Part shown: one piece after another, positions 1 to 64,000 of the stretch
Layout of the letters: each line of letters opens with the position of its first letter
Numbering within the stretch: the stretch's first letter is position 1
Made by a program: the position numbers and the translations under genes
DNA from: a virus
Direction: 5' to 3' (one strand)
Virus record (IMG/VR): IMGVR_UViG_3300032322_002561
Span: 124,001-188,000 of that record
DNA: 64,000 nucleotides
The notes under the pieces: model-generated
The model's database searches: none
Seen by the model: the letters and a program-made list of their open reading frames with translations, nothing else
What the model was told of the DNA's origin: nothing

Positions 1-253
1 TCACTGTGGCATCTCCGTATTCTACACGATAATTTTCAACCTGTAGACTGGCCTGGCGATCCAACAGTTCATATCGTATTGTGTACTTACCGGGCCAGGC
101 TTCAATTTGAAAGCTCTCTTGCAGATAGACATTTTGCCAGGTCCAGGTGCGCTCGGTAAACAATTCGTCATCAACGAATGCACGGTACTGTGGCGGTGTC
201 ACAGTCCAGGCACAGTGTACATCGCAAACTATCTTGACGAACTTTTTTGTCAT
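1..253 (-). CDS. Conserved phage protein, partial (3' end off the left edge)
   Basis: An open frame starts with ATG at 253 and runs leftward out of the window with no stop. It begins MTKKFVKIVCDVHC and is rich in aromatic and beta-forming residues, suggesting a small beta-sandwich protein. No family assigned. The start is supported by a late-type box (GATAAATA on the minus strand, 259-266) exactly five bases upstream of the ATG. It is divergent from the radical SAM gene. Confidence 0.6.
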   Translation of the reverse strand, partial: MTKKFVKIVCDVHCAWTVTPPQYRAFVDDELFTERTWTWQNVYLQESFQIEAWPGKYTIRYELLDRQASLQVENYRVEYGDATV

Positions 254-258
254 AAACC

Positions 259-266
259 TATTTATC
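259..266 (-). promoter_or_regulatory. T4-late-type box GATAAATA
   Basis: GATAAATA on the minus strand, one base from the T4 late consensus TATAAATA, five bases before the ATG at 253. With T4 geometry (box at -13 to -6) transcription would start at the ATG. Confidence 0.5.
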
Positions 267-278
267 ATAATCTTAGCC

Positions 279-286
279 TATAAATA
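279..286 (+). promoter_or_regulatory. T4-late-type box TATAAATA
   Basis: Perfect TATAAATA. Its last base is the A of the ATG at 286, and it lies five bases before the second ATG at 292. If it is a late promoter, the start at 286 would not be transcribed and 292 is the likely initiation codon. Confidence 0.55.
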
Positions 287-1344
287 TGGCTATGTTAAAG
301 CTGGCTGATATACGTCGAGTACACGTAGAACTTACAACTCGTTGCAATGCTCGCTGTCCCATGTGTCCTAGAAACTATCGAGGATTTGATTATAATTCTG
401 GATATCCTATAACCGAATTGAGTCTTGCACAATTCAGACACATTTTCCCCGCTAGTTTTCTTGAACAGTTGAGACCGCCACCGTTTCCCAACGATGGGTT
501 CGCGCACAAACACATGAAATTTTACGGTGTATTGTTCAACGGGAATCTAGGCGATTTTGCATTGGCCAAAGATGGTGTAGAAATCGTGGAATATCTAGTC
601 AGTCACGGAGTTCCGGTCAAAATCAGCACCAATGGCAGCATGCGATCTAGATCCTGGTGGAGTCGCCTGGCTCTACCAGATGTCACAATTGGATTTGCCT
701 TGGATGGCTTGGCAGACACGCACAATTTGTATAGACAGGACACTAACTGGCACACAGTCATTGACAATGCCATGGGTTTTATTGGCGCCGGTGGCCAAGC
801 CATATGGCGCTTTATTCCTTTTGAACACAACCAACATCAAGAACAACAATGTAAAGAACTAGCCAAAGAACTAGGCTTTGCAAAATTTGACAACATAGGT
901 GACGGTCGCAACAATTCTCCGGTGTTTACTAGAACTGGAGAATACAGTCATCAAATTGGACATGATCCTAGACCTGCAAATCATGTGCCCAATGTTCACG
1001 TCTTGCTGGACAATCATAAGTCTTGGTTCAATCATCGCACTATTCGAATTGAAAAAGACGAACCCAATCTGCGACTCATATGCGAGCACAAGCGACAAGA
1101 AGAAATATACGTGGCCGCAGACGGCAGTGTGTATCCTTGTTGTTTTTTAGGATACTATCCAGCCACTATGAATCACCCCGGTAACGAGCAGTTGAAAGAA
1201 ATGGTACATGAAAATAATGCCTTGCAATATGATTTGGCACACTGCATGAACTGGTTTGAAAAAATTGAACAATCATGGAAACAGGCCAGCATAGCTGAGG
1301 GAAGATTATATCAGTGTGTGAACACTTGTGGAGGACGATCTTGA
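286..1344 (+). CDS. Radical SAM protein
   Basis: About 352 residues. The N-terminal CNARCPMC gives the CxxxCxxC cluster (Cys20, 24, 27), which in this superfamily binds the [4Fe-4S] that cleaves S-adenosylmethionine. The C-terminus carries further cysteines (CEH, PCC around residue 285, CVNTC at the end) in the style of a SPASM/twitch auxiliary domain, so peptide or glycan modification is possible; the substrate is unknown. It heads a four-gene plus-strand operon with a methyltransferase and two glycosyltransferase-like genes. ATG at 292 is the better start if the TATAAATA box at 279-286 is used. The methyltransferase RBS lies in its last codons. Confidence 0.85.
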
Positions 1345-1952
1345 ATTTGCAGTTGCAGAGATTGTTCAGTTTGGCCTATACTCCTGAACAACAGGCTAGA
1401 GAGGACCGTGCCGCCAGTAGCATAGCACACACTCAAAAGTTGCGTGATGAATTACCCATGCTGTTTGCTCGGCACGGCATTGTGTCCATGTTTGATGCAG
1501 GCTGTAATGATTGTTCTTGGAGCAGTAGACTTGCCAACACAATTGAATATCATGGTGGTGATATCAGCCTGGCCATGGTGGCACGAGTTTGGCGCGAGCA
1601 TCCTGAACTTGATGTGGTCTTACATGACGTGACCACAGATGCCTTGCCCATGGTACATGTGTTGTTTGTGCGAGATGTAGCCATACATCTAAACAACCAA
1701 GACAAACTGCGCCTGTTACGTAACTGGTTGCTGAGTCAGATACCCTGGTTGATGATCACGCAGGACTATCATGAAACTTGCAATCGTGATTTTGACTATG
1801 ATAAAGTAGATTTTCCCTTGGGCTGGGTAAACTGGAGCCTGGATCCTTGGAATTTTCCTGAGCCCATGGATAGTATCTATGAATTCAATAACAATCAATC
1901 TGGTAGATGCATGGCTCTATGGCATCGTGATCAAATCCGGGGCATGCTATGA
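1341..1952 (+). CDS. Class I SAM-dependent methyltransferase-like protein
   Basis: About 203 residues. The stretch [11 protein letters not shown] followed by HGGDIS matches the glycine-rich motif I and following acidic strand of Rossmann methyltransferases. I chose the TTG at 1341 because GGAGG at 1330-1334 lies six bases upstream and the TTG overlaps the TGA of the radical SAM gene (TTGA coupling); an in-frame ATG at 1314 would give a 31-base overlap and nine extra residues. The target is unknown; the neighbours suggest modification of a glycan or small metabolite. Confidence 0.7.
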
Positions 1953-2824
1953 GTGTGGCTCGTGTGTTGTTTTTGGCTAGATATCGTGTGCCACATGCGT
2001 GTTTTGCTCTGCAGTGGGATCACAATCTTGTGGGCATTGATTATACCATAGTGGCCAGTCCGGTGCCCAAACAAGAATTGTGGCCAGTGTTTCACAAATA
2101 CGGTATTGATACCACACGCTTTGAATATGTTCCCGACAGTGTTATATTTGACAAATATCCCGAGGTTGATAACTGGGTATTTCCTGATGACTATCGTGGA
2201 TGGTGGTTGCGACAACAGGCCATAAAATTGAGCTTCCTGGATCACATACAAGAAGAAGTCATGCTCATGCATGATCCAGACACGTTCATGATTGAACCCT
2301 ATTGTTGCTATCGCAATGGCAAATTAAATTTGATGAGTTTAATGAATGTCACACAGGGCAGTTATGAAGGCGTGTTTGAAGCCATTACAGGATTCCCCAG
2401 ACAAACACCGCACTGTTTTGTGACGGAACTGGTTCCAGTTCGGCGCACCGACTGGGTCGCATTGCGAAATCATGTATGGAATCGTTGGCCTGACAAACAC
2501 TGGTTGGATGCCATTATTGATGCTGTACCAGGCATGCCCACAGTGCCACCCTGGGGTAACGGTAACATAATTAAATGGTTCAGCGAATACGAATTTTTAG
2601 GCAATTGGGCAGTGAAATCTGGACATGTGGAATACACTGCACAAAAAAGATTTGAATACGACAATCTAGAATTATTGTCCACACTTGATCCGCGGCAGTT
2701 CAATGCGGTGTGTGATGCAGTTCCAGACTTGAGTCGCAGCATGCAGTTTGACTGGAACACTCTCACAGTGATAGATTTTGATCGTTACAGACGCATGGTA
2801 GAAAAATGTTTAGGGCAAAACTAA
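1949..2824 (+). CDS. DUF6492/glycosyltransferase-like protein
   Basis: 291 residues. The segment GWWLRQQAIKLSFLD followed by VMLMHDPDTF resembles the acceptor/DxD-like region shared with the proteins at 5213-6058 and 11444-12328 in this window. All three look like one family of GT-A-fold-like phage proteins (DUF6492-like; assignment by eye). The ATG overlaps the methyltransferase stop as ATGA, so translation is coupled. Function beyond possible sugar transfer is not established. Confidence 0.55.
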   Translation: MSVARVLFLARYRVPHACFALQWDHNLVGIDYTIVASPVPKQELWPVFHKYGIDTTRFEYVPDSVIFDKYPEVDNWVFPDDYRGWWLRQQAIKLSFLDHIQEEVMLMHDPDTFMIEPYCCYRNGKLNLMSLMNVTQGSYEGVFEAITGFPRQTPHCFVTELVPVRRTDWVALRNHVWNRWPDKHWLDAIIDAVPGMPTVPPWGNGNIIKWFSEYEFLGNWAVKSGHVEYTAQKRFEYDNLELLSTLDPRQFNAVCDAVPDLSRSMQFDWNTLTVIDFDRYRRMVEKCLGQN

Positions 2825-3900
2825 AATTCAAACTCTGGGCCTATACACATGCTGTTAATTGTGCTGACGACTGGTTTATTGATCCAGACAGCGTAGGCAC
2901 ATACAACGAAGCCTTGTCTGCGGCTTTCAAAGTGGCGGCTGTGCCGGTCATGTTCAATCGATCTAATGATTTTTCATATCAACCCGGTAACGAACACATT
3001 GACATGAGCCAGTTTGATCTGGTACTGCTGAGCGACATAGAATATAGATCAATCGAATCCATAACCGATTGGGCCAACCAACACGGTATTCATAATTGGA
3101 TTTTGGCCACAGGCGGATATGATCTGAATACCCCATTTGATTATGATCGCTGGGTGTACCGAGCTTGGTGGATCTACAACAGAGATATTCCATTCAATCA
3201 ATATCAAGAAGTTCGTGACGGTAAAAAAACATTTGTGTGCGATGCTTTGTTGGGCAGTCGAAGACCCAATCGTGACTTTGTAATGTTGAGCATGCAAAAA
3301 CACAATCTGTTGCATCGTAATCTAGTGACTTATCGCGAAGTGTTTACTGGCAATCAAGTTACCGACGTGTCTATGTATGTAAAGCAACATTTTGATGGCA
3401 CAGAATTAAATTTTCCCTATGTGAGTCCCAATCTTGATCCAGCCTGGGAAGTCAGCGATGTGGTTCGCCATTCAGACAGTCAAACTGTACCCTGGGAAAT
3501 ATATCGTAGAAGCTGGATCAGTTTAGCTGTAGAAAGTGTCAGCTCAGGATCCACATTTTTCATGGCAGAAAAAATTTCCAAGCCCATGATGGCCGCTAGA
3601 CCATTTGTGGTATTTGGAATCAAGGGTTTTTTACACACACTACGAGTTTTGGGATTCAAGACATTTGAACCCTACATTGACGAAAGCTATGACATGATTG
3701 ACAATGATATTCTGCGTTGGGAAGCTGCTTTTGCTGAAATCCGTAGACTTCATGATGTAGATCTAGATAGACTTTACATGCACCTGGAAGAACGGCTCAC
3801 ACATAATTTTCGTTGGATCAAAACTCTAAAAGATCATGCCAATCACAATGTGGCCATGCTGTTGCGCAAACACATACACATCAGGTATTGGTTAAATTAA
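2806..3900 (+). CDS. Putative glycosyltransferase (exostosin/GT10-like phage family)
   Basis: 364 residues. The C-terminal half contains EKISKPMMAARPFVVFG and then FLHTLRVLGFKTF, a signature I recognise from phage and bacterial glycosyltransferases of the exostosin/fucosyltransferase-like type (nucleotide-sugar binding half). RSWISLAVES precedes it. It overlaps the upstream gene by 19 bases and ends convergently, sharing nine bases with the SGNH gene. It is the last gene of the plus-strand operon. Confidence 0.6.
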   Translation: MFRAKLKFKLWAYTHAVNCADDWFIDPDSVGTYNEALSAAFKVAAVPVMFNRSNDFSYQPGNEHIDMSQFDLVLLSDIEYRSIESITDWANQHGIHNWILATGGYDLNTPFDYDRWVYRAWWIYNRDIPFNQYQEVRDGKKTFVCDALLGSRRPNRDFVMLSMQKHNLLHRNLVTYREVFTGNQVTDVSMYVKQHFDGTELNFPYVSPNLDPAWEVSDVVRHSDSQTVPWEIYRRSWISLAVESVSSGSTFFMAEKISKPMMAARPFVVFGIKGFLHTLRVLGFKTFEPYIDESYDMIDNDILRWEAAFAEIRRLHDVDLDRLYMHLEERLTHNFRWIKTLKDHANHNVAMLLRKHIHIRYWLN

Positions 3901-4704
3901 ACCAAAGTCTTTGGTAATTCTACGGTACCACTGATCAGCAATTATTTCCTGCCCGCGAGCACTTGAGTGATATCCGGGATCTTCACCTGTGAAAGGATTG
4001 TTACCGCATATGGCCTGCGGTGATTCAGACGAGTCTGTGAGCAGGTAGTGGTCTGGTATAACCGCAGGAAAGGTATCACGCCATTGCGTGGGACGAGCAC
4101 TGTCAAATGGCCACAACAAGTTTGGCAAAAACAAAAATTTTATACCAGCCGACCACATCTGCATGACCCCGTCACGCATGATCCACTCGTCGCATTGTTT
4201 TTTCCACTCGTTGTCATATATGGTATCGATCCAGGCTCGGATACCGCGTTGTGCGTCTTTGGATATTCTGGACATTCTGTAGGGGTGATCAAAATTTTCA
4301 GCCAGCGTAAAAATAGTCTCACAGATCATGTTTGATGGCTCTTGACCATAGTTTACATTACGTATGCCATCTTCACGACGATATCCCACACCCAAGTTGC
4401 GATTTTGCAAGTGGCGTTCCAGGGGCGGATTTTCCCCTGCGCTGGGTGCTTGATTCCAATCATATGGTGCCGAATTAGCGGGTATTTCCATGCGGTCCCA
4501 AAACGTTGCACTGACTATGGCAAAGTCTGGACGTTGGCGTATGATCTCGTCTATTTGAATCCTAATGCCACCATTGGAGCAACCCTGTCGGGCTAGATTT
4601 TCTAAGTCCCAGCCCAAACGACCGGCTAATACTTCGCTCCAGGAGGTGCCTGGTGCAGTTTTACTGACTGCACTAAAGCTACATCCAGCCACCATGAGTT
4701 TCAT
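3892..4704 (-). CDS. SGNH/GDSL-hydrolase-like protein 1
   Basis: 270 residues. The N-terminus has GCSFS, the GxS block I with the nucleophile-position serine. ARQGCSNGG fits block II, and HSSARGQEIIADQW near the end supplies the terminal histidine block. The family includes esterases and O-acetyl hydrolases acting on glycans or lipids. Two further GCSx-type proteins lie at 31783 and 36607. The ATG overlaps the stop of the PIG-L gene. Confidence 0.6.
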   Translation of the reverse strand: MKLMVAGCSFSAVSKTAPGTSWSEVLAGRLGWDLENLARQGCSNGGIRIQIDEIIRQRPDFAIVSATFWDRMEIPANSAPYDWNQAPSAGENPPLERHLQNRNLGVGYRREDGIRNVNYGQEPSNMICETIFTLAENFDHPYRMSRISKDAQRGIRAWIDTIYDNEWKKQCDEWIMRDGVMQMWSAGIKFLFLPNLLWPFDSARPTQWRDTFPAVIPDHYLLTDSSESPQAICGNNPFTGEDPGYHSSARGQEIIADQWYRRITKDFGLI

Positions 4705-5216
4705 GACATTTCCTTGTAACTGTTTTGATGCCCGCTGGAGTGAAATCCCGCAATGACCGTGCCGTGCATGGGTAGCTCTTCTAAACTGTAGGCCGTGCTT
4801 GGTACAGAATATGTCACAGTGCCTTGTCCGGGCGGAGCAAAACTCACCAACCCGCGATGATTTTTCACGGCATCATGAATCAGTTGATGATGTATGTGTC
4901 CATAATCGCCGAACTGATCATGAGTCAACACCAGGTCGTATTCCTGTGCCAATTCCCAACATTTATGTTGTGCTTCCTCTGCTGACCAACGAGTGAATTT
5001 TTGTAGTTCCTGATCGTGCCAGTCATCTTCAAAACCAAGAAACACACAGGAAATTCCACGTCGGTTCCAAAAATTTTTAAGTTCTTGACTCCTTGCTTCG
5101 TGTTCTTGATAAGTCAAATATGCTATGGTCCATGTAAATTCTGGATGATGATATATGTAACCAAACGCAAAGATTACACAATCATCAGGATGAGCTACAA
5201 GACAGAGTGCGTTCAT
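4701..5216 (-). CDS. PIG-L/LmbE family deacetylase
   Basis: 171 residues. AHPDD at 8-12 is the hallmark metal-binding and catalytic motif of PIG-L-type N-acetylglucosamine deacetylases. HDQFGDYGHIHHQ near residue 105 supplies the second HxxH-type zinc ligand set. It probably de-N-acetylates a sugar precursor. ATGA overlaps link it to genes on both sides. Confidence 0.85.
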   Translation of the reverse strand: MNALCLVAHPDDCVIFAFGYIYHHPEFTWTIAYLTYQEHEARSQELKNFWNRRGISCVFLGFEDDWHDQELQKFTRWSAEEAQHKCWELAQEYDLVLTHDQFGDYGHIHHQLIHDAVKNHRGLVSFAPPGQGTVTYSVPSTAYSLEELPMHGTVIAGFHSSGHQNSYKEMS

Positions 5217-6058
5217 TTTAAATTGAAGGCCATGAACATGCGTTGATCAATCAACAACATGCGATAACTGTTGCGTTGGTCTTCATTGAGTTGTTGCCAT
5301 GCTTTTCGATGCACGCTGACTGTGAGAGTAAGGGGCGATCTCATCTCTTTTATCAGTCGATCAAATTCACCTACCTGTGTATGACATACGTTTATAACTT
5401 GTCCTAGAGTGTTGTCTCGAGTATACAACGCATCCAAACTACCATAATGCATCTGACAAAAAGCCGAGTACAACATGAACTCAGTCATGTTGCCCTGTTG
5501 TTGAAACCATAAAGCAAAAGTGGTGTTGGTGCGTTTTGTTACTTCAGCAATCATGAGACGAATGGTATCATTATGAAAAAAGAATGGAACCCCACCGGGA
5601 CCTGCTTGCAGTTGCATGTCAATGTCAAACAATCGATTGCATGTTTCACGTGCAGGTTCAAATACCGGGTAAATTGGCAATTGGCCCAGGGTCAGTTGCT
5701 TGTGACGGTTGAATAAATCATCCAACAACAGATCGCGAACAAACACAGTCTTGGCATCCAGTACCATGGTATAAACATTATAGCTCATGCTGGCCACCAG
5801 CATTTTCCATAACTGCTGTGTGACCCATCCATTATCGGTCCAAGGAGAGGAAAATGCAGTCCTGGGTATCACTAAAACTTTTTCACTAAGATGTCCCCAC
5901 CAAGCAGGATCAATTTTTTCTACCAAAGTTTCGTGGTCATTCAAGACCACATAGATATTTCGTATGCCTAGATTTTGACAGTACATGTCAATGCTGGCAG
6001 CTTGGATGCGCAGTATAGGTAATTCTTCTTCAAAAACCACGGTGCAGATATCAATCAT
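5213..6058 (-). CDS. DUF6492-like putative glycosyltransferase
   Basis: 281 residues. WVTQQLWKMLVASM followed by YTMVLDAKTVFVR is the family core: the helix before a strand ending in a DxK/DxD-like element. It shares this layout with 1949-2824 and 11444-12328. The start is supported by the box GATACATA five bases before ATG, a weaker variant of the late box. Role inferred as sugar transfer within the glycan cluster. Confidence 0.6.
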   Translation of the reverse strand: MIDICTVVFEEELPILRIQAASIDMYCQNLGIRNIYVVLNDHETLVEKIDPAWWGHLSEKVLVIPRTAFSSPWTDNGWVTQQLWKMLVASMSYNVYTMVLDAKTVFVRDLLLDDLFNRHKQLTLGQLPIYPVFEPARETCNRLFDIDMQLQAGPGGVPFFFHNDTIRLMIAEVTKRTNTTFALWFQQQGNMTEFMLYSAFCQMHYGSLDALYTRDNTLGQVINVCHTQVGEFDRLIKEMRSPLTLTVSVHRKAWQQLNEDQRNSYRMLLIDQRMFMAFNLK

Positions 6059-6089
6059 GCACTTATGTATCTGTGTTTGCTAGTGATTA

Positions 6090-6584
6090 TTAAATTATTT
6101 TGTGCCACACGTTATCAGGCCCCACATCAAATTTGATTTGACAAATATCCAATGCTTGTTGCACTGAGGGGTAGTCAACATCGTGTCCAATTAACCCGCG
6201 ATCGGTTTTTAACAAAGGTTGATACGCTTCAATATCCCTAACCACACTTTTTGTGCCATGGCCAGCATCAATAAAACAAAAATCAATCCGGTGATTGATA
6301 CGTTTGGCCTGTTCCCAACTGGTACCTTCTAACACCATTAATCGATCACCGTATTTTGTTGCCACAGAGGAATTATAAAATTGAGAGATGTTGTTATCAA
6401 CCGCATACATTTTCAACGTGGGGTTATGATCTAATAGATAAAATAACACTCTTCCAAATCTTACACCAACTTCAACACCAATCATCCAATTATGTTTTTT
6501 GACCTGTTGATCAAGATATAGCTCGCGTTGAGCTGGCAGAGTCCAACTCACAGTCATCGGTAAAGGATTTTTTATTTTAGCCAC
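6090..6584 (-). CDS. Class I methyltransferase-like protein (Methyltransf_24 type)
   Basis: 164 residues with a GTG start (the only plausible one; MAKIKNPLP follows). GVEVGVRFGRVLFYLL is a motif I-like strand-loop, AVDNN the following acidic strand and FIDAGHGTKSVVRDIE the post-motif region typical of Methyltransf_24 proteins. The substrate is unknown. It lies six bases downstream of the methyltransferase-like gene at 6591. Confidence 0.6.
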   Translation of the reverse strand: MAKIKNPLPMTVSWTLPAQRELYLDQQVKKHNWMIGVEVGVRFGRVLFYLLDHNPTLKMYAVDNNISQFYNSSVATKYGDRLMVLEGTSWEQAKRINHRIDFCFIDAGHGTKSVVRDIEAYQPLLKTDRGLIGHDVDYPSVQQALDICQIKFDVGPDNVWHKII

Positions 6585-6590
6585 GTAAAA

Positions 6591-7187
6591 TTATTTGCGT
6601 CCAATTACCATGAATCTTGTGTATTCGGTTTCGGGATCACGTAAACGCATACGTCCATGATATAAAACTTTGCTAAGTGGAAAACGGTCCACTATGTCTT
6701 GTGTGCTTTCAAAATTCTTGTTTGGATCATGATCTCGCGCTTGCATGGCCACCAAGGTGCCCGAGGGTATGTTCAAGAACCAAGCTCGACCAGGCATGTC
6801 AGTAAGGCTGGTATTGATCACACAGCCCTGATCGCCTAGCTGTCTATAATCTAGCCGGTTGCTGTCAGCCAACATATATTCTGCATTGTCGACGCCCACA
6901 CGATCCAGTATCTTCTTGCTGCTTGATAAAAATTTCTTGTTTTTTTCTACCAGGACGATTTTGTCTGCACTGATTCGGCCTTCCAAGGTCATGTACAAGG
7001 CAGTGTTGCCATACCAGGAACCCAGCATGTAGATGGTTGAGAAACGATCTTGAATGCGTTCCAGTTCTTTCAACAACCAGACTTTGCTGGCTGTGAGATC
7101 GCGTGTGAAACTGCCAGCAAGGCTGTAGCCACTGCTTTCGTCTAGGTTAGACTGGTGCGTAAGGAAGTCTTGGAGTATCACTGCCAT
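6591..7187 (-). CDS. Rossmann methyltransferase-like protein
   Basis: 198 residues. MLGSWYGNTALYM is a degenerate motif I and IVLVEKNKKFL a following strand, as in class I methyltransferases. The AdoMet-binding acidic residue is plausible (Glu in VEKN) but identity is low-confidence. RBS-like TGAGGACG precedes the ATG at 7187. A T4-like-phage conserved protein of unknown role. Confidence 0.5.
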   Translation of the reverse strand: MAVILQDFLTHQSNLDESSGYSLAGSFTRDLTASKVWLLKELERIQDRFSTIYMLGSWYGNTALYMTLEGRISADKIVLVEKNKKFLSSSKKILDRVGVDNAEYMLADSNRLDYRQLGDQGCVINTSLTDMPGRAWFLNIPSGTLVAMQARDHDPNKNFESTQDIVDRFPLSKVLYHGRMRLRDPETEYTRFMVIGRK

Positions 7188-7214
7188 CGTCCTCAGGCCA
7201 TACTGGATAATCGT

Positions 7215-7784
7215 TCATAGACCTGCCTTGGCCAGTGCAGCGCCTTTGTTGAAACTGGGACTATAAGGACTGTTGCCATCAACACCACCACGTGCTTTTG
7301 ACCATGCATAGCCTGCACGATGACCCGAACAGTCTTTGGTGCATTCGCTACCCAAGAACTGTAGTTCGTCCAACTGTTGTTCAGTTACTGGACCACCTTC
7401 AACCCAGGCATCACAGGTACGCTTGGCAGCACATTTGAATTTCAAGAATTTACAGTAGCCCAAATCGCCTGCATCAATGGTGTCGTGCGGATCACTTCCA
7501 GGTTCAGTGCCAATGCCACGGGCAATACAATCTAACATATCTTCTGATATGTCAAAGGCCGCACAGTTGCCACAACGGTTTTGTTTTACTGATTCAATGT
7601 CGTCGGTGTTCCACTTGTCAGCCAATTCAACCCAGTATTCTTCATTGGGCTCGTTGGGGTTCAAGGGCCCATAGTGATATTCGTCTATGGCTTTTTGACG
7701 ATTACGTAAATTAAGATCGATGCTCTGTGTGGCCGGAGGACAACCTTTTTCCACTGCTTCGATCAAGTTAATTAAATCACGCAC
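7215..7784 (-). CDS. Conserved phage protein with Cys-cluster, possible head component
   Basis: 189 residues, GTG start, overlapping the 40-residue gene upstream by eight bases. The central part has CGNCAAF and later CKFLKFKCAAKRTCDAW, a regular Cys cluster that could bind metal. The end contains CSGHRAGYAWSKARGG, which I associate with T4-like environmental phage structural or polyprotein genes. It adjoins the modular virion-like proteins. Function unknown; N-terminus MRDLINLIE is a weak match to the shared leader described in the findings. Confidence 0.6.
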   Translation of the reverse strand: MRDLINLIEAVEKGCPPATQSIDLNLRNRQKAIDEYHYGPLNPNEPNEEYWVELADKWNTDDIESVKQNRCGNCAAFDISEDMLDCIARGIGTEPGSDPHDTIDAGDLGYCKFLKFKCAAKRTCDAWVEGGPVTEQQLDELQFLGSECTKDCSGHRAGYAWSKARGGVDGNSPYSPSFNKGAALAKAGL

Positions 7785-7899
7785 TTTCTTTTAACCTTTG
7801 ACGATAAATGTGCAAGGCCTCGGTGAGATTCGCAGCCTCTATAACTTCGACTCGTTTACTGCCGTCGGTATTGGTGTGGGTAAATGTATAAGTTTTCAT
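7777..7899 (-). CDS. Small conserved-looking protein, 40 residues
   Basis: An open frame (MKTYTFTHTNTDGSKR at the start, RQRLKESA at the end) fills the gap between two larger genes. Its ATG overlaps the stop of the 699-residue gene as ATGA and its stop lies inside the next GTG region, so the coupling is tight on both sides. No domain is recognised; mixed beta/alpha, charged. Confidence 0.6.
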   Translation of the reverse strand: MKTYTFTHTNTDGSKRVEVIEAANLTEALHIYRQRLKESA

Positions 7900-9995
7900 A
7901 GTGTCATGCTACGTGGTTGTCCAAACACACGAATGGCTGCTTGTAATTGACGACGAAATGGTTCACCACTGCGATCATATTCAATCATGAGCCAGTTGCC
8001 CAGGCGATCTTGCACAAGTCCATATTCTTGTGCGGTACGGGCACTGTCCACTGTGAAGTAGTGCAGACGTCGAGCTCGTGGTTTACCGGGTTGTTGTTCA
8101 CGTACCAATGTAAGTTTGGCCACTGCCTGTTGCACGTCTTGTGGAAGTTTTTGCAAGGGTATTGGTACTTGTGTATATTGTCCAGTGGCAGAGTCGGTGT
8201 GAACCAGGATCATGGTACCATTGGGTTTTTTGGTAAATCTATAACCCAGGCGTTGCATGTCATTGCGTAGATCGGGTATTAGGCCTTGGGGATCACCGCG
8301 CACAATAAGCGTGATCATGTTAAGGGCTTTTTGTATGGCTAGATCTTGTCCAGGCAATTTGGGTTGTGGTTCCATGGCTCCGGGCAATGGAACGATTTCC
8401 TCTTGTAGCATACTATACAATGCACGGAACACTGATTCTTTTGTACCTGTTTTCATAACTCTTGGATCCCATGGTGGTGTTTGACTTCTGGTAGGAAACT
8501 TTAAAACTGTTGCGTCTGTTGGTTGTGGTGTAGCAGGTGTTGTGGATTGCGGTATGTTGACCACGTTGCTGCCACCACGCAGCGGTAGCTCGGATTGTGT
8601 TGGTTGCGGCGTTATTGGTTCTGCAAACAGGTCGCCTTGTTCGGGGTCGGCAGTTAGATCTTTTGCCAGTTTGTCTAATGCCGGGGATCGTGTTGGTTCG
8701 GCCTTGACCTTGGGAGTTGGTTTACGTGCTTTGCGACGTTGGACTGGTTTTTCTTTACCGGTAGCAACTGCTGGTGTAGTGTCTGGTTCTGCTGGTGTGG
8801 CAGGTTTCTTTTTTGGCGCAGCTTTGGATCTCACAGCTGGCTTTTCATCAGACTTTGGTTTGGGAGTAGGCAATGCAGGCTTCTTACCAGCGGCAATGTC
8901 TGCGGCTGTGTCTTTGGTGTCTGTGGGAGTCATACCTTGATCTTTGGCCCAGGTATCAAGTTCTTGGAAACGTCGTTCTTTGTCTTGTAGATCAGCCACC
9001 AATTCGGCCTGTTGTTGACGCAGTTGGCGTTCTTGTGCCAAGAGATCTCGTATGTCTTCGCGATCCTGTGCCTGCGTTTTGCGATAGTCAAAAATCAAGG
9101 CTTCAAGGTCGCTTTGTGCTTCAGGATTTTCAGCTCGTAGTTGGCGCATGATTCTCTGCGTTCTAGGATTGTCAAAATCTGTTTCTCTTTTTTCAAGCAC
9201 CGTGCTCTTGCCTAACTGCACAGTGCGGTCAGGAGGCAAAGGCTTTTGGGGAGTGCGTAAGCGGTGCATGACAATGGTTTGTTCAATGCGTTTGGCCACG
9301 GCTTGGGCTGTATCTGCATCTTCTTGTTTGACAGCTTCTTGAAACTTTTCCAACAAGGGCTTGATTTCGGGATATATGTCATCAAAGCTGGTGATTTTAT
9401 TGGTCAAGGCCTTGACCACTTGATTGGTATTGTATATTTTCAAACGATTCCGAATGGTGTAATATGCACCCAGCGTAAATGCTGTGCCGCCCAAGATTGC
9501 AACAGCCAAGGCATCTCGTAAGGCATTGTCAAGAAAAGGATCTACTGCTTCCAGTGTTCGGGTGGGTGGTTTTATACGATCTATTCTTGGTGCAATGTTG
9601 GCTGTGACATCAGTAGCCGCCGGTGCTGTGCCGTATTTGGCTTGTTTTTTCTTTTCTTTGCTGAGTTTTTGTTGTGCGATCAAAGGAGCTAGCCTGCGAT
9701 CAAGATCGGCCAACTGTGCTCGCAGTTGTGGTAGTTGGCTTGGCTTGTATGGTATACCATAGATTTTGCTGGCCTGTTTGATAGCATCCTCGTAGTCCAA
9801 TACTATGCCTTCACGACCAGCATCTCGCATGGCCATGGCAGCTGCTTTGTACAGCAGTTGATTGGCAGTGATTTCTGGACCTACTTTGACTTCTTCCACA
9901 GGCACACAGTTGGGCACCTGACGATCGCCTTTTTTCTTCATGCCAGCTTGGCGGTAACCCTTCCAGCAACGTTCAGATAAATCTTGAAACTTCAT
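7896..9995 (-). CDS. Modular virion-like protein with Pro/Ala/Lys-rich linker and one membrane segment
   Basis: 699 residues. It begins MKFQDLSERCWKGYRQAGMK, a phage module with CWKGY and PNCVP cysteines. One hydrophobic segment (AVAILGGTAFTLGAYY, near residue 175) follows. A coiled-coil-like Gln/Glu/Arg stretch lies near 300-350, then a long disordered linker of Pro, Ala and Lys (about 370-510), then a folded C-terminal domain. This resembles multi-module head or ejection proteins. The start overlaps the stop of the DUF5872-like gene (ATGA). No enzymatic motif seen. Confidence 0.6.
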   Translation of the reverse strand: MKFQDLSERCWKGYRQAGMKKKGDRQVPNCVPVEEVKVGPEITANQLLYKAAAMAMRDAGREGIVLDYEDAIKQASKIYGIPYKPSQLPQLRAQLADLDRRLAPLIAQQKLSKEKKKQAKYGTAPAATDVTANIAPRIDRIKPPTRTLEAVDPFLDNALRDALAVAILGGTAFTLGAYYTIRNRLKIYNTNQVVKALTNKITSFDDIYPEIKPLLEKFQEAVKQEDADTAQAVAKRIEQTIVMHRLRTPQKPLPPDRTVQLGKSTVLEKRETDFDNPRTQRIMRQLRAENPEAQSDLEALIFDYRKTQAQDREDIRDLLAQERQLRQQQAELVADLQDKERRFQELDTWAKDQGMTPTDTKDTAADIAAGKKPALPTPKPKSDEKPAVRSKAAPKKKPATPAEPDTTPAVATGKEKPVQRRKARKPTPKVKAEPTRSPALDKLAKDLTADPEQGDLFAEPITPQPTQSELPLRGGSNVVNIPQSTTPATPQPTDATVLKFPTRSQTPPWDPRVMKTGTKESVFRALYSMLQEEIVPLPGAMEPQPKLPGQDLAIQKALNMITLIVRGDPQGLIPDLRNDMQRLGYRFTKKPNGTMILVHTDSATGQYTQVPIPLQKLPQDVQQAVAKLTLVREQQPGKPRARRLHYFTVDSARTAQEYGLVQDRLGNWLMIEYDRSGEPFRRQLQAAIRVFGQPRSMTL

Positions 9996-10828
9996 TTTTT
10001 CTTGTTGCCCCAGTTGGCGGCACCTTTCTTACGACATTGCACAAGGGCACCCGATGCATAAGCTGACGGCCAGACCTTGTAACGACTTTTTACTTTTTGA
10101 TAGCAGGCGTCTTGTTTTTCATCAACTTGATCTCGGTTGACATGTTTTTCTAAACGATCAATAGCACCCTTCATGTCTTCGCGACCTTGCCGGGCTGCGG
10201 CCTGACGCTTTGCTTCTATTTCGTCGTGTTTGCGTTCGCGTTCAGCGGCAGCACGTCTAAATTTTTCCAGTGCAGTTTGACCTTTGCCTTCATCCATGTC
10301 ACGCTGACGACGCTTGCCAAAGTATCGTTGTATGGCAGGATCATCACGATCCACTGCTACCAGGCGCTCGGGACTGATATACCAGCCTTTACCGTCACGA
10401 TCTAGTATGCGAACTCTACGCTCGCTGGGATCACCACTCATGCGGAACACTTCCCCATATTCGCCATCCTGACTGTCACGCACATAATCACCGTCTCGCA
10501 AGCGGCTATCTTCGTCATCATACCAGTCATCGTCGTCTGTGTATTGTTCTTTTACTTTGGTGGCCACATTTTTAGCGGCTCCTCTACGTTCTGGATCGGG
10601 ATCTTCTCTGCGCTTCTTGGCCGCAGCTGACGCACGACCTTTTTTGCCCAGGGCATGTGCCTTGCTCTGTGGCAGGCATTTTGGTTTGCCTTCTGATTCT
10701 GATCCTCGGGCACAACTGCCACGGATTTTACCATCGGGGCCAAAACGCACCCATTTTTCCTTGAACCACTTGCGTAGGTTTTCTTCAACGGGGTCAACAG
10801 TGTTTTCAAATAAATCAGTCAAAATCAT
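9992..10828 (-). CDS. DUF5872-like modular phage protein
   Basis: 278 residues, strongly charged. The N-terminal part has KWFKEKWVRFGPDGK then GSCARG, followed by Lys/Arg-rich GKKGRASAAAKKRRE. An acidic middle follows and the C-terminus has YKVWPSAYASGALVQCRKKG, a DUF5872-type module found in many T4-like phages. The first residues MILTDLFENT resemble the N-terminus of T4 Alt, which is a capsid-targeting leader. A late-type box (AATAAATA, 10847-10854) with an 18-base leader precedes it. Probably an internal or head-associated DNA-binding protein (inference). Confidence 0.65.
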   Translation of the reverse strand: MILTDLFENTVDPVEENLRKWFKEKWVRFGPDGKIRGSCARGSESEGKPKCLPQSKAHALGKKGRASAAAKKRREDPDPERRGAAKNVATKVKEQYTDDDDWYDDEDSRLRDGDYVRDSQDGEYGEVFRMSGDPSERRVRILDRDGKGWYISPERLVAVDRDDPAIQRYFGKRRQRDMDEGKGQTALEKFRRAAAERERKHDEIEAKRQAAARQGREDMKGAIDRLEKHVNRDQVDEKQDACYQKVKSRYKVWPSAYASGALVQCRKKGAANWGNKKK

Positions 10829-10846
10829 GGTTTTGTTCTCTCTGAA

Positions 10847-10854
10847 TATTTATT
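10847..10854 (-). promoter_or_regulatory. T4-late-type box AATAAATA
   Basis: Minus-strand AATAAATA 18 bases before the ATG at 10828; the leader contains AGAGAGAA as a weak RBS. Confidence 0.4.
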
Positions 10855-10859
10855 GCGTT

Positions 10860-11447
10860 TTAACGCCCAGTCCACTGTGCAATCATGCTGGCATCACCCG
10901 AATATATGCTGCGACCCGGTCTCAAGGCCTTTATGCTGCGGCGTCCCGACTGTATGGGGAAAGTGTATGTGATCGTGTTGCGAGTTTCATGCACTATTTC
11001 GTCACCGGGCTGGGGGTTGTAATCCTGTTGAGACTGTTTGGCGATTCCGCTCACTTCCACACCAGGTATGCGGTTTAACTTTAACCACATGGCCTGCCCA
11101 TGCTTGGTTTGTGTTTTGCCGGCTCTCAGCGTTAATTTTAATATGCTGAGTGCTATGCCATACAGGGCCAAGCCCAGACCCTGTCCACGATAGTCAGGAT
11201 CAGTAGCCACAGTTTCCACACGATAACTGTCTAGCATATCTCCTGTGGGTAGCACATCTAATTCAGCTACCAAACTGTTTTGATCAAAGATCATGATTTG
11301 TTTGAGATCGCCCTCGTGTTGTACGGCATAACTGTAGCCACTGCCGCCGGGCAAAGGTCGGGCACCACGAGGGGTCTGCATGGGTGCAAGAGTATCCTTG
11401 TCGCCAAAGTCACCCTGTGGTATACGAGCTATTTCCATGATTTTCAT
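10860..11447 (-). CDS. GNAT-family acetyltransferase
   Basis: 195 residues. VATDPDYRGQGLGLALYG (about residues 80-97) is the GNAT motif A acetyl-CoA pyrophosphate loop (RGQGLG). It is flanked by the expected strands. It likely transfers an acetyl group to an unknown amine. The N-terminus MKIMEIA fits the short leader seen on neighbouring modular proteins. The ATG overlaps the stop of the DUF6492-like gene upstream. Confidence 0.75.
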   Translation of the reverse strand: MKIMEIARIPQGDFGDKDTLAPMQTPRGARPLPGGSGYSYAVQHEGDLKQIMIFDQNSLVAELDVLPTGDMLDSYRVETVATDPDYRGQGLGLALYGIALSILKLTLRAGKTQTKHGQAMWLKLNRIPGVEVSGIAKQSQQDYNPQPGDEIVHETRNTITYTFPIQSGRRSIKALRPGRSIYSGDASMIAQWTGR

Positions 11448-12328
11448 GCTGGTTCCTGAACAGCCATAGACTGTAAACTCTGGCTGGCAATATTTACGTC
11501 AAATCCTTTGTTGACAAACCACTGTATCAATGTCAGACGTTGGTCATGGGATAAACTCTGCACCACATCTCTATGCACTGCCGATATCAAGTTTGTGGGC
11601 ACACTGTACCACTTGTCCAACATATTGTGCTCGATGTCTGCTTGGGTGATGTAGTATGTATCTGCCAACGACAAGTCTGATTTGGCTGTGATTTCAGCGG
11701 CAGTAATACAGTTATAAAAGTTGTGCGCAATCAAACTGTAAAAAATAAATTCAGATTCCCAATAATCAAACGGTTTTGATACTTCGTTGAAAAGATAGTC
11801 TATATCAAAACTCACACAGTGTTGAGCAATTACAGTGTTCATTACAAACGGAGTCAGGACTTCGTATGTGTGTGATGTAGAATTGAGACCAAGGATCTTG
11901 GCTACACTATCTAGCCAGGTTTGTCTGGGTCCAGTGGCACACACATCAGTTATGATGGGTCTGCCATTCAAGCAAGGCCAGTTTGACAATGATTGCTGAC
12001 GCCAGAAAAAATTCTTGCTGTCCAAGACCATGTAACGTTCATTTGAGATCAACTGTGATGCCATGAGTTTTAACAACTGTTGTCTACGATAACCGTGCCG
12101 ATCGGGTCGATGATAGTGTGTTTCTGGTAACAAAGTTGGAGACAGTTTTAATGTGTGTCGATGATAGAATGGAGTTAATTTTTCTCTCCAAATTTCTAAA
12201 TCACTTTGGTCCTGAACAATGATCCAGTGCGTGATAGGATTTGTAACAAAAAGATCAATACTGTGAGCTTGAAACAACAGTTGATTCAAGTCACTCAACT
12301 GTGATACAGTTACAACATCCTGAATCAT
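11444..12328 (-). CDS. DUF6492-like putative glycosyltransferase
   Basis: 294 residues. GYRRQQLLKLMASQL then YMVLDSKNFFWR repeats the core layout of the proteins at 1949 and 5213. Overlaps with both neighbours (ATGA) put it in the operon that contains GNAT and the giant fusion protein. Substrate unknown. Confidence 0.6.
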   Translation of the reverse strand: MIQDVVTVSQLSDLNQLLFQAHSIDLFVTNPITHWIIVQDQSDLEIWREKLTPFYHRHTLKLSPTLLPETHYHRPDRHGYRRQQLLKLMASQLISNERYMVLDSKNFFWRQQSLSNWPCLNGRPIITDVCATGPRQTWLDSVAKILGLNSTSHTYEVLTPFVMNTVIAQHCVSFDIDYLFNEVSKPFDYWESEFIFYSLIAHNFYNCITAAEITAKSDLSLADTYYITQADIEHNMLDKWYSVPTNLISAVHRDVVQSLSHDQRLTLIQWFVNKGFDVNIASQSLQSMAVQEPA

Positions 12329-12504
12329 GATTTGACTTCTCTCACGTTGCTGACTATACTGTCAACGCCATATTGTGCTCTAAGCAGGCGTTTGGCCAAT
12401 TCATAATTGCGAGCAACCACCTGTGTGTCAATCAAGGTGGCACTGTTTTTAAGTTTGACTCTTGCATGAAAAGTCTTGAGATTTTCCAATTCTTTGACTT
12501 TCAT
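12325..12504 (-). CDS. Small conserved phage protein, 59 residues
   Basis: I start it at the ATG at 12504, which overlaps the stop of the giant gene as ATGA and gives MKVKELENLKTFHARVK; an in-frame ATG at 12540 would add 12 residues lying wholly inside the upstream gene. The rest (VVARNYELAKRLLRAQYG) suggests a small alpha/beta fold. Function unknown. Confidence 0.65.
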   Translation of the reverse strand: MKVKELENLKTFHARVKLKNSATLIDTQVVARNYELAKRLLRAQYGVDSIVSNVREVKS

Positions 12505-15500
12505 TTCTTTTTGGATCTTCCTGACTTCATGTTGGCACACCAGTGATACATTTTGGCTTTCTCACCACTGGCATTTTTAGCTCGTTGACGTAGGCTTGTA
12601 ACTGAGCCATTGCAACTGGCCCCCGCACGTTTTACACGTCCAGGACGGCTCTTGCCTTTGACCTTGCCATCTGCAAAGTTTTCATTGACGTCATCACCTA
12701 GCTTGCGAGCCATTTGAATCTGCTGGGTCATGTTTTCTATGTCATGCTGATCAATGGCTTGCCCAATAGCGCTGCGAGATTTCAGCGAACGTACCACTGG
12801 CTCCACGGGTTCCACACGGTCCATGGATTTTTTCTTGATGACGGGTCTTGGTGGCACAGCACCTGCACCTGATACAGGATCTATGGCCTCGGCTACAATT
12901 CGGGTTCTAAGGAGTCCTGGTGGCATGCCCTCTTGTTCTTGTTGAGCTATCCAGGCACGCACTTCGTCAGCTGTGGCGTTACGCATGAAATGTATCACAC
13001 GGTCAGGATCATCATCCAGAACCAACTCGTAGTTCTGTCGCCGTGGCTCAAAGTTCTGTGCCACATCTGTGTTGACATCCTGCACACCCAGTCTGCGTTG
13101 TACGTCCACACTATCTCTTTGATCATCGGCGGCCTGCTGACCTTTTCTGTAGCCATAGTCAGCAGTGTCGTTGGGCAAGTCTTTCATCTTGAGCCACCGA
13201 TCAAACACACGACTGGCTTCCTGATCACTGTTGGCATGGAATCGGTCAACTACTCGCAAGTCTACAGTGCGTTGATCCACAATTTCATAGTTGTATTGAG
13301 TTGCTGTTGCGGGTTTCTTGACAATACGTTTGGCCACTTGTGCTCTGGGGCTGACTTTGGGCTCTGGCGTCTCATCAGGCCTGCGATATATGTTCCAGTC
13401 CAAGGACCGTTCTCCATATTCGTATTGGACCCGTTGCGTGGCTTTGTCAATGTCAGAAGCACGCATGGTCAGGAGCATTTTGCCCGTTGCATCAAACACA
13501 TCAAACCAGGGCTGTTTGATGCGCACATCAAGCTCATTAATGTCCCGACCGTATTGTCTCAAGAAAAGATCATAGGCTGAGTCATAGTCTTTAGCATACA
13601 GTGTGCCAACGATTCCGTCAGGGCTGTCTTTGTTGTCTCTGCGATAGACTTCGTATTCGTCTTTGCCTGTGCCAGGCAACTCTTTCTGTAGCACAGTATC
13701 AGCCCATTGTTTCTTTAACTGTTCTTTGTTGATGGTACCTGCTGAAAACTCCGAGAACAAGCGAAGTTGGTCCGCATATTGTTCGTTGTCTTGGGTAACC
13801 AACTTGTATAGTTTCTTGGCATACTCCTGGCGTTCGGCACTGGGATCACCGGCTATGGCCATGGCTCGGGCAAAACGCAACATGGTATTTTCTAATATGC
13901 CGATTTCTTCATCGCCTTTGGCCAACCAGTCGCCTCCGGGGCTACGGAATTCCACATAGCCATCTTGTAAATGTGCTGACGTATACTTGCTGGTGCCCAC
14001 ACCTTTTTGCAGTTCTCGGTAGGCCAACTCAGTGAGTCCATGACGCAACAATTCTACCACACCGGCTGGATCACTGCGTCCACCTTTGATGTTTTGTTTT
14101 AACTTGTCCAAGGCCGACGCACAATAGGTGTTAGCTGTACGACCAAACTGCTGTTGCACATACTTGTCGCCCATGAACAGGATCAACTTTACATAGTCTA
14201 TACCGACACTATCGTTGGCGTCTTCAGATTTGATCCGAGGCAAGCTCACGCCCATGTGCAGGCCTGTGGAACTATTGGTATAGGCGTTGCCACCGTTGGG
14301 ATCATTGGCCCAGTCTACCACTGCCTTTAATTTTTCTATGGCCATCAGCAAGGGCATGGGTGGGCTGACTATTTCAAGACCCATTTCTTCACTCTTGTCA
14401 TCGGGATCCAGGCTGCCATCGGGTTCTATGATCCAGGTGCCTTCTCTGCGTGCGGCACTGTGATAATTGGTGCTGACTTTGACAGGCATGTCCACTGCAT
14501 CTTGCAAGCTACTACCAATGTCGTCCCAATCACGGCTACCATTGTTGCTCTGGGCATCCATGTTCCACACAGGCCAGTCCAAGTTGTATTCGTTGGCAAT
14601 GTCACTCATCCAACGCAGTCCGACATCTGAAAAGAAGCTGTCACTGTCAGGACTATAGCTGTCACGGAAATCGTCCAGGGCCTGATCATAATAGCCGTCT
14701 TGTTTACGTATGCTGGTTTCTACTTCTTCGTCTAGGATGGCGTCGGCATCATCCACGGCTTCCATGTAAGTCCTGTAGTCAGGATTCTGTTCAGCAAAAG
14801 CTTCTTGTTCAGCTGAGGTCGTAAATTTGGGTGCGTCTGAACCCAGTCTAAATATCTTTTCGGCTTGATCGTCAGTGAGTTCCATGCCATCTGTTAGCAC
14901 GGCCAGTATACGCTCGCCCATGGGCACTTCGTCGAGATGCTGTTCACGCACTAGGTCTTCGGCTTCGTTGCCAAAATCTTCACGCACCCGCTCATCGTAC
15001 CAGTTCATGTAGGTTTCGTCTAAGTCGTTTTCCAGTCTGCTGACTCCGCGATCACTGAGTCCAAACCCATATTCATCGTTACTGAAAAACTCTATAACCT
15101 GCTGTATGCTGTAGGCACGCTCGTCGTAGTCGTAGTCGGGCTCAGGATCCATCTCATCACTTTCACCCTGTGTGTCACGGAATATGAGTTCAGCTTCAAA
15201 ACCAGCACGTATGCCCTTGGCTGCATCCGACGTGGCAAACTTTTCCAAGGCCGTGGGACTCATTTTGACTTCGTCAAGATCATCTTCATCTAGTTGTTTA
15301 CCTTGTGCTCGCGCTATGGCATCTTGCCCGGCAACAAAATCTTTTGCCGCAATGCCTTGGCCGGCTGACTGGCGTTGTTTGAGTCCTGGCAATAGTGGCA
15401 AGCCTTTTTTCTCGTGCGACTTCAGTTGTGCTTGCAATCGTTGTTGTAGAGCTGGTGTATCATAGAACAGGGCATCCACAGCATCTAGGATATAGACCCA

Positions 15501-17867
15501 GGGTGCGGCACTGTCGCTTTGTATGCTACGAGTGTCACCGGTCTGTAGATCCTGGATGTCCATGCTGTCTATGGCCAGTGGTCCAGCTACACCAGATCTG
15601 ATCATGTCTACTGGGCGCACCACAAAGTTGGCTGACTCACGACTGCGACGGTTTGTTAGCCGTACTTCATAGGTGGTGGGATTAATTTCGTCTACCAGTT
15701 CAGCACGCCATCCGTGTTGTGTTTCAGACTCGCCTTGTGCTGACTCGTCTACATGCCCATTCATGCCAAACTGATTGGCTGGAGCACGTTGATTGCGTGG
15801 GTCAATGTATTCATAGGGGTCGTCTTTGAACTGTGCCAGCTCTTGAGCCAGGCGTTCTTCCAGGGTGCTTTCGCGCAGGTTCACAGTTTTCATCAACAAG
15901 CCAGGTCGTCCTTGGCTGTCAGTTTTGAGTGCCATTTTGTTGGCTTGTCGACCAACTTCACCAGGCCGTATGTCTTGAGTCAAGGCCATGCTGTAGCGTG
16001 GATCTTTAGCCTGCTTTTTTGTGGGAATATATCCACTGGCATTCTCAGCCATTTTCCGTCTCATCTGTTGTGCCAGCTCATAATTTTGTAAAAATTCTAG
16101 TTCATTACGAGTCATTGGTTTATTGGCTACTTTTTTTGCTCTCAAAAATCGATAGTAGTCGTCTTTGTCTTTTTGACTTTGGTTGACGGCTATTTTTAGT
16201 TCTTCGTTTTGTTGGAACTGTTTGTCAAATTCTGCTTTTTTACGATAATATTCTTTTTTGTAGGCTTCAAAGTCAGCGGCCGCCTGTTCGGCACTTTGTG
16301 GTGGCACACGCGGTGCTGGTGGCAAAGTGCCCTGACGTTTTTGCATGCGATACAGCCAACTTTGATTTTGTGCATTGGCATCACCGCCCAGGGCGCGACT
16401 GTAGTTTATGATCTCTTGACGGAGATCTTCCTGAGCACCAGTCCAACCCATGCGTTTGAGTGTCTGTGCTGTGCGTGCCGCATCTACTGCACCACCAAGA
16501 GCTTGTCCTATTGTGCGATCTTGTGCTTGTGCACCACCGGCAGCCAGTGCAGCGGTCAAGGCACCGGCAGCCAACTTGCTTTTGATACCTTCGTCAACAC
16601 TTTCTTTTTCAAAGTATTCAGGGTAGGCATCGGTAAAGTCACGCATGATGATGCCGGCCACAGCATGTGCTTCGTTTTCCCAGTCACTGCCGGTTTCCCC
16701 GGCATCTGCAGGCAAGGGTTCAATTTCATGCTGGCGGCAGTGTGCCAGTTCATGTGCCGTGGTGCGCATGATGTCCAAGATATGTCGATTGGGCAGGCTC
16801 ACGTGCAAGGTATGTGTTTCAGGGTCAAATCTACCAAAGCTGGTGTTGCCTTCACTCCAGGCAGCATCAGAATGCAATTCTATCACAGGCAGTTTTTCAA
16901 TGCCCAGACGCTTGGCCACATAACGAACAAACCGTGATATGATTTTTTTGGTCAGTGGTGTTTCACTGAGAAACATTCTAGTTGATGGGCTGACCCCGTC
17001 CGGAGTAGAAGCTTCACGTATGTCCTGGCTCTCGCCACCACCGTCCCCTCCACCACCTTCTGAGCCGGCAGCATGATCTTGCCCAGCATAGCCAAAACCT
17101 GGATACCAGTAACCACCAAATGCACCGTAGCGAAACTTTTTCTTTTTGGCTTTCTTTCGGCGTTCGTTTAAGCTGAGTTCGCGATCCTTGAGTTCGTTGC
17201 GACGATCAAACAGGCGTTGGATATAGCTCTGACTGCGCAACATCTTGTAGGCCAAGTTTTCTGGACCAAATTCTCCGTTGGTTTCCAGTCCGGCCTTGCG
17301 CATCTGTTTGACTTTTTCTATGGTGGCTGTGACCTGTTCAAGGCTGTCACTCTCAATGGCCTGTTCAACTCTAGCACCAATGTCTTCGTACTTGTGTTGC
17401 ACGCTCATGTCGTCAATCTTGGCACGACGTCTTTTTGGCACTGAGATCCAGTCATCATTGAGCACGCTGTAGATGCCCTGACTCACGTGTGGTTGATCGG
17501 CATCTTGCACATACAGTTCCACATCATAGCCACCTATGCGAATGTCATGTTCATCGTTGTATTGATATTTTTTGGCATCAAACAGCTCGCGATAGACTTC
17601 GTCTTCGGGAACCTGCACCACTAGATGTAGATCAATGTCACTGTGTGGAGCATAACTGTAGGCGGCATTGCTGCCGCTGAGCGTGATGTCTTGGATTTGC
17701 AGATCGCTTACGCCAAGAAATTCTTGGAAATCTGCCGCAATTGCCAACAGTTTTTCACGCACTTCAGGAAGCAGTTTTTCGTCACTGCCAAAAATCCGTG
17801 GATTTAAGTTGTCGTGAAACTTTACAGCATCAGCAAGATTATAGGTCTGCAGCTCATGGATGTTCAT
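12501..17867 (-). CDS. Giant multidomain protein: nucleotidyltransferase, zinc metallopeptidase-like and amidoligase-like domains
   Basis: 1788 residues. Order: a Pol-beta-type nucleotidyltransferase (GSNAAY at 65-70, SDIDLH at 76-81 with the paired aspartates); a Lys-rich hinge and FGGYWYPGFGYAG; Gly-rich linker; a zincin-like domain with HELAH (372-376) and downstream ENEAHA as possible third ligand; long helical and linker parts containing ASGYIPTKKQAKDPR, a module known from T4-like phages; an amidoligase-like region (GFEAEL 889-894, EPDGSL near 1150, EIVSPP 1165-1170, GLHMGVSL 1202-1209); and a basic Cys-bearing tail (GRVKRAGASC, YHWCANMK). It begins MNIHELQ. Such fusions occur in phage head regions; packaging and cleavage are inferred. 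Enzymatic activity of each domain is unproven. Confidence 0.7.
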   Translation of the reverse strand: MNIHELQTYNLADAVKFHDNLNPRIFGSDEKLLPEVREKLLAIAADFQEFLGVSDLQIQDITLSGSNAAYSYAPHSDIDLHLVVQVPEDEVYRELFDAKKYQYNDEHDIRIGGYDVELYVQDADQPHVSQGIYSVLNDDWISVPKRRRAKIDDMSVQHKYEDIGARVEQAIESDSLEQVTATIEKVKQMRKAGLETNGEFGPENLAYKMLRSQSYIQRLFDRRNELKDRELSLNERRKKAKKKKFRYGAFGGYWYPGFGYAGQDHAAGSEGGGGDGGGESQDIREASTPDGVSPSTRMFLSETPLTKKIISRFVRYVAKRLGIEKLPVIELHSDAAWSEGNTSFGRFDPETHTLHVSLPNRHILDIMRTTAHELAHCRQHEIEPLPADAGETGSDWENEAHAVAGIIMRDFTDAYPEYFEKESVDEGIKSKLAAGALTAALAAGGAQAQDRTIGQALGGAVDAARTAQTLKRMGWTGAQEDLRQEIINYSRALGGDANAQNQSWLYRMQKRQGTLPPAPRVPPQSAEQAAADFEAYKKEYYRKKAEFDKQFQQNEELKIAVNQSQKDKDDYYRFLRAKKVANKPMTRNELEFLQNYELAQQMRRKMAENASGYIPTKKQAKDPRYSMALTQDIRPGEVGRQANKMALKTDSQGRPGLLMKTVNLRESTLEERLAQELAQFKDDPYEYIDPRNQRAPANQFGMNGHVDESAQGESETQHGWRAELVDEINPTTYEVRLTNRRSRESANFVVRPVDMIRSGVAGPLAIDSMDIQDLQTGDTRSIQSDSAAPWVYILDAVDALFYDTPALQQRLQAQLKSHEKKGLPLLPGLKQRQSAGQGIAAKDFVAGQDAIARAQGKQLDEDDLDEVKMSPTALEKFATSDAAKGIRAGFEAELIFRDTQGESDEMDPEPDYDYDERAYSIQQVIEFFSNDEYGFGLSDRGVSRLENDLDETYMNWYDERVREDFGNEAEDLVREQHLDEVPMGERILAVLTDGMELTDDQAEKIFRLGSDAPKFTTSAEQEAFAEQNPDYRTYMEAVDDADAILDEEVETSIRKQDGYYDQALDDFRDSYSPDSDSFFSDVGLRWMSDIANEYNLDWPVWNMDAQSNNGSRDWDDIGSSLQDAVDMPVKVSTNYHSAARREGTWIIEPDGSLDPDDKSEEMGLEIVSPPMPLLMAIEKLKAVVDWANDPNGGNAYTNSSTGLHMGVSLPRIKSEDANDSVGIDYVKLILFMGDKYVQQQFGRTANTYCASALDKLKQNIKGGRSDPAGVVELLRHGLTELAYRELQKGVGTSKYTSAHLQDGYVEFRSPGGDWLAKGDEEIGILENTMLRFARAMAIAGDPSAERQEYAKKLYKLVTQDNEQYADQLRLFSEFSAGTINKEQLKKQWADTVLQKELPGTGKDEYEVYRRDNKDSPDGIVGTLYAKDYDSAYDLFLRQYGRDINELDVRIKQPWFDVFDATGKMLLTMRASDIDKATQRVQYEYGERSLDWNIYRRPDETPEPKVSPRAQVAKRIVKKPATATQYNYEIVDQRTVDLRVVDRFHANSDQEASRVFDRWLKMKDLPNDTADYGYRKGQQAADDQRDSVDVQRRLGVQDVNTDVAQNFEPRRQNYELVLDDDPDRVIHFMRNATADEVRAWIAQQEQEGMPPGLLRTRIVAEAIDPVSGAGAVPPRPVIKKKSMDRVEPVEPVVRSLKSRSAIGQAIDQHDIENMTQQIQMARKLGDDVNENFADGKVKGKSRPGRVKRAGASCNGSVTSLRQRAKNASGEKAKMYHWCANMKSGRSKKK

Positions 17868-17873
17868 AAGCTG

Positions 17874-17881
17874 TATTTACC
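17874..17881 (-). promoter_or_regulatory. Late-type box GGTAAATA
   Basis: Minus-strand GGTAAATA six bases before the ATG at 17867 of the giant protein gene. Confidence 0.45.
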
Positions 17882-17882
17882 G

Positions 17883-18749
17883 TTATTTTGTGCTTGTGGC
17901 TTCTTCCAGAACCGCAGGTTGTGTGCTGTCAGCAGGATCGCTAGATGCCAAGACTTCGGGTTCCTGTATGTCAACCGGCTGTTTTGCAGCCTCGTGAGCA
18001 CCGCCCACTTTGGGTTGAACCAGCGCATGCAAATCTTGATACAGTTTGTCCTGCGTGGCACCATCAAATATGTATGTGCCAATGTGTTTGAGCAAGATAC
18101 GTTTGTCAATGTAGACCTGACCACCTAGATCACGCCAGTTTTCACAAAAGGTCCAGTCTTCACTATAGTAACGACCTTCGCGCACGGCTGTGTCAAAATA
18201 GGTCTTCATGTAGGGATTGAGCTCTTCTGGCAAGCCAATGTCATTGGTAAACGGTTTCACAGCCGGATGTGCATCCAATTTTTCAAACACTTCGCGCTTG
18301 ATCAACAAGAATCCAGTACCAGTCTTGGTTACTTCAACCAAGTTGTCTTCGCCTTGTTCTTTGCCAGGAATACCATTCACACACCATTTGACCGGCAACG
18401 ATTTCATGGGATATAATCCGCCAATCACATCAACTCTGCGATCCAACAGCACCAACAAGTGCCATGGTTCCCAACCAATATCAGCATCAATAAACATAAG
18501 ATGTGTGCTGCCTTGTGTGTGCAAGAACTTGGCTGTGAGTGTGTTTCTAGCACGACTAATCAAGCTCTCATTGGTCATAGTTTCCACGGTCCAGTCAATG
18601 CCCAGTTGCCGACAGGCATTACTCCACTTGATAAAACTCATAAAAGTTTGCTCACTCAACATGCCACCATAACAGGGCATGCAAATGTGTACTCGTGTGG
18701 TTTTTAGATATTCTAGATCAACATTGATTTGTATCTGCTGTTCAGGCAT
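17883..18749 (-). CDS. GT-A family glycosyltransferase
   Basis: 288 residues. VHICMPCYGG starts a nucleotide-sugar-binding fold and HLMFIDADIGWEP carries the DxD motif (DAD) that binds metal and sugar nucleotide. EDWTFCENWRDLGG is the acceptor-side ED element common in GT-A enzymes. RBS GGAG lies upstream. A basic/acidic disordered tail follows. It could glycosylate phage or host surface structures. A late-type box (TGTAAATA) sits 25 bases before the ATG. Confidence 0.8.
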   Translation of the reverse strand: MPEQQIQINVDLEYLKTTRVHICMPCYGGMLSEQTFMSFIKWSNACRQLGIDWTVETMTNESLISRARNTLTAKFLHTQGSTHLMFIDADIGWEPWHLLVLLDRRVDVIGGLYPMKSLPVKWCVNGIPGKEQGEDNLVEVTKTGTGFLLIKREVFEKLDAHPAVKPFTNDIGLPEELNPYMKTYFDTAVREGRYYSEDWTFCENWRDLGGQVYIDKRILLKHIGTYIFDGATQDKLYQDLHALVQPKVGGAHEAAKQPVDIQEPEVLASSDPADSTQPAVLEEATSTK

Positions 18750-18774
18750 TCGGGCTCTCCATAAAATAGTCTTC

Positions 18775-18782
18775 TATTTACA
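18775..18782 (-). promoter_or_regulatory. Late-type box TGTAAATA
   Basis: Minus-strand TGTAAATA with a 25-base leader containing GGAG before ATG 18749; here a conventional leader is possible. Confidence 0.45.
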
Positions 18783-18799
18783 GAGTATAGCAGTTGTGA

Positions 18800-19798
18800 T
18801 TATTTTTTACGACCAGCGCAGTGCGCTTTTTGGCTAAAGCCCCTGGGGTTGTTGCAGTTGATTGAACGCTTGTATTTGGCAGACCACTTTTCGTCTATGT
18901 AGTCATCGCTCTCATTGTATGTGGCGGCCCAGCCTTGATTTTCGTCCATTTCTTTTTGTTTTTTAGCCACGTAATTTGTGATACGGCTCTTGGTCACACT
19001 GTGCTGTGCTTTTGTGGGATTGGCATAATTGCCTGGTTTGGAGTAAACCAGCTTATCGCCGCGATATATTTCTACTCGATCAGGATGATATTTGATAGTG
19101 TACCCTTGATACGCAAAAGATTTCACATCGTAGGTAGAAGTTGACACTGGTCGAGTCATGGTTTTTTTCTGTTTGGCCACTGCTTCGGGATTGGAGGGGA
19201 ATGATTCTTCCATGCCCAATATAGCAGTGTCTAGTAACTTTACTACATTTTGTGCCAATGCAGGATTCTTTTGTGTGATGGGGTACAGGCTCATGACAAG
19301 AGCCTGTTTGCGTCGGTCATTTAATCGAGGCCATGCCGCACGTATTTCTGTAGCCGAAGTCATACCAGGACCAAATTCCACAGTGGGCAAATAGGCCATA
19401 TAAGCATGTTGAGCAAATGGTGCTAGATCCTGTTGTCCTTTGTAGGGCTGTAGATAACTGGGCGATCCATCTTTTTTGACGCCACCTGCTTGTGGCGGTT
19501 TGTCAGCATCTTTTTCACTGCGCACAAAGATCAACTGATCGGTTTCAGGGTCAAATCCAGCAGTGATTTCCTTGGCTTGGAACGGGCTTTTGACTTGTAC
19601 AAAATGGCCGGGTTCAACACCGGCCAACTTGGCCAGCTTTTCTTTTACAGCAAATGGAAAAGGTCGTGCTGACGTATCATTTGTGGCTGCCACAAACACT
19701 TCAGCATTGGGGAACGCTTTGCGTGCAGAGTTATACAGGGCATAATGACCTGCATGAAAAGGATGGAACCCACCGGGCATAACGACAATTTGCTTCAT
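18800..19798 (-). CDS. HxGH nucleotidyltransferase with phage C-terminal module
   Basis: 332 residues. GGFHPFHAGH (residues 9-18) is the HxGH nucleotide-binding signature of cytidylyl/adenylyltransferases, and MTSATEIR serves as the second signature (STxxR-like). The C-terminus ends INCNNPRGFSQKAHCAGRKK, a basic two-Cys module that I recognise as appended to unrelated T4-like phage proteins. It may transfer NMP to a lipid, sugar or cofactor precursor. A box GATAAATA lies six bases before ATG. Confidence 0.75.
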   Translation of the reverse strand: MKQIVVMPGGFHPFHAGHYALYNSARKAFPNAEVFVAATNDTSARPFPFAVKEKLAKLAGVEPGHFVQVKSPFQAKEITAGFDPETDQLIFVRSEKDADKPPQAGGVKKDGSPSYLQPYKGQQDLAPFAQHAYMAYLPTVEFGPGMTSATEIRAAWPRLNDRRKQALVMSLYPITQKNPALAQNVVKLLDTAILGMEESFPSNPEAVAKQKKTMTRPVSTSTYDVKSFAYQGYTIKYHPDRVEIYRGDKLVYSKPGNYANPTKAQHSVTKSRITNYVAKKQKEMDENQGWAATYNESDDYIDEKWSAKYKRSINCNNPRGFSQKAHCAGRKK

Positions 19799-19804
19799 AC
19801 CCAG

Positions 19805-19812
19805 TATTTATC
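19805..19812 (-). promoter_or_regulatory. Late-type box GATAAATA
   Basis: Minus-strand GATAAATA, six bases before ATG at 19798. Confidence 0.5.
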
Positions 19813-19822
19813 GAGGTGGTGT

Positions 19823-20188
19823 TTAGTAGGAAATAGTGACTGAATTGATGGTACCACCGCTGAAACCGGTCACACGTACCCGCATCCATGTGAAGTTTCC
19901 TATCACAGTTTCAGGGTGTCTGTCGGTCAACGGAGTTGTAGAACCATCACCAAACGTAAACGTATTGAACCATGTGGCAGTTTCAGGCACTGTGTCTAGT
20001 GTAGCTTCCAAGTGCATGATGCCTTCGAAACCTGTGACATCAAAAGTCACAGTTTGGATCCCGCCGCGACCGCGGTAATAATTAGCGGCCTTGACTGCAT
20101 CTGATATCCAGTCCTGGCTGCTACCATCGTAATTGCCCGAGGCATCGCCATAAACTGTACGGTTCAATATGGTTTGCGTGGTGATCAT
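19823..20188 (-). CDS. Beta-rich putative virion protein
   Basis: 121 residues, rich in Thr, Gly and Val (FTFGDGSTTPL, VTGFSGGTINSVTISY), typical of phage decoration or fibre-like beta domains. No enzyme motifs. Coupled by ATGA overlap to the 55-residue gene upstream. Function unknown. Confidence 0.6.
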   Translation of the reverse strand: MITTQTILNRTVYGDASGNYDGSSQDWISDAVKAANYYRGRGGIQTVTFDVTGFEGIMHLEATLDTVPETATWFNTFTFGDGSTTPLTDRHPETVIGNFTWMRVRVTGFSGGTINSVTISY

Positions 20189-20352
20189 TTTGCTGATTCT
20201 ACTTCCACAATCACACCAGAACCGGCTAATTCTTCTGCGACCTGACCCAAAGCTGTCACAACTTCTGCTGTGGCAATGGGCGCAGGATTGTCAGAATCTT
20301 TAACCAATTTACTGAGTTTGATCACTACTACTTCTTCATGTATTTTTGCCAT
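20185..20352 (-). CDS. Small conserved phage protein, 55 residues
   Basis: The frame starting ATG at 20352 (MAKIHEEVVVIKLSKLVKD) ends TGA at 20185. It is supported by a perfect TATAAATA box seven bases upstream and by ATGA overlap with the next gene. Predicted beta strand then helix. Function unknown. Confidence 0.75.
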   Translation of the reverse strand: MAKIHEEVVVIKLSKLVKDSDNPAPIATAEVVTALGQVAEELAGSGVIVEVESAK

Positions 20353-20359
20353 AGTGACT

Positions 20360-20367
20360 TATTTATA
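20360..20367 (-). promoter_or_regulatory. T4-late-type box TATAAATA
   Basis: Perfect consensus on the minus strand, seven bases before ATG 20352. Confidence 0.6.
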
Positions 20368-21067
20368 GCCGTTTGATCACGGGCACGCTTTTGCGTATTG
20401 CACCAGGTGCCAGTATGGCCAGCATGGTTTCGTACTGTAGATTGTTGTGTTCGATATAAAAGTAACGCTGACACCAATCACTGCGCCAGGTCTTGCCAGG
20501 TTGATTCAACCAGTGCCATAAAGCTCGACTGGCTTGTGCCTGTACAGATTCCTGATCTTGTTGAGCCACAATCCAGGCCTTTAATTGCGACTTGGTATCC
20601 AGTGATATCTTGCGCTCGCGGAAAAAAGTTCTATATTTGAATTTTGGATTATTGATCACTATGCTGTCTTTTGGTTTATCTACCACAGCTTGTCTTATAA
20701 CTCTACCAAATTCTACCTGCGGGCAACGATACAAGGCATGGCACAGATTTGCATCGTTGGTATAAACCGTGGCCCAATCCATGCTGACCACCAATTTGAA
20801 CTCGGCTGGCCAATTCAACAATAGGTCTCGAGTGGCGCACAAATTTTCTACTGATTCCTGTGTAAAACACTTGCTCTTGCCATCAGAACGATTATTTAGA
20901 TGTATGCTCCAGCTGCGTCGTAGGTTGATGAATTTGTTCAAGGTTTGCGGGCTAGGCATGCCACGCAAGGCAAAAATTTCAGTTTGTTTAAATGTAAAAG
21001 CGTAACTGTATAGATCATAATACAGTCGATCTCGATGTTCAATCTTGATTGCTAATTGAGTCAACAC
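20363..21067 (-). CDS. Uncharacterised phage protein
   Basis: 234 residues, not recognised. It contains conspicuous Trp/Tyr/Phe-rich segments and starts inside the last 29 bases of clpA. The start MLTQLAIKIEHRDRLYYDLYS shows a short amphipathic helix; it resembles a general phage accessory protein more than any enzyme. It is translationally coupled to clpA. Confidence 0.55.
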   Translation of the reverse strand: MLTQLAIKIEHRDRLYYDLYSYAFTFKQTEIFALRGMPSPQTLNKFINLRRSWSIHLNNRSDGKSKCFTQESVENLCATRDLLLNWPAEFKLVVSMDWATVYTNDANLCHALYRCPQVEFGRVIRQAVVDKPKDSIVINNPKFKYRTFFRERKISLDTKSQLKAWIVAQQDQESVQAQASRALWHWLNQPGKTWRSDWCQRYFYIEHNNLQYETMLAILAPGAIRKSVPVIKRL

Positions 21068-23315
21068 AGATAATTCCTTCGCTGTTTAGGCCCGGCAATA
21101 GATGCGTTTCAGTAACAAATTCTATGTGATCTTCGACTAGGTTCACAATGATTGTGCAGTCTCTCAATTGATCAAACAGAATTTTTTTACTAAGTGGCAC
21201 ACGGATCAATTCGTCAATCTTGCGGCTCAAGGGTCTGGCCCCCATTTTAGAATCATAGCCTTTGTCGGCCAAGTATTCTATCACGGGTTCTGTGATGTTG
21301 AGTCTTATGTTTTTGGCCTGCAAACTTCCACGCAGTTCATCCACAAACTTGACCACAATTTTTTTGATGGCCAATGTGTCCAGTTTCTTGAATTTGACAA
21401 TGGCATCTATTCGATTGCGTAGTTCAGGACGGAAAAAATCTTTTAGGGCCTTGTCTTCACTTCCGGTACGTTCAAGTTCAGTACCAAAACCAATATTGTT
21501 GTTTTCATTGTCCCTGGCACCAAGATTGGAAGTCATGATTATGATACAATTTTTAACATCTACCCGTTTGCCATTGGCCGATGAGATATGACCTTCGTCC
21601 AGCATCTGCAACATGATGTTGATGACATCGGGATGAGCTTTTTCAATTTCGTCAAACAGCAATATAGCAAAAGGGTTTTTGCTCACATCGCTGATTAATT
21701 TACCGCCGCCCACATTGCCATCTTCAAAGCCCACATAGCCGGGCGGTGCGCCAATGAGACTGCTCACAGTGTGACGTTCTTGATACTCACTCATGTCATA
21801 TCGCAACAGTTTCATGTCAAGATTTTCCGCCAGGAGTTTGGCCAATTCGGTCTTGCCAGTACCAGTGGGACCAAGGAACAAGAAACTGCTCATGGGTCTA
21901 GCACTGTTGCCTATGCCAGCAAAACTGATGTACACACGATCCAACACAGTGTCCACGGCTGACTCCTGACCATACAGGCGCTGTTTGATATTGCTGTCCA
22001 GTTCCACAATCTTGGCACTGCGTTCATTTTGCAGTTTGTCTGTGGGTACACCTGTGAATCTGGCCACTTGTTCCTGAATCATTGTTCTGGTAATAGTCAC
22101 AGTGCCTTGATCTTTTACTCGTTCTCTGGCACAGGCAGCATCAATAAGATCAATGCTCTTGTCAGGATTTTTGCGATCATGTATGTAGCGGTTGGCATAT
22201 TCCACAGCAGCTGTCATGGCCTCGGTGTCAATTAACACGTCATGAAACTGTTCTAGCCTTGGACTCAATCCAATCAGGATCTGTTCCGTGGTGGCGGCAT
22301 CGGGCTCATCAATGGCCAACCTATAAAATCTACGCATGAGTGCTCGATCTTTTTCAAAGCTTTCGTAGTATTCTTCCCAGGTGGTTGAAGCAATGACCTT
22401 GAGATTGCCTCGTGTGATGGCCGGCTTGAGCATGTTGGCAAAATCCAAGGTACTGTTGCTGCCTGCGCCAGCACCCTTCATGGTATGTGCTTCGTCAATG
22501 AACAGGATGCACTTTTTCTTGGTTTCCAAGGCTGCTATCACGGCCTTGAATTTTTCTTCAAATTCGCCACGATATTTTGACCCAGCCAGCAAAGAGCCTA
22601 TTTCTAGACCCCAGACTTCATAGCCTTGAATAAATCGTGGCACACGTGCGGCCACAATTTCCTGTGCCAGACCATCCACAATGTGTGTTTTGCCTACGCC
22701 AGGATCGCCTACCATGAGCACGTTGGCCTTGAATCTGCGTGCCAGCACTGTGATTAGTTCCTGCACTTCTTCGGCTCGTCCTATCATGGGTTCTAACTTG
22801 TTGGCCTGAGCCAAGGCAGTGAGATTGGTACAGTATTCTTCTAGAATCTCTGTGGCCTGATTGTTGGTGAGCTTTGCATCGTTGTGATTGTAATGTTTTT
22901 GCCAGAACTCTACAAATTCTTGTTTTTTTACTCCGTGCTTGAGCATGAAATACTGTGCATGGCTGTGTGCTTCACTCATGATGCTGAGATATAAATCCAC
23001 AGTGGCCATGCTGCGTCGACCTGTAAACATGACCTGCACATTGGCACGATTGAAAAGACGTTCCAAGGCTTGAGTTTTTCTTGGCTGTAGATTGGGATCT
23101 TCATTAATCAGATTAACAAGACTGCGCAGATAGGCCTGTATTTCAGTTTCCAAAATATCAACTGCTACACCAAATTTTTCCAAGACTTTTCTAAAAGGTG
23201 CATGTTTGATCAAGGCCAGCAACAGATGTTCGGTTAGAACATATTCGTGTTTGAGATCACGGGCTATGCGCACCGCTTCTTCTACAATTGCTTCTATTTC
23301 AGGATTGTTTTGCAT
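21039..23315 (-). CDS. clpA: ClpA/ClpC-type AAA+ unfoldase
   Basis: 758 residues, full length. An N-domain (EHLLLALI) is followed by D1 with Walker A GDPGVGKT (203-210) and Walker B FIDEAH, and D2 with GPTGTGKT (482-489) and LLFDEIEKAH. NIGFG (607-611) sits at the position of the IGL/F loop that docks ClpA to ClpP, so it could feed host ClpP. The M-domain coiled coil of ClpB is absent, which argues for protease coupling rather than disaggregation. A consensus promoter TTGACA-17-TATACT lies upstream. It follows the DnaJ-like gene. Confidence 0.9.
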   Translation of the reverse strand: MQNNPEIEAIVEEAVRIARDLKHEYVLTEHLLLALIKHAPFRKVLEKFGVAVDILETEIQAYLRSLVNLINEDPNLQPRKTQALERLFNRANVQVMFTGRRSMATVDLYLSIMSEAHSHAQYFMLKHGVKKQEFVEFWQKHYNHNDAKLTNNQATEILEEYCTNLTALAQANKLEPMIGRAEEVQELITVLARRFKANVLMVGDPGVGKTHIVDGLAQEIVAARVPRFIQGYEVWGLEIGSLLAGSKYRGEFEEKFKAVIAALETKKKCILFIDEAHTMKGAGAGSNSTLDFANMLKPAITRGNLKVIASTTWEEYYESFEKDRALMRRFYRLAIDEPDAATTEQILIGLSPRLEQFHDVLIDTEAMTAAVEYANRYIHDRKNPDKSIDLIDAACARERVKDQGTVTITRTMIQEQVARFTGVPTDKLQNERSAKIVELDSNIKQRLYGQESAVDTVLDRVYISFAGIGNSARPMSSFLFLGPTGTGKTELAKLLAENLDMKLLRYDMSEYQERHTVSSLIGAPPGYVGFEDGNVGGGKLISDVSKNPFAILLFDEIEKAHPDVINIMLQMLDEGHISSANGKRVDVKNCIIIMTSNLGARDNENNNIGFGTELERTGSEDKALKDFFRPELRNRIDAIVKFKKLDTLAIKKIVVKFVDELRGSLQAKNIRLNITEPVIEYLADKGYDSKMGARPLSRKIDELIRVPLSKKILFDQLRDCTIIVNLVEDHIEFVTETHLLPGLNSEGIICVDSISNQD

Positions 23316-23337
23316 GGATGTCAGTTAGTTTGTGTTT

Positions 23338-23366
23338 AGTATATAGCAGGCCAAAGGTTTTGTCAA
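23338..23366 (-). promoter_or_regulatory. Sigma70-type promoter for clpA
   Basis: Minus-strand TTGACA (23361-23366), 17-base spacer, TATACT (23338-23343), 22 bases before ATG 23315; it overlaps the stop of the DnaJ-like gene. Confidence 0.7.
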
Positions 23367-24136
23367 ACTCTATGCTTTTTTATTGCGGCAATTATTTCTG
23401 GAGCAATCTGGGATGGCAAATAGGTACCAAGCCTCACAAACACGTCGCCTTGATTATTGTTGCGATCTCGCAGACCTTGACCACGCAAACGCAACAATGT
23501 GCCGGGTTGAGTTCCTGCTGGAATAGCGGCCGACAACGAGGCATTGGTTATACTGGTAAGATTCAAGGAGCCGCCCAAGATCAAGTCCCACACTGGAACC
23601 TTTTGATCAATTATGAGATTGAGACCGTGTCGTTCCCACTGCTGATGTGGATGCACTCTGAATTGTACTACCAAATCAGATCCACCAGGACCAATTCCAG
23701 CATATTGAACGTTGTCACCGTCATTGATGCCCACGGGTATATCTATAGACACTGTGCTGGTGCCAGACGTGGTGCCAAGATTGACAGTTCTTGAGCCGCC
23801 CAGGGCCACATCATTCAGAGTTATCCATAGTGTCAATCTAACATGACCTGGACCTCTGCGTGACTGATGATGGAAATTTTGTCCAAACATGCTGAACAAA
23901 TCGTTGAAGTCAAACCCAGCATTGCCAAATCCTGCAAAATTGGTTTGTGGATTATCGTAACCAGATCGTCGTTGCGGGTCACTCAAGACATCGTAGGCTT
24001 CTTGAATTTCTTGAAATTGTTTGGTATCACCACCTCGGTCCGGATGGTGTTGTGCAGCCAAACGCCGATAAGCACGTTTTATGTCATCGGCATTGGCTGT
24101 ACGATCTACGCCTAAAGTTTGATAGTAATTTTTCAT
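23363..24136 (-). CDS. DnaJ-like cochaperone (zinc-finger-less, CbpA type)
   Basis: 257 residues. The J-domain (residues 1-70) has YYQTLGVDRTANADDIK and the obligatory HPDRGG. A short linker with Phe/Gly (FDFNDLFSMFG) is followed by two substrate-binding beta domains (DIPVGINDGD, GDVFVRLGTY). The CxxCxGxG zinc repeats of DnaJ are absent, so it is a class B/CbpA-like protein that would stimulate host DnaK. Adjacent to clpA, suggesting a shared role in protein quality control or virion assembly. Confidence 0.9.
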   Translation of the reverse strand: MKNYYQTLGVDRTANADDIKRAYRRLAAQHHPDRGGDTKQFQEIQEAYDVLSDPQRRSGYDNPQTNFAGFGNAGFDFNDLFSMFGQNFHHQSRRGPGHVRLTLWITLNDVALGGSRTVNLGTTSGTSTVSIDIPVGINDGDNVQYAGIGPGGSDLVVQFRVHPHQQWERHGLNLIIDQKVPVWDLILGGSLNLTSITNASLSAAIPAGTQPGTLLRLRGQGLRDRNNNQGDVFVRLGTYLPSQIAPEIIAAIKKHRV

Positions 24137-24184
24137 TGCTTCACAAGTAATTATACAACTTATACTTGGTGAGAGCGATATTTT

Positions 24185-24370
24185 TTATTTCTTTTTGTCA
24201 GGAACCGGAGTACCTTCAAGTTTTTTATGAACCTTGATGTCTTTGCACACTTCTTTTTTGGTTTTTTCATCCTTTTTGCAAACACGTTTGGTCTCACCAG
24301 CGGCATTGGCCACGGTAATAAAACTCACAGCTATAACTGTGGCCCAACAAATTTTTACGATTGCGTTCAT
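24185..24370 (-). CDS. Small exported protein, 61 residues
   Basis: A signal peptide (MNAIVKICWATVIAVSFITVANA) ends at ANA before a Lys/Asp-rich mature part with two cysteines (RVCKKDEKTKKEVC). RBS AAGGAAAC precedes the ATG. Probably periplasmic; function unknown. It is next to the holin-like gene. Confidence 0.65.
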   Translation of the reverse strand: MNAIVKICWATVIAVSFITVANAAGETKRVCKKDEKTKKEVCKDIKVHKKLEGTPVPDKKK

Positions 24371-24382
24371 GATTGTTTCCTT

Positions 24383-24844
24383 TTAGATTTCAGGGTGTGG
24401 CGGCTGTTGTGGAGCCGCAAAGGGTGAAGGCTTTGGTGCCGGTGCGGCAAAGGCGGGTGCTGTACTCATGCTATTGCCACCTAATGGTACTGAGCCAAAA
24501 CTGGGTGCAGGAGCCGCCACCGGTGCGCCAAATGCAGGCGCAGGACCACCGGCCTTGTCATTTAGCTTTTCTTGTGTGCGACCATATGCGGCAATACCCA
24601 ATATGGCACCCATGGCGATGTGGAACAGGCCAGCACCTTGAAGTGTGATAGGCATCCACTGACTTTCTACTTTGCCATCACCCAAGGTCTGGACCAGGCT
24701 CCATAATATAGGAAATATCACAAAGTCCATGGTACACACCAACATGTACATCCAACCCATGGCTGGACGCCATTTTTTGTTCATCCAATCTTCTTTGGCT
24801 TTGTCTGAATCAGACATTTTTGCATACTCTTCGGCTGTGGCCAT
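24383..24844 (-). CDS. Holin-like membrane protein with Ala/Pro-rich tail
   Basis: 153 residues. Two hydrophobic segments (MYMLVCTMDFVIFPILW; GAGLFHIAMGAILGIAAYG) follow a charged N-terminus with KKWRPAMGW, a pattern I associate with phage three-TM-type holins. A disordered Ala/Pro-rich C-terminus follows. A strong RBS (AAGGAGCAACAA) and a promoter TTGGTT-16-TATAAT precede it. Function as a holin is inferred; the 112-residue gene at 30144 is an alternative. Confidence 0.6.
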   Translation of the reverse strand: MATAEEYAKMSDSDKAKEDWMNKKWRPAMGWMYMLVCTMDFVIFPILWSLVQTLGDGKVESQWMPITLQGAGLFHIAMGAILGIAAYGRTQEKLNDKAGGPAPAFGAPVAAPAPSFGSVPLGGNSMSTAPAFAAPAPKPSPFAAPQQPPHPEI

Positions 24845-24880
24845 TTGTTGCTCCTTTTATAATTTTTATTATGTGCTACT

Positions 24881-24908
24881 ATTATACTGCACTGGCTATA
24901 GCAACCAA
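24881..24908 (-). promoter_or_regulatory. Sigma70-like promoter for the holin-like gene
   Basis: Minus-strand TTGGTT (24903-24908), 16-base spacer, TATAAT (24881-24886), inside the 3' end of the upstream gene. Confidence 0.55.
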
Positions 24909-25142
24909 GGCAGTTATAGCTGTATTTAACCTTTGCTTGGTTTCAAATTCGGACATGTTTTCTGTGATAGTGATCTGACGCTGTAGATCTAATAAGAGTT
25001 CTGCGTATTCTGCTTGACTGATGTTGCCGGCACGCAGTTCTTCGCCATAGGCCGCTGTGGCCGTGGCTACCATACGAGTATTTTCATCGTCGGGATTGTT
25101 CAAGATATGTAGCACTTCCGTTTCCCATTGTTGCCAAGTCAT
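24882..25142 (-). CDS. Small helical phage protein, 86 residues
   Basis: I start it at the ATG at 25142 (MTWQQWETEVLHIL), which has an ideal RBS (AAGGAGAACACA); an in-frame upstream ATG at 25355 would cover part of the GNAT gene and is rejected. The protein is mostly helical (TATAAYGEELRAGNIS; LLLDLQRQITI). Function unknown. Confidence 0.65.
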   Translation of the reverse strand: MTWQQWETEVLHILNNPDDENTRMVATATAAYGEELRAGNISQAEYAELLLDLQRQITITENMSEFETKQRLNTAITALVAIASAV

Positions 25143-25152
25143 TGTGTTCTCC

Positions 25153-26028
25153 TTATTCAGTGGGTTGTGGTCGTAACAAACGACTCCAGCGTTGTAACCA
25201 GCTGGGTTCTTTTTTGATCTCGGGTTCTGGTCGCTTTTCGGGCTCGGGCGGAGGCTTGGGCATGTCTTTGAATTCCGTCTCGCGACCTTGACCAGCACCA
25301 CCCTTCCAAAAAGCCTGACCCATGGCTGTTTGTGCTGTGCCTGGCACGATGTCATTGCCTAATTTTCTGGCAAAGTTATACATGGCCGATGCTAACCCTT
25401 GTCTTCTGTAGCGTTCATCAACATTTAGCATGACTGGCCTTAAATTCCAGTCATTGGTTTCTTTGTTGAATCGAGCATAGAAGCGCACTTCGGCTATGCC
25501 ATAGCGTTGGGCCATCCAGTTTTTGTCAGCAGGATCAAATATTCTTATACTGATACCGCGGCTGTCTCGCATGGCTGGATCTGGGTCATTCTTCCAGGGT
25601 TCCATGCCTGTGGCACGAATTGTGAATCCATTGGGCAGTTGACGCTCTATTTCAAAGCCATCTTTAACTGTGTCAGGATTGATTTTTTCTTGTAGATATT
25701 CATTGTCTTCCCATACCGTGGCTTCTGCGCCGCGATGTTTATCCCAAAAGCTCCGACCAGCGTCAGTCTGATCCCAACTGCGGACGATGGTATAGCCTTG
25801 GCTTTTTAAATAATCATACATGGCGGCCGCAATGCCTTGACCGTGATAGCGTTCATCTACCCATACCGTTTGTGGATCTAATCTACCTTCATCATCGTAG
25901 AAAAATTCTGCCATGCCCAATTCTCTGGCACCATCTGCACCATAGGCTCGTATGGCCACACCATCCGCATCCTTGCTTATTTTAAGGCTCATGCCTTCAT
26001 AATCTTTCACAAACTCTTGGGCTCTCAT
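25153..26028 (-). CDS. Tandem GNAT-like acetyltransferase protein
   Basis: 291 residues with two copies of a GNAT-like half: WVDERYHGQGIAAAMYDYL and LNVDERYRRQGLASAMYNF, each with RxxGxA-type acetyl-CoA loop and each followed by a GxxFW element. A Pro/Glu/Lys-rich tail ends in SWLQRWSRLLR. The start MRAQEFVKDYEG matches the leader of the next two genes and resembles T4 internal-protein leaders. ATGA-coupled to the gene upstream. Substrate unknown. Confidence 0.65.
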   Translation of the reverse strand: MRAQEFVKDYEGMSLKISKDADGVAIRAYGADGARELGMAEFFYDDEGRLDPQTVWVDERYHGQGIAAAMYDYLKSQGYTIVRSWDQTDAGRSFWDKHRGAEATVWEDNEYLQEKINPDTVKDGFEIERQLPNGFTIRATGMEPWKNDPDPAMRDSRGISIRIFDPADKNWMAQRYGIAEVRFYARFNKETNDWNLRPVMLNVDERYRRQGLASAMYNFARKLGNDIVPGTAQTAMGQAFWKGGAGQGRETEFKDMPKPPPEPEKRPEPEIKKEPSWLQRWSRLLRPQPTE

Positions 26029-27869
26029 AGGCTGTAGGGATCCACTATAACAAGATGACCGTTGTTGCGTCGGCCAAGATTTTCCACTGCTGATAAATCC
26101 AGGGGTGCCTGCCCACCCAGAGCTTGGATCATGTGTTCGGTGGCCTGCAACAAGCCTGCCAGTTGTTGTTGTCCAATTTCATCGGGCACAGGATTCTGTT
26201 TCACAAACTCTGGACCCTGACCTCGATCCACGGCACTCATTAGTTTTTCAATGTAGTCCAAGGTAGCTTCTTCGTTGGCCACGTAGTTCACACGTTCCAT
26301 TTCATACACAAAGTAGGTTTCACCGTCCACTGTGAAGTTGCCTGAGTTGTAGATCCTGGGATAGAAAGGATTGCGTTGATTTTGCTCAAAGAAACGCACA
26401 TAGTTTTTTACAATCTGTTCACGTTCTGGATCACCAGTGCCTAGCACTTTGACTATGGTACCTCGCGGACTTTCAAACGCCATCTGGTCGCGTCCTTCAC
26501 CAGCTAACTCATAGCCACGCTGGAAAAAATATTCTTGTATTCTATCACTGACAGTGAGTTCGTCAGGATAGTTGACTTCATTTACCTGTGCCACGGGTCT
26601 CCAGGCCTGGATATAGTCACGATTCAATAGATACTTTGCGGCCCAAGCACGATGATTGCCATCTATGATGTAGCGATCAGCATCTATTACAATGGGTTTC
26701 CGGTCTACCAAGTGAGCACTGACTTCGCCAGCATGGCCAGGTTCTACCATCATTACTCTGCCGTAGGGATCACTTTCAGGTTCGTCGTCATCGTAGTCCA
26801 CGTCATCGTATTCTTGATCAGGTATGTTAAGGTTAAGTAGTGGAACTTGAACCAGTTCCCACTGTGGGTGTGCTAACACAGCTCGGGCTAACTTGTCTGT
26901 CATGGGTTCGTGATGTGTCTTGTTTATGTAAGCCAGGACTTGTTTCGCTGTGGCTTGCTGTGCTTCTTGAATAGGTTGCCGTTTTCTAAATATGCTGTAT
27001 AGAATAGGAAAATCTTCGTCGCCTACCATGTCCTGTACCAAGGGTCGGGCACCACCTTCACGCTGGATAAAATCCTGATACACCTGTTGATACACAGCTT
27101 CAGGATCTCTGCGATAGTCTGCACTGCTTTTACAGTCGCTGGTGAATCCTTCAAAGTGTATGCGATAGGCTCCTATGTCTTCCACACCACAGTCGTCAGG
27201 ATTTAGGCTGTCTAGGAACTGTTCTATGGCTCTAGGTATGCGTGCTTCTTTGAGATTTTGTTGTCGATCCAGGTAGTACAAATTCCAGCCAGGAGGATGT
27301 TCAGTCGATGCCCGCCATTCTGGGCCCAGGACACGCTGTAGCAAAGGCAGTAATCGGTCATAGAGTTTCGCACGGCTGGTGTCAGTGCCTATGGACTTGT
27401 ACCAAACTCGCTTGGGTTTGTAATAAGCCACTGCTTCGGGCAATCTAGCAAGTATCACATTGATAGCAGACATCAAGGTCTGGGTACTGCCTGGTTTGCC
27501 CTTGTCTTTTTCCAATGCAAATCCACGACCGTCCACACTGAAGTTTATTTCTAATCCCTTGGCGGTATTTTTAAAAAACACTTCTAGGTTGTGTTCACCA
27601 GCCTTGGTCTTAAATCTACTACGACTCTGGTGTGCGGCAGGTTCACTTTTTACTGGGCGATCAAATATTTCTTCTAGATTTTTAAAATCGCGAATCCAGG
27701 TCCATCTTGTGTCGGCGTCAATCCATTTCACACCCATGCTATTACGTTTATGCGGTTCGGTATCTATCAGCCAGTCACCCTTTTCGTCTCTGCGGAGGAT
27801 TCTTACCACCTGGCCTGTGCGTTCTAATTTACCCATGCGAAATGGTGCGGCAAATTCTTCAGCTCTCAT
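26025..27869 (-). CDS. Modular protein with ParB/sulfiredoxin-like and kinase-like parts
   Basis: 614 residues. The central segment PIVIDADRYIIDGNHRAWAA (about 390-410) is the ParB/sulfiredoxin-type motif (D/EGNHR). The C-terminal part has GTIVKVLGTGDPER, then YFVYEMERV, then GHLVIVDPYSL at the extreme end, reminiscent of the beta-Lys, hinge and metal-binding elements of a protein-kinase fold. An acidic linker separates them. It begins MRAEEFAAPF. ATGA overlaps on both sides. Activities are unproven. Confidence 0.55.
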   Translation of the reverse strand: MRAEEFAAPFRMGKLERTGQVVRILRRDEKGDWLIDTEPHKRNSMGVKWIDADTRWTWIRDFKNLEEIFDRPVKSEPAAHQSRSRFKTKAGEHNLEVFFKNTAKGLEINFSVDGRGFALEKDKGKPGSTQTLMSAINVILARLPEAVAYYKPKRVWYKSIGTDTSRAKLYDRLLPLLQRVLGPEWRASTEHPPGWNLYYLDRQQNLKEARIPRAIEQFLDSLNPDDCGVEDIGAYRIHFEGFTSDCKSSADYRRDPEAVYQQVYQDFIQREGGARPLVQDMVGDEDFPILYSIFRKRQPIQEAQQATAKQVLAYINKTHHEPMTDKLARAVLAHPQWELVQVPLLNLNIPDQEYDDVDYDDDEPESDPYGRVMMVEPGHAGEVSAHLVDRKPIVIDADRYIIDGNHRAWAAKYLLNRDYIQAWRPVAQVNEVNYPDELTVSDRIQEYFFQRGYELAGEGRDQMAFESPRGTIVKVLGTGDPEREQIVKNYVRFFEQNQRNPFYPRIYNSGNFTVDGETYFVYEMERVNYVANEEATLDYIEKLMSAVDRGQGPEFVKQNPVPDEIGQQQLAGLLQATEHMIQALGGQAPLDLSAVENLGRRNNGHLVIVDPYSL

Positions 27870-28453
27870 GTTCTATGATACTCCGACGCTTGGCCATTGG
27901 GATCCACATGCCAGGCATAGAATCGGCTCCAAGGATATTCTTGTTTGAGGCTTAGGAACGCATTCAAGTTGGGCACTGAATCATCGTACATGATCAGCTT
28001 GTCAAAGTGTTCCTTGCCCAACAAGTGCCGTAGTATGATCTTTTTCTTTTCTTCTGTGGCGGCCTTGATGGCCAGGTTGCCAGCACGATACACATGTACT
28101 TTGTCCATGTTGATACCAAAGCGTCTAAAGGTATCTAGGAATATGTCTCGATCGTTGAAGTCCGATCTGGCAGTGAGCATGATCACTCGATTGCCCGTGG
28201 CTATGTCGTGCTTGAGTTGTTTGATCATGCCAGGTATGGGTCGTGCCTTGGTAAAAAACTCTCGGGCATCTTGAAACTCACCAAAGTCAAATGTTTCACC
28301 GGGTTGTAGTCGGTAGTGTGTGAAGTCGTGACTGTTTAATTTTTTGACAATTTTCCCATCACGAACTACACCTACCTGGGTGTCGGTGTTGACCAAGGTA
28401 TCGTCAATGTCAAATATGACTAGTTTTTCGTTTCCAAGTTCGCTGGCTCTCAT
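27866..28453 (-). CDS. HAD-superfamily phosphatase
   Basis: 195 residues. IFDIDDTLV (residues 13-21) is HAD motif I (nucleophile Asp15, acid/base Asp17), MLTARSDFN motif II, and YDDSVPN motif IV. An insert between motifs I and II forms a small cap. It resembles 5'-nucleotidase/polynucleotide phosphatase relatives. N-terminus MRASELGNEK shares the leader motif. A late-type box (CGTAAATA, 28459-28466) lies five bases before ATG. Confidence 0.8.
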   Translation of the reverse strand: MRASELGNEKLVIFDIDDTLVNTDTQVGVVRDGKIVKKLNSHDFTHYRLQPGETFDFGEFQDAREFFTKARPIPGMIKQLKHDIATGNRVIMLTARSDFNDRDIFLDTFRRFGINMDKVHVYRAGNLAIKAATEEKKKIILRHLLGKEHFDKLIMYDDSVPNLNAFLSLKQEYPWSRFYAWHVDPNGQASEYHRT

Positions 28454-28457
28454 ACAC

Positions 28458-28865
28458 TTATTTACGCGGCCTGCCGGCTGTTACTCGCTGTATGAGCATG
28501 GCACTGTTTTCTATGCTCACATACTTTAATCTGCAGAATGTGGCACTTACTGTGCCTTTAGCATAGGCTGTGTTGAGTCCTTGGGCTATTTCGTTGAGTG
28601 CCTGGGCACTTTTGTAGCCATTCTCATTGCGGGGTATTTGCTGACTGTATTTTTCATACAAGTTGGTCTTGCGAGCCATGGCTTCGGCATTGACCGGAGC
28701 CAGTACTGGGTTGGCACACTGCTCGCGATACTGACCTGCGTCCACACGTATTTCTGTAATCAGCAGGTATTCGTTGGCGTCGTAGGGTGCCATGAAGTAG
28801 GCATCCCACAAGGCACAGCCACTGAGGACAGTGGCTGTGATCAAGGCTAAAACAAATTTACGCAT
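28458..28865 (-). CDS. Putative lipoprotein
   Basis: 135 residues. A signal peptide ends in LSGC (lipobox, Cys17), so the mature protein should be lipidated and face the periplasm. The rest is helical with a Cys pair. The start shares one base with the stop of aceA (TGATG). Function unknown, perhaps an accessory to lysis or envelope interaction. Confidence 0.65.
   Translation of the reverse strand: MRKFVLALITATVLSGCALWDAYFMAPYDANEYLLITEIRVDAGQYREQCANPVLAPVNAEAMARKTNLYEKYSQQIPRNENGYKSAQALNEIAQGLNTAYAKGTVSATFCRLKYVSIENSAMLIQRVTAGRPRK
28459..28466 (-). promoter_or_regulatory. Late-type box CGTAAATA
   Basis: Minus-strand CGTAAATA exactly five bases before ATG at 28453; it overlaps the stop codon of the lipoprotein gene. 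Confidence 0.5.
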
Positions 28866-30142
28866 CAGTGAAACTGCTCCTCCTCTGTGCTTCCTTTTAA
28901 TGCCTGGGTACTTGCATCCGCTTCGATGGTTGTGGTGAGCCGGTCAAAGTATCCCGTTCCCACTTCTCGTTGATGCTTGACCGCTTCAAAGCCTCGGGCA
29001 CCGTCTGTGAATTCTTTTTGTTGTAGTTCCACAAACGCAGACATGCCACGGCGAGCATACCCATGAGCCAGATCAAACATGCCGTGATTAAGAGCATGAA
29101 ACCCAGCCAGAGTAATGAATTGGAACTTGTAGCCCATTGCACCCAGCTCTCGCTGGAAAATAGATATTGTTGTATCATCTAGGTTTTTCTTCCAGTTAAA
29201 CGATGGTGAGCAGTTGTATGCCAACATCTTGTTGGGATATTTGTCATGTATCGCATCTGCGAAACGTTTGGCAAAATCCAAATCTGGTGTACCTGTTTCG
29301 CACCAGATCAAATCAGCATAGGCCGCATAAGCTAGGCCACGACTGACTGCTTGTTCAAAGCCGTTGCGTGTGACGTAGAAGCCTTCCACGGTGCGCTCGC
29401 CTGTGAGGAACGGTCGGTCATTTTCATCCACATCAGTTGTGACAAGTCCAGCGGCTTCGGCATCAGTGCGTGCCAACAACACAGTAGGCACACCACACAC
29501 ATCAGCGGCTAATCTTGCCGCATTGAGCTTGTTGACTGCTTCACGTGTGGGTATCAGGACCTTGCCGCCCATGTGTCCACATTTCTTGGCTGATGCAAGT
29601 TGGTCTTCAAAATGCACGCCCGCGGCACCGGCTTCGATCATGCTTTTCATTAATTCATATGCGTTAAGCACACCACCAAATCCAGATTCAGCATCGGCCA
29701 CGATGGGTTGGAAAAAATCCGTCTCGCCTGAGTCTTCCATCCACTGGATCTGATCAGCACGTGTGAATGTGTTGTTGATCTTGCGCACCATCTCGGGCAC
29801 TGAATTCACTGCATATAGACTTTGATCCGGATACATCTGTCCCGACGTGTTGGCGTCAGCAGCCACTTGCCAACCACTTAGGTAAATTCCCTTGAGTCCG
29901 GCCTTGACCTGTTGTAGTGCCTGCATGCCTGTGAGCGCACCCAAGGTGGCCACATAGGGTTCTTCCAGGAGACTCATCCATAGTTTGTCGGCACCACGTT
30001 GTGCTAGACTGTATTCCACAGGATTTGATCCTTGTAGGTCAACAACTTGTTCTGCTGTATAATTTCTCTTGATGTGATCCCAACGTGGATTGGTTTCCCA
30101 TTCTTTTTTGATTACTGCTGCTCGGGCCTTTTTGTTAGGCAT
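28865..30142 (-). CDS. aceA: Isocitrate lyase
   Basis: 425 residues, full length. It cleaves isocitrate to glyoxylate and succinate. KKCGH (186-190, catalytic Cys188), [12 protein letters not shown] (metal/substrate site), WCETGTPDL and [12 protein letters not shown] are all intact, as is the C-terminal lid ending [16 protein letters not shown] and a one-base gap from the upstream membrane-protein gene show it is in the lysis operon. Isocitrate lyase is the first committed glyoxylate-shunt enzyme; no malate synthase is in the window. It would save carbon in acetate or fatty-acid metabolism (inference). Confidence 0.95.
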
Positions 30143-30143
30143 T

Positions 30144-30482
30144 TTACTTCTCCTCTTCTTTGCGTGTCATGTACTTGTCCATGATGGCGTTACCGACCCA
30201 CACGGCCATGTAACCTACAAAATACCATTCTGGAAAGTTACCTGGATTGTTTATCAATATGTAGATAAATCCCCAGGTGCTGATTACCCAAGCGCCGAAT
30301 CTTGTGAATTTCTTCTCGTCGAGTTTGCCCTCAGTCGATACCAGATCTTTTAGGTCCAGCTCATCATTGGGATTACGTGTCATTGTTACCAAGGTAATGA
30401 TAATAATGAGCACCATCAGAGCCAACAACAATTCCATGGTGTTGGCCGCTGTAAAATAGTTCATGAAAGTTTCAAAGGTCAT
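30144..30482 (-). CDS. Two-TM membrane protein, holin/antiholin candidate
   Basis: 112 residues from ATG 30482, which overlaps the stop of the o-spanin gene (ATGA). Hydrophobic segments are [19 protein letters not shown] and [15 protein letters not shown], followed by a charged tail ending RKEEEK. Its place directly after the spanins fits a holin or antiholin. Family uncertain. Confidence 0.55.
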
Positions 30483-30781
30483 TTGCTGATACTTTCGTAG
30501 ATTTTTCGTTGTTCGTCGTACCACTGTTGCCAGCCGTCAGTACGGTTCTTGCACTCGTAGTAGAGCGCATAGTTGGCCACAACCACTTCTAACAGGCTAC
30601 TTAGCTGGTGGTCTTGTGGGTTGACTTGTGCTAGGGCGGGGCAAGGTTCCCGTAGTTCCTGTGGAACTTCCGGAAACTTTATTTTGACTGGCGCTGTTGA
30701 GCAACTCGATAGCAACATCAGGCACACGACACTCAGCATCAATCTTACTTGCATTAGCCCTAATAGCGGCTTGGTTTGCAT
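30479..30781 (-). CDS. o-spanin (Rz1-like lipoprotein)
   Basis: 100 residues. The lipobox LSSC (Cys27) follows a hydrophobic signal, then a Pro-containing segment (PEVPQELREPCP) typical of outer-membrane spanins. RBS AGGAAG lies six bases before ATG 30781. Its first 185 bases lie inside the i-spanin gene in another frame, the classic Rz/Rz1 nested arrangement. It joins with i-spanin to disrupt the outer membrane. Confidence 0.75.
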   Translation of the reverse strand: MQTKPLLGLMQVRLMLSVVCLMLLSSCSTAPVKIKFPEVPQELREPCPALAQVNPQDHQLSSLLEVVVANYALYYECKNRTDGWQQWYDEQRKIYESISK

Positions 30782-31124
30782 TTTTTACTTCCTGTGTTAA
30801 ACGTTTGTTTTGAGACAACTGATCCGACAACTTCTTGTTGGCTTCAGCACTTTGTTTCTCTGCCGTGGCGACCCGGGCTTCTAGTTCCTTCACACGCTCG
30901 CGCCAACTACGTTCTACATCAGCGCCGCCCTTGAAGTACACACCTAATACTAAACATACAACTCCGATGAGCTGTATGGGTCCGCGATATAAATTAAAAT
31001 AAGGTACCCAGCGAGCAATCCATGAAGCACTGATGCCCACCAGACCCACTATGATCAGACCATTGACTAAAACAGTGATCAGCCAGTCAGGTATCAAACT
31101 CCAAAGGAACGCCAGTTGCCACAT
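30597..31124 (-). CDS. i-spanin (Rz-like)
   Basis: 175 residues. Two N-terminal membrane segments (WLITVLVNGLIIVGLVGI; IQLIGVVCLVLGVYF) precede a charged coiled coil (VKELEARVATAEKQSAEANKK) that would span the periplasm, and a low-complexity Ser/Thr/Pro end. The start overlaps the endolysin stop by one base (TGATG). The o-spanin is nested in its 3' part. Confidence 0.75.
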   Translation of the reverse strand: MWQLAFLWSLIPDWLITVLVNGLIIVGLVGISASWIARWVPYFNLYRGPIQLIGVVCLVLGVYFKGGADVERSWRERVKELEARVATAEKQSAEANKKLSDQLSQNKRLTQEVKNANQAAIRANASKIDAECRVPDVAIELLNSASQNKVSGSSTGTTGTLPRPSTSQPTRPPAK

Positions 31125-31750
31125 CAGTGACCACCAAATACTTCTAGGGCATGAGCATAGTGTTTCATTCTATCCTCAAGGCCAATGGTTCCCCCGTTTA
31201 TTCTTTTTGTCATTGTGAGAATATCGTTTGTGTCAGCAAAACGATTTAAGTTGTTGGTTTCCCAGAACCAGCAGGCACTTTGTACTGCGCCTTCAAAGGT
31301 TTCTAGATATGCAGCGGCTTCCTCTACAGGTGTTTCAATACTTTCGGCAAAATTTTCATAATTGCTCTTGCCTGTGAGCTGTATGAGTCCACGTCCGCAA
31401 TATCTGTAGCCATCGCCTGAGGCTTCGTCGCCGTTGCCCATCCTATTGGCATAGATACGGTTGGCTATGGCTTCGGCCTTGTTGGGCAAGCTGGCATATT
31501 GATTGGCCAGCTCATCTGTGGGGAAATACTTGGGAAATATTTTACGCAGGCTGGCCGCACGATAATTCAAATTTTCTTTAAGGAACATGAATCCGCCCGA
31601 CTCATGCGCACACTGGGCCAAAAAGGCAGCCACACGCTGTGGCGTGTCAATACCATAATCAGGTAACAATTTGTTTAGTGCGTCACACCATTGATCAATG
31701 TAGGGATTTTTGGGTATGATCTGTGCCAGTTGTTCACGGGTAATTTGCAT
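31124..31750 (-). CDS. GH19 chitinase-like endolysin
   Basis: 208 residues. AHESGG (catalytic Glu50) and the downstream KEN (Glu59) fit GH19, and GYRYCGRGLIQLTG is the family's substrate-cleft signature. It cleaves peptidoglycan or chitin-like beta-1,4 bonds. No signal peptide, so export needs a holin. A late-type box (GCTAAATA) sits 23 bases before the ATG with AAGGAC RBS. Confidence 0.9.
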   Translation of the reverse strand: MQITREQLAQIIPKNPYIDQWCDALNKLLPDYGIDTPQRVAAFLAQCAHESGGFMFLKENLNYRAASLRKIFPKYFPTDELANQYASLPNKAEAIANRIYANRMGNGDEASGDGYRYCGRGLIQLTGKSNYENFAESIETPVEEAAAYLETFEGAVQSACWFWETNNLNRFADTNDILTMTKRINGGTIGLEDRMKHYAHALEVFGGH

Positions 31751-31773
31751 GGGTAAAGTCCTTTAAGTACCCA

Positions 31774-31781
31774 TATTTAGC
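31774..31781 (-). promoter_or_regulatory. Late-type box GCTAAATA
   Basis: Minus-strand GCTAAATA 23 bases before the endolysin ATG; the leader carries AAGGAC. Confidence 0.45.
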
Positions 31782-31782
31782 A

Positions 31783-32460
31783 CTAACTCACATGCAACAT
31801 GTTTGCTGTGGCAGTGGGAAGATTTGTAATCATATAATTGGCTGCGGCTTTATGTGCAGTTTCTAGGGGATGAAGCTTTGGACTTATTTCGTAACCTTTT
31901 TGCCTGGACCACTCCAAAAAGGTCATGTCTTCAAACATTGTAAAATAAGGGCGTAAAAAATTCTGTAGACTGGCTGTCACCGAGCTGTTGTTCCAGGTTT
32001 GATCCAGCAACAAAGGGTCAATATAGGTCATGACAAAGGGTTGTTTTTTTTGGTGCAACATGTCCACAACAGATTTTACGTAAATCAAGCTGGTTAATTT
32101 GTCTTTGTATTCAGATTGTAATTGTGCAAAATAATTCACAGCCAAAGGATCAGGGTCTGCAGGCCGCAGTGTTTGCCATTCCGAGTGTTTGTATTTGATA
32201 TGCGGTACCGAAATGTAATCAAAACGATCGATCCAGGTCCAACTAATCACATACAGGGCTTGGTCATTGATGTAAAGTTGTTTTAGAACTTGTTCAGCAA
32301 TGCGAAGATTTCCGCATCCAGCTGACGCCCAACATTGATATTCAAACCCTAAATTTTCTGCAAGTCTGGCTGGCCATGTCTGCGTGCTGCCATTGAGAGG
32401 ATCATAGTCAGATAGATCTGAACCTTGTATAAAACTACAACCAAAACTTTTGAGTTTCAT
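31783..32460 (-). CDS. SGNH-hydrolase-like protein 2
   Basis: 225 residues. SFGCSFIQGSDLS has the block I serine, and WASAGCGNLRIAEQV fits block II. No convincing terminal DxxH is seen, but LHPLETAHKAAANYM near the end supplies a histidine in about the right place. It resembles 3892-4704. A variant box GCTAAATT lies five bases before the ATG. Substrate unknown. Confidence 0.5.
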   Translation of the reverse strand: MKLKSFGCSFIQGSDLSDYDPLNGSTQTWPARLAENLGFEYQCWASAGCGNLRIAEQVLKQLYINDQALYVISWTWIDRFDYISVPHIKYKHSEWQTLRPADPDPLAVNYFAQLQSEYKDKLTSLIYVKSVVDMLHQKKQPFVMTYIDPLLLDQTWNNSSVTASLQNFLRPYFTMFEDMTFLEWSRQKGYEISPKLHPLETAHKAAANYMITNLPTATANMLHVS

Positions 32461-32490
32461 GCTGTAATTTAGCGCCGGCCCAACTGAGTT

Positions 32491-33330
32491 TTATTTTTCT
32501 AGTCCCAAGGATTTTCTTATCTTGGTTGCACTGATAGAATGTGTGGCCTCATCAAAGGTTTCTTGTTCAATCCGATATCCCACATCACGCCCGTAGGTAA
32601 TGTTTACGATGTTGGGCACTACCTGTATTTCGTACTGCCCTTGATACAAGGGATCCAGATCTCTGCGTATATAACTCTTGACCTGATCTATGGCAAAGGG
32701 ATTTGATCCTTGCCAGCCCTGGCAATCACGTATTTGTATCACAACCTGACCGGTCTTGGCAATGGCACGTTCAAACAAGGCTCTATGACCGGCATGCCAA
32801 GGTTGCCAGCGACCCAGCATCTGCACAGTTTCCTGTTGCCAGTTAAATGTAGGACGTCGGCGACGGTCTATGATGTGACTACCAACAAATTCAGCCCATT
32901 TTTCTGCGTTCTTTTCTGTGATGCGAAAATCATACACTTCGGGTGGCACAAACATCTTGTTGGTATCTTCAAATCTGCCGGCTTCGATGGTGTCCATCCA
33001 AATGGTCCAGTCAGCCTTGAAGTTATTGCGCATTTCTGGTATGGGTGCCACAAAGTCACAGATCACGTAGTCCGTGGTAGTGGCCAAAGCAAACTCCAAC
33101 ATCCTTAAACTCTGTCGTATGCGACCTTCCTTTGAGAAGTCCCAGTCGTTGTATTTGCGTCGCACATCGTCGGCATTGAACCAGGACACTGTGGCATCCA
33201 TGCCAGTGATGGGCAACATTTCAGGTATGTTGCTTCTGGTGCCATGTTTTTCTAGATAGGTTTTGAGATGTTCTGCAAAGTAGGTCTTACCTGATCCAGG
33301 CAGGCCCATGATCAAAATTCTTTGTGACAC
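32491..33330 (-). CDS. APS kinase-like P-loop domain fused to an HxGH nucleotidyltransferase
   Basis: 279 residues. GLPGSGKT (9-16) and FNADDVRRKY (about 51-60) are like the P-loop and acceptor loop of adenylylsulfate kinase or a related small-molecule kinase. The C-terminal half has GRWQPWHAGH (173-182) and ISATKIR, the two signatures of HxGH nucleotidyltransferases. It could phosphorylate and then nucleotidylate one metabolite; substrate unknown. It ends 12 bases before the upstream gene's start region (gap to 33343). Confidence 0.7.
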   Translation of the reverse strand: MSQRILIMGLPGSGKTYFAEHLKTYLEKHGTRSNIPEMLPITGMDATVSWFNADDVRRKYNDWDFSKEGRIRQSLRMLEFALATTTDYVICDFVAPIPEMRNNFKADWTIWMDTIEAGRFEDTNKMFVPPEVYDFRITEKNAEKWAEFVGSHIIDRRRRPTFNWQQETVQMLGRWQPWHAGHRALFERAIAKTGQVVIQIRDCQGWQGSNPFAIDQVKSYIRRDLDPLYQGQYEIQVVPNIVNITYGRDVGYRIEQETFDEATHSISATKIRKSLGLEK

Positions 33331-33342
33331 TGTGATGCTTTC

Positions 33343-33933
33343 TTAAAAGTTAATGCCGGCTGCGGATTTTAATTCTTCAATTTCGGGTGTAGTTTTGGTG
33401 TAGATCTTTTTTGTTTCTAATCCAGCAGCTTCGCGAATTTCGTTGAGATCTTTTTCTTTTTTCATTCTATAACTATCTGGGGTCAGTGGTACCGTGGCAG
33501 AAAATGATTCTTCACTAAATGGGATAGTTTTGCCTTGATAGTGTATCATCCAATCGTCTGGTTGAAATTCGGTCAATGTGCTCAAATCGTCCACGAGCTC
33601 AAACACATTTTTTGCAGCCGCAGTTCTACGACGTATTTCTACATACACCAAATATCGGCCAGGTTTTATTTCGCCTGGGCTGACTTCAGAATCCAACACA
33701 AAGTCATAGCCTTTTTCAAACCAGCTCATGAGATCTCGAGCTGCCTGTTTGTCACGAACAAAAAAACTCAGCACAATGATGTCTTCGTCGTCGCCCATTT
33801 TGGAACTGAATTCGTCCACGTGAATAGTTGACTTCATGATTCCATCAAGATCTTTGTACTGCAATCCCTCTAACAAGGATTCAGAATTATTGTGCCTGTT
33901 GTAAATTTTGTTGTGCATCTTGTGCCTGTTCAT
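33343..33933 (-). CDS. Conserved T4-like phage protein
   Basis: Up to 196 residues. The core (MKSTIHVDEFSSKMGDDED onward) is a conserved phage protein with alternating beta and acidic segments, DLMSWFEKGYDFVLD among them. Start is uncertain: ATG at 33933, 33918 or 33837 are possible, the first two overlapping the upstream gene. No enzyme motif. Possibly head-related. Confidence 0.55.
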   Translation of the reverse strand: MNRHKMHNKIYNRHNNSESLLEGLQYKDLDGIMKSTIHVDEFSSKMGDDEDIIVLSFFVRDKQAARDLMSWFEKGYDFVLDSEVSPGEIKPGRYLVYVEIRRRTAAAKNVFELVDDLSTLTEFQPDDWMIHYQGKTIPFSEESFSATVPLTPDSYRMKKEKDLNEIREAAGLETKKIYTKTTPEIEELKSAAGINF

Positions 33934-34453
33934 CGCTTTGATATTCTTGTTTGTCTAGATCCTGCTCGTAGGCATCGTCTAGATCCTTCAAATCAATTTC
34001 TTGATCTTCCATTTCAATTGAGCCGGTCCGAATTTCGCTCATGAGCCGTTTGGGCATGACAATTTCTACAAGCCAAACATTTTTTTCAATAATTCTAGCC
34101 TTGTGGGTGCCAGGAATGTAGTCACTGGGATCTGTGATCTTGATAGGTATTTTAATCTTGTTTTTCTTGTATTGTACTTCGCAATCAAAAGGCAATAATC
34201 TACGTCCACCGCGTGGATCGGGCATGAGTTTTTCAGGCCACATAAAAATACAAGTCACGCGATATTTGTCAATCTGGGGACCAGACACTAGCTCGCCAAT
34301 TTCCCAGTTTTTGTAGGCATAGATATCTAGTTCGTCCAATACTCGTTCAAAGTCCAAGAGAGTGGTCAGACTTCCATCGCTCATGTAAATGTCACGAATG
34401 TTATCGGCCACCTGCCAGTAATCTTCGTGATTTTTGAATATCTCTTTGTCCAT
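33887..34453 (-). CDS. Conserved phage protein, possible head/structural component
   Basis: 188 residues from ATG 34453 (MDKEIFKNHEDYW), which has a perfect TATAAATA five bases upstream; a longer frame to 34486 lies outside the promoter and is rejected. The middle is beta-rich, and a Gln/Asp-rich tail (QAQDAQQNLQQAQ) closes it. Function unknown. Confidence 0.65.
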   Translation of the reverse strand: MDKEIFKNHEDYWQVADNIRDIYMSDGSLTTLLDFERVLDELDIYAYKNWEIGELVSGPQIDKYRVTCIFMWPEKLMPDPRGGRRLLPFDCEVQYKKNKIKIPIKITDPSDYIPGTHKARIIEKNVWLVEIVMPKRLMSEIRTGSIEMEDQEIDLKDLDDAYEQDLDKQEYQSDEQAQDAQQNLQQAQ

Positions 34454-34458
34454 GCAAT

Positions 34459-34466
34459 TATTTATA
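34459..34466 (-). promoter_or_regulatory. T4-late-type box TATAAATA
   Basis: Perfect consensus, five bases before ATG 34453. Confidence 0.6.
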
Positions 34467-34546
34467 CAGGATGCACAAGCTGGCAAGTTAGTGGAAAAAT
34501 GCCCTGGTCAATATTTATTGTTAAAAAATAAAAAATTCAACTGTGA

Positions 34547-34575
34547 TTGATTTTGCATGTGTTTGATCGTAAATA
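34547..34575 (+). promoter_or_regulatory. Possible promoter upstream of phoH
   Basis: TTGATT (34547-34552), 17 bases, TAAATA (34570-34575), with CGTAAATA as an overlapping late-type box at 34568-34575; leader of 46 bases with AAGGAG. Weak consensus. Confidence 0.35.
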
Positions 34576-34621
34576 TCTTGGTCCAAAGTCTGGGCAATCA
34601 AACACACAAGGAGAATAGCTC

Positions 34622-35356
34622 TTGAGCAGAAATCGCGCACAAAAAGCACAAAAACGTATGACTCAGCAAGAAAACACAATTTCATTTCAACAGGTCAAAA
34701 AGATTCATAATCCGCGACCAGTTGATTTGGTACCAAGAACTCGCAATCAAGAACGCTTGGTCTTGGCCTTGCAAGATAGTGCTCAACATATTGTGGTCAC
34801 TGTGGGACCCGCAGGCACAGGCAAAACCTACTTGGCCATGCAGGCCGCAGTACGAGCCTTGAGAGAAGGCCGCACAGAACGCATAGTAATGACCCGCCCC
34901 GCAGTGGGAGTAGAAGATGAACGGCACGGATTCCTGCCGGGAAATCTTGTGGCAAAAATGGAACCATGGACTCGCCCACTTTTAGATGTCCTGCGCGAGT
35001 ATTACCGCCCTCAAGACATTAGTGCGATGATTGAGGATCAGGTCATAGAAATAGCACCTTTGGCATTCATGCGCGGTAGAACTTTCAAACAGGCCTGGAT
35101 CATTGCCGACGAGATGCAGAACGCTACACCTGCTCAGTGCAAAATGTTGATGACACGCATAGGCGATAATTCAAAAGTTATAATCACGGGCGATATAGAG
35201 CAGGCCGATCGCAGTCATGGCGACAACGGGTTGTTGGATCTGTGTCAGCGACTGGCAAAAAATCAAACCACGGGCATTGCAGTGTGTGAGTTGCAGACTC
35301 GAGATGTTCAAAGACACAAAATTATAGGAGATGTTCTTAAACTCTATCAGGATTGA
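34622..35356 (+). CDS. phoH: PhoH-like ATPase
   Basis: 244 residues with a TTG start, set by AAGGAG eight bases upstream. GPAGTGKT (62-69) is Walker A, IADEMQNATP Walker B-like, and RPAVGVEDERHGFLPG is the PhoH-specific segment. The protein is common in T4-like marine phages; its biochemical role in phages is unclear (RNA/phosphate-starvation ATPase family). It is one of few plus-strand genes and starts a two-gene unit. Confidence 0.9.
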   Translation: MSRNRAQKAQKRMTQQENTISFQQVKKIHNPRPVDLVPRTRNQERLVLALQDSAQHIVVTVGPAGTGKTYLAMQAAVRALREGRTERIVMTRPAVGVEDERHGFLPGNLVAKMEPWTRPLLDVLREYYRPQDISAMIEDQVIEIAPLAFMRGRTFKQAWIIADEMQNATPAQCKMLMTRIGDNSKVIITGDIEQADRSHGDNGLLDLCQRLAKNQTTGIAVCELQTRDVQRHKIIGDVLKLYQD

Positions 35357-35360
35357 TAGC

Positions 35361-35368
35361 TATAAGTA
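35361..35368 (+). promoter_or_regulatory. Late-type variant box TATAAGTA
   Basis: TATAAGTA four bases before ATG 35373 (a TTG lies at 35370). Confidence 0.35.
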
Positions 35369-35372
35369 GTTG

Positions 35373-36005
35373 ATGAATCTCGGTAGTCAATTACATTCAC
35401 CTATAGTGCTGAGTTATGGTAGGACTGGATCAGTCCTACTGGCAGCTAATCTGGAAAAAAGTCTCAACGGGGTTGATGCCAGAGCAGACAAAATCAAATA
35501 TGTCAAAGAATTACCGTTTGATTTCACTGCCGAACACCCCACGGTGTTTCACAGTCATTTGAAGCTAGATAGAAGCATCATACCCGGACTCACACGAGTA
35601 TTTTCTCTACGCTTGAATCCCATTGAACACATCCTGTCATTTGTCATGGTAGACAAGTTCAAGCATTATCATCTGCGCAATACCTGGGCCAAATTTGAAC
35701 TAGAACCTTTTGTGTTTGATCAATGGCACATGATAGATCAACTATGTAGAGACATCAAAGATTGGCATGAATACTATGTTGCCGATCTTGCCGCAGAAGA
35801 TTTTGTTATCAATTATGAAGTAATGATTCGCGGTCTAAAGCCTGACCAACCTTGGCAAAAAATTTATCCTGACAAACATTGCGTAATCCAAAATCACATG
35901 GACGTGGTGAATTATATCGTGACTAGATTTAACTGGCAACCGGAATTAGATGTGTTTGCCAAGCACCGGGCTAGATTTGACTTATACCCTTACGCTACTG
36001 GGTAA
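35373..36005 (+). CDS. Sulfotransferase-like P-loop protein (tentative)
   Basis: 210 residues from ATG 35373. SYGRTGSVLLAANL resembles the 5'-phosphosulfate-binding loop (SxxRTGS) and LNPIEHILSFVM the 3' phosphate motif of PAPS sulfotransferases. The match is by eye. It overlaps convergently with the HAD gene by 11 bases. Confidence 0.45.
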   Translation: MNLGSQLHSPIVLSYGRTGSVLLAANLEKSLNGVDARADKIKYVKELPFDFTAEHPTVFHSHLKLDRSIIPGLTRVFSLRLNPIEHILSFVMVDKFKHYHLRNTWAKFELEPFVFDQWHMIDQLCRDIKDWHEYYVADLAAEDFVINYEVMIRGLKPDQPWQKIYPDKHCVIQNHMDVVNYIVTRFNWQPELDVFAKHRARFDLYPYATG

Positions 36006-36594
36006 CATGTTCAAATATTTCCCGCCAATTTTTGACCAATTTAACACCGGGATGATAAAAGTGCATGTTGTGACCGTGTTCCAAGAGCAGGCATCGTAGT
36101 CCTGCTCGGTAGCCGGCTTCGGCATTTTCAGGCTTGTCTTCGATCCACCAACATCCAGTGCCTTCATATTCCTCTAGTGCTTCGTCCTTGTGAGCCCCAG
36201 TGTCCAGGCACACTAGGCGTTCAAAGGCTGTGGATCCAAACAGTTTGTGTATGTTCATTTCACGCAGTTTCTGCGCATTGGGATCCAGGCTCAGGCTGGT
36301 TATAGCATGGAATCTGAATCCGTACTCTTCATGCAGGCGTTTGATGTAGTACATGGCATCACGCTGGGCTGGTAAGAATCCAATTGCGGCGCTTTCATTG
36401 AATACCTTGATCAATTTACGGATCTGTTCTTTGCTGACTCCATACCGAATGCTCATGTCATACTGTAGTTTTGACCCCGGCACTTCTTCAAAGCCGTGTT
36501 CCTGCATCCATACATTGAATGCCCATTCCCAGTCTAAACAAACACCGTCGCAATCGGTAAGGATTAACCGATCCAGATTTTTCCATTTCTTCAT
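35995..36594 (-). CDS. HAD-superfamily hydrolase
   Basis: 199 residues. LTDCDGVCLDW is motif I (DxDG), AITSLS motif II-like and IEDKPENAEAG motif IV. Likely a small-molecule phosphatase. The promoter TTGACC-17-TATAAT ends six bases before the ATG, so its mRNA would have nearly no leader. Convergent with the sulfotransferase-like gene. Confidence 0.7.
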   Translation of the reverse strand: MKKWKNLDRLILTDCDGVCLDWEWAFNVWMQEHGFEEVPGSKLQYDMSIRYGVSKEQIRKLIKVFNESAAIGFLPAQRDAMYYIKRLHEEYGFRFHAITSLSLDPNAQKLREMNIHKLFGSTAFERLVCLDTGAHKDEALEEYEGTGCWWIEDKPENAEAGYRAGLRCLLLEHGHNMHFYHPGVKLVKNWREIFEHVTQ

Positions 36595-36600
36595 AGCACG

Positions 36601-36629
36601 ATTATACTATGATTCGCTTTTTTGGTCAA
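36601..36629 (-). promoter_or_regulatory. Sigma70 consensus promoter
   Basis: Minus-strand TTGACC (36624-36629), exact 17-base spacer starting AAAAAA, TATAAT (36601-36606), then six bases to ATG 36594. Confidence 0.75.
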
Positions 36630-37377
36630 CCTGCGTTAGTTTTTTTATGATTTTTTCCGCCATAATTTTATGACTTTCAATTCCAGGATGTACATCGTCG
36701 TTGGCATAATCTACAGAGAAAGACTCAAAGCTGTCAAACAAATTAACCCATTTTTCTTTATCTAGTGATTTAAATTTTTCCTGTAACTTAGAAAAATAAA
36801 AAATTATTTCTTGATCATTTCTGTTATCAAAATCTAAAATTGTTTTTGAATACAAGGACAAACTTTGAGACAAATTGTCAGATAAAGGGTTGATCAAGTC
36901 TTGAGTCCAAGGCACCAGTCCATTTATAAAATATAACTTGATCGAACATGATTTTGCTAATTCGCACAATATGGCACAGTACTCAATTAAATCAAGTATG
37001 TTTTGATAATCATGATTAAGCAACAACAACAAATTTTTTAATTTTTGAGTATCCTTTGATGTAATGTACAAATCTCTATAGGTAAAATCTGAAAATTTTG
37101 CGTTGTGTGAATTAAAAAAAACTTCTGGTCCTGGCGATAACCAAATTCTATTCAATGCAGACCACTGTATAAAAACTATTTGATATTTTTTTTCTAGTAT
37201 TGCATTGGCAGATCTTAAAAAAATCTCATAATTACCAGATCCAGGTACTGCTATGTTTGTTTTTTTGAAATTAAAATAATCTGCAACAATTTGATCGTAA
37301 AGATACTTTGTTCGCTCATGATTATCAAACCCATTACCAAATGTAAGAGAACATCCATCAAAACAAACATTAGTCAT
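36607..37377 (-). CDS. SGNH-hydrolase-like protein 3, AT-rich
   Basis: 256 residues. FDGCSLTFG gives the block I serine, AVPGSGNYE block II, and DDVHPGIESHKIM block V (DxxH). The AT content is obviously higher than its neighbours, with many AAA/TTT codons, suggesting recent acquisition. Possible acyl-ester hydrolase for glycans. Its promoter is not clear. Confidence 0.65.
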   Translation of the reverse strand: MTNVCFDGCSLTFGNGFDNHERTKYLYDQIVADYFNFKKTNIAVPGSGNYEIFLRSANAILEKKYQIVFIQWSALNRIWLSPGPEVFFNSHNAKFSDFTYRDLYITSKDTQKLKNLLLLLNHDYQNILDLIEYCAILCELAKSCSIKLYFINGLVPWTQDLINPLSDNLSQSLSLYSKTILDFDNRNDQEIIFYFSKLQEKFKSLDKEKWVNLFDSFESFSVDYANDDVHPGIESHKIMAEKIIKKLTQVDQKSES

Positions 37378-37403
37378 TTTTTGCCAGGTCTAATTTCTTA
37401 GAT

Positions 37404-37694
37404 TTAATTTTGTTGGTCAACGGCTTCGGCTGTGATGTTTATGGGGTGTCCGTTTTCATTGAACAATCGTTCTATCACATTGGGATAGTGCTGATAGTAG
37501 TAACTCACAATACGATCCCAATTCTTAGGAACAATAACTCCATCCATGCTACAAGTTACCACTTTCTGTTCTTTGAAGTCGAGAATTACATTACAAGTCT
37601 GAATATCCTTGTTTCGAAGACGTTTGCTAACAACCATGCCCTCGTCAATTTTTCCAGAGGGAGTTTTATAGTAAGTTAAAAGTAAGTATCTCAT
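37404..37694 (-). CDS. Conserved phage protein next to the clamp loader
   Basis: 96 residues. Beta-rich N-terminus (MRYLLLTYYKTPSGKIDEG) and helical end. Its start overlaps the stop of the clamp-loader gene (ATGA). In T4-like phages small genes flank 44/45; role unknown. Confidence 0.6.
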   Translation of the reverse strand: MRYLLLTYYKTPSGKIDEGMVVSKRLRNKDIQTCNVILDFKEQKVVTCSMDGVIVPKNWDRIVSYYYQHYPNVIERLFNENGHPINITAEAVDQQN

Positions 37695-38614
37695 TTGATT
37701 TGTCCCAACTCAATCAGTGTTGCACTCAAATTAATTTCAGTATCGGCTACCTGGGTATTGTTGACCAGACCATTGCGTATGATCACAATGGCTTGATCTT
37801 GTTGTTCCACTGTTTTACCAAACAAATCAATGTTGTCATACATCCAACGAAAAATTTCTTCGGCTTCTTCCGGAGTTGAACTTTGACACAATAGAGTACG
37901 AGCTTCGCGAATTCGACCGTGTTTGAAAAGATCCACACAGTCTAAACGCCAGTCACGTGCGCTGCGATCTGCGGTACCAGGTTCAACCAAGCGACCAGTT
38001 TGACTGTTTAGTTGCACAAGATTTAGACACTTGCGCAAGTCTGGATAAGTGGCCTTGACATAACTGTCTAGCACATCCAAGTCAAATTCTATGCCTTCAC
38101 TTACCAGCACTGTGGCCACTCGAGCTGTGAATTCTGTATGATCAGTTTTGACAATATGAAATCCTTGACAACGACTGTGCAGTGGAGGAATAATCTTGTT
38201 GGGATAATTGCAGGTAAGAATAAAACGCACGGTCTCACTGTAATCCTCCATGAGATTACGCATGGCTGGTTGTACAGAATTAGGATTCAAATAGTCAGCT
38301 TCATCAATCAAAACTACTTTGAAATTTCCATACGGCATGGTTTGACAAAAACTGATCAGCTTGTCCACCCACTCGATTTTGCGACCTTCTTTGGAGCCAT
38401 TGGCCCACAACACATCATATTCATCAACTTTCAGCTCGTTGATCAGCATCTTGGCCATGGTTGTTTTGCCAGTACCTGGACTGCCGCTCAACAACAAGTG
38501 AGGAATAGTACCGTCTCGAATCCACGCTGAGACCTGTTGCCGTTGATTGTCGTCAACAAACACATAGCCATCCATGCTGCTGGGACGATATTTTTCAACC
38601 CATAATTCTTTCAT
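37691..38614 (-). CDS. 44: Sliding clamp loader large subunit (T4 gp44-like)
   Basis: 307 residues. An AAA+ protein with Walker A GSPGTGKTT (44-52), Walker B VVLIDEADYL, sensor I FILTCNYP and the arginine-finger SRC in PPLHSRCQGFH. It would load the sliding clamp in the phage replisome with gp62 (not in window). Start supported by an RBS-like AAAGGATGG and by overlap with the 57-residue Zn-finger-like gene. Confidence 0.92.
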   Translation of the reverse strand: MKELWVEKYRPSSMDGYVFVDDNQRQQVSAWIRDGTIPHLLLSGSPGTGKTTMAKMLINELKVDEYDVLWANGSKEGRKIEWVDKLISFCQTMPYGNFKVVLIDEADYLNPNSVQPAMRNLMEDYSETVRFILTCNYPNKIIPPLHSRCQGFHIVKTDHTEFTARVATVLVSEGIEFDLDVLDSYVKATYPDLRKCLNLVQLNSQTGRLVEPGTADRSARDWRLDCVDLFKHGRIREARTLLCQSSTPEEAEEIFRWMYDNIDLFGKTVEQQDQAIVIIRNGLVNNTQVADTEINLSATLIELGQIK

Positions 38615-38784
38615 TTAAACCATCCTTTGATTGACTGTATTAAATTATAATATCTTTCGCGATAAAGATCAACAGGAGCCGGCAGATGAGGACAACGACC
38701 CTGCCGCCAATCACAATTGAGCTGAATTGACTCACCGCAGGTGTTACATTTTTTTGAGTCGTTGCCAGACCTGTTGTTTTTCAT
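38611..38784 (-). CDS. Zinc-ribbon-like mini-protein, 57 residues
   Basis: An open frame with CNTCG and NCDWRQGRCPH, four cysteines and a histidine spaced like a zinc ribbon. It starts at ATG 38784 inside the upstream gene and ends by ATGA overlap with the clamp loader. Its last third contains the promoter at 38644-38672. May bind nucleic acid or a protein partner (inference). Confidence 0.7.
   Translation of the reverse strand: MKNNRSGNDSKKCNTCGESIQLNCDWRQGRCPHLPAPVDLYRERYYNLIQSIKGWFK
38644..38672 (-). promoter_or_regulatory. Sigma70-type promoter for the clamp-loader gene
   Basis: Minus-strand TTGATC (38667-38672), 17 bases, TATAAT (38644-38649), 30 bases before ATG 38614, inside the 57-residue gene. 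Confidence 0.6.
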
Positions 38785-38983
38785 GTTCTTTTAAAAATTC
38801 CTCTTCTCCGGTGAAAGTGGGTGAGTTTTCGAGGATACGGTCTAGCTCAAACTTGATAAGATACAAATCTTGTTTGATCATCCATGACGTCCAACCGTCA
38901 TTGTAAGAACTGTTTAATTCTATTGACATACGTTGAAGCTGACTGTGTATGTCAGTTTTGTCCCATAATTGTTGAAAACCCAT
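38744..38983 (-). CDS. Small helical protein, 79 residues
   Basis: From ATG 38983 (MGFQQLWDKTDIHS), which follows the TACACT hexamer by six bases. A longer frame to 39094 is possible but would overlap the promoter and cochaperonin gene. Strongly helical (LYLIKFELDRIL; FLKEHEKQQVWQRLKK). Function unknown. Confidence 0.6.
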   Translation of the reverse strand: MGFQQLWDKTDIHSQLQRMSIELNSSYNDGWTSWMIKQDLYLIKFELDRILENSPTFTGEEEFLKEHEKQQVWQRLKKM

Positions 38984-38984
38984 G

Positions 38985-39386
38985 CTACGAGTGTAGCATG
39001 TTGTCGGGCTTTTTGTCAACATGTATGGCGTCAGAAAATGTTTCGTCCTCCATACGATTATCACTGACCAAGAGAATATCTTTGGGATCCACACGGCGTA
39101 TGGTGTGCTTGCCTGATTCGTCCTCTATATCTAGGCCACGAGTCCAACGTCCGTGTGCTACCAAGATCCACTGTCCCACAGTGACTTCATTTTGATCCGG
39201 TCCCACTGCATAGACCTGGGCCCATCTGGGTCGAATGCCCTTGGTGGTTCCATTATCACCAGGCAGTATGATACCGCCTTGGCTGAGTCTAGTTTCAAAA
39301 TTCATTTCGGCCACAATGACATGATCCTTGAGAGCTCGCAGTTGTTGTTTGGAGATTTGATGAGGTTGGAATGCTAATTTGGTCAT
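38985..39386 (-). CDS. GroES-like cochaperonin (T4 gp31-type role)
   Basis: 133 residues. HVIVAEMNFETRLSQGGIILPG is the Hsp10 fold start with the mobile-loop region (LSQGGIILP) that contacts GroEL, and VDPKDILLV resembles the end of the fold. Longer than host GroES, with an extra C-terminal segment, as in T4 gp31. Likely helps host GroEL fold phage proteins such as the capsid protein. Confidence 0.75.
   Translation of the reverse strand: MTKLAFQPHQISKQQLRALKDHVIVAEMNFETRLSQGGIILPGDNGTTKGIRPRWAQVYAVGPDQNEVTVGQWILVAHGRWTRGLDIEDESGKHTIRRVDPKDILLVSDNRMEDETFSDAIHVDKKPDNMLHS
38990..39019 (-). promoter_or_regulatory. Sigma70-type promoter
   Basis: Minus-strand TTGACA (39014-39019), 18-base spacer, TACACT (38990-38995), six bases before ATG 38983. 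Confidence 0.6.
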
Positions 39387-39387
39387 G

Positions 39388-39597
39388 TTATTTTTTTCTT
39401 GGATTGATTACTTGACGATTGTACTGAGTGTTGACTTGATTGGGTTTTGAACGAATTACGTTGTTCAAGTCATCGACTTCGTCGCCGCGAGCATTGACCT
39501 TCATGTTGCCCACAGCACGTACTTTTTCATTCTGCAACATGAGTTTGCCCATGTCAAGAGTTTTACCTTGTGCAGTTTTGTATGTTTTTTGTGTCAT
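39388..39597 (-). CDS. Small basic phage protein, 69 residues
   Basis: RBS TAGGAG precedes the ATG. Sequence MTQKTYKTAQGKTLDMGKL with a KVRAVGNMKVNARGDE stretch, basic and probably partly disordered. Two bases upstream of the GroES-like gene. A typical T4-like small protein of unknown role. Confidence 0.65.
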   Translation of the reverse strand: MTQKTYKTAQGKTLDMGKLMLQNEKVRAVGNMKVNARGDEVDDLNNVIRSKPNQVNTQYNRQVINPRKK

Positions 39598-39618
39598 TGC
39601 TGTCTCCTAAAACAGTAT

Positions 39619-40140
39619 TTAACGCAGAAATTCCGCAGGATCTAAATCATAATACAGGCTGTCAATTTTATGAACGCCCAGTTTGTACAGCACATAACTG
39701 GCCACACTGCTTCCACGTCCCACTCCCCAAATCAGATTGTGGGCATGCATCACATCCATGAGATACTTGAGATATCGTAAAAGGTCAAACAGATTGCGTT
39801 CTTGATACAGCAACAGTTCTTGACCGCAACGTTGTAGTTCAGCATTGTTGTTGCACAGGCCCAACACATGTTCGGCTATGTCCAAATTCTTGTATTCTTC
39901 AGGCATGAACCACTGGCTTTGACAAATTTGGTCAAATTCTTGCACAGTTATGTGTTGGTTTTTTTCGTGTTGCCAAGTCTTGAATTTGTCATGATCAAGA
40001 CCTATCTGAGTCAAACTGTCAAGGTCAATTGTGGCATCAGTCAAGACATTTTCAAGTTTGCACAGATCATGTCCTTGCATGGCTAGATTGAACAGATCTG
40101 TTTCTCCAAAAACTATTTCACCGTATGGAGTCGTCTTCAT
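39619..40140 (-). CDS. DnaE-like DNA polymerase III alpha fragment
   Basis: 173 residues from ATG 40140 (MKTTPYGEIVF); an upstream in-frame ATG at 40158 is possible. The end LIWGVGRGSSVASYVLYKLG followed by KIDSLYYDLDPAEFLR matches the GxGRGS element and DPL.Y.L..ERFL of bacterial DnaE. Polymerase catalytic aspartates lie further downstream in DnaE, so this piece has no polymerase site and cannot polymerise. Possibly a regulatory or nucleotide-binding relic. Confidence 0.6.
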   Translation of the reverse strand: MKTTPYGEIVFGETDLFNLAMQGHDLCKLENVLTDATIDLDSLTQIGLDHDKFKTWQHEKNQHITVQEFDQICQSQWFMPEEYKNLDIAEHVLGLCNNNAELQRCGQELLLYQERNLFDLLRYLKYLMDVMHAHNLIWGVGRGSSVASYVLYKLGVHKIDSLYYDLDPAEFLR

Positions 40141-40732
40141 TTTTTCCAAAATTAGCATATACTATAATGTTACCGGTATGATCCACGTGATTGTCCGGCC
40201 ACATGAGATCATACTCAGCCCAGGTGTTGGGAGTTACCTTGACAATTTTTTCTTCACTTTCGGACACAATTTCTATGTTGTGATTGAGAGTGCCTGCATT
40301 GTTCCACCAACCTGGGGCCTGAAACGGTCCAAGATTTTCTTCACTGTCGTGTTGATACCATACCCCGTCACTGACACTGCTGGTAATGTCCACACTGGTC
40401 ACAGTTAATCTACCTTCCATGATGGCATTGAGTTTACAGTGTAACATCATTCCAATGATTTGTTCAATGGGTTCGTCTGGCAAAGTGGTGACATTCACAC
40501 CCATGATTCTCAAAAGTTGTGCATGATCCTTGTGTTTTTCGTGTATGAACACAGCGTCTTGCAATATGCTGTTGATAAAACATCTAAGGCGTTCCATGGC
40601 AGTATTGAGTTCTTGCTTGTTTTCAGTATTGGTGATCATTTGCATGACTGCTGTATAGCTGTTGATCATCAATCCAGATTCTGTGTAAACTGCTGCCAAA
40701 AATTCGCTGTCGTACTGGATTCTTACATTCAT
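40118..40732 (-). CDS. Uncharacterised phage protein
   Basis: 204 residues, not recognised. Helical N-terminal half (NTAMERLRCFINSILQDAVF), beta-rich C-terminal half with WYQHDSEENLG and WAEYDLMWPDNHVDH. It overlaps the downstream gene. No motif. Confidence 0.55.
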   Translation of the reverse strand: MNVRIQYDSEFLAAVYTESGLMINSYTAVMQMITNTENKQELNTAMERLRCFINSILQDAVFIHEKHKDHAQLLRIMGVNVTTLPDEPIEQIIGMMLHCKLNAIMEGRLTVTSVDITSSVSDGVWYQHDSEENLGPFQAPGWWNNAGTLNHNIEIVSESEEKIVKVTPNTWAEYDLMWPDNHVDHTGNIIVYANFGKNEDDSIR

Positions 40733-40968
40733 TCTATTTTGATTTTGCTGTCAAAGTCTATGTTGCCAGGATTTTGCTTGCGATAAGATTCTGACAGTTT
40801 TTCCTGGTACTTGTTTTTAAAAGTTTCTATGGCCATTTGTAACTGATTTATCAGCTGACCGTTTCCGGTGTTATAAGCTATGTTGAGTTTTTTGGTTAGG
40901 TCGTTGATTTTATCTGACAGTTCATCAATAGTCAGCTGATCAATACTGCCAATCAAAGGATGTTCCAT
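40729..40968 (-). CDS. Small coiled-coil-like protein, 79 residues
   Basis: Starts MEHPLIGSIDQLTIDELS and is largely helical (KINDLTKKLNIAYN; LQMAIETFKNKYQEKLSE). ATG sits six bases after a TAAAAT -10 element. ATGA coupling with the next gene. Function unknown. Confidence 0.6.
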   Translation of the reverse strand: MEHPLIGSIDQLTIDELSDKINDLTKKLNIAYNTGNGQLINQLQMAIETFKNKYQEKLSESYRKQNPGNIDFDSKIKIE

Positions 40969-40974
40969 GTTGTT

Positions 40975-41003
40975 ATTTTATAGAATCCAAACGGATTTGT
41001 CAA
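40975..41003 (-). promoter_or_regulatory. Sigma70-type promoter
   Basis: Minus-strand TTGACA (40998-41003), 17 bases, TAAAAT (40975-40980), then six bases to ATG 40968: another near-leaderless arrangement. Confidence 0.6.
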
Positions 41004-41012
41004 GAGATTTGA

Positions 41013-42509
41013 CTAGGACCAGTTGCCTACCGAAGTGACCGAGCTGGTGCCCATGGGGGTCAATCTAAAATAACTGTTGCGCAACACTGTGGGGGCGCCA
41101 CCGGGTGCAGCACTAAATTGGAATTGTGGAATAAAAGTACCTCCAACATTGGTACGCAGAGCTCCGGTAATTTTTATGGTTATAAATTCTGTAGTGGTTG
41201 ACACAGCCCCAGTTACTACCACAGATCCAATACTGGTTCCAATAATGCGATTTACTGCGCCCAACGTATTGGTTGTAGTGGTACTTGCTTCAGCCAAATA
41301 AGTGATACTGGTCAAGGTAGCTGTACCGCCAAAGTTTATGGCTGTGGTATGACTTGTGGTACCGGCACTGCGACTGATAAAATACAGGCCTTCAAACATG
41401 TAAGTGGTTGCACTTGGCAATGTTATACTACCGCTGGCTGGCGTGTTAAAAACTCGTTGTGCTGCGGCGCTGTTGGCAGCAGTGTAGTCTGAAGACAAAC
41501 ACACAAACGGTGTTGAAGGAAGTATTCCGCGCTGACTAGCAATTGGAGCCGAATAAAATACAGTGCCATCATACTCCACGGTCCCAGCACCCACGGTAGA
41601 GGTCAATCCCCCTGCGGTAAAGGTCATGGACGGAGTCAAACTGGTTCCTGCTGTGGGTCTGATAAAACCCAAAACGCTGCTGGTAGTTACAAGATTGCCC
41701 ACGGTTGACAACAGTCCCACGGTCAATATATTGCCGCCGCGCACGTTGCCTGCAATACTGATTTGGCCATTAGAAAGCACATTGCCACCAATGATGTTGC
41801 CGGTGATGCTGGCTAGGCCAGGGGAGTTAATATTGCCACCTATGACGTTGCCCACAGCCGACACAAAGCCTGTTGCTGAAACATCATCTGTGGTGATGTC
41901 CGCACTGTTGAAGTTGGTCAAAGCGCGGTTCAAGTCAAACAAGGTAATGGCTACGCCACCATCGCTGGTGCTAAAACCAAATTCATAGCGGCCTGTGGCG
42001 CCAAAAGTTATAGTGTTTGAAACACCGGCTGTGCCTGGACTGATGCCTTGAATGCCACTCAAGCCCAGACTGACCGAGGCCGGTATGGTCAAAGTATGTG
42101 CAATGTTGGTTATATTGATTTGTATGCGTAGGTATCCATAGCTTCCGGCTGATGGAAAGTTGGTAAAGTTCAGTGACACACTGCCCGAAGTTGTGATCAG
42201 TTGATAATGTCCCAGGGCATAATTCAATAACACCGTACCTGAGGTAGTACCTACTGTCACTGCTGTAGCTGAAAAATCCTGTATCTTTGCGGCAAAGATC
42301 AAATTGTCATTCATGTTGTTGTCAAGAGTGCCGCCAATCAAGGCAGCCTTGAGCACAGCTTTGTTTTGTAAGTCATTGATTTCGTTTTCAGCGTACTGGA
42401 AATTTTGCTTGGTATTGGTGAAGTTGTCACGAAAACCCTGACTGTTGTTGTCTTGACCAGCTACCGGGTACGCACCATCAATGTTGTTTGGATTAATTTG
42501 ACTTGCCAT
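41013..42509 (-). CDS. Tail/fibre protein, paralogue A
   Basis: 498 residues. Begins MASQINPNNIDGAYPVAGQD, closely matching the neighbouring 298-residue protein, with NFTNTKQNFQYAENEINDLQN after it. The rest is Gly/Ser/Thr-rich with GNVIGGNI-type repeats and a C-terminal beta domain. Possibly a baseplate-attached fibre component. ATG near an AGAGAAC sequence. Confidence 0.65.
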   Translation of the reverse strand: MASQINPNNIDGAYPVAGQDNNSQGFRDNFTNTKQNFQYAENEINDLQNKAVLKAALIGGTLDNNMNDNLIFAAKIQDFSATAVTVGTTSGTVLLNYALGHYQLITTSGSVSLNFTNFPSAGSYGYLRIQINITNIAHTLTIPASVSLGLSGIQGISPGTAGVSNTITFGATGRYEFGFSTSDGGVAITLFDLNRALTNFNSADITTDDVSATGFVSAVGNVIGGNINSPGLASITGNIIGGNVLSNGQISIAGNVRGGNILTVGLLSTVGNLVTTSSVLGFIRPTAGTSLTPSMTFTAGGLTSTVGAGTVEYDGTVFYSAPIASQRGILPSTPFVCLSSDYTAANSAAAQRVFNTPASGSITLPSATTYMFEGLYFISRSAGTTSHTTAINFGGTATLTSITYLAEASTTTTNTLGAVNRIIGTSIGSVVVTGAVSTTTEFITIKITGALRTNVGGTFIPQFQFSAAPGGAPTVLRNSYFRLTPMGTSSVTSVGNWS

Positions 42510-42525
42510 TTATGTTCTCTCAGTG

Positions 42526-43422
42526 TTATGCAAACACGGCTCCATTATTGCCAATACAGAACCACTTGTTGTTGATGTATTGCAAGGTACAGGCTTCACC
42601 AATGTTGGCAAATGTAATTGTTCCTGAACCCGATGTTTTCCAACCCGCATTGGTCACAGTGATCACCATGTTGCCCAAGTCAGCATACATGGCCAGGGTC
42701 TTGATTTGTCCAGACACTCCTGCAGCCAAGGTAGCAGTTTCACTGGCCGCAGTAGAAAAATAACTCGTGGTCTTGGCCAAGCTCACAGCGGCACTGGCAG
42801 CAAGATCTTCACTGGAATTGTTAAGGGGCGACAGTGCTTTATTAGCATCAATCACTGTGATGGTACTACCACTGGTGTAGGTTTCAAATGTGAATTCGTA
42901 CACACCAGTACTGGCAAAAGCAATGGTACTAACCCCAGTTATGCCGTTGACTGACAGGCCTTGAATACCCACATTGTTCACGGTAACCGCAGATGGTAAC
43001 AGTAGAGTATGACTGGTTGAAGCCACAGTGACTTCAACCTTGACAATGGCTGCTGTACCTGCAGCCGGAAAGTTCACAAAAGACAGTGTAACAGCACCAT
43101 TTGTGGTCAAGGTATGATAGTGTGCAGAAGCATAGTTGATGTCTACAACACCGCTCACTGAACCCAGAGCCACTCTTGACAGGCTGAAATCTTGTATTTG
43201 ACCGTTGTAGATCAGTGTGGCTCCAAGATCGTTATTGAGTGTTCCTCCAGTCAGTGCGGCCTTGAGCAAGACCTTGTTTTGTAAGTCGTTGATTTCGTCT
43301 TCCGCAGCCTGAAAATTGCTGCGAATATTGGTGAAATTGGTACGAAATCCCTGAGTGTTGTTGTCCTGTCCGGCAACGGGGTATTCGATATCAATGTTGT
43401 TTGGATTAATTGCACTGGTCAT
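42526..43422 (-). CDS. Tail/fibre protein, paralogue B
   Basis: 298 residues. The N-terminus MTSAINPNNIDIEYPVAGQD and the first 200 residues are paralogous with the 498-residue protein, then the C-terminal half diverges (STAASETATLAAGVSGQIK). RBS AGGACT precedes the ATG. A duplication with swapped C-terminal domains. Confidence 0.65.
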   Translation of the reverse strand: MTSAINPNNIDIEYPVAGQDNNTQGFRTNFTNIRSNFQAAEDEINDLQNKVLLKAALTGGTLNNDLGATLIYNGQIQDFSLSRVALGSVSGVVDINYASAHYHTLTTNGAVTLSFVNFPAAGTAAIVKVEVTVASTSHTLLLPSAVTVNNVGIQGLSVNGITGVSTIAFASTGVYEFTFETYTSGSTITVIDANKALSPLNNSSEDLAASAAVSLAKTTSYFSTAASETATLAAGVSGQIKTLAMYADLGNMVITVTNAGWKTSGSGTITFANIGEACTLQYINNKWFCIGNNGAVFA

Positions 43423-43434
43423 CTTGAGTCCTGA

Positions 43435-46400
43435 TTATTCAACAATTTGCGCTTTGGGAAACACGAGATATTTATCATTAGCATCGCTGGTATCGTACAT
43501 ATCAACTGGCTCAACCCACTGCACACTGTCCTTGTCAAACGTGGTTTCTTGACTGGTGGTTGTAGTGGCTGAAATCAAGGGCAACCAACTGACTCGGGTC
43601 AATTCAGGTCCTGGGGCCACTGGTCTGTACAGATTGGTGCCTGCTGCATAGGTTTCGCCCTGACTGGATACCACGTAGTCGTTGGCCACAGTTTCTTGAC
43701 TCAGAGTCAAGGTGAACACACCGTCTAGGCCAATGCTTACAGTCCAGATTGCCATGCGATCATTTTCGTAATTCACAGTCATGGTGCCTGTGGCATTTGA
43801 CAAGGCCACGGGTGCACCGCCGGGCAACAAGCTGACCTGGAACCGTCCCAAGACCATGCGCATGATACCATTGGCATTGCTAAGTTGCAGTGGTAACCCA
43901 CCGGAAGTTTCACTGACTTGAAATTGTGTGGCGCTGAACACTTCCACAATATAATAGGGCTTGGACAAGCCGCTGGGGAGAATATTTTCAATGTTGCCAA
44001 ATGTGCCGCCTGCTGTAAACTGCATGTCGCCTGTGGCATCAATCACAGTGTAAATTGAACCCAAATATGTGGCACTTATGGTAATCTTTTTAAGGGCAGT
44101 GTTTACCCCAGCCACATAGTAGGTAACACCAGAATTTATGTTGCCAAAGTTTACACCGTCAAACACAATGGGCTGACCTATTTCTATACCAGTCACAGAA
44201 TCGCATACCAATTGGTTGCCAAGAGCTTCGGTGCGAGTGATTCGAGACTGTAGACGTCCGGCTGTAAACCATACTTCGTCACCTAGGGTCAATCCCGAGG
44301 TACTGGTGCAGGTCAAACGATCTGTGGCTGATGCTGATGCTGTGCAATTTACTGTGGCTATGTTGGTGACATAGTACACTTGAGTAAGTCCCAAACCTGT
44401 TTCAGCTGTGATACCACCAAACGTGGTTCCTGTAAAGTATATCTTGTTTCCTACCTGCATGTCTATAGTGGTGTCACATGTGATAAAATCTGTAGAGGCC
44501 GAGGTTGATGTACAGGCACTGGTAAAGCCAGGAAATACTGGCCTAGCATAGTCAAATGTGCCCGGAAACGCAATATCATTACCAAAATCAAATCCAATTT
44601 CATCGAATGGTTGAAGGAACTGACTCCACGCACCTTCAGCATCTACGGTACCGTAATTTTCTTGGCGCACAAAAATTATCTTGCTGCCGTTTCTTATCAC
44701 AACCTTGGTGCCTGGTGGTGGACTTTGGCCGCCTACTGCTACCCAAGTCACTCCATCTAGTCCGCCCAGTTCGTTTATGAATTCAACTGTGCGACCATTT
44801 ACCTCGCTAAATGCCAGTTCAGTACAGGCATTGACTATGCCAAGGTCGGTGTATCCTGTGGCATTGATACGATCAAACGTGGTTTGATTGGCCTCAGGTG
44901 TCCAATTCTGTGTTTCTGGATCCCAATTTTGACTGAGTGCCGCATCAACTTCGTAACGATCAACCTTGAAATCGATTTGATTGAGATTGAGACCGTACTG
45001 ACTGAGATAGTAGGCAATTTGACTGCTGCGTCCTGGATTGGTATAACAGATTACCCAGGCTGGTGTGAATCCCAACACACGACCATCAGTTTGTTTGCTG
45101 GTCATCCATAAAGGAAGTTCTGTGGAGATTTGACCCACAACATCAATGACTTGATCACGCATGTTGACCAGGCTGTTGGGATAGACTTCGGTTACTACGG
45201 TGCCATCGTCCAAGGTTATTGAATAGGGCAAAGTCACAATCTTGCTCACACTGGCACCTTGTGCATTAACTAGATTGTCAATGATTTGACTGTAAACGAC
45301 TTCATAAATCACCTCGCCGGTCTCAGGATCAAGAGCTTGTGCAGTTTCGATACTGCCCAAGATCAAGTTTTTCCAGTAGTGATTCTCGTACAGACTAGAC
45401 ACATAGGTTTCCAGGGTTTCTGGCGCTAGACCAAATGCGTGTTGGTACTTGACCTGTGTACTGAGTCCAAAATTTGCATCAGTGGGTCTATATATAAACT
45501 CTGGCGGGAATATTTCGGTGTTGGTCAACAAGGCATTTAACTGCGCACGATCATTCTGTGGCGGCATGGCCAACACAAAAAGATTTTGATAGGGTTTGTT
45601 GTACCTTCTTACCAGCTTGATTGTGAATTCTTTGAAAACACTGACAATTTCTTTTTGTCCGGTCAACCGCATGTTGGCTTGCAATTGCGCACCAGATCCG
45701 CCGTAGCCTTGAGCCACAAAAGCTATGGCTGGACTAATGTAGCCGGCACCGGGATTGGCAATATCAACTGAAACTATGCTGGTTCCCAGTATGGTCACAG
45801 TGCCGGCTTCGGCAGTTTCAGTTTGCGCACCCTTGGGTTCGCTGAACTGTATGACCGGCGTCAAGTTTCCGCTTTGATAGTTCAAACCGCCATTGAGCAC
45901 GGTCACACTGGCCACTTCGTAAATCAACTGCAAGGGATCTGTGGCAAAAGCGTTGACTGTGAACAAAAATGTAAGGTCAAACGTGGTGTCATTAACTCCC
46001 AACAGATCACTCTGTGAAACGTCAATTGTGGTGGTTCCTAGATCCAAACTAAAGGTATTAAAGCTGGCACGTCCAGCGATCTCGCCCGAGGTCAACAAGC
46101 GCAGACCCTGCGGCAATTGATTGAAATCGCCACTGCCCAATCTGTAAAACAGTTGCCTGCCACCGCGATTTACTGCTTCGACCTTGAAGATACTGGTTTG
46201 ACCGTTTTCTAATTCACCCAAAAATGCATCAGTGATCCAAGTTACTTCTTGGTCGGTGGCACCGGTCACAGTCAAGGTAAACGGATACAGCGTGCTTTGC
46301 GGAAGATCCTTGGGAACAGCCAACATTTCTCCTGTGGCTGTGGTCAAGGCCAATATAGAGCCACCCAGGGTGGCTGTTATGGAAAAATGTGTGTCATCCG

Positions 46401-47811
46401 GTATAGATAACACATAATAGATCTGTCCCGCTACAATACCACCAAAGGTTTCACCTTCGAATACTACTTCGGTTCCCACATAGAAGTCAGCACGTGTGGA
46501 TGTGTCGCACGTGATCAAGTTTGTGACACTGCTGGTTTCACTGCACACCAGAGTACGAGCACGCACCTGTATGTTGAAACTGTAGTCAATTTCGGTGGTA
46601 CCTTGATCAGGTATGTAGCCGTAGTACCAACCTGTGTATCGATCCAGTTGTAGGCCCGGTGGCAAACCATTTCCAAGGTTGACTGTGATGGCGTATTCAA
46701 CCTGGCTGGTGTCATAGTCTTGACCCACAAAACGATAAGCATAGTAGTTGTCACTGCGCACCCTTCCCAGAGTGCTGGGTTCAAAGTTCAACAAGAATGG
46801 TGCACGCTCAGTGGTTTCGTCTGCGGTAACCTCGCTGTTGTCGGCTGTGATGGTAGTATTGTCGCCGGTAAGATCATCGCGGTTGTACACAAATATGGTA
46901 TAGGTGCGCAGGTTGCTGCTTTTTCCGTCAGTGACTTCAAGCGTAAACTGATAATTCTTGCTTATGGCCGATACCACAAAGTCGTAGGGAAAATTTTCAC
47001 TAGGCGTTAAATCATAACCCACAGGTTCGTTGACATTTCTGGCAGGTTGAATATAGCCACTGATCAGGCCATCGGTGCTGACCGTGGTTCCTGGGGGCAA
47101 GGCACCAGCCACCAAGCGCACAATGTTGGTTTCACCAGGATCCACACCTTGTACTTCCACCTGCACATTGGCATAGTCACCATCATAGTATATGGCCAAT
47201 TGTCCAGCTGGTGTCACAAATTCAGGAATATCATTGCCGGTTATGGTCAAGGTAAATGTGCGATCAGCAATTCTATCAATGGCACCGCTGGGTGTCAAGG
47301 TGTATGCTCTAATCACAAACTTGCTAACGATGTCTGTGGCCACTGGTGTGGGAACGCCTTGAATCAAGGTTTGTGCTTGTGGTACACCTGTAATATTGCC
47401 ACTAGCGTTGATTTGCATGCCATTAGGCAAGGTACCAGCTATGAGTTGATACAAAATTGGCTGATAAAAATTTGTTACAAAATATCCCGTGGCCGTGGTC
47501 AAGGTCACACTGGTGGTGCTGTCGGCCGTGGCAGCAACTGTGAATGTTGTTGCACTGTCTACTGTGAGCACATAGTAAGGCACGTTGGCCTGTAGGCCAC
47601 CAAACGGACTACCACTGAATATCACACGATATCCTGGTCTAGCTCCAGCAGTAGTGTTGCAAGTAATTAAATTGGTACCTGCTGTGGTCTCACTCACAAT
47701 TGAAGCCGGAGCCGCGGGCGGAACTTCGGCCAAGAGTGGATTTTGGTAGAATACCTCTTCGGGTATAACCCCTAGGCTACCTGCGGGTGTAATCCAAATT
47801 GGTTGTGCCAT
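43435..47811 (-). CDS. Large repeat-containing baseplate/tail-fibre protein
   Basis: 1458 residues. Starts MAQPIWITPAGSLGVIPEE. It contains repeated beta modules with a CNTT...PYYVLTVDSATTFTV type (near 40-100, 440-500, 1150-1300) and cadherin/Ig-like segments such as NVQVEVQGVDPGETN. No enzymatic motif. Probably a long structural protein of the tail. A TATAAACA element lies six bases before the ATG. Confidence 0.65.
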   Translation of the reverse strand: MAQPIWITPAGSLGVIPEEVFYQNPLLAEVPPAAPASIVSETTAGTNLITCNTTAGARPGYRVIFSGSPFGGLQANVPYYVLTVDSATTFTVAATADSTTSVTLTTATGYFVTNFYQPILYQLIAGTLPNGMQINASGNITGVPQAQTLIQGVPTPVATDIVSKFVIRAYTLTPSGAIDRIADRTFTLTITGNDIPEFVTPAGQLAIYYDGDYANVQVEVQGVDPGETNIVRLVAGALPPGTTVSTDGLISGYIQPARNVNEPVGYDLTPSENFPYDFVVSAISKNYQFTLEVTDGKSSNLRTYTIFVYNRDDLTGDNTTITADNSEVTADETTERAPFLLNFEPSTLGRVRSDNYYAYRFVGQDYDTSQVEYAITVNLGNGLPPGLQLDRYTGWYYGYIPDQGTTEIDYSFNIQVRARTLVCSETSSVTNLITCDTSTRADFYVGTEVVFEGETFGGIVAGQIYYVLSIPDDTHFSITATLGGSILALTTATGEMLAVPKDLPQSTLYPFTLTVTGATDQEVTWITDAFLGELENGQTSIFKVEAVNRGGRQLFYRLGSGDFNQLPQGLRLLTSGEIAGRASFNTFSLDLGTTTIDVSQSDLLGVNDTTFDLTFLFTVNAFATDPLQLIYEVASVTVLNGGLNYQSGNLTPVIQFSEPKGAQTETAEAGTVTILGTSIVSVDIANPGAGYISPAIAFVAQGYGGSGAQLQANMRLTGQKEIVSVFKEFTIKLVRRYNKPYQNLFVLAMPPQNDRAQLNALLTNTEIFPPEFIYRPTDANFGLSTQVKYQHAFGLAPETLETYVSSLYENHYWKNLILGSIETAQALDPETGEVIYEVVYSQIIDNLVNAQGASVSKIVTLPYSITLDDGTVVTEVYPNSLVNMRDQVIDVVGQISTELPLWMTSKQTDGRVLGFTPAWVICYTNPGRSSQIAYYLSQYGLNLNQIDFKVDRYEVDAALSQNWDPETQNWTPEANQTTFDRINATGYTDLGIVNACTELAFSEVNGRTVEFINELGGLDGVTWVAVGGQSPPPGTKVVIRNGSKIIFVRQENYGTVDAEGAWSQFLQPFDEIGFDFGNDIAFPGTFDYARPVFPGFTSACTSTSASTDFITCDTTIDMQVGNKIYFTGTTFGGITAETGLGLTQVYYVTNIATVNCTASASATDRLTCTSTSGLTLGDEVWFTAGRLQSRITRTEALGNQLVCDSVTGIEIGQPIVFDGVNFGNINSGVTYYVAGVNTALKKITISATYLGSIYTVIDATGDMQFTAGGTFGNIENILPSGLSKPYYIVEVFSATQFQVSETSGGLPLQLSNANGIMRMVLGRFQVSLLPGGAPVALSNATGTMTVNYENDRMAIWTVSIGLDGVFTLTLSQETVANDYVVSSQGETYAAGTNLYRPVAPGPELTRVSWLPLISATTTTSQETTFDKDSVQWVEPVDMYDTSDANDKYLVFPKAQIVE

Positions 47812-47820
47812 AGCAAGTGT

Positions 47821-50634
47821 TTATATTGTGAACCAACCACCGTTCCACATACGTAAGCGGTTGGTTGAATTGTTAAAATACATTGAGCCCACAGATCCGG
47901 TGGCAGGATCTGAAGTTCTTGACGGTATAACCATGTATTGTCCGTTGTTGAAGAAAGGAATACCACTCACAGAAAGTCCGGTCAAGGTTCCCAGGCTGGT
48001 TATAGCGGGTTGGCTGGCACCGGTCACAGTGAACGCATTGGTAGCATTTGTGGCGCTACTGGCAAAAGAAGCAGACCCCACGGTGCCTGTCACTTGTGCA
48101 CCAGGAATATTGGTGAGTCCAGCACCAGAGCCATTAAACTGGCTGCCACTGATTTGTCCTGTAGCGTTTATAGCGCCGCCGGTGGTGATACTGCCCGCGC
48201 TGACTGCGGCGCCAGTCACTGTGCCTGTAGCACTTAGGGTGGTACCAATTATGGTACCACTCAGACTCATTGACGATCCGGTGTATCCTGAAGCCAAGAC
48301 ATTGCCACCTTGAATGTTGCCTGTAGCACTTATTATGCCTGCTGTGCGCAAATTACCACCTTGAATGTTGCCTGTAGCACTGAGTGTGCTGGTCACACCC
48401 ACGGCCACTGCGGTTACGTTGCTGATCAAACCACCGTCGCCTAGCAAGAACGAAGAAGCCGCTACGTTGCCATTACTGGACACTGTGCCAAATGAATTAA
48501 TGTTACCGCCAATCACGTTGGCCGAGCTCTGTATTGCGCCCACTGCACTTATGATACCACTGGTGGTGATTGCGCCCGTGCTCACTATGTTTCCACCAAT
48601 CACGTTGCCCGTGGCACTGACAGTGAGTCCTTGAACCACCACTGCGGCCAAGACATTGCCACCATTGACATTGCCTGTAGCAGTGATCAATCCTGTTGTG
48701 CGTATGTTGCCGCCCTGAACGTTGCCGGTGGCAGTAAAGGTGGCTGTTTGCACAACACCAGCTGTGATCAAGTTGGCACCGGTGATATTTCCGCCAGCAC
48801 TGACTGTGCCGCTGGTGGCAATATTACCACCGGCCACGTTGCCCACGGCACTGACTGCGCCTTGCGCTTCAAGATTACCTACAACCAAGTTACCATAGCT
48901 GTTGATGGAAACAATTTCGTTTGTGATAGTGGCCGAAGTCACAGCCAACAGTTTACCTGAAGATGCTTGAAATCCTATAAAGCTACTGCGTTCCTGAGTG
49001 TCAAAATACCAAAGTTGTTCGCCACGGTCCTTGCCATCATTACTGATCAAAGGTGTATTGTTGGCACCGCGGCCAATGCCAATTATGGGATCTTCAATGG
49101 CCAAGGTGGATACATTGGTGTATTCGGCTGTGCCGTTGACAGTGAGATTACCGTTGACCACTGCATCGCCTGTTACAGACATGCTGCCTGGTGTGCTGAT
49201 GTTGCCGCTGGTCAGAGTGCCAATCACTGTGACAGCATTACTGATTTTGTTGAATGTGAATCCAGCCGTGGCATTTGCATTACCACCATCGTTGAATAGG
49301 ACCTGAGTGTTACTACCGCTGACATTTAAGTTACCTGAAATGTTACCAATAACGTTACCAAAGAAAGTTGTGGCTGTGACATTGCCTACAGCAGTGATGT
49401 TGGCCGATGCCAACAAATTGACCCCACGCACATTGGCCGTGGATACCACGTCATTTGTGGAGTTGATGTTGCCACCTGTGACGTTGCCTGTGGCGCTGAT
49501 TGCGGCAATAGTAGTAAAACCAAACACAGCATTGGCACTACCAGCCAGAATTATGTTATTGCCGGAGATGTTTCCAGCAGCACTGACCACACCGCCTGTT
49601 ATGACATTACCACTGGTGATGTTGCCTGACGCACTAATTCTTGCGGCAGTGACCAAAGTTGTTGCGTTGATGTTGTTGGCAGCCACGTTGCCATCCACAA
49701 GACCGGCCGTGATGTTACCGCCAGTGATGTCACCAGTGGTGCTGATACTGGCACCTGTGACCACACCTAGACTTACTAAATTGGCACCAATTACATTGCC
49801 ACCAGCACTGACTGTAATGCCCACAGATATATTGTTGCTGGTGATATTTCCTGTGCCGCCCAGACTGTTGGCTACCACTAAACTGTCAAGTGTGCCCACG
49901 GTCTGCAACGAACTGTTGACCACGTTGGCACTTATTGTGGTACCAGTCAACAGCGCCGCGGCTGTTGTGGCTTGAATACCGGTCAAAAGACTGCCGTTGC
50001 CCACAAAAAAGTTGCCGCTGATGTTGCCTAATGTGCTAATGTTACCAGTGGCTATCAAAGCACCGGTTAGAGTGGCATCTGCACCAAAAATATCGCCTGT
50101 AGCACTCATAACACCGCCGGTGTTTAGATTCTGGGAAATTAGGTTTCCTGAAGCAGAAATGGTTCCAGCAGTGAGCAAGTTACCGCCAGTGACATTGCCG
50201 CCTACAACCAGCTGCGTGAGTGTGCCCACAGATGTCAGGGTGGAATTCACCACGTTTGCACTCAGCGTGGTTCCTGTGAGTTGTGCCGCATTGGCCTGAC
50301 TTACCACCCCAGTCAACAAACTACCATTGCCTATGTAAAATCCACCTGCAGTGATGTTGCCCGTGGCTGAAATTGCAGTGTTAGCTAGAAAAGTGCCTTG
50401 GGCAGTAACGCCTGTACCAGACACAACCAACACGTTGGCTATGTTGGCCGCACTCATGCTTATGGTGCTGTCTTGTACAATATTGATGTTTGATGTACCA
50501 TTGGCAATACCCGAAATACCACCAATGTTGTAGAGTTCGCTAAAATTATCGTTTGTGATGGTAAACGCGGTTCTTAACGGATCACCAGTGCCATCGTTGG
50601 CAGTGTTTCCAATATCTATAAACTGTTGTGGCAT
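47821..50634 (-). CDS. Giant repeat tail-fibre protein
   Basis: 937 residues from ATG 50634 (MPQQFIDIGNTANDGTGDPL), which has GGACAGGA upstream; an ATG at 50664 would add 10 residues. It has dozens of tandem beta repeats of the ISATGNITGGNI type (about 15-20 residues) from residue 60 onward, ending in a compact domain (TGSVGSMYFNNSTNRLRMWNG). Typical fibre with receptor-binding or attachment ends. A GGTAAATA box lies 20 bases upstream, back-to-back with a plus-strand box. Confidence 0.75.
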   Translation of the reverse strand: MPQQFIDIGNTANDGTGDPLRTAFTITNDNFSELYNIGGISGIANGTSNINIVQDSTISMSAANIANVLVVSGTGVTAQGTFLANTAISATGNITAGGFYIGNGSLLTGVVSQANAAQLTGTTLSANVVNSTLTSVGTLTQLVVGGNVTGGNLLTAGTISASGNLISQNLNTGGVMSATGDIFGADATLTGALIATGNISTLGNISGNFFVGNGSLLTGIQATTAAALLTGTTISANVVNSSLQTVGTLDSLVVANSLGGTGNITSNNISVGITVSAGGNVIGANLVSLGVVTGASISTTGDITGGNITAGLVDGNVAANNINATTLVTAARISASGNITSGNVITGGVVSAAGNISGNNIILAGSANAVFGFTTIAAISATGNVTGGNINSTNDVVSTANVRGVNLLASANITAVGNVTATTFFGNVIGNISGNLNVSGSNTQVLFNDGGNANATAGFTFNKISNAVTVIGTLTSGNISTPGSMSVTGDAVVNGNLTVNGTAEYTNVSTLAIEDPIIGIGRGANNTPLISNDGKDRGEQLWYFDTQERSSFIGFQASSGKLLAVTSATITNEIVSINSYGNLVVGNLEAQGAVSAVGNVAGGNIATSGTVSAGGNITGANLITAGVVQTATFTATGNVQGGNIRTTGLITATGNVNGGNVLAAVVVQGLTVSATGNVIGGNIVSTGAITTSGIISAVGAIQSSANVIGGNINSFGTVSSNGNVAASSFLLGDGGLISNVTAVAVGVTSTLSATGNIQGGNLRTAGIISATGNIQGGNVLASGYTGSSMSLSGTIIGTTLSATGTVTGAAVSAGSITTGGAINATGQISGSQFNGSGAGLTNIPGAQVTGTVGSASFASSATNATNAFTVTGASQPAITSLGTLTGLSVSGIPFFNNGQYMVIPSRTSDPATGSVGSMYFNNSTNRLRMWNGGWFTI

Positions 50635-50654
50635 AAAATCCTGTCCTTGTATGC

Positions 50655-50662
50655 TATTTACC
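50655..50662 (-). promoter_or_regulatory. Late-type box GGTAAATA (divergent fibre promoter, minus)
   Basis: Minus-strand GGTAAATA 20 bases before ATG 50634. Confidence 0.5.
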
Positions 50663-50677
50663 AAAACTTAGTAGACC

Positions 50678-50685
50678 GCTAAATA
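50678..50685 (+). promoter_or_regulatory. Late-type box GCTAAATA (divergent fibre promoter, plus)
   Basis: Plus-strand GCTAAATA 19 bases before ATG 50705, with CGGAGC as RBS; mirror of the minus-strand box 16 bases away. Confidence 0.55.
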
Positions 50686-50704
50686 CACAAGTTCGGAGCA
50701 ATCA

Positions 50705-52735
50705 ATGTCATATATCATTAATAACAGTCGGGGTCAGGTTGTAGCTGTCGTTGCAGACGGCACTATCAATACTTCTGCCACCAGTTTGGCACTTGTGGGA
50801 CGTGCTGTCAGCGGTTATGGCACCAGTGAAAATGAAAATTACTTGTTTTTGTTGGAGAATTTTGCCAATTCCACCGAGCCCAACAACCCAATTCTAGGAC
50901 AACTATGGTACAATTCCAGTACCGATATTCTAAGCGTGTATGCCAGTGATAACAACTGGGCGGCTTTGGCCAGTGAACAGTACGTGGAAGATTCCAAAAT
51001 TTCGCCAATATTTACAGGCATACCCGAAGCACCCACAGCGGCCCCTGGCACTGCTACAACACAGATTGCAACCACGGCTTTTGTGACCTCAAGTCCGCAA
51101 TTTTTGGGAGTGCCACGAGCACCCACTGCCGTGGCCGGTACTGCTAACACACAAATAGCCACCACAGCCTTTGTCACAAACAGCCCACAACTGGCAGGCA
51201 CACCCACAGCACCCACAGCGGTTCCCGGAACCAATACCGCACAGATAGCCACCACAGCGTTTGTGACATCGGGTCCAGATTTTGCTGGCTCGCCCACAGC
51301 ACCCACACTGCCCACGGTAACCAACAGCACGCAGTTGGCCACTACAGCATTTGTGCAGAACAACAAAGTGAGTCCGGCCTTGTCGGGCACACCCACAGCA
51401 CCCACCGCCTCAGCAGGTACAAATACCACACAGATAGCCACCACGGCCTTTGTGCAAGGTGAAAAAGTCAGTCCAGCCTTTTCTGGCACACCCACAGCAC
51501 CCACAGCGGCTCCTGGAACCAATACCACACAGATAGCCACCACAGCTTTTGTGCAAGATGTGGCAGGAAACTTGGGCACCATGAGCACTCAGAATGCCAG
51601 TTCGGTCAACATCACTGGAGGCACCATTTCTGGCATCACACCTTTGCCTGTGTCGTCGGGCGGTACCGGTGCAAGTAACCCGGCTGGTGCACGAAGCAAC
51701 CTGGATCTTGGTACCATATCACAACAAAATGCCAACGCGGTGTCCATTTCAGGCGGGGAAATTACAGGTATTGTGGATCTATCTGTGGCCGATGGTGGAA
51801 CTGGTGCCAGCACAGCCGCTGGCGCACGTACCAATCTTGGGGTTGGAACGTTAGGCACACAAAATTTCAACAATGTAAACATCACTGGCGGAACAATTAC
51901 AGGTATTTCGCCCTTGCCGTTATCTGCAGGCGGCACAGGCGCACCCAATGCCGCACAGGCCAGAACCAATCTTGGACTGGGCGACTTGGCCACCCAATCT
52001 GCCAATAATGTATCAATTTCTGGTGGAGTCATAGAAGGAGTAAATTTACAAAATCTTGCTGGTCCTTTAGACATCATCTGCGGCGGTACAGGTGCAATCA
52101 ACGTGGTGCAGGCTCGCCTTAATTTAGGTCTTGATTCAATGTCCTTGCAGGCCAGCAACGCCGTCAACATCACCGGTGGTAACATCAGCGGTATCAATCC
52201 CTTGCCCATTTTGTCAGGTGGCACTGGAGCTTCAACAGTGGTGCAAGCACGTACTAATCTAGGTCTTGGCAGCATGGCCTTGCAAAACAGTAGCAACGTC
52301 AGCATTGGTGGCGGATTTATCAACACCTTGAGTGCGCCTTTGAACATTGCAGATGGTGGTACTGGAGCCACCACAGCTGAGCAGGCTAGAAACAATCTTG
52401 GACTAGGTACAGGCGCCACCGCCAATATTGGTACCATGGCTGGTCAAAATCAAAATGCAGTAACAATAACCGGCGGAACCATTGCTGGCATCACAGATCT
52501 TGCTGTGGCCGATGGCGGCACAGGTGCTTCTAGTGCTTCACAAGCAAGAATCAATTTGGGAGTACCGTCAACTGGTATTACAATATCGGCTGGCGCAGGT
52601 TTGTCGGGCGGTGGAGACCTAAGTGCCAACCGCACCTTAAGCATTGCATCAAACAGCAACGGATTTGGTGTTAGATACATTTCACCAGCATCGCCCACGG
52701 GTGGTAACAACGGCGATATCTGGTATCAGATTTAA
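50705..52735 (+). CDS. Tail-fibre protein with two repeat families
   Basis: 676 residues. N-terminal attachment-like domain (MSYIINNSRGQVVAVVADG; ILGQLWYNSSTDIL) is followed by six copies of a roughly 30-residue repeat with GTPTAPTAxPGTNTTQIATT and then about eight copies of a NITGGTISGI...SGGTGAS repeat. The end (SPTGGNNGDIWYQI) is a known fibre tip pattern. Strand divergent from the 937-residue fibre. Confidence 0.8.
   Translation: MSYIINNSRGQVVAVVADGTINTSATSLALVGRAVSGYGTSENENYLFLLENFANSTEPNNPILGQLWYNSSTDILSVYASDNNWAALASEQYVEDSKISPIFTGIPEAPTAAPGTATTQIATTAFVTSSPQFLGVPRAPTAVAGTANTQIATTAFVTNSPQLAGTPTAPTAVPGTNTAQIATTAFVTSGPDFAGSPTAPTLPTVTNSTQLATTAFVQNNKVSPALSGTPTAPTASAGTNTTQIATTAFVQGEKVSPAFSGTPTAPTAAPGTNTTQIATTAFVQDVAGNLGTMSTQNASSVNITGGTISGITPLPVSSGGTGASNPAGARSNLDLGTISQQNANAVSISGGEITGIVDLSVADGGTGASTAAGARTNLGVGTLGTQNFNNVNITGGTITGISPLPLSAGGTGAPNAAQARTNLGLGDLATQSANNVSISGGVIEGVNLQNLAGPLDIICGGTGAINVVQARLNLGLDSMSLQASNAVNITGGNISGINPLPILSGGTGASTVVQARTNLGLGSMALQNSSNVSIGGGFINTLSAPLNIADGGTGATTAEQARNNLGLGTGATANIGTMAGQNQNAVTITGGTIAGITDLAVADGGTGASSASQARINLGVPSTGITISAGAGLSGGGDLSANRTLSIASNSNGFGVRYISPASPTGGNNGDIWYQI
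51014..51560 (+). repeat. Six tandem repeats in the fibre gene
   Basis: Six units of about 90 bases coding for xxPxAPTAxxGTxxTQIATTAFV segments, near-identical in the last two. Repeats can recombine and change fibre length. Confidence 0.8.
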
Positions 52736-52744
52736 AGACACTAG

Positions 52745-54091
52745 ATGGCACAGACAATTATCAGAGCTCTAGGATATGTAGGAGCTAGACAAGTTTTTAC
52801 TTGGCCTAGCAGTGCCAGTTTCAACAATTCAATCACAGCCTATCTGTGGGGTGGAGGTGGGGGTGGTGGCGGTTATGATGCTGGCAATTCGGGTGGTTCA
52901 GGCAGCGGTGGTGGTTACAGCCAAGTTACATTTAGTGCCAGCCCTGGCGATGTAATAGAAGTCAGCGTGGGTGGCCCAGGCACGGGTGGTGCCAGCAGTA
53001 GAAGCGGAGCTCCTGGCGGTAGTCCTGGCTTGAGCCTGGTCTTAGCAGGCACTGTGTTTACCACTCTAGACATAGCTGGAGTATTTAGAGTCACCAACGG
53101 AGCATATTGCACGTTCTTGAACAATTTTGGAGTCTGGAACGAGCCCGGTGGCGGCAGTGCCAGTTTTGGTCGCGACATTACTGTAAACTTCCCCAGTTCA
53201 GGTTTTTACACATTTGAGTTTTCAGTAGACAATGCAGGTCAAGTTTATCTCGACGGCGCTACAATTTTCAATCTCCAGGGCGAGTACAATTATGGTAACT
53301 CTGTTACTACAAGAGTGTTTGTTGCTGCCGGTAATCGCTTGTTGCAACTGCGTGGACAAAATTTTCATGGACCGGGCAGTTTTGGCCTGACCATTGCGGG
53401 CGGATTGGCCTTCAGTGGCGGTCGTGGAGGCAATGCGGGTGGTTCGGGCAGTTCTGGCGGAGGTGGCGGAGGTGGCGGTGCCACAGTGTTGAGGAAAAAT
53501 GGCACAGTGTTGGCCGTGGCCGGCGGTGGAGGTGGTGGAGGTGGTGCAGGTATCACATCGGGCACTGAGCCTGGAAACGCACCTGGACCATCAGGACAAA
53601 CCACACCCGGTATTTCAAACGGCAGTGATGGTGGCGACCGCGGTGGTGATGGCGGAGGTGGCGGAGGTGGCGGAGGTGGCAATGCCGGCGGTAACGGCGG
53701 ACCACAGGCTCCCTATGATACCTGGGGCTATGCGGGTTTTTATGGTGGTAATTTAGGAAACCGCAGCGCCAATCCACAAGGAACCACTGCTGGTTTCACA
53801 ACCAGTCCATATTATCCTGGCGGCGTTGGTAGAGGTGGCGGTCCCACAGCATCTGGGACTCCTGGCTATGCAGTGTTAGAATTTGAAATAACCGGAAGTT
53901 TTGTTAGGAATGGTGGAATATGGAATCCAATACAACAAACCTGGGTCAAACAAGATGACATATGGCAACCCGTGCAAGGAGTCTATGTCAAGTCAGGTGG
54001 GGAATGGCAACCTGTGGACGGCACCTTGGCTCCAAATTTCTCAGTGACAGGTGGTTCTTTTGGATACAGTTCTAGACCACAGGGTGGTTAG
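52745..54091 (+). CDS. Glycine-rich tail adhesin-like protein
   Basis: 448 residues. N-terminal Gly-rich region ([14 protein letters not shown]), a PA14/jellyroll-like middle (about 100-220; [19 protein letters not shown]), further long Gly tracts (residues 230-330), and a Trp-rich tail ([16 protein letters not shown]). Gly-rich loops resemble the receptor-binding motifs of T-even gp38 adhesins. Starts 10 bases after the previous fibre gene. It probably mediates host recognition. Confidence 0.7.
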
Positions 54092-54411
54092 ACACTGAAA
54101 CTGCTTCCGCATCCGCATGTGGTTGTGGCTTGAGGATTTTTTATACTGAAAGCGGCACCGTATTGATCTTCTTTATAATCAATTTCAGCACCTTGCAAAT
54201 ACTGGCTGCTCATGCCGTCAACTAGGACATTTACTCCGCCTACGTCTAGATCAAAGTCGTCTTCGTTAGTGATTTCGTCTAGAGTAAAGCCATACTGAAA
54301 TCCTGAGCAACCACCACCTTGTACAAACACACGCAATTTCAAAGCAGGATTTTGTTCTTCGGCCAAGATGTCTCGCAGTTTGGCCACTGCTGATTCACTT
54401 ACTGTTATCAT
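54088..54411 (-). CDS. IscA/ErpA-type iron-sulfur carrier
   Basis: 107 residues from ATG 54411, which overlaps the SOD stop as ATGA; four residues upstream are not needed. Cys35 in [13 protein letters not shown] and Cys99/Cys101 in TTTCGCGSS are the three conserved cluster ligands of the A-type carrier family. It would deliver Fe-S clusters; cells may use it to mature clusters in ferredoxin-like proteins. Confidence 0.9.
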
Positions 54412-54962
54412 AATCTTTCGTTGCAAACATTCCAGTCAATAATTTTCCAGATGTTATCGAGATATTTTTCTTTGTCTGATTGATAATCCAGGGCCCAGGC
54501 ATGTTCCCACCAGTCCACTAACACACATATATCTGTTCTTACCGCATGGTTGGCTATGGTTTTGATGGTACCAGCAGTGCTCAAGTAAACCCACCCAGAA
54601 CCTTGGATCTTCATTGCTTCTGTTTTAAACGCTTCCTTGAAATCTTCCCAGGTTTTGAAGTTGCTTTCAATGAGTTCTAGCACAGCACCTCGAGGACGAT
54701 TGGCACCTCGCGGTGGTTGCAGTTGTGGAAAAAACTTGTTGTGTAAAAAACTGCCAGCACGATTGAAGTTTGCGTTGCCTTCGCCAGCATTGTATCTTTT
54801 TGCATAGCCCCGAGCCAGGTGTTCATAGTGATAGTCTATGGTTTCCTTGCTCATCACAGGATGCAAGTCACCAGGACCATAGGGCAAGGGCGTGGTTTCC
54901 AACTTGGCTGGACGTGTGCTGGCTTCTAATAGTTCTAGATCTTTGCGGATGTCGTGTTGCAT
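54408..54962 (-). CDS. Fe/Mn superoxide dismutase
   Basis: 184 residues. All four metal ligands are present: His45 (DYHYEH), His74 (SFLHNKFF), Asp150 and His154 (VDWWEHAW). The Gln69 used by E. coli FeSOD is Gly70 here, and the MnSOD Gln position appears to be His139 (IANHAVR), so metal preference cannot be called; related His variants are known as cambialistic. It dismutates superoxide in the infected cell. A GGTAAATA box lies five bases before ATG, which follows the IF-1 gene by eight bases. Confidence 0.92.
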
Positions 54963-54967
54963 CTTGA

Positions 54968-54975
54968 TATTTACC
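54968..54975 (-). promoter_or_regulatory. Late-type box GGTAAATA
   Basis: Minus-strand GGTAAATA exactly five bases before the SOD ATG, overlapping the IF-1 stop codon. Confidence 0.5.
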
Positions 54976-55189
54976 TACGGCGTGTGACCCTGCCACGGGT
55001 GAGATCATATGGACTGAATTCTATTTCAACGCGATCTCCCAGGAGTATTTTGATGTTGTGCTGTCGCATCTTGCCAGAAATCACACCAGTTACCAAGGTA
55101 TCACTCACATCTAATTTGATTCTAAACATGGCATTGGGCAAAACATCTACCACAGTGCCTTCCATTTTGAAACCTTCTTCTTTGGCCAT
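54971..55189 (-). CDS. infA: Translation initiation factor IF-1
   Basis: 72 residues, the normal length. [17 protein letters not shown] and [16 protein letters not shown] match the OB-fold of bacterial IF-1, and [13 protein letters not shown] the end. It binds the ribosomal A site during initiation. The preceding gene ends in TAG three bases before this ATG. Phage-borne infA is unusual. Confidence 0.92.
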
Positions 55190-55192
55190 GTG

Positions 55193-56173
55193 CTAGTTCA
55201 ACCAGTCGCCAATGATCTGCATGGTGGTAACATTTGTGGTATCAAACAACACGGATTTTTTGTTGTTGCTGTAGAAGCAGGTAAAGTTGTTGTCCACCCA
55301 GGGCATCAAGAGTTCTAGATTGACCGGATCTTTGACATCAAACAACCACAAATACAAGTCGGTTCGTTTGACCGGGCTGTCGCTTTTTCTATAGGCGCCC
55401 ACCAAGCGTCCGTAGTTCCACTCCCACTCACCAGTTTTTTCTGTCACAACATTGCAATGAAACAGTTCACTGGGCTGTATCAGTTTGGCCACGTCTTCGG
55501 TGCAGTGAACTTCAAGGCTGATTTTTCCGTAGTTTTTGATATTCTTTTGCCAGAAATTATGCACAGTTACACCAGCATTGATGTGTGGCAAGGCCTGATC
55601 TTGTTTGTCGTAAATGGTGTGTCTGATCACACTGCGACAAAATTTTGGCAGGCTTTGTTCACGTTCTTCCAGACTGATTTCATAGTCAAGATTAGTGAGA
55701 TGAAACATGGCGTCAAATTCTTGTGTGCTGGAAATACGTTGACACGAATGCAACAAAGGCATGCTGTGTCCCTTGGGTACCAACAACACCAGACTACCAA
55801 GAGCCAGACCACTGCAGGCAAGAGCCGCAAATCTGGTTGCACCTGCACCAAGCTCAAGTTCACCTGCCGAGTTCAAGGTAGCAAACAAAGGCAACAGAAA
55901 CTCTTCGTGTTGGCGTGTCTGACAGAGATGTTGAACAAAACCCAGATGTTTGTAGTCGGTATTCATGTAGGCCTGTTTTATGGCCTGGATTGTTTGATTG
56001 CGCCAGCGCAGATTCAAGTCATGATCAAGATGCCGACACACATAGAGATCACCCAGTGTCAGACAGTATTCAACCCAACCAAACTGTGCGCCATCAACTT
56101 CGGTGCTGAGAGTCTTGCCTTCTTGACTGTCAGAACGATAGCTGATTTTGGTTTTTATGCTAGTATTATTCAT
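55193..56173 (-). CDS. Uncharacterised phage protein
   Basis: 326 residues, not recognised. Mixed alpha/beta with cysteines; segment TRFAALACSGLALGSLVLLVPKG is hydrophobic. A box ATTAAATA lies five bases before ATG. Downstream it joins infA and SOD. Confidence 0.6.
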   Translation of the reverse strand: MNNTSIKTKISYRSDSQEGKTLSTEVDGAQFGWVEYCLTLGDLYVCRHLDHDLNLRWRNQTIQAIKQAYMNTDYKHLGFVQHLCQTRQHEEFLLPLFATLNSAGELELGAGATRFAALACSGLALGSLVLLVPKGHSMPLLHSCQRISSTQEFDAMFHLTNLDYEISLEEREQSLPKFCRSVIRHTIYDKQDQALPHINAGVTVHNFWQKNIKNYGKISLEVHCTEDVAKLIQPSELFHCNVVTEKTGEWEWNYGRLVGAYRKSDSPVKRTDLYLWLFDVKDPVNLELLMPWVDNNFTCFYSNNKKSVLFDTTNVTTMQIIGDWLN

Positions 56174-56177
56174 GTTG

Positions 56178-56705
56178 TTATTTAATCAGTCTCCAGCCTA
56201 GGTCTGCAACAGTTTGCCATAGCAGGGTGTCATTTTTAACATCTACAGGTTCAAGCCCAGTTAAATCCTGTTTGAGCACACAGTCACAGTTTATGTAAAA
56301 CTCTTCCGTGGTGCGTTGGCGCACAATATTGGTCAAACCCATGGGCCTGGTATGCAAACACATTTGCCAACTCAAGCCCACCACTAACCAATGCTGTATA
56401 TTCCAGACCTTGTTGTATTCAAAAAAACGCACAGGATCAGTCACATCAGCAATCAAGCACTGGCGTGCCACCAAGTGGTCACGCAGAACCGGACTGAGTG
56501 GGCCAAAATCATACATGGCACTACCATAGCATGCGCTTACAGCTATGTCAAACTTGAATTTTTCCAGCACCGGCAACATGTTACGACAGAATCTATCTAG
56601 ATGGGGATTGTAATCATTTGAGGGCCAACAGTCAATCATGATTAGTCCGCGTATGTCAGGACAGGGTTCTTGATATTGTTGTAGTAGACTGGGAAGTGTA
56701 AGCAT
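56178..56705 (-). CDS. Possible cysteine-hydrolase-fold protein (tentative)
   Basis: 175 residues. GLIMIDCWPSNDYN resembles the strand-Asp start of isochorismatase-like enzymes, and LVVGLSWQMCLHTRPMG the segment with the catalytic Cys. Similarity is by eye; the assignment is uncertain. TAATG overlap links it to the upstream gene. Confidence 0.4.
   Translation of the reverse strand: MLTLPSLLQQYQEPCPDIRGLIMIDCWPSNDYNPHLDRFCRNMLPVLEKFKFDIAVSACYGSAMYDFGPLSPVLRDHLVARQCLIADVTDPVRFFEYNKVWNIQHWLVVGLSWQMCLHTRPMGLTNIVRQRTTEEFYINCDCVLKQDLTGLEPVDVKNDTLLWQTVADLGWRLIK
56179..56186 (-). promoter_or_regulatory. Late-type box ATTAAATA
   Basis: Minus-strand ATTAAATA, five bases before ATG 56173. Confidence 0.4.
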
Positions 56706-57103
56706 TAGCGACGCATTTTACTTATATCGCGAGCCTCATCATCGGTAAAAATTGGCACAGCATTGGACTTGTGCATGGTACCAATGCCCTTGATCTTGGT
56801 GCCTGTATAGGCTTGATCGGTGTGTTTTACACAGGCCACCCAGCCGGTGTCGCGACTCTCAATGTGCGGAGTTTCACGACCTGGAGGAGGTGTCAGTTTA
56901 ACTGAAAGTGTACCCCGGGGCTTGGGCGGTGGTGCCGGGGTACGGCTGAATCGTGGCGCCATCTTTTTGAAGTTGCCCAGGCGTTGTTCCCATTCTTCTT
57001 GTAACAGTTCTGCACGTCGTTTGGCTTCAGCACTGGCCCATTTGCGTGGCCCACGCTTCTTACCAGTGGTGCTTAACCAGGGACCTTCAAGATGCATAGT
57101 CAT
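56705..57103 (-). CDS. Conserved phage protein, 132 residues
   Basis: Begins MTMHLEGPWLSTTGKKRGPR with a basic, Ala/Glu-rich stretch and a Pro-rich middle, a combination I have seen in T4-like phage proteins of unknown role. AGGAGTC RBS and the TTGACC-17-TATAAT promoter precede it. Confidence 0.65.
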   Translation of the reverse strand: MTMHLEGPWLSTTGKKRGPRKWASAEAKRRAELLQEEWEQRLGNFKKMAPRFSRTPAPPPKPRGTLSVKLTPPPGRETPHIESRDTGWVACVKHTDQAYTGTKIKGIGTMHKSNAVPIFTDDEARDISKMRR

Positions 57104-57131
57104 AAAAAGACTCCTATTTCACTATACTAGT

Positions 57132-57160
57132 ATTATAACACGATAGGAGTTTTTGGTCAA
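57132..57160 (-). promoter_or_regulatory. Sigma70 consensus promoter
   Basis: Minus-strand TTGACC (57155-57160), 17-base spacer starting AAAAA, TATAAT (57132-57137), then ACTAGTATAGT. Confidence 0.75.
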
Positions 57161-57164
57161 CCGT

Positions 57165-57479
57165 TTATTTGAACAGGATCATGGCCATGATAACCGCCTG
57201 GGTTATAAAGCCCAAGCCAATGGTTATGATGTTCAGCATGTCACGCTGGACTACTGCACGGAAGAACAACAAGATCAGGCCGGCCCACATGAACAACACA
57301 ATGTCTAGATTTGGAACAGTGTCCGAAAGTCCTGTGAGCAAGGCCAGTAGTGTGGGTATGGTGGCACAGTGTATGACCACTACTGCCAACCAGCCCAGAG
57401 TTTCAGCACTTACTTTGGGCAAGTGTTGTTCTAACCAGGTTCTTGAAGAATTCAACCAAGCGTCTAATTTGATTATCAT
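57165..57479 (-). CDS. Membrane protein, 104 residues
   Basis: Three predicted hydrophobic segments (LGWLAVVVIHCATIPTLLALL; IVLFMWAGLILLFF; LNIITIGLGFITQAVIMAMI). No recognised family. It sits directly before the SleB-like gene's stop region, possibly part of a second lysis or envelope unit. Confidence 0.6.
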   Translation of the reverse strand: MIIKLDAWLNSSRTWLEQHLPKVSAETLGWLAVVVIHCATIPTLLALLTGLSDTVPNLDIVLFMWAGLILLFFRAVVQRDMLNIITIGLGFITQAVIMAMILFK

Positions 57480-57481
57480 GT

Positions 57482-58042
57482 TTAGATTTTTTCCGCATAA
57501 AAAATGTGTCTCCCAAATTTACCTACCACGGGTTTGCCCCATTGTGGTTTCACATAGTCTGCATGAAAATAAAGTGCGTTTTTCATGCTGGGCAGTCTGA
57601 AACCTTCTAGTAGGACCTTTTTCGCTACTTCTTCTGCTTCTTTCCAGTGTGCTGGATATATGGGTCGGATCTTGCTGGATCCATCACAGAACCAGGAAAA
57701 CTGACATACTACCTTGTCATACACAATGTTCTTTTGATAAACCACACCGCAGATGTCTCGGGCAAAACGTCCCGACTCCACACGGTTGATGGTGACCTGT
57801 GCCACAGCGACCTTGCCTTCAAAGGGCTCGGTTGCGGCTTCCCAGTAGATGTTGCGTGTCAAGCAATCCAACTGCTTGGCTCGATCAGCGGCACTGACAA
57901 AGCCTTGACGTGCCGCTTCGTTGGTGGCACGCAGAGTTTCTAATTTTGTGTCGGTGACAAACAGCACTGCCACGACCACGGCCATGAAACTGATGGCCTT
58001 TACTACTATACTGCCTAGATTGGACTTTGAAGTTGCCTTCAT
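57482..58042 (-). CDS. SleB/CwlJ-type cell-wall hydrolase with N-terminal anchor
   Basis: 186 residues. An N-terminal membrane segment (AISFMAVVVAVLFV) precedes a domain with CLTRNIYWEAATEPFEGKVA and FSWFCDG, the Hydrolase_2 (SleB-like) core. It probably degrades peptidoglycan from the periplasmic side. The leader upstream (58043-58397) is highly structured and may control it. Confidence 0.75.
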   Translation of the reverse strand: MKATSKSNLGSIVVKAISFMAVVVAVLFVTDTKLETLRATNEAARQGFVSAADRAKQLDCLTRNIYWEAATEPFEGKVAVAQVTINRVESGRFARDICGVVYQKNIVYDKVVCQFSWFCDGSSKIRPIYPAHWKEAEEVAKKVLLEGFRLPSMKNALYFHADYVKPQWGKPVVGKFGRHIFYAEKI

Positions 58043-58055
58043 AGTTTTCTCCCGT

Positions 58056-58320
58056 CAGCTTAGTGAGCTGTTCACCGGAGTGCCCAGGATGGGCGCATTG
58101 ACAAAGATTTGGGCAAAAGAAAAGACCTCGGGCCTCCTTTGGCATACTCTCCGAGCGCGGCTTTGTTTCTCACCGGGCCTGTACCATTTGTCAATGAAGA
58201 GGATTTCCGAAGTCCTCTTTGATCAGCTTTGCGGCACTGACCGATCCGTTGTGGAGTAGAAGTTGGGTGTAATCCTCCGCTGATCGATTCTACGACAGCC
58301 TGAACTGGTGTTCTACTCCA
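58056..58320 (-). ncRNA. Candidate structured leader RNA 1
   Basis: The roughly 355 bases between the promoter at 58398 and the SleB-like ATG contain two perfect 10-bp inverted pairs (58252-58261 with 58311-58320; 58096-58105 with 58187-58196), a 7-bp pseudoknot partner pair (58279-58285 in the first loop with 58221-58227 downstream), and local hairpins (58197-58203/58213-58219; 58082-58086/58090-58094; 58056-58060/58066-58070). Such long-range perfect complementarity suggests a folded RNA, either a cis regulator or a stable ncRNA. A 107-codon open frame crosses it but is considered incidental. No known RNA family matched by eye. Confidence 0.55.
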
Positions 58321-58397
58321 TAAAATACTTAGTAACTGATCAATATCAGAAACAAATAAAGTCATTTTTTTAACACTTTTTACCATAATATACACAT

Positions 58398-58426
58398 ATT
58401 ATAGCACGACTAAGTTTTAAAGTCAA
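58398..58426 (-). promoter_or_regulatory. Sigma70-type promoter for RNA 1/SleB-like gene
   Basis: Minus-strand TTGACT (58421-58426), 17 bases, TATAAT (58398-58403), then ATGTGTATATT; it overlaps the ferredoxin stop. Confidence 0.7.
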
Positions 58427-58749
58427 TCTCGTTCAATTAGATGTCTTTTTTGCTCGATCTTACTCCAATGATCAGCATCAGGCAAAGCATCAACTCGTTT
58501 GGTCATAGACGGCCATAATTGAGCTAACTCTGCATTGAGCGCAATAAATTCTTGTTGATCTCCAGGAACATCATCTTCGGCATAAATCGCATTTACTGGA
58601 CATTCTGGTACGCAAACAGCACAATCGATACACTCGTTGGGATCAATTACAAGAAAATTTGGCCCTGCTCGAAAACAATCTACTGGACACACATCTACAC
58701 AATCAGTGTAACGGCATTTGACACAGGCTTCGGTTACAACAAAAGTCAT
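58423..58749 (-). CDS. fdxA: 7Fe (3Fe-4S/4Fe-4S) ferredoxin, FdxA type
   Basis: 108 residues. Nine cysteines (9, 12, 17, 21, 25, 40, 43, 46, 50) in the spacing of Azotobacter-type ferredoxin I, followed by the long FdI-specific C-terminal extension ([15 protein letters not shown]). A low-potential electron carrier. RBS GAGGAG in the end of nadE. Confidence 0.92.
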
Positions 58750-58750
58750 A

Positions 58751-59512
58751 TTACTCCTCGAATTTACAAACTGGGATTGGCGTCATTTTGTGCATGTTTT
58801 GGGCACGCAGTTCTCGATAACGTTTTAATTTTTTCCTGTCTTGTGGCGCGGCTCCAAATCCCGCCGCATCCAACTGCATCATGGTTTCCAGTTCAGGATA
58901 GGTCATGCCCAACTGATCTTCATCGGTGCGTCCATCAGCCCAGAGTCCGTCTGTGGGTGCGGCATCAATGATTTCCGGCATGATGCCAAGCTCGCGACCC
59001 ATGGACCATACGTCGGTCTTCATGCAGTCGCCAATGGGGCTGATGTCCACACCACCATCGCCATACTTGGTAAAAAAGCCCACACCAAAATCCTCGACCC
59101 GGTTACCGGTGCCAACAACAATGCCACTATTGCACTGTGCAATTTGATACAAGGTCATCATGCGTAATCGACTACGGCTGTTGGCAAAGGCCAACTCGTT
59201 GTCAAACACTGTGCCCATGGCTCGTTCAAATTGTTTAAAAGTAGGTGTAAGATCCAAGGTGTAGTTTTCAGCATTGGGATATTGTGTGGTCAACCAGTAA
59301 GCATGCCCTACGCTGAGTTCATGAGTGTGTTTGCTCTGTTTTATGGGCATGCACACAGCCATGGTAGGGATACCGGTGCGAGCACACAAGGTGGATACCA
59401 CAGCTGAGTCAATGCCGCCCGATACTCCCACCACAAGAGTTTTGATCTTGTTTTTGGTGGCGTAGCTTTTGATCCACTTTGTAATATAATTAATTCTTTG
59501 TTTGGGCGTCAT
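58751..59512 (-). CDS. nadE: NH3-dependent NAD+ synthetase
   Basis: 253 residues from ATG 59512, ATGA-coupled upstream. SGGIDSA (31-37) is the ATP-pyrophosphatase loop, [20 protein letters not shown] the NaAD/ATP site and [14 protein letters not shown] the closing helix. It converts nicotinic acid adenine dinucleotide to NAD+. It may raise NAD supply for phage DNA replication (inference). Confidence 0.95.
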
Positions 59513-60042
59513 TCTATTTCTGGAGCGGGCATGGCTTTGATACGATCCCAAGTGGCCTGTTTATCCTTAATATGCTGTTCTAGCTTGCGATATTGTTCAC
59601 CCAGCTCACGCAGGTCCTCCCACTCCTTTTCCAATTCTGGATTGGGTTGGAACAGGCTCAAGCGTTCTTCGATCCTTTTGACCGCTGCTACCAGACTCCA
59701 GCCATTGACTTCTACATCAGCGCCTTCACCGTTGAGTTGGATTCGGCCGCTGGTAGGACTTTGTGTGAACCAAGGTGTTGCGTTGGTTCCAGTGGAGTAA
59801 ATGGTGTTGGACAACGAAAGATTACCAAAGGTAACCGAAGGTGAAATACTGGCTCCAATAGCACCAGTCACAGTGTATGGACTGGTCAGGCTCATGTTGT
59901 CCAAAGCCGAGGTAATGGTTATGGTATCATTTGCAATGTCACTGGCAGTGGGAGTGCTCTCGTACAAGGCAAAGTTGTTGTTTAGGTCCCACTCCTTGAC
60001 AATTTCCTCCAAGCGAGTGGGTGCAGATATTTTGGGTTCCAT
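59509..60042 (-). CDS. Conserved T4-like phage protein, coiled-coil end
   Basis: 177 residues. Beta-rich middle (TITITSALDNMSLTSPYTVTG), then NGWSLVAAVKRIEERL and a coiled coil (EWEDLRELGEQYRKLEQHI), found in T4-like phage virion or unknown proteins. TAATG overlap with the upstream gene. Confidence 0.65.
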   Translation of the reverse strand: MEPKISAPTRLEEIVKEWDLNNNFALYESTPTASDIANDTITITSALDNMSLTSPYTVTGAIGASISPSVTFGNLSLSNTIYSTGTNATPWFTQSPTSGRIQLNGEGADVEVNGWSLVAAVKRIEERLSLFQPNPELEKEWEDLRELGEQYRKLEQHIKDKQATWDRIKAMPAPEIE

Positions 60043-60227
60043 TACTTGGCGCTCAAGGCTTCTTTTTCTGCTGTGATTTCTTTGCGTCGCTCTTTGATGG
60101 CTTTGGACATTTCTTGCAGGGCTTTTCTAGCGCGAGCAGCAGATGCTTTAACGCCTTTGCCTGTGAACTTGTCATTTTCGGCGATGTAGGTTTCGAATGC
60201 GGTTTTGATTGCTTCATGATTGGTCAT
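60042..60227 (-). CDS. Small helical basic protein, 61 residues
   Basis: KGVKASAARARKALQEMSK is Lys/Ala-rich and helical, perhaps DNA-binding (histone-H1-like by composition only). RBS AAGGAAC precedes the ATG. The leader holds a GTGCA-GAA-TGCAC palindrome. Confidence 0.65.
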   Translation of the reverse strand: MTNHEAIKTAFETYIAENDKFTGKGVKASAARARKALQEMSKAIKERRKEITAEKEALSAK

Positions 60228-60246
60228 TTTTGTTCCTTGATTAAAT

Positions 60247-60259
60247 GTGCAGAATGCAC
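60247..60259. promoter_or_regulatory. Palindrome GTGCA-GAA-TGCAC
   Basis: Five-bp arms with a three-base centre, seven bases downstream of the -10 at 60266; a possible operator or hairpin for the 61-residue gene. Confidence 0.4.
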
Positions 60260-60265
60260 TTTGTA

Positions 60266-60293
60266 ATTATACGGCAAAAGTGCAGGGTGTCAA
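60266..60293 (-). promoter_or_regulatory. Sigma70-type promoter
   Basis: Minus-strand TTGACA (60288-60293), 16 bases, TATAAT (60266-60271). Confidence 0.65.
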
Positions 60294-60532
60294 ATATTAA
60301 TATGCCGTTTTAGCCAAGGATCCCAAACTGCCAGATTGTCCCAACCATGAGTCCAGGTCACAATAAACAAACTTAAAGTATTGTGATCAAATATGTGCAT
60401 GCGGTTGTCCTCCACTCTTGCAGATATAGATTTGCTGGTTTGGGTCCATCGGATCAGGCGATCACGGGCTGAGCTGTCTCGGTAAATCACTGTGAAAAGA
60501 GGTTGTTCGCTTCTGTAAGTTGATAAGGTCAT
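60290..60532 (-). CDS. Small phage protein, 80 residues
   Basis: Begins MTLSTYRSEQPLFTV at ATG 60532, one base after the upstream stop; an ATG at 60553 would overlap the upstream gene. Trp-rich end (VTWTHGWDNLAVWDPW). No family. Confidence 0.55.
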   Translation of the reverse strand: MTLSTYRSEQPLFTVIYRDSSARDRLIRWTQTSKSISARVEDNRMHIFDHNTLSLFIVTWTHGWDNLAVWDPWLKRHINI

Positions 60533-60533
60533 G

Positions 60534-60770
60534 CTAGTGTATGGTTTGATCACTGCTCCTTGGTTCAGTGATCTCGTTTACATACTTAGCAAACTTGTCG
60601 TCCAAAATGACCATTTCATCGTCGTGCTCGGCAGCACGGTCGGGGTCTACACCCATGACACGCATGAGACCGCCCACGTGTACTTCGGTGATGCCATGAT
60701 GATACAACACCATCATGAGCTCGTACATGAGCACACGAACTTCTTGTTCCAATTTTGGATCGTCTAGCAT
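60534..60770 (-). CDS. Small acidic helical protein, 78 residues
   Basis: Helical (LEQEVRVLMYELMMVLYH) with an acidic segment (EHDDEMVILDDKF). A CATAAATT box sits five bases before the ATG, directly after RNA 2's terminator. Function unknown. Confidence 0.6.
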   Translation of the reverse strand: MLDDPKLEQEVRVLMYELMMVLYHHGITEVHVGGLMRVMGVDPDRAAEHDDEMVILDDKFAKYVNEITEPRSSDQTIH

Positions 60771-60775
60771 ACTAT

Positions 60776-60783
60776 AATTTATG
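60776..60783 (-). promoter_or_regulatory. Late-type variant box CATAAATT
   Basis: Minus-strand CATAAATT exactly five bases before ATG 60770. Confidence 0.35.
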
Positions 60784-60796
60784 CTTGAAAGAAAGT

Positions 60797-60828
60797 GCCC
60801 GGCTACCTTATGTCAAAAGGCCCCGGGC
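60797..60828 (-). terminator. Candidate intrinsic terminator at the end of RNA 2
   Basis: On the minus strand GCCCGG pairs with CCGGGC and an inner CCTT with AAGG, followed by ACTTTCTTT. The T-tract is imperfect. Confidence 0.5.
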
Positions 60829-61110
60829 TGGAGTATCATCGTTATCTAGTTCCGCACTAGCCGCGTAGTAGGTTTTAGTCTAACCTACCCAACCCCACAC
60901 CGTTCTGGTTGATGCGTTACCCCAGGTATAACCCCCTGGACGGGTGACATTGGTTTTGCTACTGGACTATTTGCTGTAGATCATATGCGTTACTCGAGTT
61001 TACATCTTATCTCTACAGTTACTCAGGTCTGATCAAACCCATGGCTTCCAATAGCAAAACCAATATCAGGGGACTTATGGTCTGGGCCTACACCCAGCGT
61101 CCGGCCCCTG
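60797..61110 (-). ncRNA. Candidate structured RNA 2
   Basis: About 314 bases with no convincing gene, just after the 111-residue gene. It has a perfect 13-bp long-range pair (60949-60961 with 61052-61064) enclosing a perfect 7-bp pair (60974-60980 with 61012-61018), hairpins at 60868-60888 (7 bp) and 60922-60939 (5 bp), a bulged stem 61067-61074/61099-61110 enclosing 61082-61086/61093-61097, and the terminator stem at the end. The duplicated GTAACGCAT is at 60911-60919 and 60986-60994. Multi-branched; no family matched (not tRNA, tmRNA or RNase P by eye). Confidence 0.6.
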
Positions 61111-61115
61111 AGCAA

Positions 61116-61451
61116 TTAGGCTACTACTGCATCTACAGACTTGACAGCGGCCTTGGCTTTTAAACCTTTGCCAGCTACTTTGACTTCGCCTTTCTTGGCA
61201 ACTTTGGTCTTTTCTGCCAGCTTGTTGGCTACTGCATAACCTGCATCGCCACTCTGACCCAAGCTCTGCAAGTGCTGGAGAGCTTCCAACTTGGTCATTG
61301 CACGTGGCAATTCGATCAAGTTGATGTCAGTGCAACCTGCCTTGTTTAGGATCTTGATACGAGCTACCAAGTCGTTTGCAAAACGTGCCTTAACAGTACC
61401 GTTAGGGTTTTTTGCTGTGCCTGCTACTGTGAATAATTTTTCTGCTGCCAT
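61116..61451 (-). CDS. Phage protein with Lys/Ala-rich tail, 111 residues
   Basis: Starts MAAEKLFTVAGTAKNPNGT, alpha/beta body, then KVAKKGEVKVAGKGLKAKA basic tail. RBS AAAGGCAAC and an exact TTGACA-17-TATAAT promoter precede it. Abundant-looking early gene; function unknown. RNA 2 follows it. Confidence 0.65.
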   Translation of the reverse strand: MAAEKLFTVAGTAKNPNGTVKARFANDLVARIKILNKAGCTDINLIELPRAMTKLEALQHLQSLGQSGDAGYAVANKLAEKTKVAKKGEVKVAGKGLKAKAAVKSVDAVVA

Positions 61452-61514
61452 TTTGTGTTGCCTTTCTAAGTTGCCGTACTAGTTGATTAAATTTACTACC
61501 TTACTACAATAACC

Positions 61515-61543
61515 ATTATACTTGATATTGGTGTCAATGTCAA
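61515..61543 (-). promoter_or_regulatory. Sigma70 consensus promoter
   Basis: Minus-strand TTGACA (61538-61543), 17 bases, TATAAT (61515-61520). Confidence 0.75.
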
Positions 61544-61572
61544 CCATAATAGCTATATCTGGTTAGCCAAAA

Positions 61573-61588
61573 CTGCCTTATTTGGCAG
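61573..61588 (-). terminator. Small intrinsic terminator candidate
   Basis: CTGCC-AAATAA-GGCAG followed by TTTT, overlapping the stop codon of the 42-residue gene. Confidence 0.45.
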
Positions 61589-61706
61589 CTTCACGGCTGT
61601 ACTCTTGTACTTTGGTCACGCCAGCATCCAGCATTCTTGCTATACCAGTGAATCCCACTGTGGCAATGACCAAACCAAAAATAGTTCCAATTATGAAGTT
61701 TTTCAT
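61578..61706 (-). CDS. Small membrane protein, 42 residues
   Basis: Frame MKNFIIGTIFGLVIATVGFT starts at ATG 61706, ATGA-coupled to the lipoprotein gene, and ends at the terminator hairpin. One TM helix then an amphipathic end. Function unknown. Confidence 0.65.
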   Translation of the reverse strand: MKNFIIGTIFGLVIATVGFTGIARMLDAGVTKVQEYSREAAK

Positions 61707-61912
61707 TTGGTGTTCGTTCCTTGGTTGGTGGTTGATGAAGTTTTAGAGCCTGACATTTTGTCCCGTGTCCACTCGGCTGATTTGGTAATGTCGGTGCCCA
61801 TACCGGCCACAGTATTGCAACCGGTCAATAACACCACTGCTACCACAATCAGAGCCATGACTCCCAGGGTTGGCATGTTCAGTGCCAAAAAAGCCAATAT
61901 ACGATCTTTCAT
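61703..61912 (-). CDS. Entericidin-like small lipoprotein
   Basis: 69 residues. Hydrophobic signal then LLTGCNTVAGMGTDI, very close to the LxxCNTxxGxGxDI pattern of entericidins, which are small lipoproteins linked to toxin/antidote lysis. Function in the phage is inferred. Confidence 0.6.
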   Translation of the reverse strand: MKDRILAFLALNMPTLGVMALIVVAVVLLTGCNTVAGMGTDITKSAEWTRDKMSGSKTSSTTNQGTNTK

Positions 61913-61924
61913 GTTGCCTCCTGC

Positions 61925-62197
61925 TTATCTACTCAAATTGATCACACGACCTTGGAAATCCATGAAGCTGGTTCTCCAAGGAACAAACACAATCTTGCCA
62001 ACTCGGCTGTGTTCACCTTCGGCCAATACCTCGCCGCCAAACACGTCTCGGGTGACACGAATTTTATAGGCTTGGTAACCTTGGGTTGTGTCGCCACTGT
62101 CAATGACTTCGCCCTCTACAAAACAGTCTTCACGACCCACCATGGGTTTGAAATCATAGCCACGAATTACATCACCGTTTACGATTGTTAGTTCCAT
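61925..62197 (-). CDS. Small beta-rich phage protein, 90 residues
   Basis: MELTIVNGDVIRGYDFKPMV with regular beta strands and VFGGEVLAEGEHSRVG. RBS AAGGAGC and a promoter (TTGACC-17-TATAAT) precede it. Function unknown. Confidence 0.65.
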   Translation of the reverse strand: MELTIVNGDVIRGYDFKPMVGREDCFVEGEVIDSGDTTQGYQAYKIRVTRDVFGGEVLAEGEHSRVGKIVFVPWRTSFMDFQGRVINLSR

Positions 62198-62228
62198 TTT
62201 CTAGCTCCTTTTTAATTACTATACATAT

Positions 62229-62257
62229 ATTATAGCAAAATGAGCTTTTTTGGTCAA
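62229..62257 (-). promoter_or_regulatory. Sigma70 consensus promoter
   Basis: Minus-strand TTGACC (62252-62257), 17-base spacer beginning AAAAAA, TATAAT (62229-62234), followed by ATATGTATAGT. Confidence 0.75.
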
Positions 62258-62262
62258 CCGTT

Positions 62263-62427
62263 TTATAGGGGCTGTAAGTCACTGATTTTAAACTCCAAAA
62301 TGCTGTCTGGATAGTCAAATTCGCTGGAATCGTCAATAATTACTGCTTTATTTCCATGCAATTCAATGACTTGCCCTGTAATGCCGGGCTGATCTACTAC
62401 TTGCACAAAATCGCTGATGTTGATCAT
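62263..62427 (-). CDS. Small phage protein, 54 residues
   Basis: Open frame (MINISDFVQVVDQPGITGQV ... FKISDLQPL) with ATGA overlap with the next gene. SH3-like beta pattern; paralogous in style to the downstream 90-residue genes. Unknown role. Confidence 0.6.
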   Translation of the reverse strand: MINISDFVQVVDQPGITGQVIELHGNKAVIIDDSSEFDYPDSILEFKISDLQPL

Positions 62428-62696
62428 GCTACCTCCAAAAGATTTGCTGGTACATTGTAACGGCCTTGGGCGGTATCTACCAAGACATATTTCTGTTTGA
62501 TTCGGTTCACTGTGCCCTGAACATCACGTCCTTGTTTGGGATGATAGAATTTCACACTCAAACCCGGACGTAGATCACGTTTGACTTCGTTGCCCAACTG
62601 GCTACGGGCAAACTTGAGAGCACGGGCCACCATTTCCAATTCACGGTTGTCCAGGCGACCACTTGTGAGTTCTGCAACAATTTGATTGACATTCAT
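62424..62696 (-). CDS. Small phage protein, 90 residues
   Basis: Helical start (MNVNQIVAELTSGRLDNRELE) then a beta part (GLSVKFYHPKQGRDVQGTV), ATGA overlaps on both ends. Possibly an RNA-binding KOW-like fold by pattern; uncertain. Confidence 0.6.
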   Translation of the reverse strand: MNVNQIVAELTSGRLDNRELEMVARALKFARSQLGNEVKRDLRPGLSVKFYHPKQGRDVQGTVNRIKQKYVLVDTAQGRYNVPANLLEVA

Positions 62697-62866
62697 TCTG
62701 CGGCCTCCCAGGCTAAAAATCTACGTTCCATTTCTGCTTGATAACACTCAAGTATGACCTCGTCCGTGATGCCACGACTCTGCGATTCTTGATAAAGTTC
62801 AATTTTGGCTTCAAGTTGTTGAGTGGTCAACTGGCGTATTTGTTGTCTAAATTCATTGAGACTCAT
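62693..62866 (-). CDS. Small helical protein, 57 residues
   Basis: From ATG 62866 (MSLNEFRQQIRQLTTQQLEA), one base after the stop of the 130-residue gene; a longer frame would lie within it. All-helical, charged. Confidence 0.6.
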   Translation of the reverse strand: MSLNEFRQQIRQLTTQQLEAKIELYQESQSRGITDEVILECYQAEMERRFLAWEAAE

Positions 62867-62867
62867 G

Positions 62868-63260
62868 TTAGTTGGCCTCATATGCTTGACGAACACGCTC
62901 ACAGAACTCGGCACGAATCCGGGCTGCCTGTTTGGGTGTTAGTCGGACATTGTCGTCAACTGCAAGTTCAGAACGCTTGATTTTTACTGTGCGAGCTTTC
63001 TTGGGTTTTGCAAACGGATTTTCATCACGAACTTGTGCGGTATAAAATGCTTCAAGTTCTCGGGCACCGTTGGCATGATCCAAACGAAGCAGTTCTTTGG
63101 CAGCATCAGATTTGGTGTAAACATCATTGATAATACGCATGTAAACTTCTTCGCCCAAGGCTTCTAACTGTTCAACACGTTTTTGAGTTGTAGCAGTGCG
63201 GAAACGCATCTTGCCTGTTTTGTCACGACTGTAACCTGCGTATATAATTGCGTCTTTCAT
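62868..63260 (-). CDS. Phage protein, 130 residues
   Basis: From ATG 63260 (MKDAIIYAGYSRDKTGKMRF), with AAAGGAGC upstream and the promoter at 63291. A longer frame from 63377 would cross the promoter and is rejected. The end (RLTPKQAARIRAEFCERVRQ) is basic and helical. Confidence 0.65.
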   Translation of the reverse strand: MKDAIIYAGYSRDKTGKMRFRTATTQKRVEQLEALGEEVYMRIINDVYTKSDAAKELLRLDHANGARELEAFYTAQVRDENPFAKPKKARTVKIKRSELAVDDNVRLTPKQAARIRAEFCERVRQAYEAN

Positions 63261-63290
63261 ATCAGCTCCTTTATCAATTACTATACCAAT

Positions 63291-63319
63291 ATTGTAACAA
63301 ATCGGGCATTTTTGGTCAA
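63291..63319 (-). promoter_or_regulatory. Sigma70 consensus promoter
   Basis: Minus-strand TTGACC (63314-63319), 17-base spacer starting AAAAA, TACAAT (63291-63296), followed by ATTGGTATAGT. Confidence 0.7.
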
Positions 63320-63332
63320 CCAAAATACAGTG

Positions 63333-63387
63333 TGCTAAGTCATTGATTCTATTAGAAAAAATATCTTTATAGATCAATGACTTAGCA
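63333..63387. repeat. Perfect 15-bp inverted repeat with AT-rich loop
   Basis: TGCTAAGTCATTGAT (63333-63347) and its complement (63373-63387) around 25 AT-rich bases, between the 3' end of the 182-residue gene and the promoter at 63291. It could be a transcript-end hairpin (no T-tract), an RNase III site or an operator. Confidence 0.8.
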
Positions 63388-63395
63388 GATACCCC

Positions 63396-63944
63396 TTAGA
63401 TATTGAAATATTCGTAATGTTTGGCTAGATCCCAGACGCTTTGATCAACTGGAGTGCCATCATATGTTTCAATATCAATGTTCAACAGTTGATATCGTTG
63501 CCAAAACATCCAAGGATTTGGAGTTTTCTTTGTGAGTTTGTTAGACCCCAAAACAGCATTGGCATCGGGCCGGATCAAACACGTAGGCGCATTCAACGCC
63601 TGCTCGATAGTGATCACGCCACCGATCAACATGTTGCGAACAGTACGCAAAGGTATTACATGCTCAAACACATTACCTTTCTTTTCGTACACGCCCACCT
63701 GGCGGTAGTGTGCTTTGATCTTGCCGGCAATGACATAGTCATGGTATCTACGTATCAAGTCATCAATTTCATCGCGTATCAATCTGCCACGTTGCGTGAT
63801 CTTGGTCAGTTTGCGATAGGTTGCCAAATGCCGTTCAAGTTCACTGGTAATAAAATCAGTGGTTTCAACATAGGCCTGACCATTCCTTACCACACGATCC
63901 GGTTCAACATCACGAAATGATTCTATTTGTTCTCTGATCAACAT
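63396..63944 (-). CDS. Conserved T4-like phage protein, 182 residues
   Basis: Helical start (MLIREQIESFRDVEPDRVVR), mid EIDDLIRRYHDYVIAGKIKAHYR, C-terminal WDLAKHYEYFN. TAATG overlap with the upstream partial gene. Function unknown. Confidence 0.6.
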   Translation of the reverse strand: MLIREQIESFRDVEPDRVVRNGQAYVETTDFITSELERHLATYRKLTKITQRGRLIRDEIDDLIRRYHDYVIAGKIKAHYRQVGVYEKKGNVFEHVIPLRTVRNMLIGGVITIEQALNAPTCLIRPDANAVLGSNKLTKKTPNPWMFWQRYQLLNIDIETYDGTPVDQSVWDLAKHYEYFNI

Positions 63945-64000
63945 TAGAATAGGTCCTTTTTAGCTGGGCTGAACGAGGTTGAAATATTCAATCTAGGCAA
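63944..64000 (-). CDS. C-terminal end of a phage gene (5' part off the right edge)
   Basis: Only one frame is open to the window edge, ending LPRLNISTSFSPAKKDLF. Eighteen residues; identity cannot be called. Its TAA shares one base with the next ATG (TAATG). Confidence 0.5.
   Translation of the reverse strand: MPRLNISTSFSPAKKDLF

Follow-up and report, generated by a model that had tools for sequence, protein, structure and literature searches.

The internal proteins Ip1–3 of phage T4 have only their leader in common, and are injected anti-defence proteins used against host restriction (PMC12373910). Within the T4 leader, residues 4 and 7 mainly govern targeting and residues 8 and 10 govern processing; an Asp at position 10 blocks cutting with targeting kept, and the gp21 protease cuts behind L/I-x-E (PMC9026906). 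In the deposited T4 genome, ipII and ipIII both begin MKTYQEFIAE, and ipI begins MKTFKEF. For cyanophage S-CREM2, a virion proteome of 52 proteins has been obtained by mass spectrometry (PMC10665884). Herein we describe a region in which, with a probability of roughly 0.8, a T4-superfamily jumbo phage has a locus for capsid cargo, with targeting leaders and with polyproteins that the prohead protease would cut.

The window, i.e. the whole stretch of 64,000 nt that was analysed, comprises bases 124001–188000 of a virus contig of 236,309 bp. This contig encodes T4-type replication and tail genes; it is incomplete and lacks head genes, carrying neither gp23 nor a prohead protease. Both PF03420 Peptidase_S77 (the T4-type prohead protease) and PF07068 Gp23 are encoded by five relatives of 316–352 kb, in which the head genes follow the T4 order of portal, two core-like proteins, S77 protease, gp22-like protein and gp23. 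The T4 replication and tail genes of the contig, together with S77 and gp23 in the five relatives, place it in a T4-superfamily jumbo phage whose genome it covers incompletely. The gp23 propeptides of the relatives end YLRE/N, YLKE/N or QLLAE/S (a slash marks the cut or candidate cut throughout), compared with FLTE/A in T4. A DNA-level search for the cluster among annotated phages returned no matches.

Several further features of these genomes were observed. The head clusters of G1, G2, G3, G5 and G6 harbour a 72–74-aa core-like protein between portal and S77 protease, which starts MILNEIYE, MKLFEMFD or MNLFEFFH and in this way resembles the cargo leaders. Several Sec-signal proteins of the relatives (L126–L211) resemble Bug/TctC binding proteins and Burkholderiales porins, a similarity that suggests Burkholderiales as their host. 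Within the window, an ORF at 28865–30142 (minus strand) resembles isocitrate lyase, and the contig also encodes ClpB/ClpA-like, DnaJ-like and DnaK-like proteins, as well as many radical-SAM-like genes.

The predicted cargo genes of the window, along with a cytidylyltransferase-like gene and one module considered separately, are as follows:

27866..28453, minus strand: HAD-superfamily phosphatase-like cargo, 195 aa; the leader MRASELGNE is followed immediately by the HAD beta-strand KLVIFDIDDTL
26025..27869, minus strand: 614-aa protein predicted to be a capsid-targeted polyprotein, with the leader MRAEEF and modules at residues 1-208, 209-302, 303-431 and 432-614
26028..26576, minus strand: kinase-like module, 183 aa, C-terminal in the 614-aa protein (AlphaFold pLDDT 80.9)
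25153..26028, minus strand: double GNAT acetyltransferase-like cargo, leader MRAQEFVKD (PF13508, 4.9e-9, two stretches)
18800..19798, minus strand: cytidylyltransferase-like protein without leader (PF01467, 1.1e-4), with a C-terminal basic Cys module
12501..17867, minus strand: 1788-aa multidomain protein, MNIHEL start, modules assigned by Pfam and homology
12325..12504, minus strand: small cargo candidate, 59 aa from its ATG, start MKVKEL; orthologues start MKAREI, MRYNEI and MRLREFVTE
10860..11447, minus strand: GNAT-like protein, start MKIMEI (weak PF00583, about 0.002-0.003)
9992..10828, minus strand: basic modular protein, leader MILTDLFE, with two modules behind candidate cut motifs
7896..9995, minus strand: 699-aa basic protein whose leader MKFQDLSE leads straight into a CWKGYRQAGMKKKG module, assigned by leader and module sharing
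7215..7784, minus strand: 189-aa protein, a further cargo candidate; its leader MRDLINLIEA is nearly the same in a non-homologous protein

The seven ORFs singled out in a preliminary description of this DNA do begin as quoted there, all on the minus strand (MKFQDL, MILTDL, MKIMEI, MNIHEL, MRAQEF, MRAEEF and MRASEL). Further leader-like starts are present in the window (MRDLINLIEA and MKVKEL) and beyond it, at contig positions 122376-122660 (MLLSELFETTG), 123784-123972 (MKIREIMESTG) and 201572-203158 (MRDLLNQLDN). Gene starts are our own calls, and motif choices were partly tuned after the data were seen; on this basis, 21 of the 292 contig genes have an M-x-x-x-[ED]-[FLI] start, where internal Met contexts predict 8.2 (P = 1e-4). 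The cargo region holds 11 of these amongst its 27 genes, versus 10 of 265 elsewhere on the contig, with a Fisher value of 1e-7 that is post hoc because the region was picked by the motif. None of the 292 contig proteins has the T4-type motif in full, M[KR]x(2-5)[FYIL][ILVM]xE, as against 42 proteins in the five relatives; the leaders of the window thus count as relaxed forms, which retain the front part, often without the [ILV]xE end. T4 IPI (MKTFKEFTSTTT..ITE) likewise has no immediate [ILV]xE end.

An LxE-type site just behind the leader, earlier proposed as something to look for, is present in only part of the set. The L/I-x-E motif stands at the leader end in MKFQDLSE, MILTDLFE and MRDLINLIE, with LGNE in its place in MRASELGNE, but it was not found in four of the seven leaders. 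For two of these, MRAEEF and MRAQEF, it is the usual site that is missing; the GNAT leader MRAQEFVKD displays Asp where Glu is usual, and its relatives start MRAQEFVRD, MRAQEFVQD and MRAREFLLE. The other two, MKIMEI and MNIHEL, are weak leaders that offer no candidate, and their orthologues show no cut site close to the start. Two other candidate properties were rejected, namely a basic isoelectric point common to the cargo (several cargo proteins have a pI of 4.7-5.4) and the T4 late promoter TATAAATA ahead of the cargo genes, for which there was no clear association.

With regard to the domains behind these starts, the earlier GNAT, HAD phosphatase and amidoligase assignments are borne out by Pfam, and the nucleotidyltransferase match is weak (0.016). 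The 195-aa HAD protein matches PF03767 (2.5e-5), and its homologues keep the leader class (MRAQELGSG, MRAQEFANS). No Pfam match, and hence no Pfam peptidase, was obtained for the 614-aa protein, previously called ParB/kinase-like, but its last 183 residues are kinase/APH-like by fold search, matching protein-kinase/APH-like structures (E = 4e-5, TM about 0.5) with GAK, AAK1 and aminoglycoside phosphotransferase as the best PDB matches. The 1788-aa protein consists of a nucleotidyltransferase-like region (residues 1-235), an HExxH-containing stretch, an amidoligase (PF12224, 1.1e-7; Pfam 1120-1261) and a basic tail (1730-1788). Of the metallopeptidase proposed for it, the HExxH motif is visible (HELAH), but no peptidase family is matched in Pfam. 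Overall, Pfam accounts for few of the cargo modules.

Sharing of N-termini was assessed using a model-free test, in which families were formed from the proteins of six genomes by homology from residue 15 on, and N-terminal 10-mers were then compared across these families; this, together with a T4-anchored motif, replaced the first broad regular expressions, which gave weaker signals. At least 6 of 9 identical N-terminal residues are shared by 148 pairs from non-homologous families (6.0e-5), against 6 pairs (3.2e-6) for internal-Met controls, a difference of about 19 times, and at 7 of 9 identities there are 36 cross-family pairs against none. The largest N-terminus-sharing groups are Sec signal peptides (18 families), followed by MRAxEF[IV]xE (8 families), which is, by its sequence, the T4 IPII/IPIII leader MKTYQEFIAE in slightly shorter form. 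In its strict form, the T4-anchored motif is carried by 32 proteins from 12 families across the six genomes, none of them on this contig, compared with 1.2 expected.

The computation also reveals that the leader is exchanged independently of domains. Elsewhere, the kinase-like module stands alone or behind varied domains, and its complete homologues nearly all start with a leader (e.g. MRAREFFAE, MRSQEFISE, MRAQEFIAE, MRACEFLVE), whilst the MRAxEF part is absent wherever a module sits inside a larger protein. The leader stays N-terminal while the domains behind it get exchanged. The CWKGYRQAGMKKKG module of the 699-aa protein is found in other phages behind MRLTDFITE, MRYQEILE and MRFQEIQE; a leader near-identical to that of the 189-aa candidate, MRNLINLIEAV (G1_105), heads a non-homologous 523-aa protein; and orthologues of the MKIMEI protein start MRFFEI or MRFYEI, with that in G2_211 fused behind a HAD protein.

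Leader-tagged cargo of the relatives also includes a sigma-70 region 4 protein, a GH19 enzyme and a Tat-signal protein. In the last of these (L186:2570-2968, plus strand), the leader MRAQELLVE is followed at once by the Tat signal ITRRDFLRGAG (Pfam TAT_signal, 1.1e-6), and the protein may possibly be loaded into the head and cleaved, enter the host by injection and end up, by export, in its periplasm. The sigma-70 region 4 protein (L073:11517-12206, plus strand; 1.6e-10) bears MRAKEFVTE and is a possible head-packaged transcription factor. Two neighbouring leader-tagged proteins (L152:14866-16604, plus strand) have no Pfam match and contain FHYTG and IYHSV stretches, which we take to be reminiscent of ADP-ribosyltransferases, like T4 Alt.

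A second property of the cargo, not anticipated in the preliminary description, is the presence of predicted prohead-protease sites at module junctions. Those assigned in the window are listed below:

27246..27248, minus strand: predicted site NLKE/ARIP, Glu208 of the 614-aa protein (junction test)
26964..26966, minus strand: predicted site PIQE/AQQA, Glu302 of the 614-aa protein (junction test)
26577..26579, minus strand: predicted site QVNE/VNYP, Glu431 of the 614-aa protein (junction test)
18890-18892 (Glu codon), minus strand: junction YIDE/KWSAKYKRSINC, before the basic Cys module of the cytidylyltransferase (junction test)
15270..15287, minus strand: paired candidate sites QLDE/DDLDE/VKMSP (Glu861, Glu866), before the amidoligase module of the 1788-aa protein (alignment to the leader-tagged G6 amidoligase)
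12681..12683, minus strand: predicted site DVNE/NFADGKVKGKSR, Glu1729, before the basic C-terminal module of the 1788-aa protein (junction test)

In the junction test, the body of a leader-tagged protein was matched inside a larger protein, and residues were read where the leader Glu would fall, a position outside the query. In loci chosen partly because they encode these modules, 28 module families contribute 156 distinct junctions, of which 90 have [LIVMF]xE in precisely this position, against 3.2 expected; neighbouring offsets give 1-17 junctions, and control junctions, from proteins without leaders, 15 of 453 (3 %). At least one supported internal site is present in 163 proteins of the sampled loci. 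The amidoligase junctions scored 0 of 11 at the exact position; they have a second L-x-E a few residues beyond it, which was counted as a non-hit.

Several window junctions can be compared directly with stand-alone modules. Homologues of the last three modules of the 614-aa protein, L021_3 (MRAQEFLQE), L020_10 (MKIKELLVE) and L023_16 (MRAREFFAE), align exactly behind L/I/V-x-E within it. The basic tail of the 1788-aa protein (DVNE/NFAD in short form) stands alone in L030_9, which starts MRAHEFVTE/NFADG, and its family displays the motif in 10 of 11 distinct junctions; the amidoligase of the same protein stands alone in G6_198 with the leader MRALDFILE. Similarly, the basic Cys tail of the cytidylyltransferase (YIDE/KWSA) stands alone in G3_242 as MKASEFVSE/KWSRKYKRSINC. 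In the 9992..10828 protein, a module KWFKEKWVRFGPDGK lies behind VEE16 (codon 10781-10783) and occurs alone with the leader MRASEFISE, and the C-terminal module begins at residue 238, behind QVDE.

L/I-x-E is short and common, and its retention at junctions is alone no proof of cleavage. It may be, although we consider it unlikely, that the targeting leaders are real and that the internal motifs were left behind when genes fused, with the multidomain proteins being packaged and injected whole. The N4 virion RNA polymerase is packaged and injected whole. Polyvalent proteins can likewise be packaged unprocessed (PMC5512222), and the fusing of leader-tagged genes would leave a leader end at the junction. 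Fusion relics should, however, decay evenly, whereas the P1 Glu is identical in 64 % of junctions and a hydrophobic P3 is kept in 71 %, against 1-14 % for other leader positions; this retention of P1 and P3 with loss of the remaining leader points to selection on a protease site. We regard it as reasonably probable that capsid maturation itself frees individual effectors inside the head before injection, the modules being parted by prohead-protease sites.

Evidence from virions is provided by S-CREM2, with motif forms that were tuned after the data were seen. All five non-structural proteins with the T4-anchored motif were detected in the virion (Fisher 4.4e-5), as were all four with its strict form (3.5e-4); the bearers are gp6 (SAM hydrolase, MKDFDSFLEE), gp13, gp14 (APH-like kinase, MKRFDAFLTE), gp17 and gp154 (cytidylyltransferase, MKNFSSFLTE). 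Looser motifs also match undetected proteins, with 6 of 10 and 6 of 11 virion-detected (P = 1.5e-3 for the latter). As to whether the leader is as common in non-virion proteins, a question raised by the earlier reading, the T4-anchored motif is not equally frequent in S-CREM2 proteins absent from the virion. Two proteins detected in the virion (PMC10665884 Table 3) also match the window itself: gp156 resembles the nucleotidyltransferase module of the 1788-aa protein (E = 5e-36), and gp160 resembles residues 238-278 of the 9992..10828 protein with 83 % identity (E = 8e-19), exactly the stretch behind QVDE. Separately, the Cas9-annotated virion protein gp12 (L212:7704-10313, minus strand) contains RFASFMAEA at a distance of about 18 residues from the annotated start, in the manner of a leader that has been displaced.

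Virion mass spectrometry is silent on head versus tail, and S-CREM2 virions hold many tail proteins of unknown function, so that the cargo could in principle be tail or neck components whose leader docks to another assembly intermediate; we judge this very improbable, as the leader equals that of T4 internal proteins and its cut motif equals the gp23 propeptide motif of the same phages. Least credible is that the common starts reflect chance, or a preference in translation initiation, amongst ordinary cytosolic enzymes of infection, since the relaxed form of the contig leaders and their occurrence in 10 of 265 genes elsewhere are set against the excess of cross-family sharing over controls, the 32 strict matches, the keeping of the leader through domain exchange and the virion detection in S-CREM2.

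The capsid-packaging reading first put forward from the starts alone is supported by S77 and gp23 in the relatives, by a leader common to non-homologous families, by domain exchange and by the S-CREM2 virion proteins. Under it, each cargo gene would start with a capsid-targeting leader, M-[K/R]-x-x-[E/D]-[F/L/I], continued in its complete form by [I/V/L]-x-E. By analogy with T4, this leader would bind the cargo to the prohead core and be removed behind L/I-x-E by the S77 (gp21-type) prohead protease. Several cargo proteins would be polyproteins with the protease motif between enzyme modules, to be split into separate effectors during head maturation, and these effectors (HAD phosphatase, GNAT, kinase-like, nucleotidyltransferase, amidoligase and basic Cys modules) would reach the host along with the DNA. 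What we infer are the binding to the core, the cleavage, the injection and the host targets.

Of the proteins that large phages inject at the very start of infection, few are known. A leader that can be read off the sequence, and that was checked against one published virion proteome, would make the cargo of the T4 superfamily predictable; the sampled loci alone hold 177 leader-tagged candidates in 48 clusters, most of them without a Pfam family amongst those scanned. Such a leader could further be of use in packaging selected proteins in T4-like heads. Cutting at the junction sites, if it takes place, would make the protease of head maturation a polyprotein processor as well, one that yields many co-delivered effectors, and the arrangement would be a phage counterpart of eukaryotic viral polyproteins, using the head protease.

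In the largely open-access literature searched, no report was found of the leader in this phage group, or of prohead-protease sites between effector modules. S-CREM2 virions similarly contain a SAM hydrolase, an APH/ChoK-like kinase and a cytidylyltransferase with T4-type leaders, although the phage is smaller, its host is cyanobacterial and the leader goes unmentioned in the report (PMC10665884). Polyvalent proteins are also multidomain effectors thought to enter with DNA, and are likened by their authors to viral polyproteins (PMC5512222); the 1788-aa and four-module 614-aa proteins each combine several unrelated effector domains in one polypeptide, as polyvalent proteins do. Release of polyvalent proteins is, however, ascribed to embedded peptidase domains (PMC5512222), whereas the intermodule sites described here fit the capsid-maturation protease, and the modules also occur alone with a T4-type leader. 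The ejection proteins of SPN3US and phiKZ are inner head proteins with propeptides cut behind Glu by the prohead protease, but several of these propeptides are longer than 100 residues and their protease has diverged (PMC5694885), in contrast to the short T4-type leaders and Pfam S77 seen here. The closest likeness in leader form is to IPI, IPII, IPIII and Alt of T4, which also carry a short N-terminal M-K/R...EF leader on otherwise unrelated proteins (PMC9026906; PMC12373910), with a cut site at E (in the window at the end of only some leaders), an S77 prohead protease (here encoded by the relatives) and tandem genes. Unlike the T4 internal proteins, the present cargo consists largely of enzymes and of multi-module proteins reaching 1788 aa, many leaders on this contig have no immediate cut site, the commonest leader is of 9 residues (MRAxEFhxE), and cut motifs are present between modules.

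Follow-up and report, generated by a model that had tools for sequence, protein, structure and literature searches.

The translational riboswitches SAM-II and preQ1-II/III carry an H-type pseudoknot that lies beside, or includes, the Shine-Dalgarno sequence (SD) of the gene they control. In phage T4, the leader of gene 32 has a small 5' H-type pseudoknot upstream of the SD; this pseudoknot is bound by gp32 and serves as an autogenous translational operator. GOLLD and ROOL, some of which occur in phages, are large ornate RNAs that are longer than about 290 nt and act in trans. The marine T4-like phage Melnitz has a glutamine riboswitch, which belongs to a known family and sits with a tmRNA gene (PMC9004378). 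The open-access literature, to which our search was confined, gave no account of phage lysis riboswitches or of the leader motif described here.

The leader RNA treated here, called class 1, is like SAM-II and preQ1-II/III in having a pseudoknot at the SD of the gene it would control, but it is much larger, contains several pseudoknots and is associated with no metabolic gene. Like the T4 gene 32 leader it heads a phage mRNA and has an H-type pseudoknot on the 5' side of the SD, but its conserved core is large and the genes that follow are lysis genes. It shares with GOLLD and ROOL the character of an ornate RNA in phages, whereas it is about 290 nt long and tied to one gene. With the glutamine riboswitch of Melnitz-like phages it has in common that a structured, here putatively regulatory, RNA occurs in a phage with a related three-TM protein, but the class-1 leader precedes an endolysin gene and matches no known family. 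The original prediction had recognised no known RNA family at this place, and Rfam 15, at gathering and at permissive thresholds, gave chance matches only for the window, for divergent class-1 members and for the second leader class described below. The leader belongs to none of the described families tested.

The lysis locus and its promoter

The window, that is, the whole stretch of 64,000 bases of viral DNA that was analysed, covers positions 124001-188000 in a virus record of 236,309 bases, and its features are collected in Table 1. A structured leader had been predicted between a consensus promoter and a lysis-type, SleB-like hydrolase gene, and all three parts were confirmed on the minus strand. 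Between the promoter and the endolysin gene there are about 350 bases without a conserved protein, the RNA 5' end lying near 58390 and the start codon at 58042, and in the relatives equivalent promoters stand upstream of the leader RNA. Near-consensus promoters of the form TTGACN-N15-17-TATAAT are strongly enriched in the window as a whole, where six were found against 0.1 expected, every one of them on the minus strand (36601, 57132, 58398, 60266, 61515 and 62229). In addition, a conserved box, TTATGGYAAAAA (58377-58388, minus), lies between the promoter and the leader RNA, at the same place in relatives, and is found upstream of the promoter in members where the promoter abuts the leader RNA.

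The SleB endolysin of the window has an N-terminal membrane segment, hydrophobic near residue 7. The 104-aa three-TM protein encoded next to it is a probable holin, as judged from its position and topology, and is matched by no Pfam or PHROG model. The three-TM gene adjoins the endolysin gene in most relatives as well, the gap ranging from -4 to +2 nt, and its product there has three hydrophobic segments; the proteins are a candidate new family of holins. Melnitz has a homologue of the three-TM protein at 38% identity, whose gene lies two genes away from that of a GH108 hydrolase. The window also contains host-like genes at 54088-54962 and 58423-59518 (minus), namely those of an Fe/Mn superoxide dismutase, an IscA-type Fe-S protein, an FdxA-type ferredoxin and an NAD synthase. 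ARAGORN and cmscan detected no tRNA or tmRNA in the window, and neither a tRNA-like domain nor a tag reading frame was found.

Table 1. Promoter, lysis genes and leader elements in the window, with one example of the second leader class from another contig (last line)
Feature	Position	Strand	Description
Promoter, sigma-70-type	58398..58426	minus	TTGACT-17-TATAAT with TG extension, consensus score 11/12
SleB/Hydrolase_2 endolysin gene	57482..58042	minus	186 codons; PF07486 E=2e-24; PHROG endolysin E=1.3e-19
Probable holin gene	57165..57479	minus	104 aa, three TM; starts three nucleotides after endolysin
Structured leader RNA, class 1	58043..58333 (about)	minus	conserved CUAAGUA box to just before SleB start codon
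P1	58252..58320	minus	UGGAGUAGAA 58320-58311 with UUCUACUCCA 58261-58252, 10 bp perfect; encloses P2
P2 hairpin	58299-58295/58283-58279	minus	inside P1; extension pair 39-50 is the top-ranked covarying column pair
PK1, 5' H-type pseudoknot	58221..58248	minus	CGG 58248-58246/CCG 58234-58232 and GGUCAG 58242-58237/CUGAUC 58226-58221
P4 hairpin	58197..58219	minus	AAGAGGA-CUUCGGAAA-UCCUCUU
PK2	58126..58212	minus	P4 loop CUUCGG 58212-58207 with CCGAGG 58131-58126, 6 bp
P5 long-range helix	58096..58196	minus	CAUUGACA(AA)/(UU)UGUCAAUG, encloses P6; 84% of cells paired
P6 variable stem	58154..58179	minus	conserved AGAAACAAA-type loop; both sides change in 7/8 pairs
P8 hairpin	58082..58094	minus	GCCC-AUCCU-GGGC; 100% of cells paired; GCCC/GGGC and GUCC/GGAC variants
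PK3, 3' H-type pseudoknot	58056..58075	minus	stem 1 GUG 58075-58073/CAC 58065-58063; stem 2 CAGCU 58070-58066/AGCUG 58060-58056
Anti-SD/SD	58049..58080	minus	CUCC 58080-58077 opposite GGAG 58052-58049, encloses PK3; 94% of A1 cells paired
Class-2 leader, example	L147:2795-3051	minus	alignment A4

Relatives and distribution of the leader

A SleB search first led to relatives, at loci that resemble the leader in the 400 bases upstream of the gene. A pattern made of the P4 hairpin and the following UUGACAA gave 48 viral contigs and a looser pattern ten more, and consequently the leader RNA is found in 58 viral contigs beside the window's own, with 52 distinct cores when that of the window is included. 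The downstream gene is a SleB homologue in all 51 distinct cores with a readable gene, its product being 31-100% identical to SleB of the window, and the distance from the P4 hairpin to SleB is 169-204 bases (173-193 in the groups added by the looser pattern). The position of the leader, 5' of one gene and on the same strand, is thus fixed across the relatives. In most members the next gene after SleB encodes a holin-like three-TM protein of about 103 aa and overlaps SleB by 4 nt or lies 1-2 nt from it, while in some members another gene follows, or none was found. In two contigs (L088 and L099) the leader RNA is followed first by an additional SleB-like gene, whose product has an N-terminal hydrophobic segment of its own, and only then by the usual SleB gene.

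The leader is present in a single copy per genome, and no credible second copy was detected in the same genome. It was not found in GTDB bacterial genomes searched with the P4-UUGACAA pattern, nor by BLASTN against phage isolates and plasmids. Its carriers are a large family of uncultured large phages. The element is modular and its 5' domain dispensable or modular, because PK3 appears to be replaced in divergent members and because three contigs (L010, L107 and L084) have a leader without the 5' domain.

Fold and covariation of the leader RNA

The class-1 leader is about 290 bases long, and the core covariance model scores the window at 106 bits. Its folding energy is -102.4 kcal/mol against -89.9 +/- 5.5 kcal/mol in shuffles (z -2.27), one of 100 shuffles being as good. 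Two perfect 10-bp long-range stems had been predicted; both are real in the window, since among 400 dinucleotide-preserving shuffles 12 showed one such stem and none showed a pair of them, but the relatives keep only about 7 bp of each. One is P1, whose conserved core of 7 bp shows the pair changes GC to AU, UA to CG and AU to UA among relatives, and the other is P5, which in the window pairs CAUUGACAAA (58196-58187) with UUUGUCAAUG (58105-58096) and whose second pair, A-U in the group to which the window belongs, reads G-C or G-U in other groups. The pairing of a loop with a downstream segment, predicted at 7 bp, is likewise present as PK2, but it has 6 bp; it is nearly invariant in the window's group, and the UCUCGG or CCUCGG loops of other groups lend it slight support. 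Two pseudoknots, PK1 and PK3, had been overlooked, the latter being the best-supported element of all. Over 52 sequences P4 occurs as GAGGA/UCCUC, GAGAC/GUCUC and GAGAU/AUCUC, and conservation in the parts of P4 and P5 that the search patterns fixed comes partly from the selection of the data set. The invariant core of the leader consists of the UCGG loop, UUGACAA and GGCCCGAGGUCU.

Compensatory covariation in homologues, on which the original prediction had been made to depend beforehand, is present and extensive. It was counted on alignment A1 (24 full-length, related members) for a structure of 71 pairs comprising P1, P2, PK1 (two crossing stems), P4, PK2, P5, P6, P8, the anti-SD/SD helix and PK3 (two crossing stems). 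Both sides have changed with pairing kept in 24 pairs, against 15.6 +/- 1.7 in shuffles (0/500) and at most 11 with slid partners. Because such double-change counts are inflated by the kinship of the sequences, a tree-aware test in the manner of R-scape was added, in which the APC-corrected G statistic of all column pairs was compared with 40 tree-simulated alignments. In this test, which uses 24 related sequences and a shortened null, four column pairs exceed every null pair: 39-50 in P2, 283-296 in PK3 stem 1, and 290-303 and 292-301 in PK3 stem 2. Since both of its crossing stems are supported separately, PK3 can, on comparative grounds, be taken as well established. Its stem 2 reads CAGC/GCTG, GCGC/GCGC, CGGT/ACCG, GTGTA/TACAC, GAACC/GGTTC, CGATC/GATCG and others in various phages, and about ten alternative stem sequences of PK3 keep complementarity. 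In PK1b, both sides change in four of six pairs of A1, while PK1a is invariant. A1 shows almost no variation in PK1 stem 1, PK2 or the anti-SD/SD helix, which is compatible with their pairing but does not prove it; the anti-SD/SD helix, of 3-4 bp only, cannot covary because the SD is fixed.

The inverted repeats might instead work at the level of DNA, as an operator or a replication element. However, the leader stems have 82 G-U pairs against 33 A-C mismatches, which fits an RNA read from the minus strand, and the crossing stems and the fixed link to the SD and start codon also fit RNA, which makes a DNA element very improbable. The conservation could also be that of an overlapping protein, encoded by the frame 58072-58395 or by its extension, which has its ATG at 58384. 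Many members keep this frame open, and in some of them its stop codon overlaps with the start of SleB. Against this, substitution rates by codon position are flat (0.140/0.141/0.134 and 0.126/0.121/0.128), indels and spacings between invariant blocks differ by non-multiples of three, the same invariant bases fall in different frames among relatives, and stops interrupt many of the frames. Conservation dominated by this frame had been named as the result that would tell against the prediction; for the core, the frame is refuted, and we give hardly any credence to a protein as the explanation.

Proposed translational control of the lysis cassette

The original prediction offered two options, a riboswitch-like element or a stable ncRNA, and the evidence favours a cis-regulatory element, because all 51 downstream genes are SleB homologues and because PK3 is built around the Shine-Dalgarno sequence of SleB. 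A leader-derived RNA acting in trans, with only a secondary linkage to SleB, would agree with the compact, ornate fold with its several pseudoknots and with the one copy per genome, but the SleB linkage is strict (51/51), PK3 and the anti-SD end exactly at the SD, and no terminator is predicted between the leader RNA and the SleB gene, so such a role is improbable. The conserved and compensated structure, together with the fixed 5' position, supports a cis-regulatory structured RNA with a predicted effect on expression.

Our main reading, which we hold at a probability of roughly two in three, is that the leader would act in cis on the translation of the lysis cassette, as a switch or timer that opens in response to a ligand, a protein or an event. 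The leader and the cassette of endolysin and probable holin would be transcribed from their own sigma-70-type promoter, and PK1, the P4 hairpin with its loop pairing and the P5/P6 core would fold into a compact domain. The adjoining PK3 and anti-SD would then hold the SD of the endolysin gene and keep translation low, until the SD is released by a trigger acting on the core. This trigger may be a small molecule, a protein of phage or host, or a slow step in folding or processing; endolysin and holin would then be made and the time of lysis set. Thus the leader probably decides when the lysis enzyme is made. The comparison shows RNA-level conservation, the pseudoknots, the fixed SleB link and the position of PK3 and the anti-SD at the SD, whereas we infer the gating of the SD, the direction of the switch, its trigger and the role in lysis timing. 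Ensemble folding, in which pseudoknots are not possible, gives SD pairing probabilities of 0.41-0.97 across members and of 0.75 in the window, the predicted SD pairing being only moderate in some members. In addition, a simple hairpin apparently replaces PK3 in five contigs (L130, L131, L133, L137 and L139), and L094 has ACC where others have UCC.

As to what opens the SD, the gene context suggests no ligand, because only one gene type is under control. An autonomous timer or a protein-binding operator, in which a metastable fold delays translation of the lysis genes through processing or through the binding of a protein from phage or host, would agree with a single controlled gene type and no metabolic gene, with an H-type pseudoknot directly at the SD, and with the toxicity of lysis genes, which makes a delay necessary. 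However, the large invariant core (UCGG loop, UUGACAA, GGCCCGAGGUCU) is more elaborate than the known protein operators of such kind and no candidate binding protein was identified, and we regard this explanation as rather unlikely. Only tentatively can the switch be called a new riboswitch class that would sense a host metabolite, an ion or the state of infection and time lysis by gating endolysin-holin translation, with unrelated RNA classes doing the same job in sister lineages. A long-range CGGA-UCCG pairing predicted by RNAalifold, a competitor of PK1 and the anti-SD if it forms, could act as the switch; this stays speculation, because the pairing is invariant and UCCG persists in members without the 5' domain.

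A second, dissimilar leader (class 2) precedes the cassette of SleB and the three-TM protein in 29 viral contigs (L140-L168). It has an invariant CCGCGAGTCTTGGCCAATGAGAAACCCG, shows compensatory change in 12 of 52 predicted pairs, and ends in CUCC opposite the SD GGAG, where compensatory change is seen in 2 of 19 sequences. It has no match in Rfam, and the class-1 model R1 found nothing at the class-2 loci L027, L028, L030 and L035. The presence of a second, dissimilar leader class on the same cassette suggests that RNA control of the SleB and three-TM cassette was selected repeatedly. A third, shorter leader, about 110 bases upstream of SleB in L016-L024, carries a conserved stem (GUAGUU...AACUAC) and an ACCU, for which the SD AGGAGG is a possible partner. 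The phage contig of the class-2 example in Table 1 also encodes a permuted betaproteobacterial-type tmRNA with the tag ANSSEYALAA (L147:9535-9899, minus).

The covariation model supplies exact compensatory mutations, and the two dissimilar leader classes on the same gene are independent test cases. The timing of lysis is usually attributed to the biophysics of holins and to late transcription. That dozens of large environmental phages have an elaborate RNA in a fixed place at the head of their lysis cassette points to lysis being controlled directly through translation, perhaps in response to a signal from the host.

Follow-up and report, generated by a model that had tools for sequence, protein, structure and literature searches.

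Positions 60771-61115 of the window, the 64,000-nucleotide stretch of a 236-kb phage record analysed here, form a gene-free region without an open reading frame of at least 40 amino acids on the minus strand, and both genes flanking it lie on that strand. The original prediction had placed in these bases (314 of them) a single multi-branched RNA with nested perfect stems of 13 and 7 bp and a terminator hairpin at its end, and had given no strand. The absence of genes is borne out, and both stems are present, spanning 60949-61064 and 60974-61018, the inner one formed by 60974-60980 with 61012-61018. The region does contain a structured RNA with conserved pairing, but it consists of three modules, A, R1 and C, rather than one multi-branched unit, with R1 lying between the other two (Table 1). 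The GC-rich final hairpin exists as described; its reading as a terminator was not confirmed, since its tail, CTTTCTTTC, is too poor in U for the terminator scan, which made no call. R1 is encoded on the minus strand, as are both neighbouring genes. On that strand the 345 nt of the region fold with -122.4 kcal/mol (z = -3.8, with none of 100 shuffles as stable), compared with z = -2.1 for the plus strand, and none of 200 shuffles matched the stability of the 122-nt R1 core folded alone. The product of gene 61116 has no match in Pfam or PHROGs. Elsewhere in the window we noted genes for an NAD synthase (58751-59551) and a ferredoxin-like protein (58423-58749).

Table 1. Modules, stems and neighbouring elements of the R1 locus, in window coordinates; E-values of the covariance model are rough.
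Feature	Position	Strand	Evidence or remark
R1 RNA, 122-nt three-way junction	60946..61067	-	covariance model match 112 bits, E 2e-20; fold z -6.5; compensatory changes in 92 sequences
P1 stem, 5' arm (13 perfect bp; 17-21 bp in the conserved P1)	61052..61064	-	
P1 stem, 3' arm, pairing with the 5' arm	60949..60961	-	
P2 hairpin	61025..61041	-	TGATCA palindrome in the loop, 61030-61035
P3 hairpin, 7-bp outer stem	60974..61018	-	apical palindrome ACTCGAGT at 60992-60999
Module A, hairpin right behind the stop codon of gene 61116	61067..61110	-	comparison with relatives
Module C, variable structured stretch	60797..60945	-	end hairpin GCCCGGGGCC..GGTAGCCGGGC at 60797-60828
Gene 61116, 111 aa, upstream of R1, presumed co-transcribed	61116..61451	-	
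Sigma-70 promoter ahead of gene 61116, perfect match to the consensus (TTGACA-17-TATAAT)	61515..61543	-	promoter scan

A search with a 14-mer from an R1 loop retrieved the same RNA from many phage contigs, typically within arrays of 10-30 tRNAs. A covariance model built on 27 sequences, the window sequence among them, found 39 loci at full length, and the window R1 matches it from positions 1 to 126 as a three-way junction with the tip ACTCGAGT. To this we added a second scan of IMG/VR that relied on the junction letters and used no base of the P2 or P3 loop; it returned at least 120 stretches, and among the matches listed 66 of 71 new loci were clear R1 members. The family thus comprises at least 92 distinct sequences of about 120 nt from uncultivated phages known through metagenomic contigs, a lower bound on a family that is larger than our sample. 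A phage usually carries one R1, and the covariance model searches found exactly one in each R1-bearing contig. One contig (L093, 10652-10692, minus strand) holds the palindromic P3 hairpin of R1 by itself in a gene-poor stretch (E 2e-4); no tRNA was found in that contig, and the lone hairpin had no match in Rfam.

Base pairing in the family is maintained by compensation. Two-sided changes occur in 29 of 35 pairs in the 27-sequence alignment and in 31 of 35 in the 92-sequence alignment, counts that do not represent independent events, as many of the sequences are related. In the larger alignment 94.7% of cells are paired, against 74.3% after shuffling and 28-46% with slid partners, and the covariation score is 0.575, against 0.194 and about 0.1 or less, respectively. 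The conserved pairing in relatives on which the original prediction hinged is thus strongly supported by covariation. G-U cells outnumber A-C cells about tenfold (105, 134 and 208 versus 11, 17 and 13 in alignments A1, A2 and A3; alignment A4 was fitted to the covariance model), which indicates that the structure acts as RNA on the minus strand. We regard the family, its secondary structure, strand and genomic context, and the constraint on its palindromic loops as established by sequence comparison.

Judged from the searches made, R1 is a previously undescribed family outside Rfam. The cmscan check proposed at the outset did not yield an identity: Rfam 15, searched at gathering score and at E up to 10, gave only chance matches for the R1 region, and ROOL was likewise unmatched. 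The GOLLD model (RF02032) matched neither R1 nor any other part of the window or of the 236-kb record above its gathering score, and the phi29 pRNA model (RF00044) did not match R1 up to E 10. No related isolate was found in INPHARED by blastn with the region and three family variants or by tblastn with the neighbouring gene; one query returned phage Sebago only, at chance level (E 4). When bacterial genomes were scanned once with the CTCGAG loop, the only match obtained was not supported by the covariance model. T4 rnaC and rnaD were rejected as homologues because they gave no match even with filters off, and readings as a 5S rRNA-like RNA, K-turn, group I intron or ribozyme were judged by eye and dropped for want of a match. 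We found no usable terminase or capsid marker for a tree of R1 phages. The 236-kb record holds one R1 copy and no second, so the 'RNA 1' that had been set beside this region is not a copy of R1, and a mobile repeat was ruled out on the same grounds.

The most distinctive feature of the family lies in its loops; neither these palindromes nor the tRNA-array family figured in the original prediction. For the palindrome count we took the set found without loop letters and excluded the first set of 33 sequences, most of which had been found through a CTCGAG loop. Among the matches listed, all 41 distinct P3 loops are palindromic over 6 nt or more at the centre, where shuffling predicts 3.8. The cores comprise 13 different 6-mers (CTCGAG, CACGTG, CGATCG, CTGCAG, CGGCCG, TTGCAA, TCTAGA, TGGCCA, TAGCTA, TTCGAA, CAGCTG, TCCGGA and TCGCGA), and examples of complete tips are GCTGCAGC (L226), GTGGCCAC (L231) and CCAGCTGG (L225). 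Positions ±1, ±2 and ±3 about the centre are Watson-Crick complementary in 40 of 40 distinct cores, against shuffled means of 19, 12 and 21; complementarity then falls to 29 of 40 at ±4 and 5 of 40 at ±5, which bounds the self-complementary block at 6-8 nt. The bases flanking the palindrome are A-rich, and computed energies of P3-tip duplexes range from -4.5 to -17.3 kcal/mol. Cores are also swapped between RNAs: in near-identical backbones with different cores the differences amount to 2 of 108 positions in the backbone versus 8 of 16 in the loop, and one cluster at 85% holds six different P3 cores.

No single hairpin allows pairing at positions ±1 and ±2, and a hairpin-tip palindrome that is unable to pair with itself points to kissing between two copies. 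We rejected an internal pseudoknot as the source of the P3 palindrome because the core recurs within the same RNA in just 1 of 92 sequences. A centred 4-nt palindrome is present in 32 of 36 distinct P2 loops (eight kinds; 7.9 expected), and the central 4-mers of P2 and P3 are identical in just 4 of 92 sequences. The shortness of the P2 palindromes, and the four distinct P2 loops that lack one, weigh against the kissing reading. Taking the two loops together, we propose with considerable confidence that the R1 core is a self-associating, trans-acting phage non-coding RNA that forms a kissing-loop homodimer or a larger assembly.

The genomic setting of most R1 members is the tRNA array. Among the matches listed, no more than 10 nt separate R1 from a tRNA on the same strand at 83 of 104 loci; of 47 tRNAs that abut it upstream, 35 are tRNA-Glu, and P1 often takes in the terminal ACCA of this upstream tRNA. 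In 20 of 29 R1 contigs searched there is no homologue of gene 61116, and in four more there is a weak one only, so the family has spread beyond the group of the window phage. In many arrays a stretch of about 200-250 nt with a long terminal stem, probably another structured RNA, is found between tRNA-Glu and R1 (for example L150 1361-1607, minus; L139 221-459, plus; L109 685-908, plus; L262 5546-5753, minus). Permuted-type tmRNAs were seen in phage contigs L140 (11639-12008, minus) and L083 (2777-3297, minus). The window phage has a tRNA cluster of its own (L167 2083-11481, at 82-91.5 kb of the record), with 11 tRNAs and a permuted tmRNA whose tag is ANAANDEVFALAA; R1 is absent from that cluster.

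A second setting involves GOLLD. In six loci (L136, L098, L097, L100, L134 and L109) the GOLLD 3' domain is found some 410-440 nt downstream of R1, a distance close to the size of the GOLLD 5' domain (PMC12286853). In the three loci scanned (L136, L098 and L097) a near-consensus promoter (11 of 12) immediately precedes R1, and the R1 strand has no called terminator between R1 and GOLLD. In these loci R1 looks like the first (5') domain of the GOLLD transcript.

In the window phage R1 occupies the 3' flank of gene 61116, a slot that we compared across 79 relatives retrieved from IMG/VR with this gene as query. In most relatives the slot is filled by an ordinary intrinsic terminator, in others by a small lipoprotein-like gene, a membrane-protein-like gene, a simple hairpin or a folded RNA. 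The slot of the window phage contains module A, then R1, then module C. R1 stands directly behind gene 61116 in the window phage and six relatives, and in L020, L021 and L314 it sits between the stop of the gene and an ordinary intrinsic terminator, the order in L314 being gene, hairpin A, R1, terminator. The outer stem of module A covaries among relatives (CAGGGG/CCCCTG, GGGTGG/CCACCC, GAGAG/CTCTC and CTGAGG/CCTCAG) and encloses a conserved motif ending in UAAGU, these letters lying in the conserved 3' side. Hairpin A also occurs in relatives without R1 (L007, L012, L056, L010 and L014) and is possibly a protein site or processing signal. The end hairpin of module C is common to L002, L004 and L156, and its inner part to L156 only, one relative being too few to derive a structure.

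The original prediction had suggested that the RNA could be 3'-processed from the early gene at 61116. The same-strand position downstream of the gene and the perfect promoter upstream of it fit derivation from the 3' part of its transcript, while the processing itself would be a further, conjectural step. Lying outside a tRNA array, the R1 of the window phage could be a 3'UTR element. Extended to the family, this becomes a model in which R1 is a cis-acting element, one of several interchangeable folded inserts, whose hairpins protect or process the mRNA end of gene 61116. Its position right after the gene in seven phages, in a slot filled elsewhere by terminators, simple hairpins or other genes, speaks for such a model. 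We nevertheless consider it improbable, since most R1 members lie between tRNA genes without gene 61116, and protection of an mRNA would explain neither the conserved junction letters nor the palindromic loops.

Many P3 cores are typical restriction-enzyme-like 6-mers, and one may ask if the palindromes are DNA sites, for a dimeric DNA-binding protein, methylation or recombination, that fall by chance at a hairpin tip. This is highly improbable: the palindromes occupy the exact centre of two RNA loops, the core differs between phages so that no single site is matched, and the G-U pairs of the stems, seen on one strand, are of the RNA type. We give equally little weight to R1 as a decoy or mimic, a bait within the array for host tRNA-directed nucleases or processing enzymes. 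Its tight placement after tRNA CCA ends and the ability of P1 to pair with ACCA would suit that function, but R1 has no tRNA-like fold and the palindromes would go unexplained; a decoy role could coexist with dimerisation. That R1 is a packaging-motor RNA of very large phages, like phi29 pRNA, with which it shares size class, three-way junction, long end helix and two loops free for intermolecular pairing, is scarcely credible, because Rfam scans gave no pRNA match, the R1 loops are complementary to themselves and not to each other, R1 is linked to tRNA arrays rather than packaging genes, and no need for an RNA motor part is known in very large tailed phages.

For self-association of R1, we propose the following model. 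The long terminal helix P1 would hold a three-way junction that presents hairpins P2 and P3. Their self-complementary tips would join two R1 copies by symmetric kissing, P3 with P3 over 6-8 bp and P2 with P2 over about 4-6 bp; the product would be a homodimer, or a larger assembly if the P2 and P3 loops are used in turn. In the window phage the RNA would come from the 3' part of the gene 61116 transcript; in most relatives it would be excised from between the tRNAs of an array, and in some it would form the 5' domain of the GOLLD RNA transcript. Dimerisation, release or processing, and a structural role in infection are all steps that we infer from sequence. More tentatively, and with rather less than even confidence, we speculate that the two loops serve as an identity tag, such that the R1 of each phage assembles only with its own copies and loops are selected to diversify so that the RNAs of co-infecting phages do not co-assemble.

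What would be the relevance of such an RNA? RNAs that function as homo-oligomers in nature are described as rare (PMC7357161), and R1, if its loops do serve as an identity tag, would represent a naturally occurring code for homotypic RNA recognition, one that switches rapidly. In this small and common RNA, evolution itself may have repeated the compensatory-mutation test for self-pairing many times. Being far below GOLLD and ROOL in size, and located beside GOLLD in some phages, it may offer an easy system for the role of self-assembling phage RNAs, and lets one ask why these RNAs live in tRNA arrays.

Among known systems, R1 appears analogous to RNAs of the kissing-loop type, with a pRNA-like plan in a GOLLD/ROOL-like setting and a match to none of their models. 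GOLLD and ROOL are, like R1, phage-encoded structured RNAs near tRNA islands. Both oligomerise via kissing loops, two of which are self-interacting in GOLLD; GOLLD forms a 14-mer cage held in part by such loops, and the contacts of its half-shells are symmetric loop-loop pairings (PMC12286853). The palindromic loops of R1 are consistent with this behaviour, but at about 120 nt R1 is far smaller, mostly stands alone, and has short palindromes that differ in each phage. The T4 species 1 and 2 RNAs (rnaC and rnaD) are also small stable RNAs of a tRNA cluster, directly behind a tRNA, though rnaD lacks a strong fold of the R1 kind. The plan of phi29 pRNA, a phage RNA in the size class of about 120 nt with a three-way junction, a long end helix and intermolecular loop-loop pairing, resembles that of R1. 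In pRNA the two loops that join head to tail differ and are complementary to each other (PMC7357161), whereas each R1 loop is self-complementary, and R1 occurs in other phages and another gene context. The closest likeness at the level of the loop is the HIV-1 DIS, where a 6-nt palindrome at a hairpin tip, with required flanking purines, drives homodimerisation (PMC7357161). R1 likewise has a 6-nt tip palindrome with purine flanks; unlike the DIS, which belongs to the genome of an RNA virus and is an unrelated RNA, it carries two such loops in many sequence versions.
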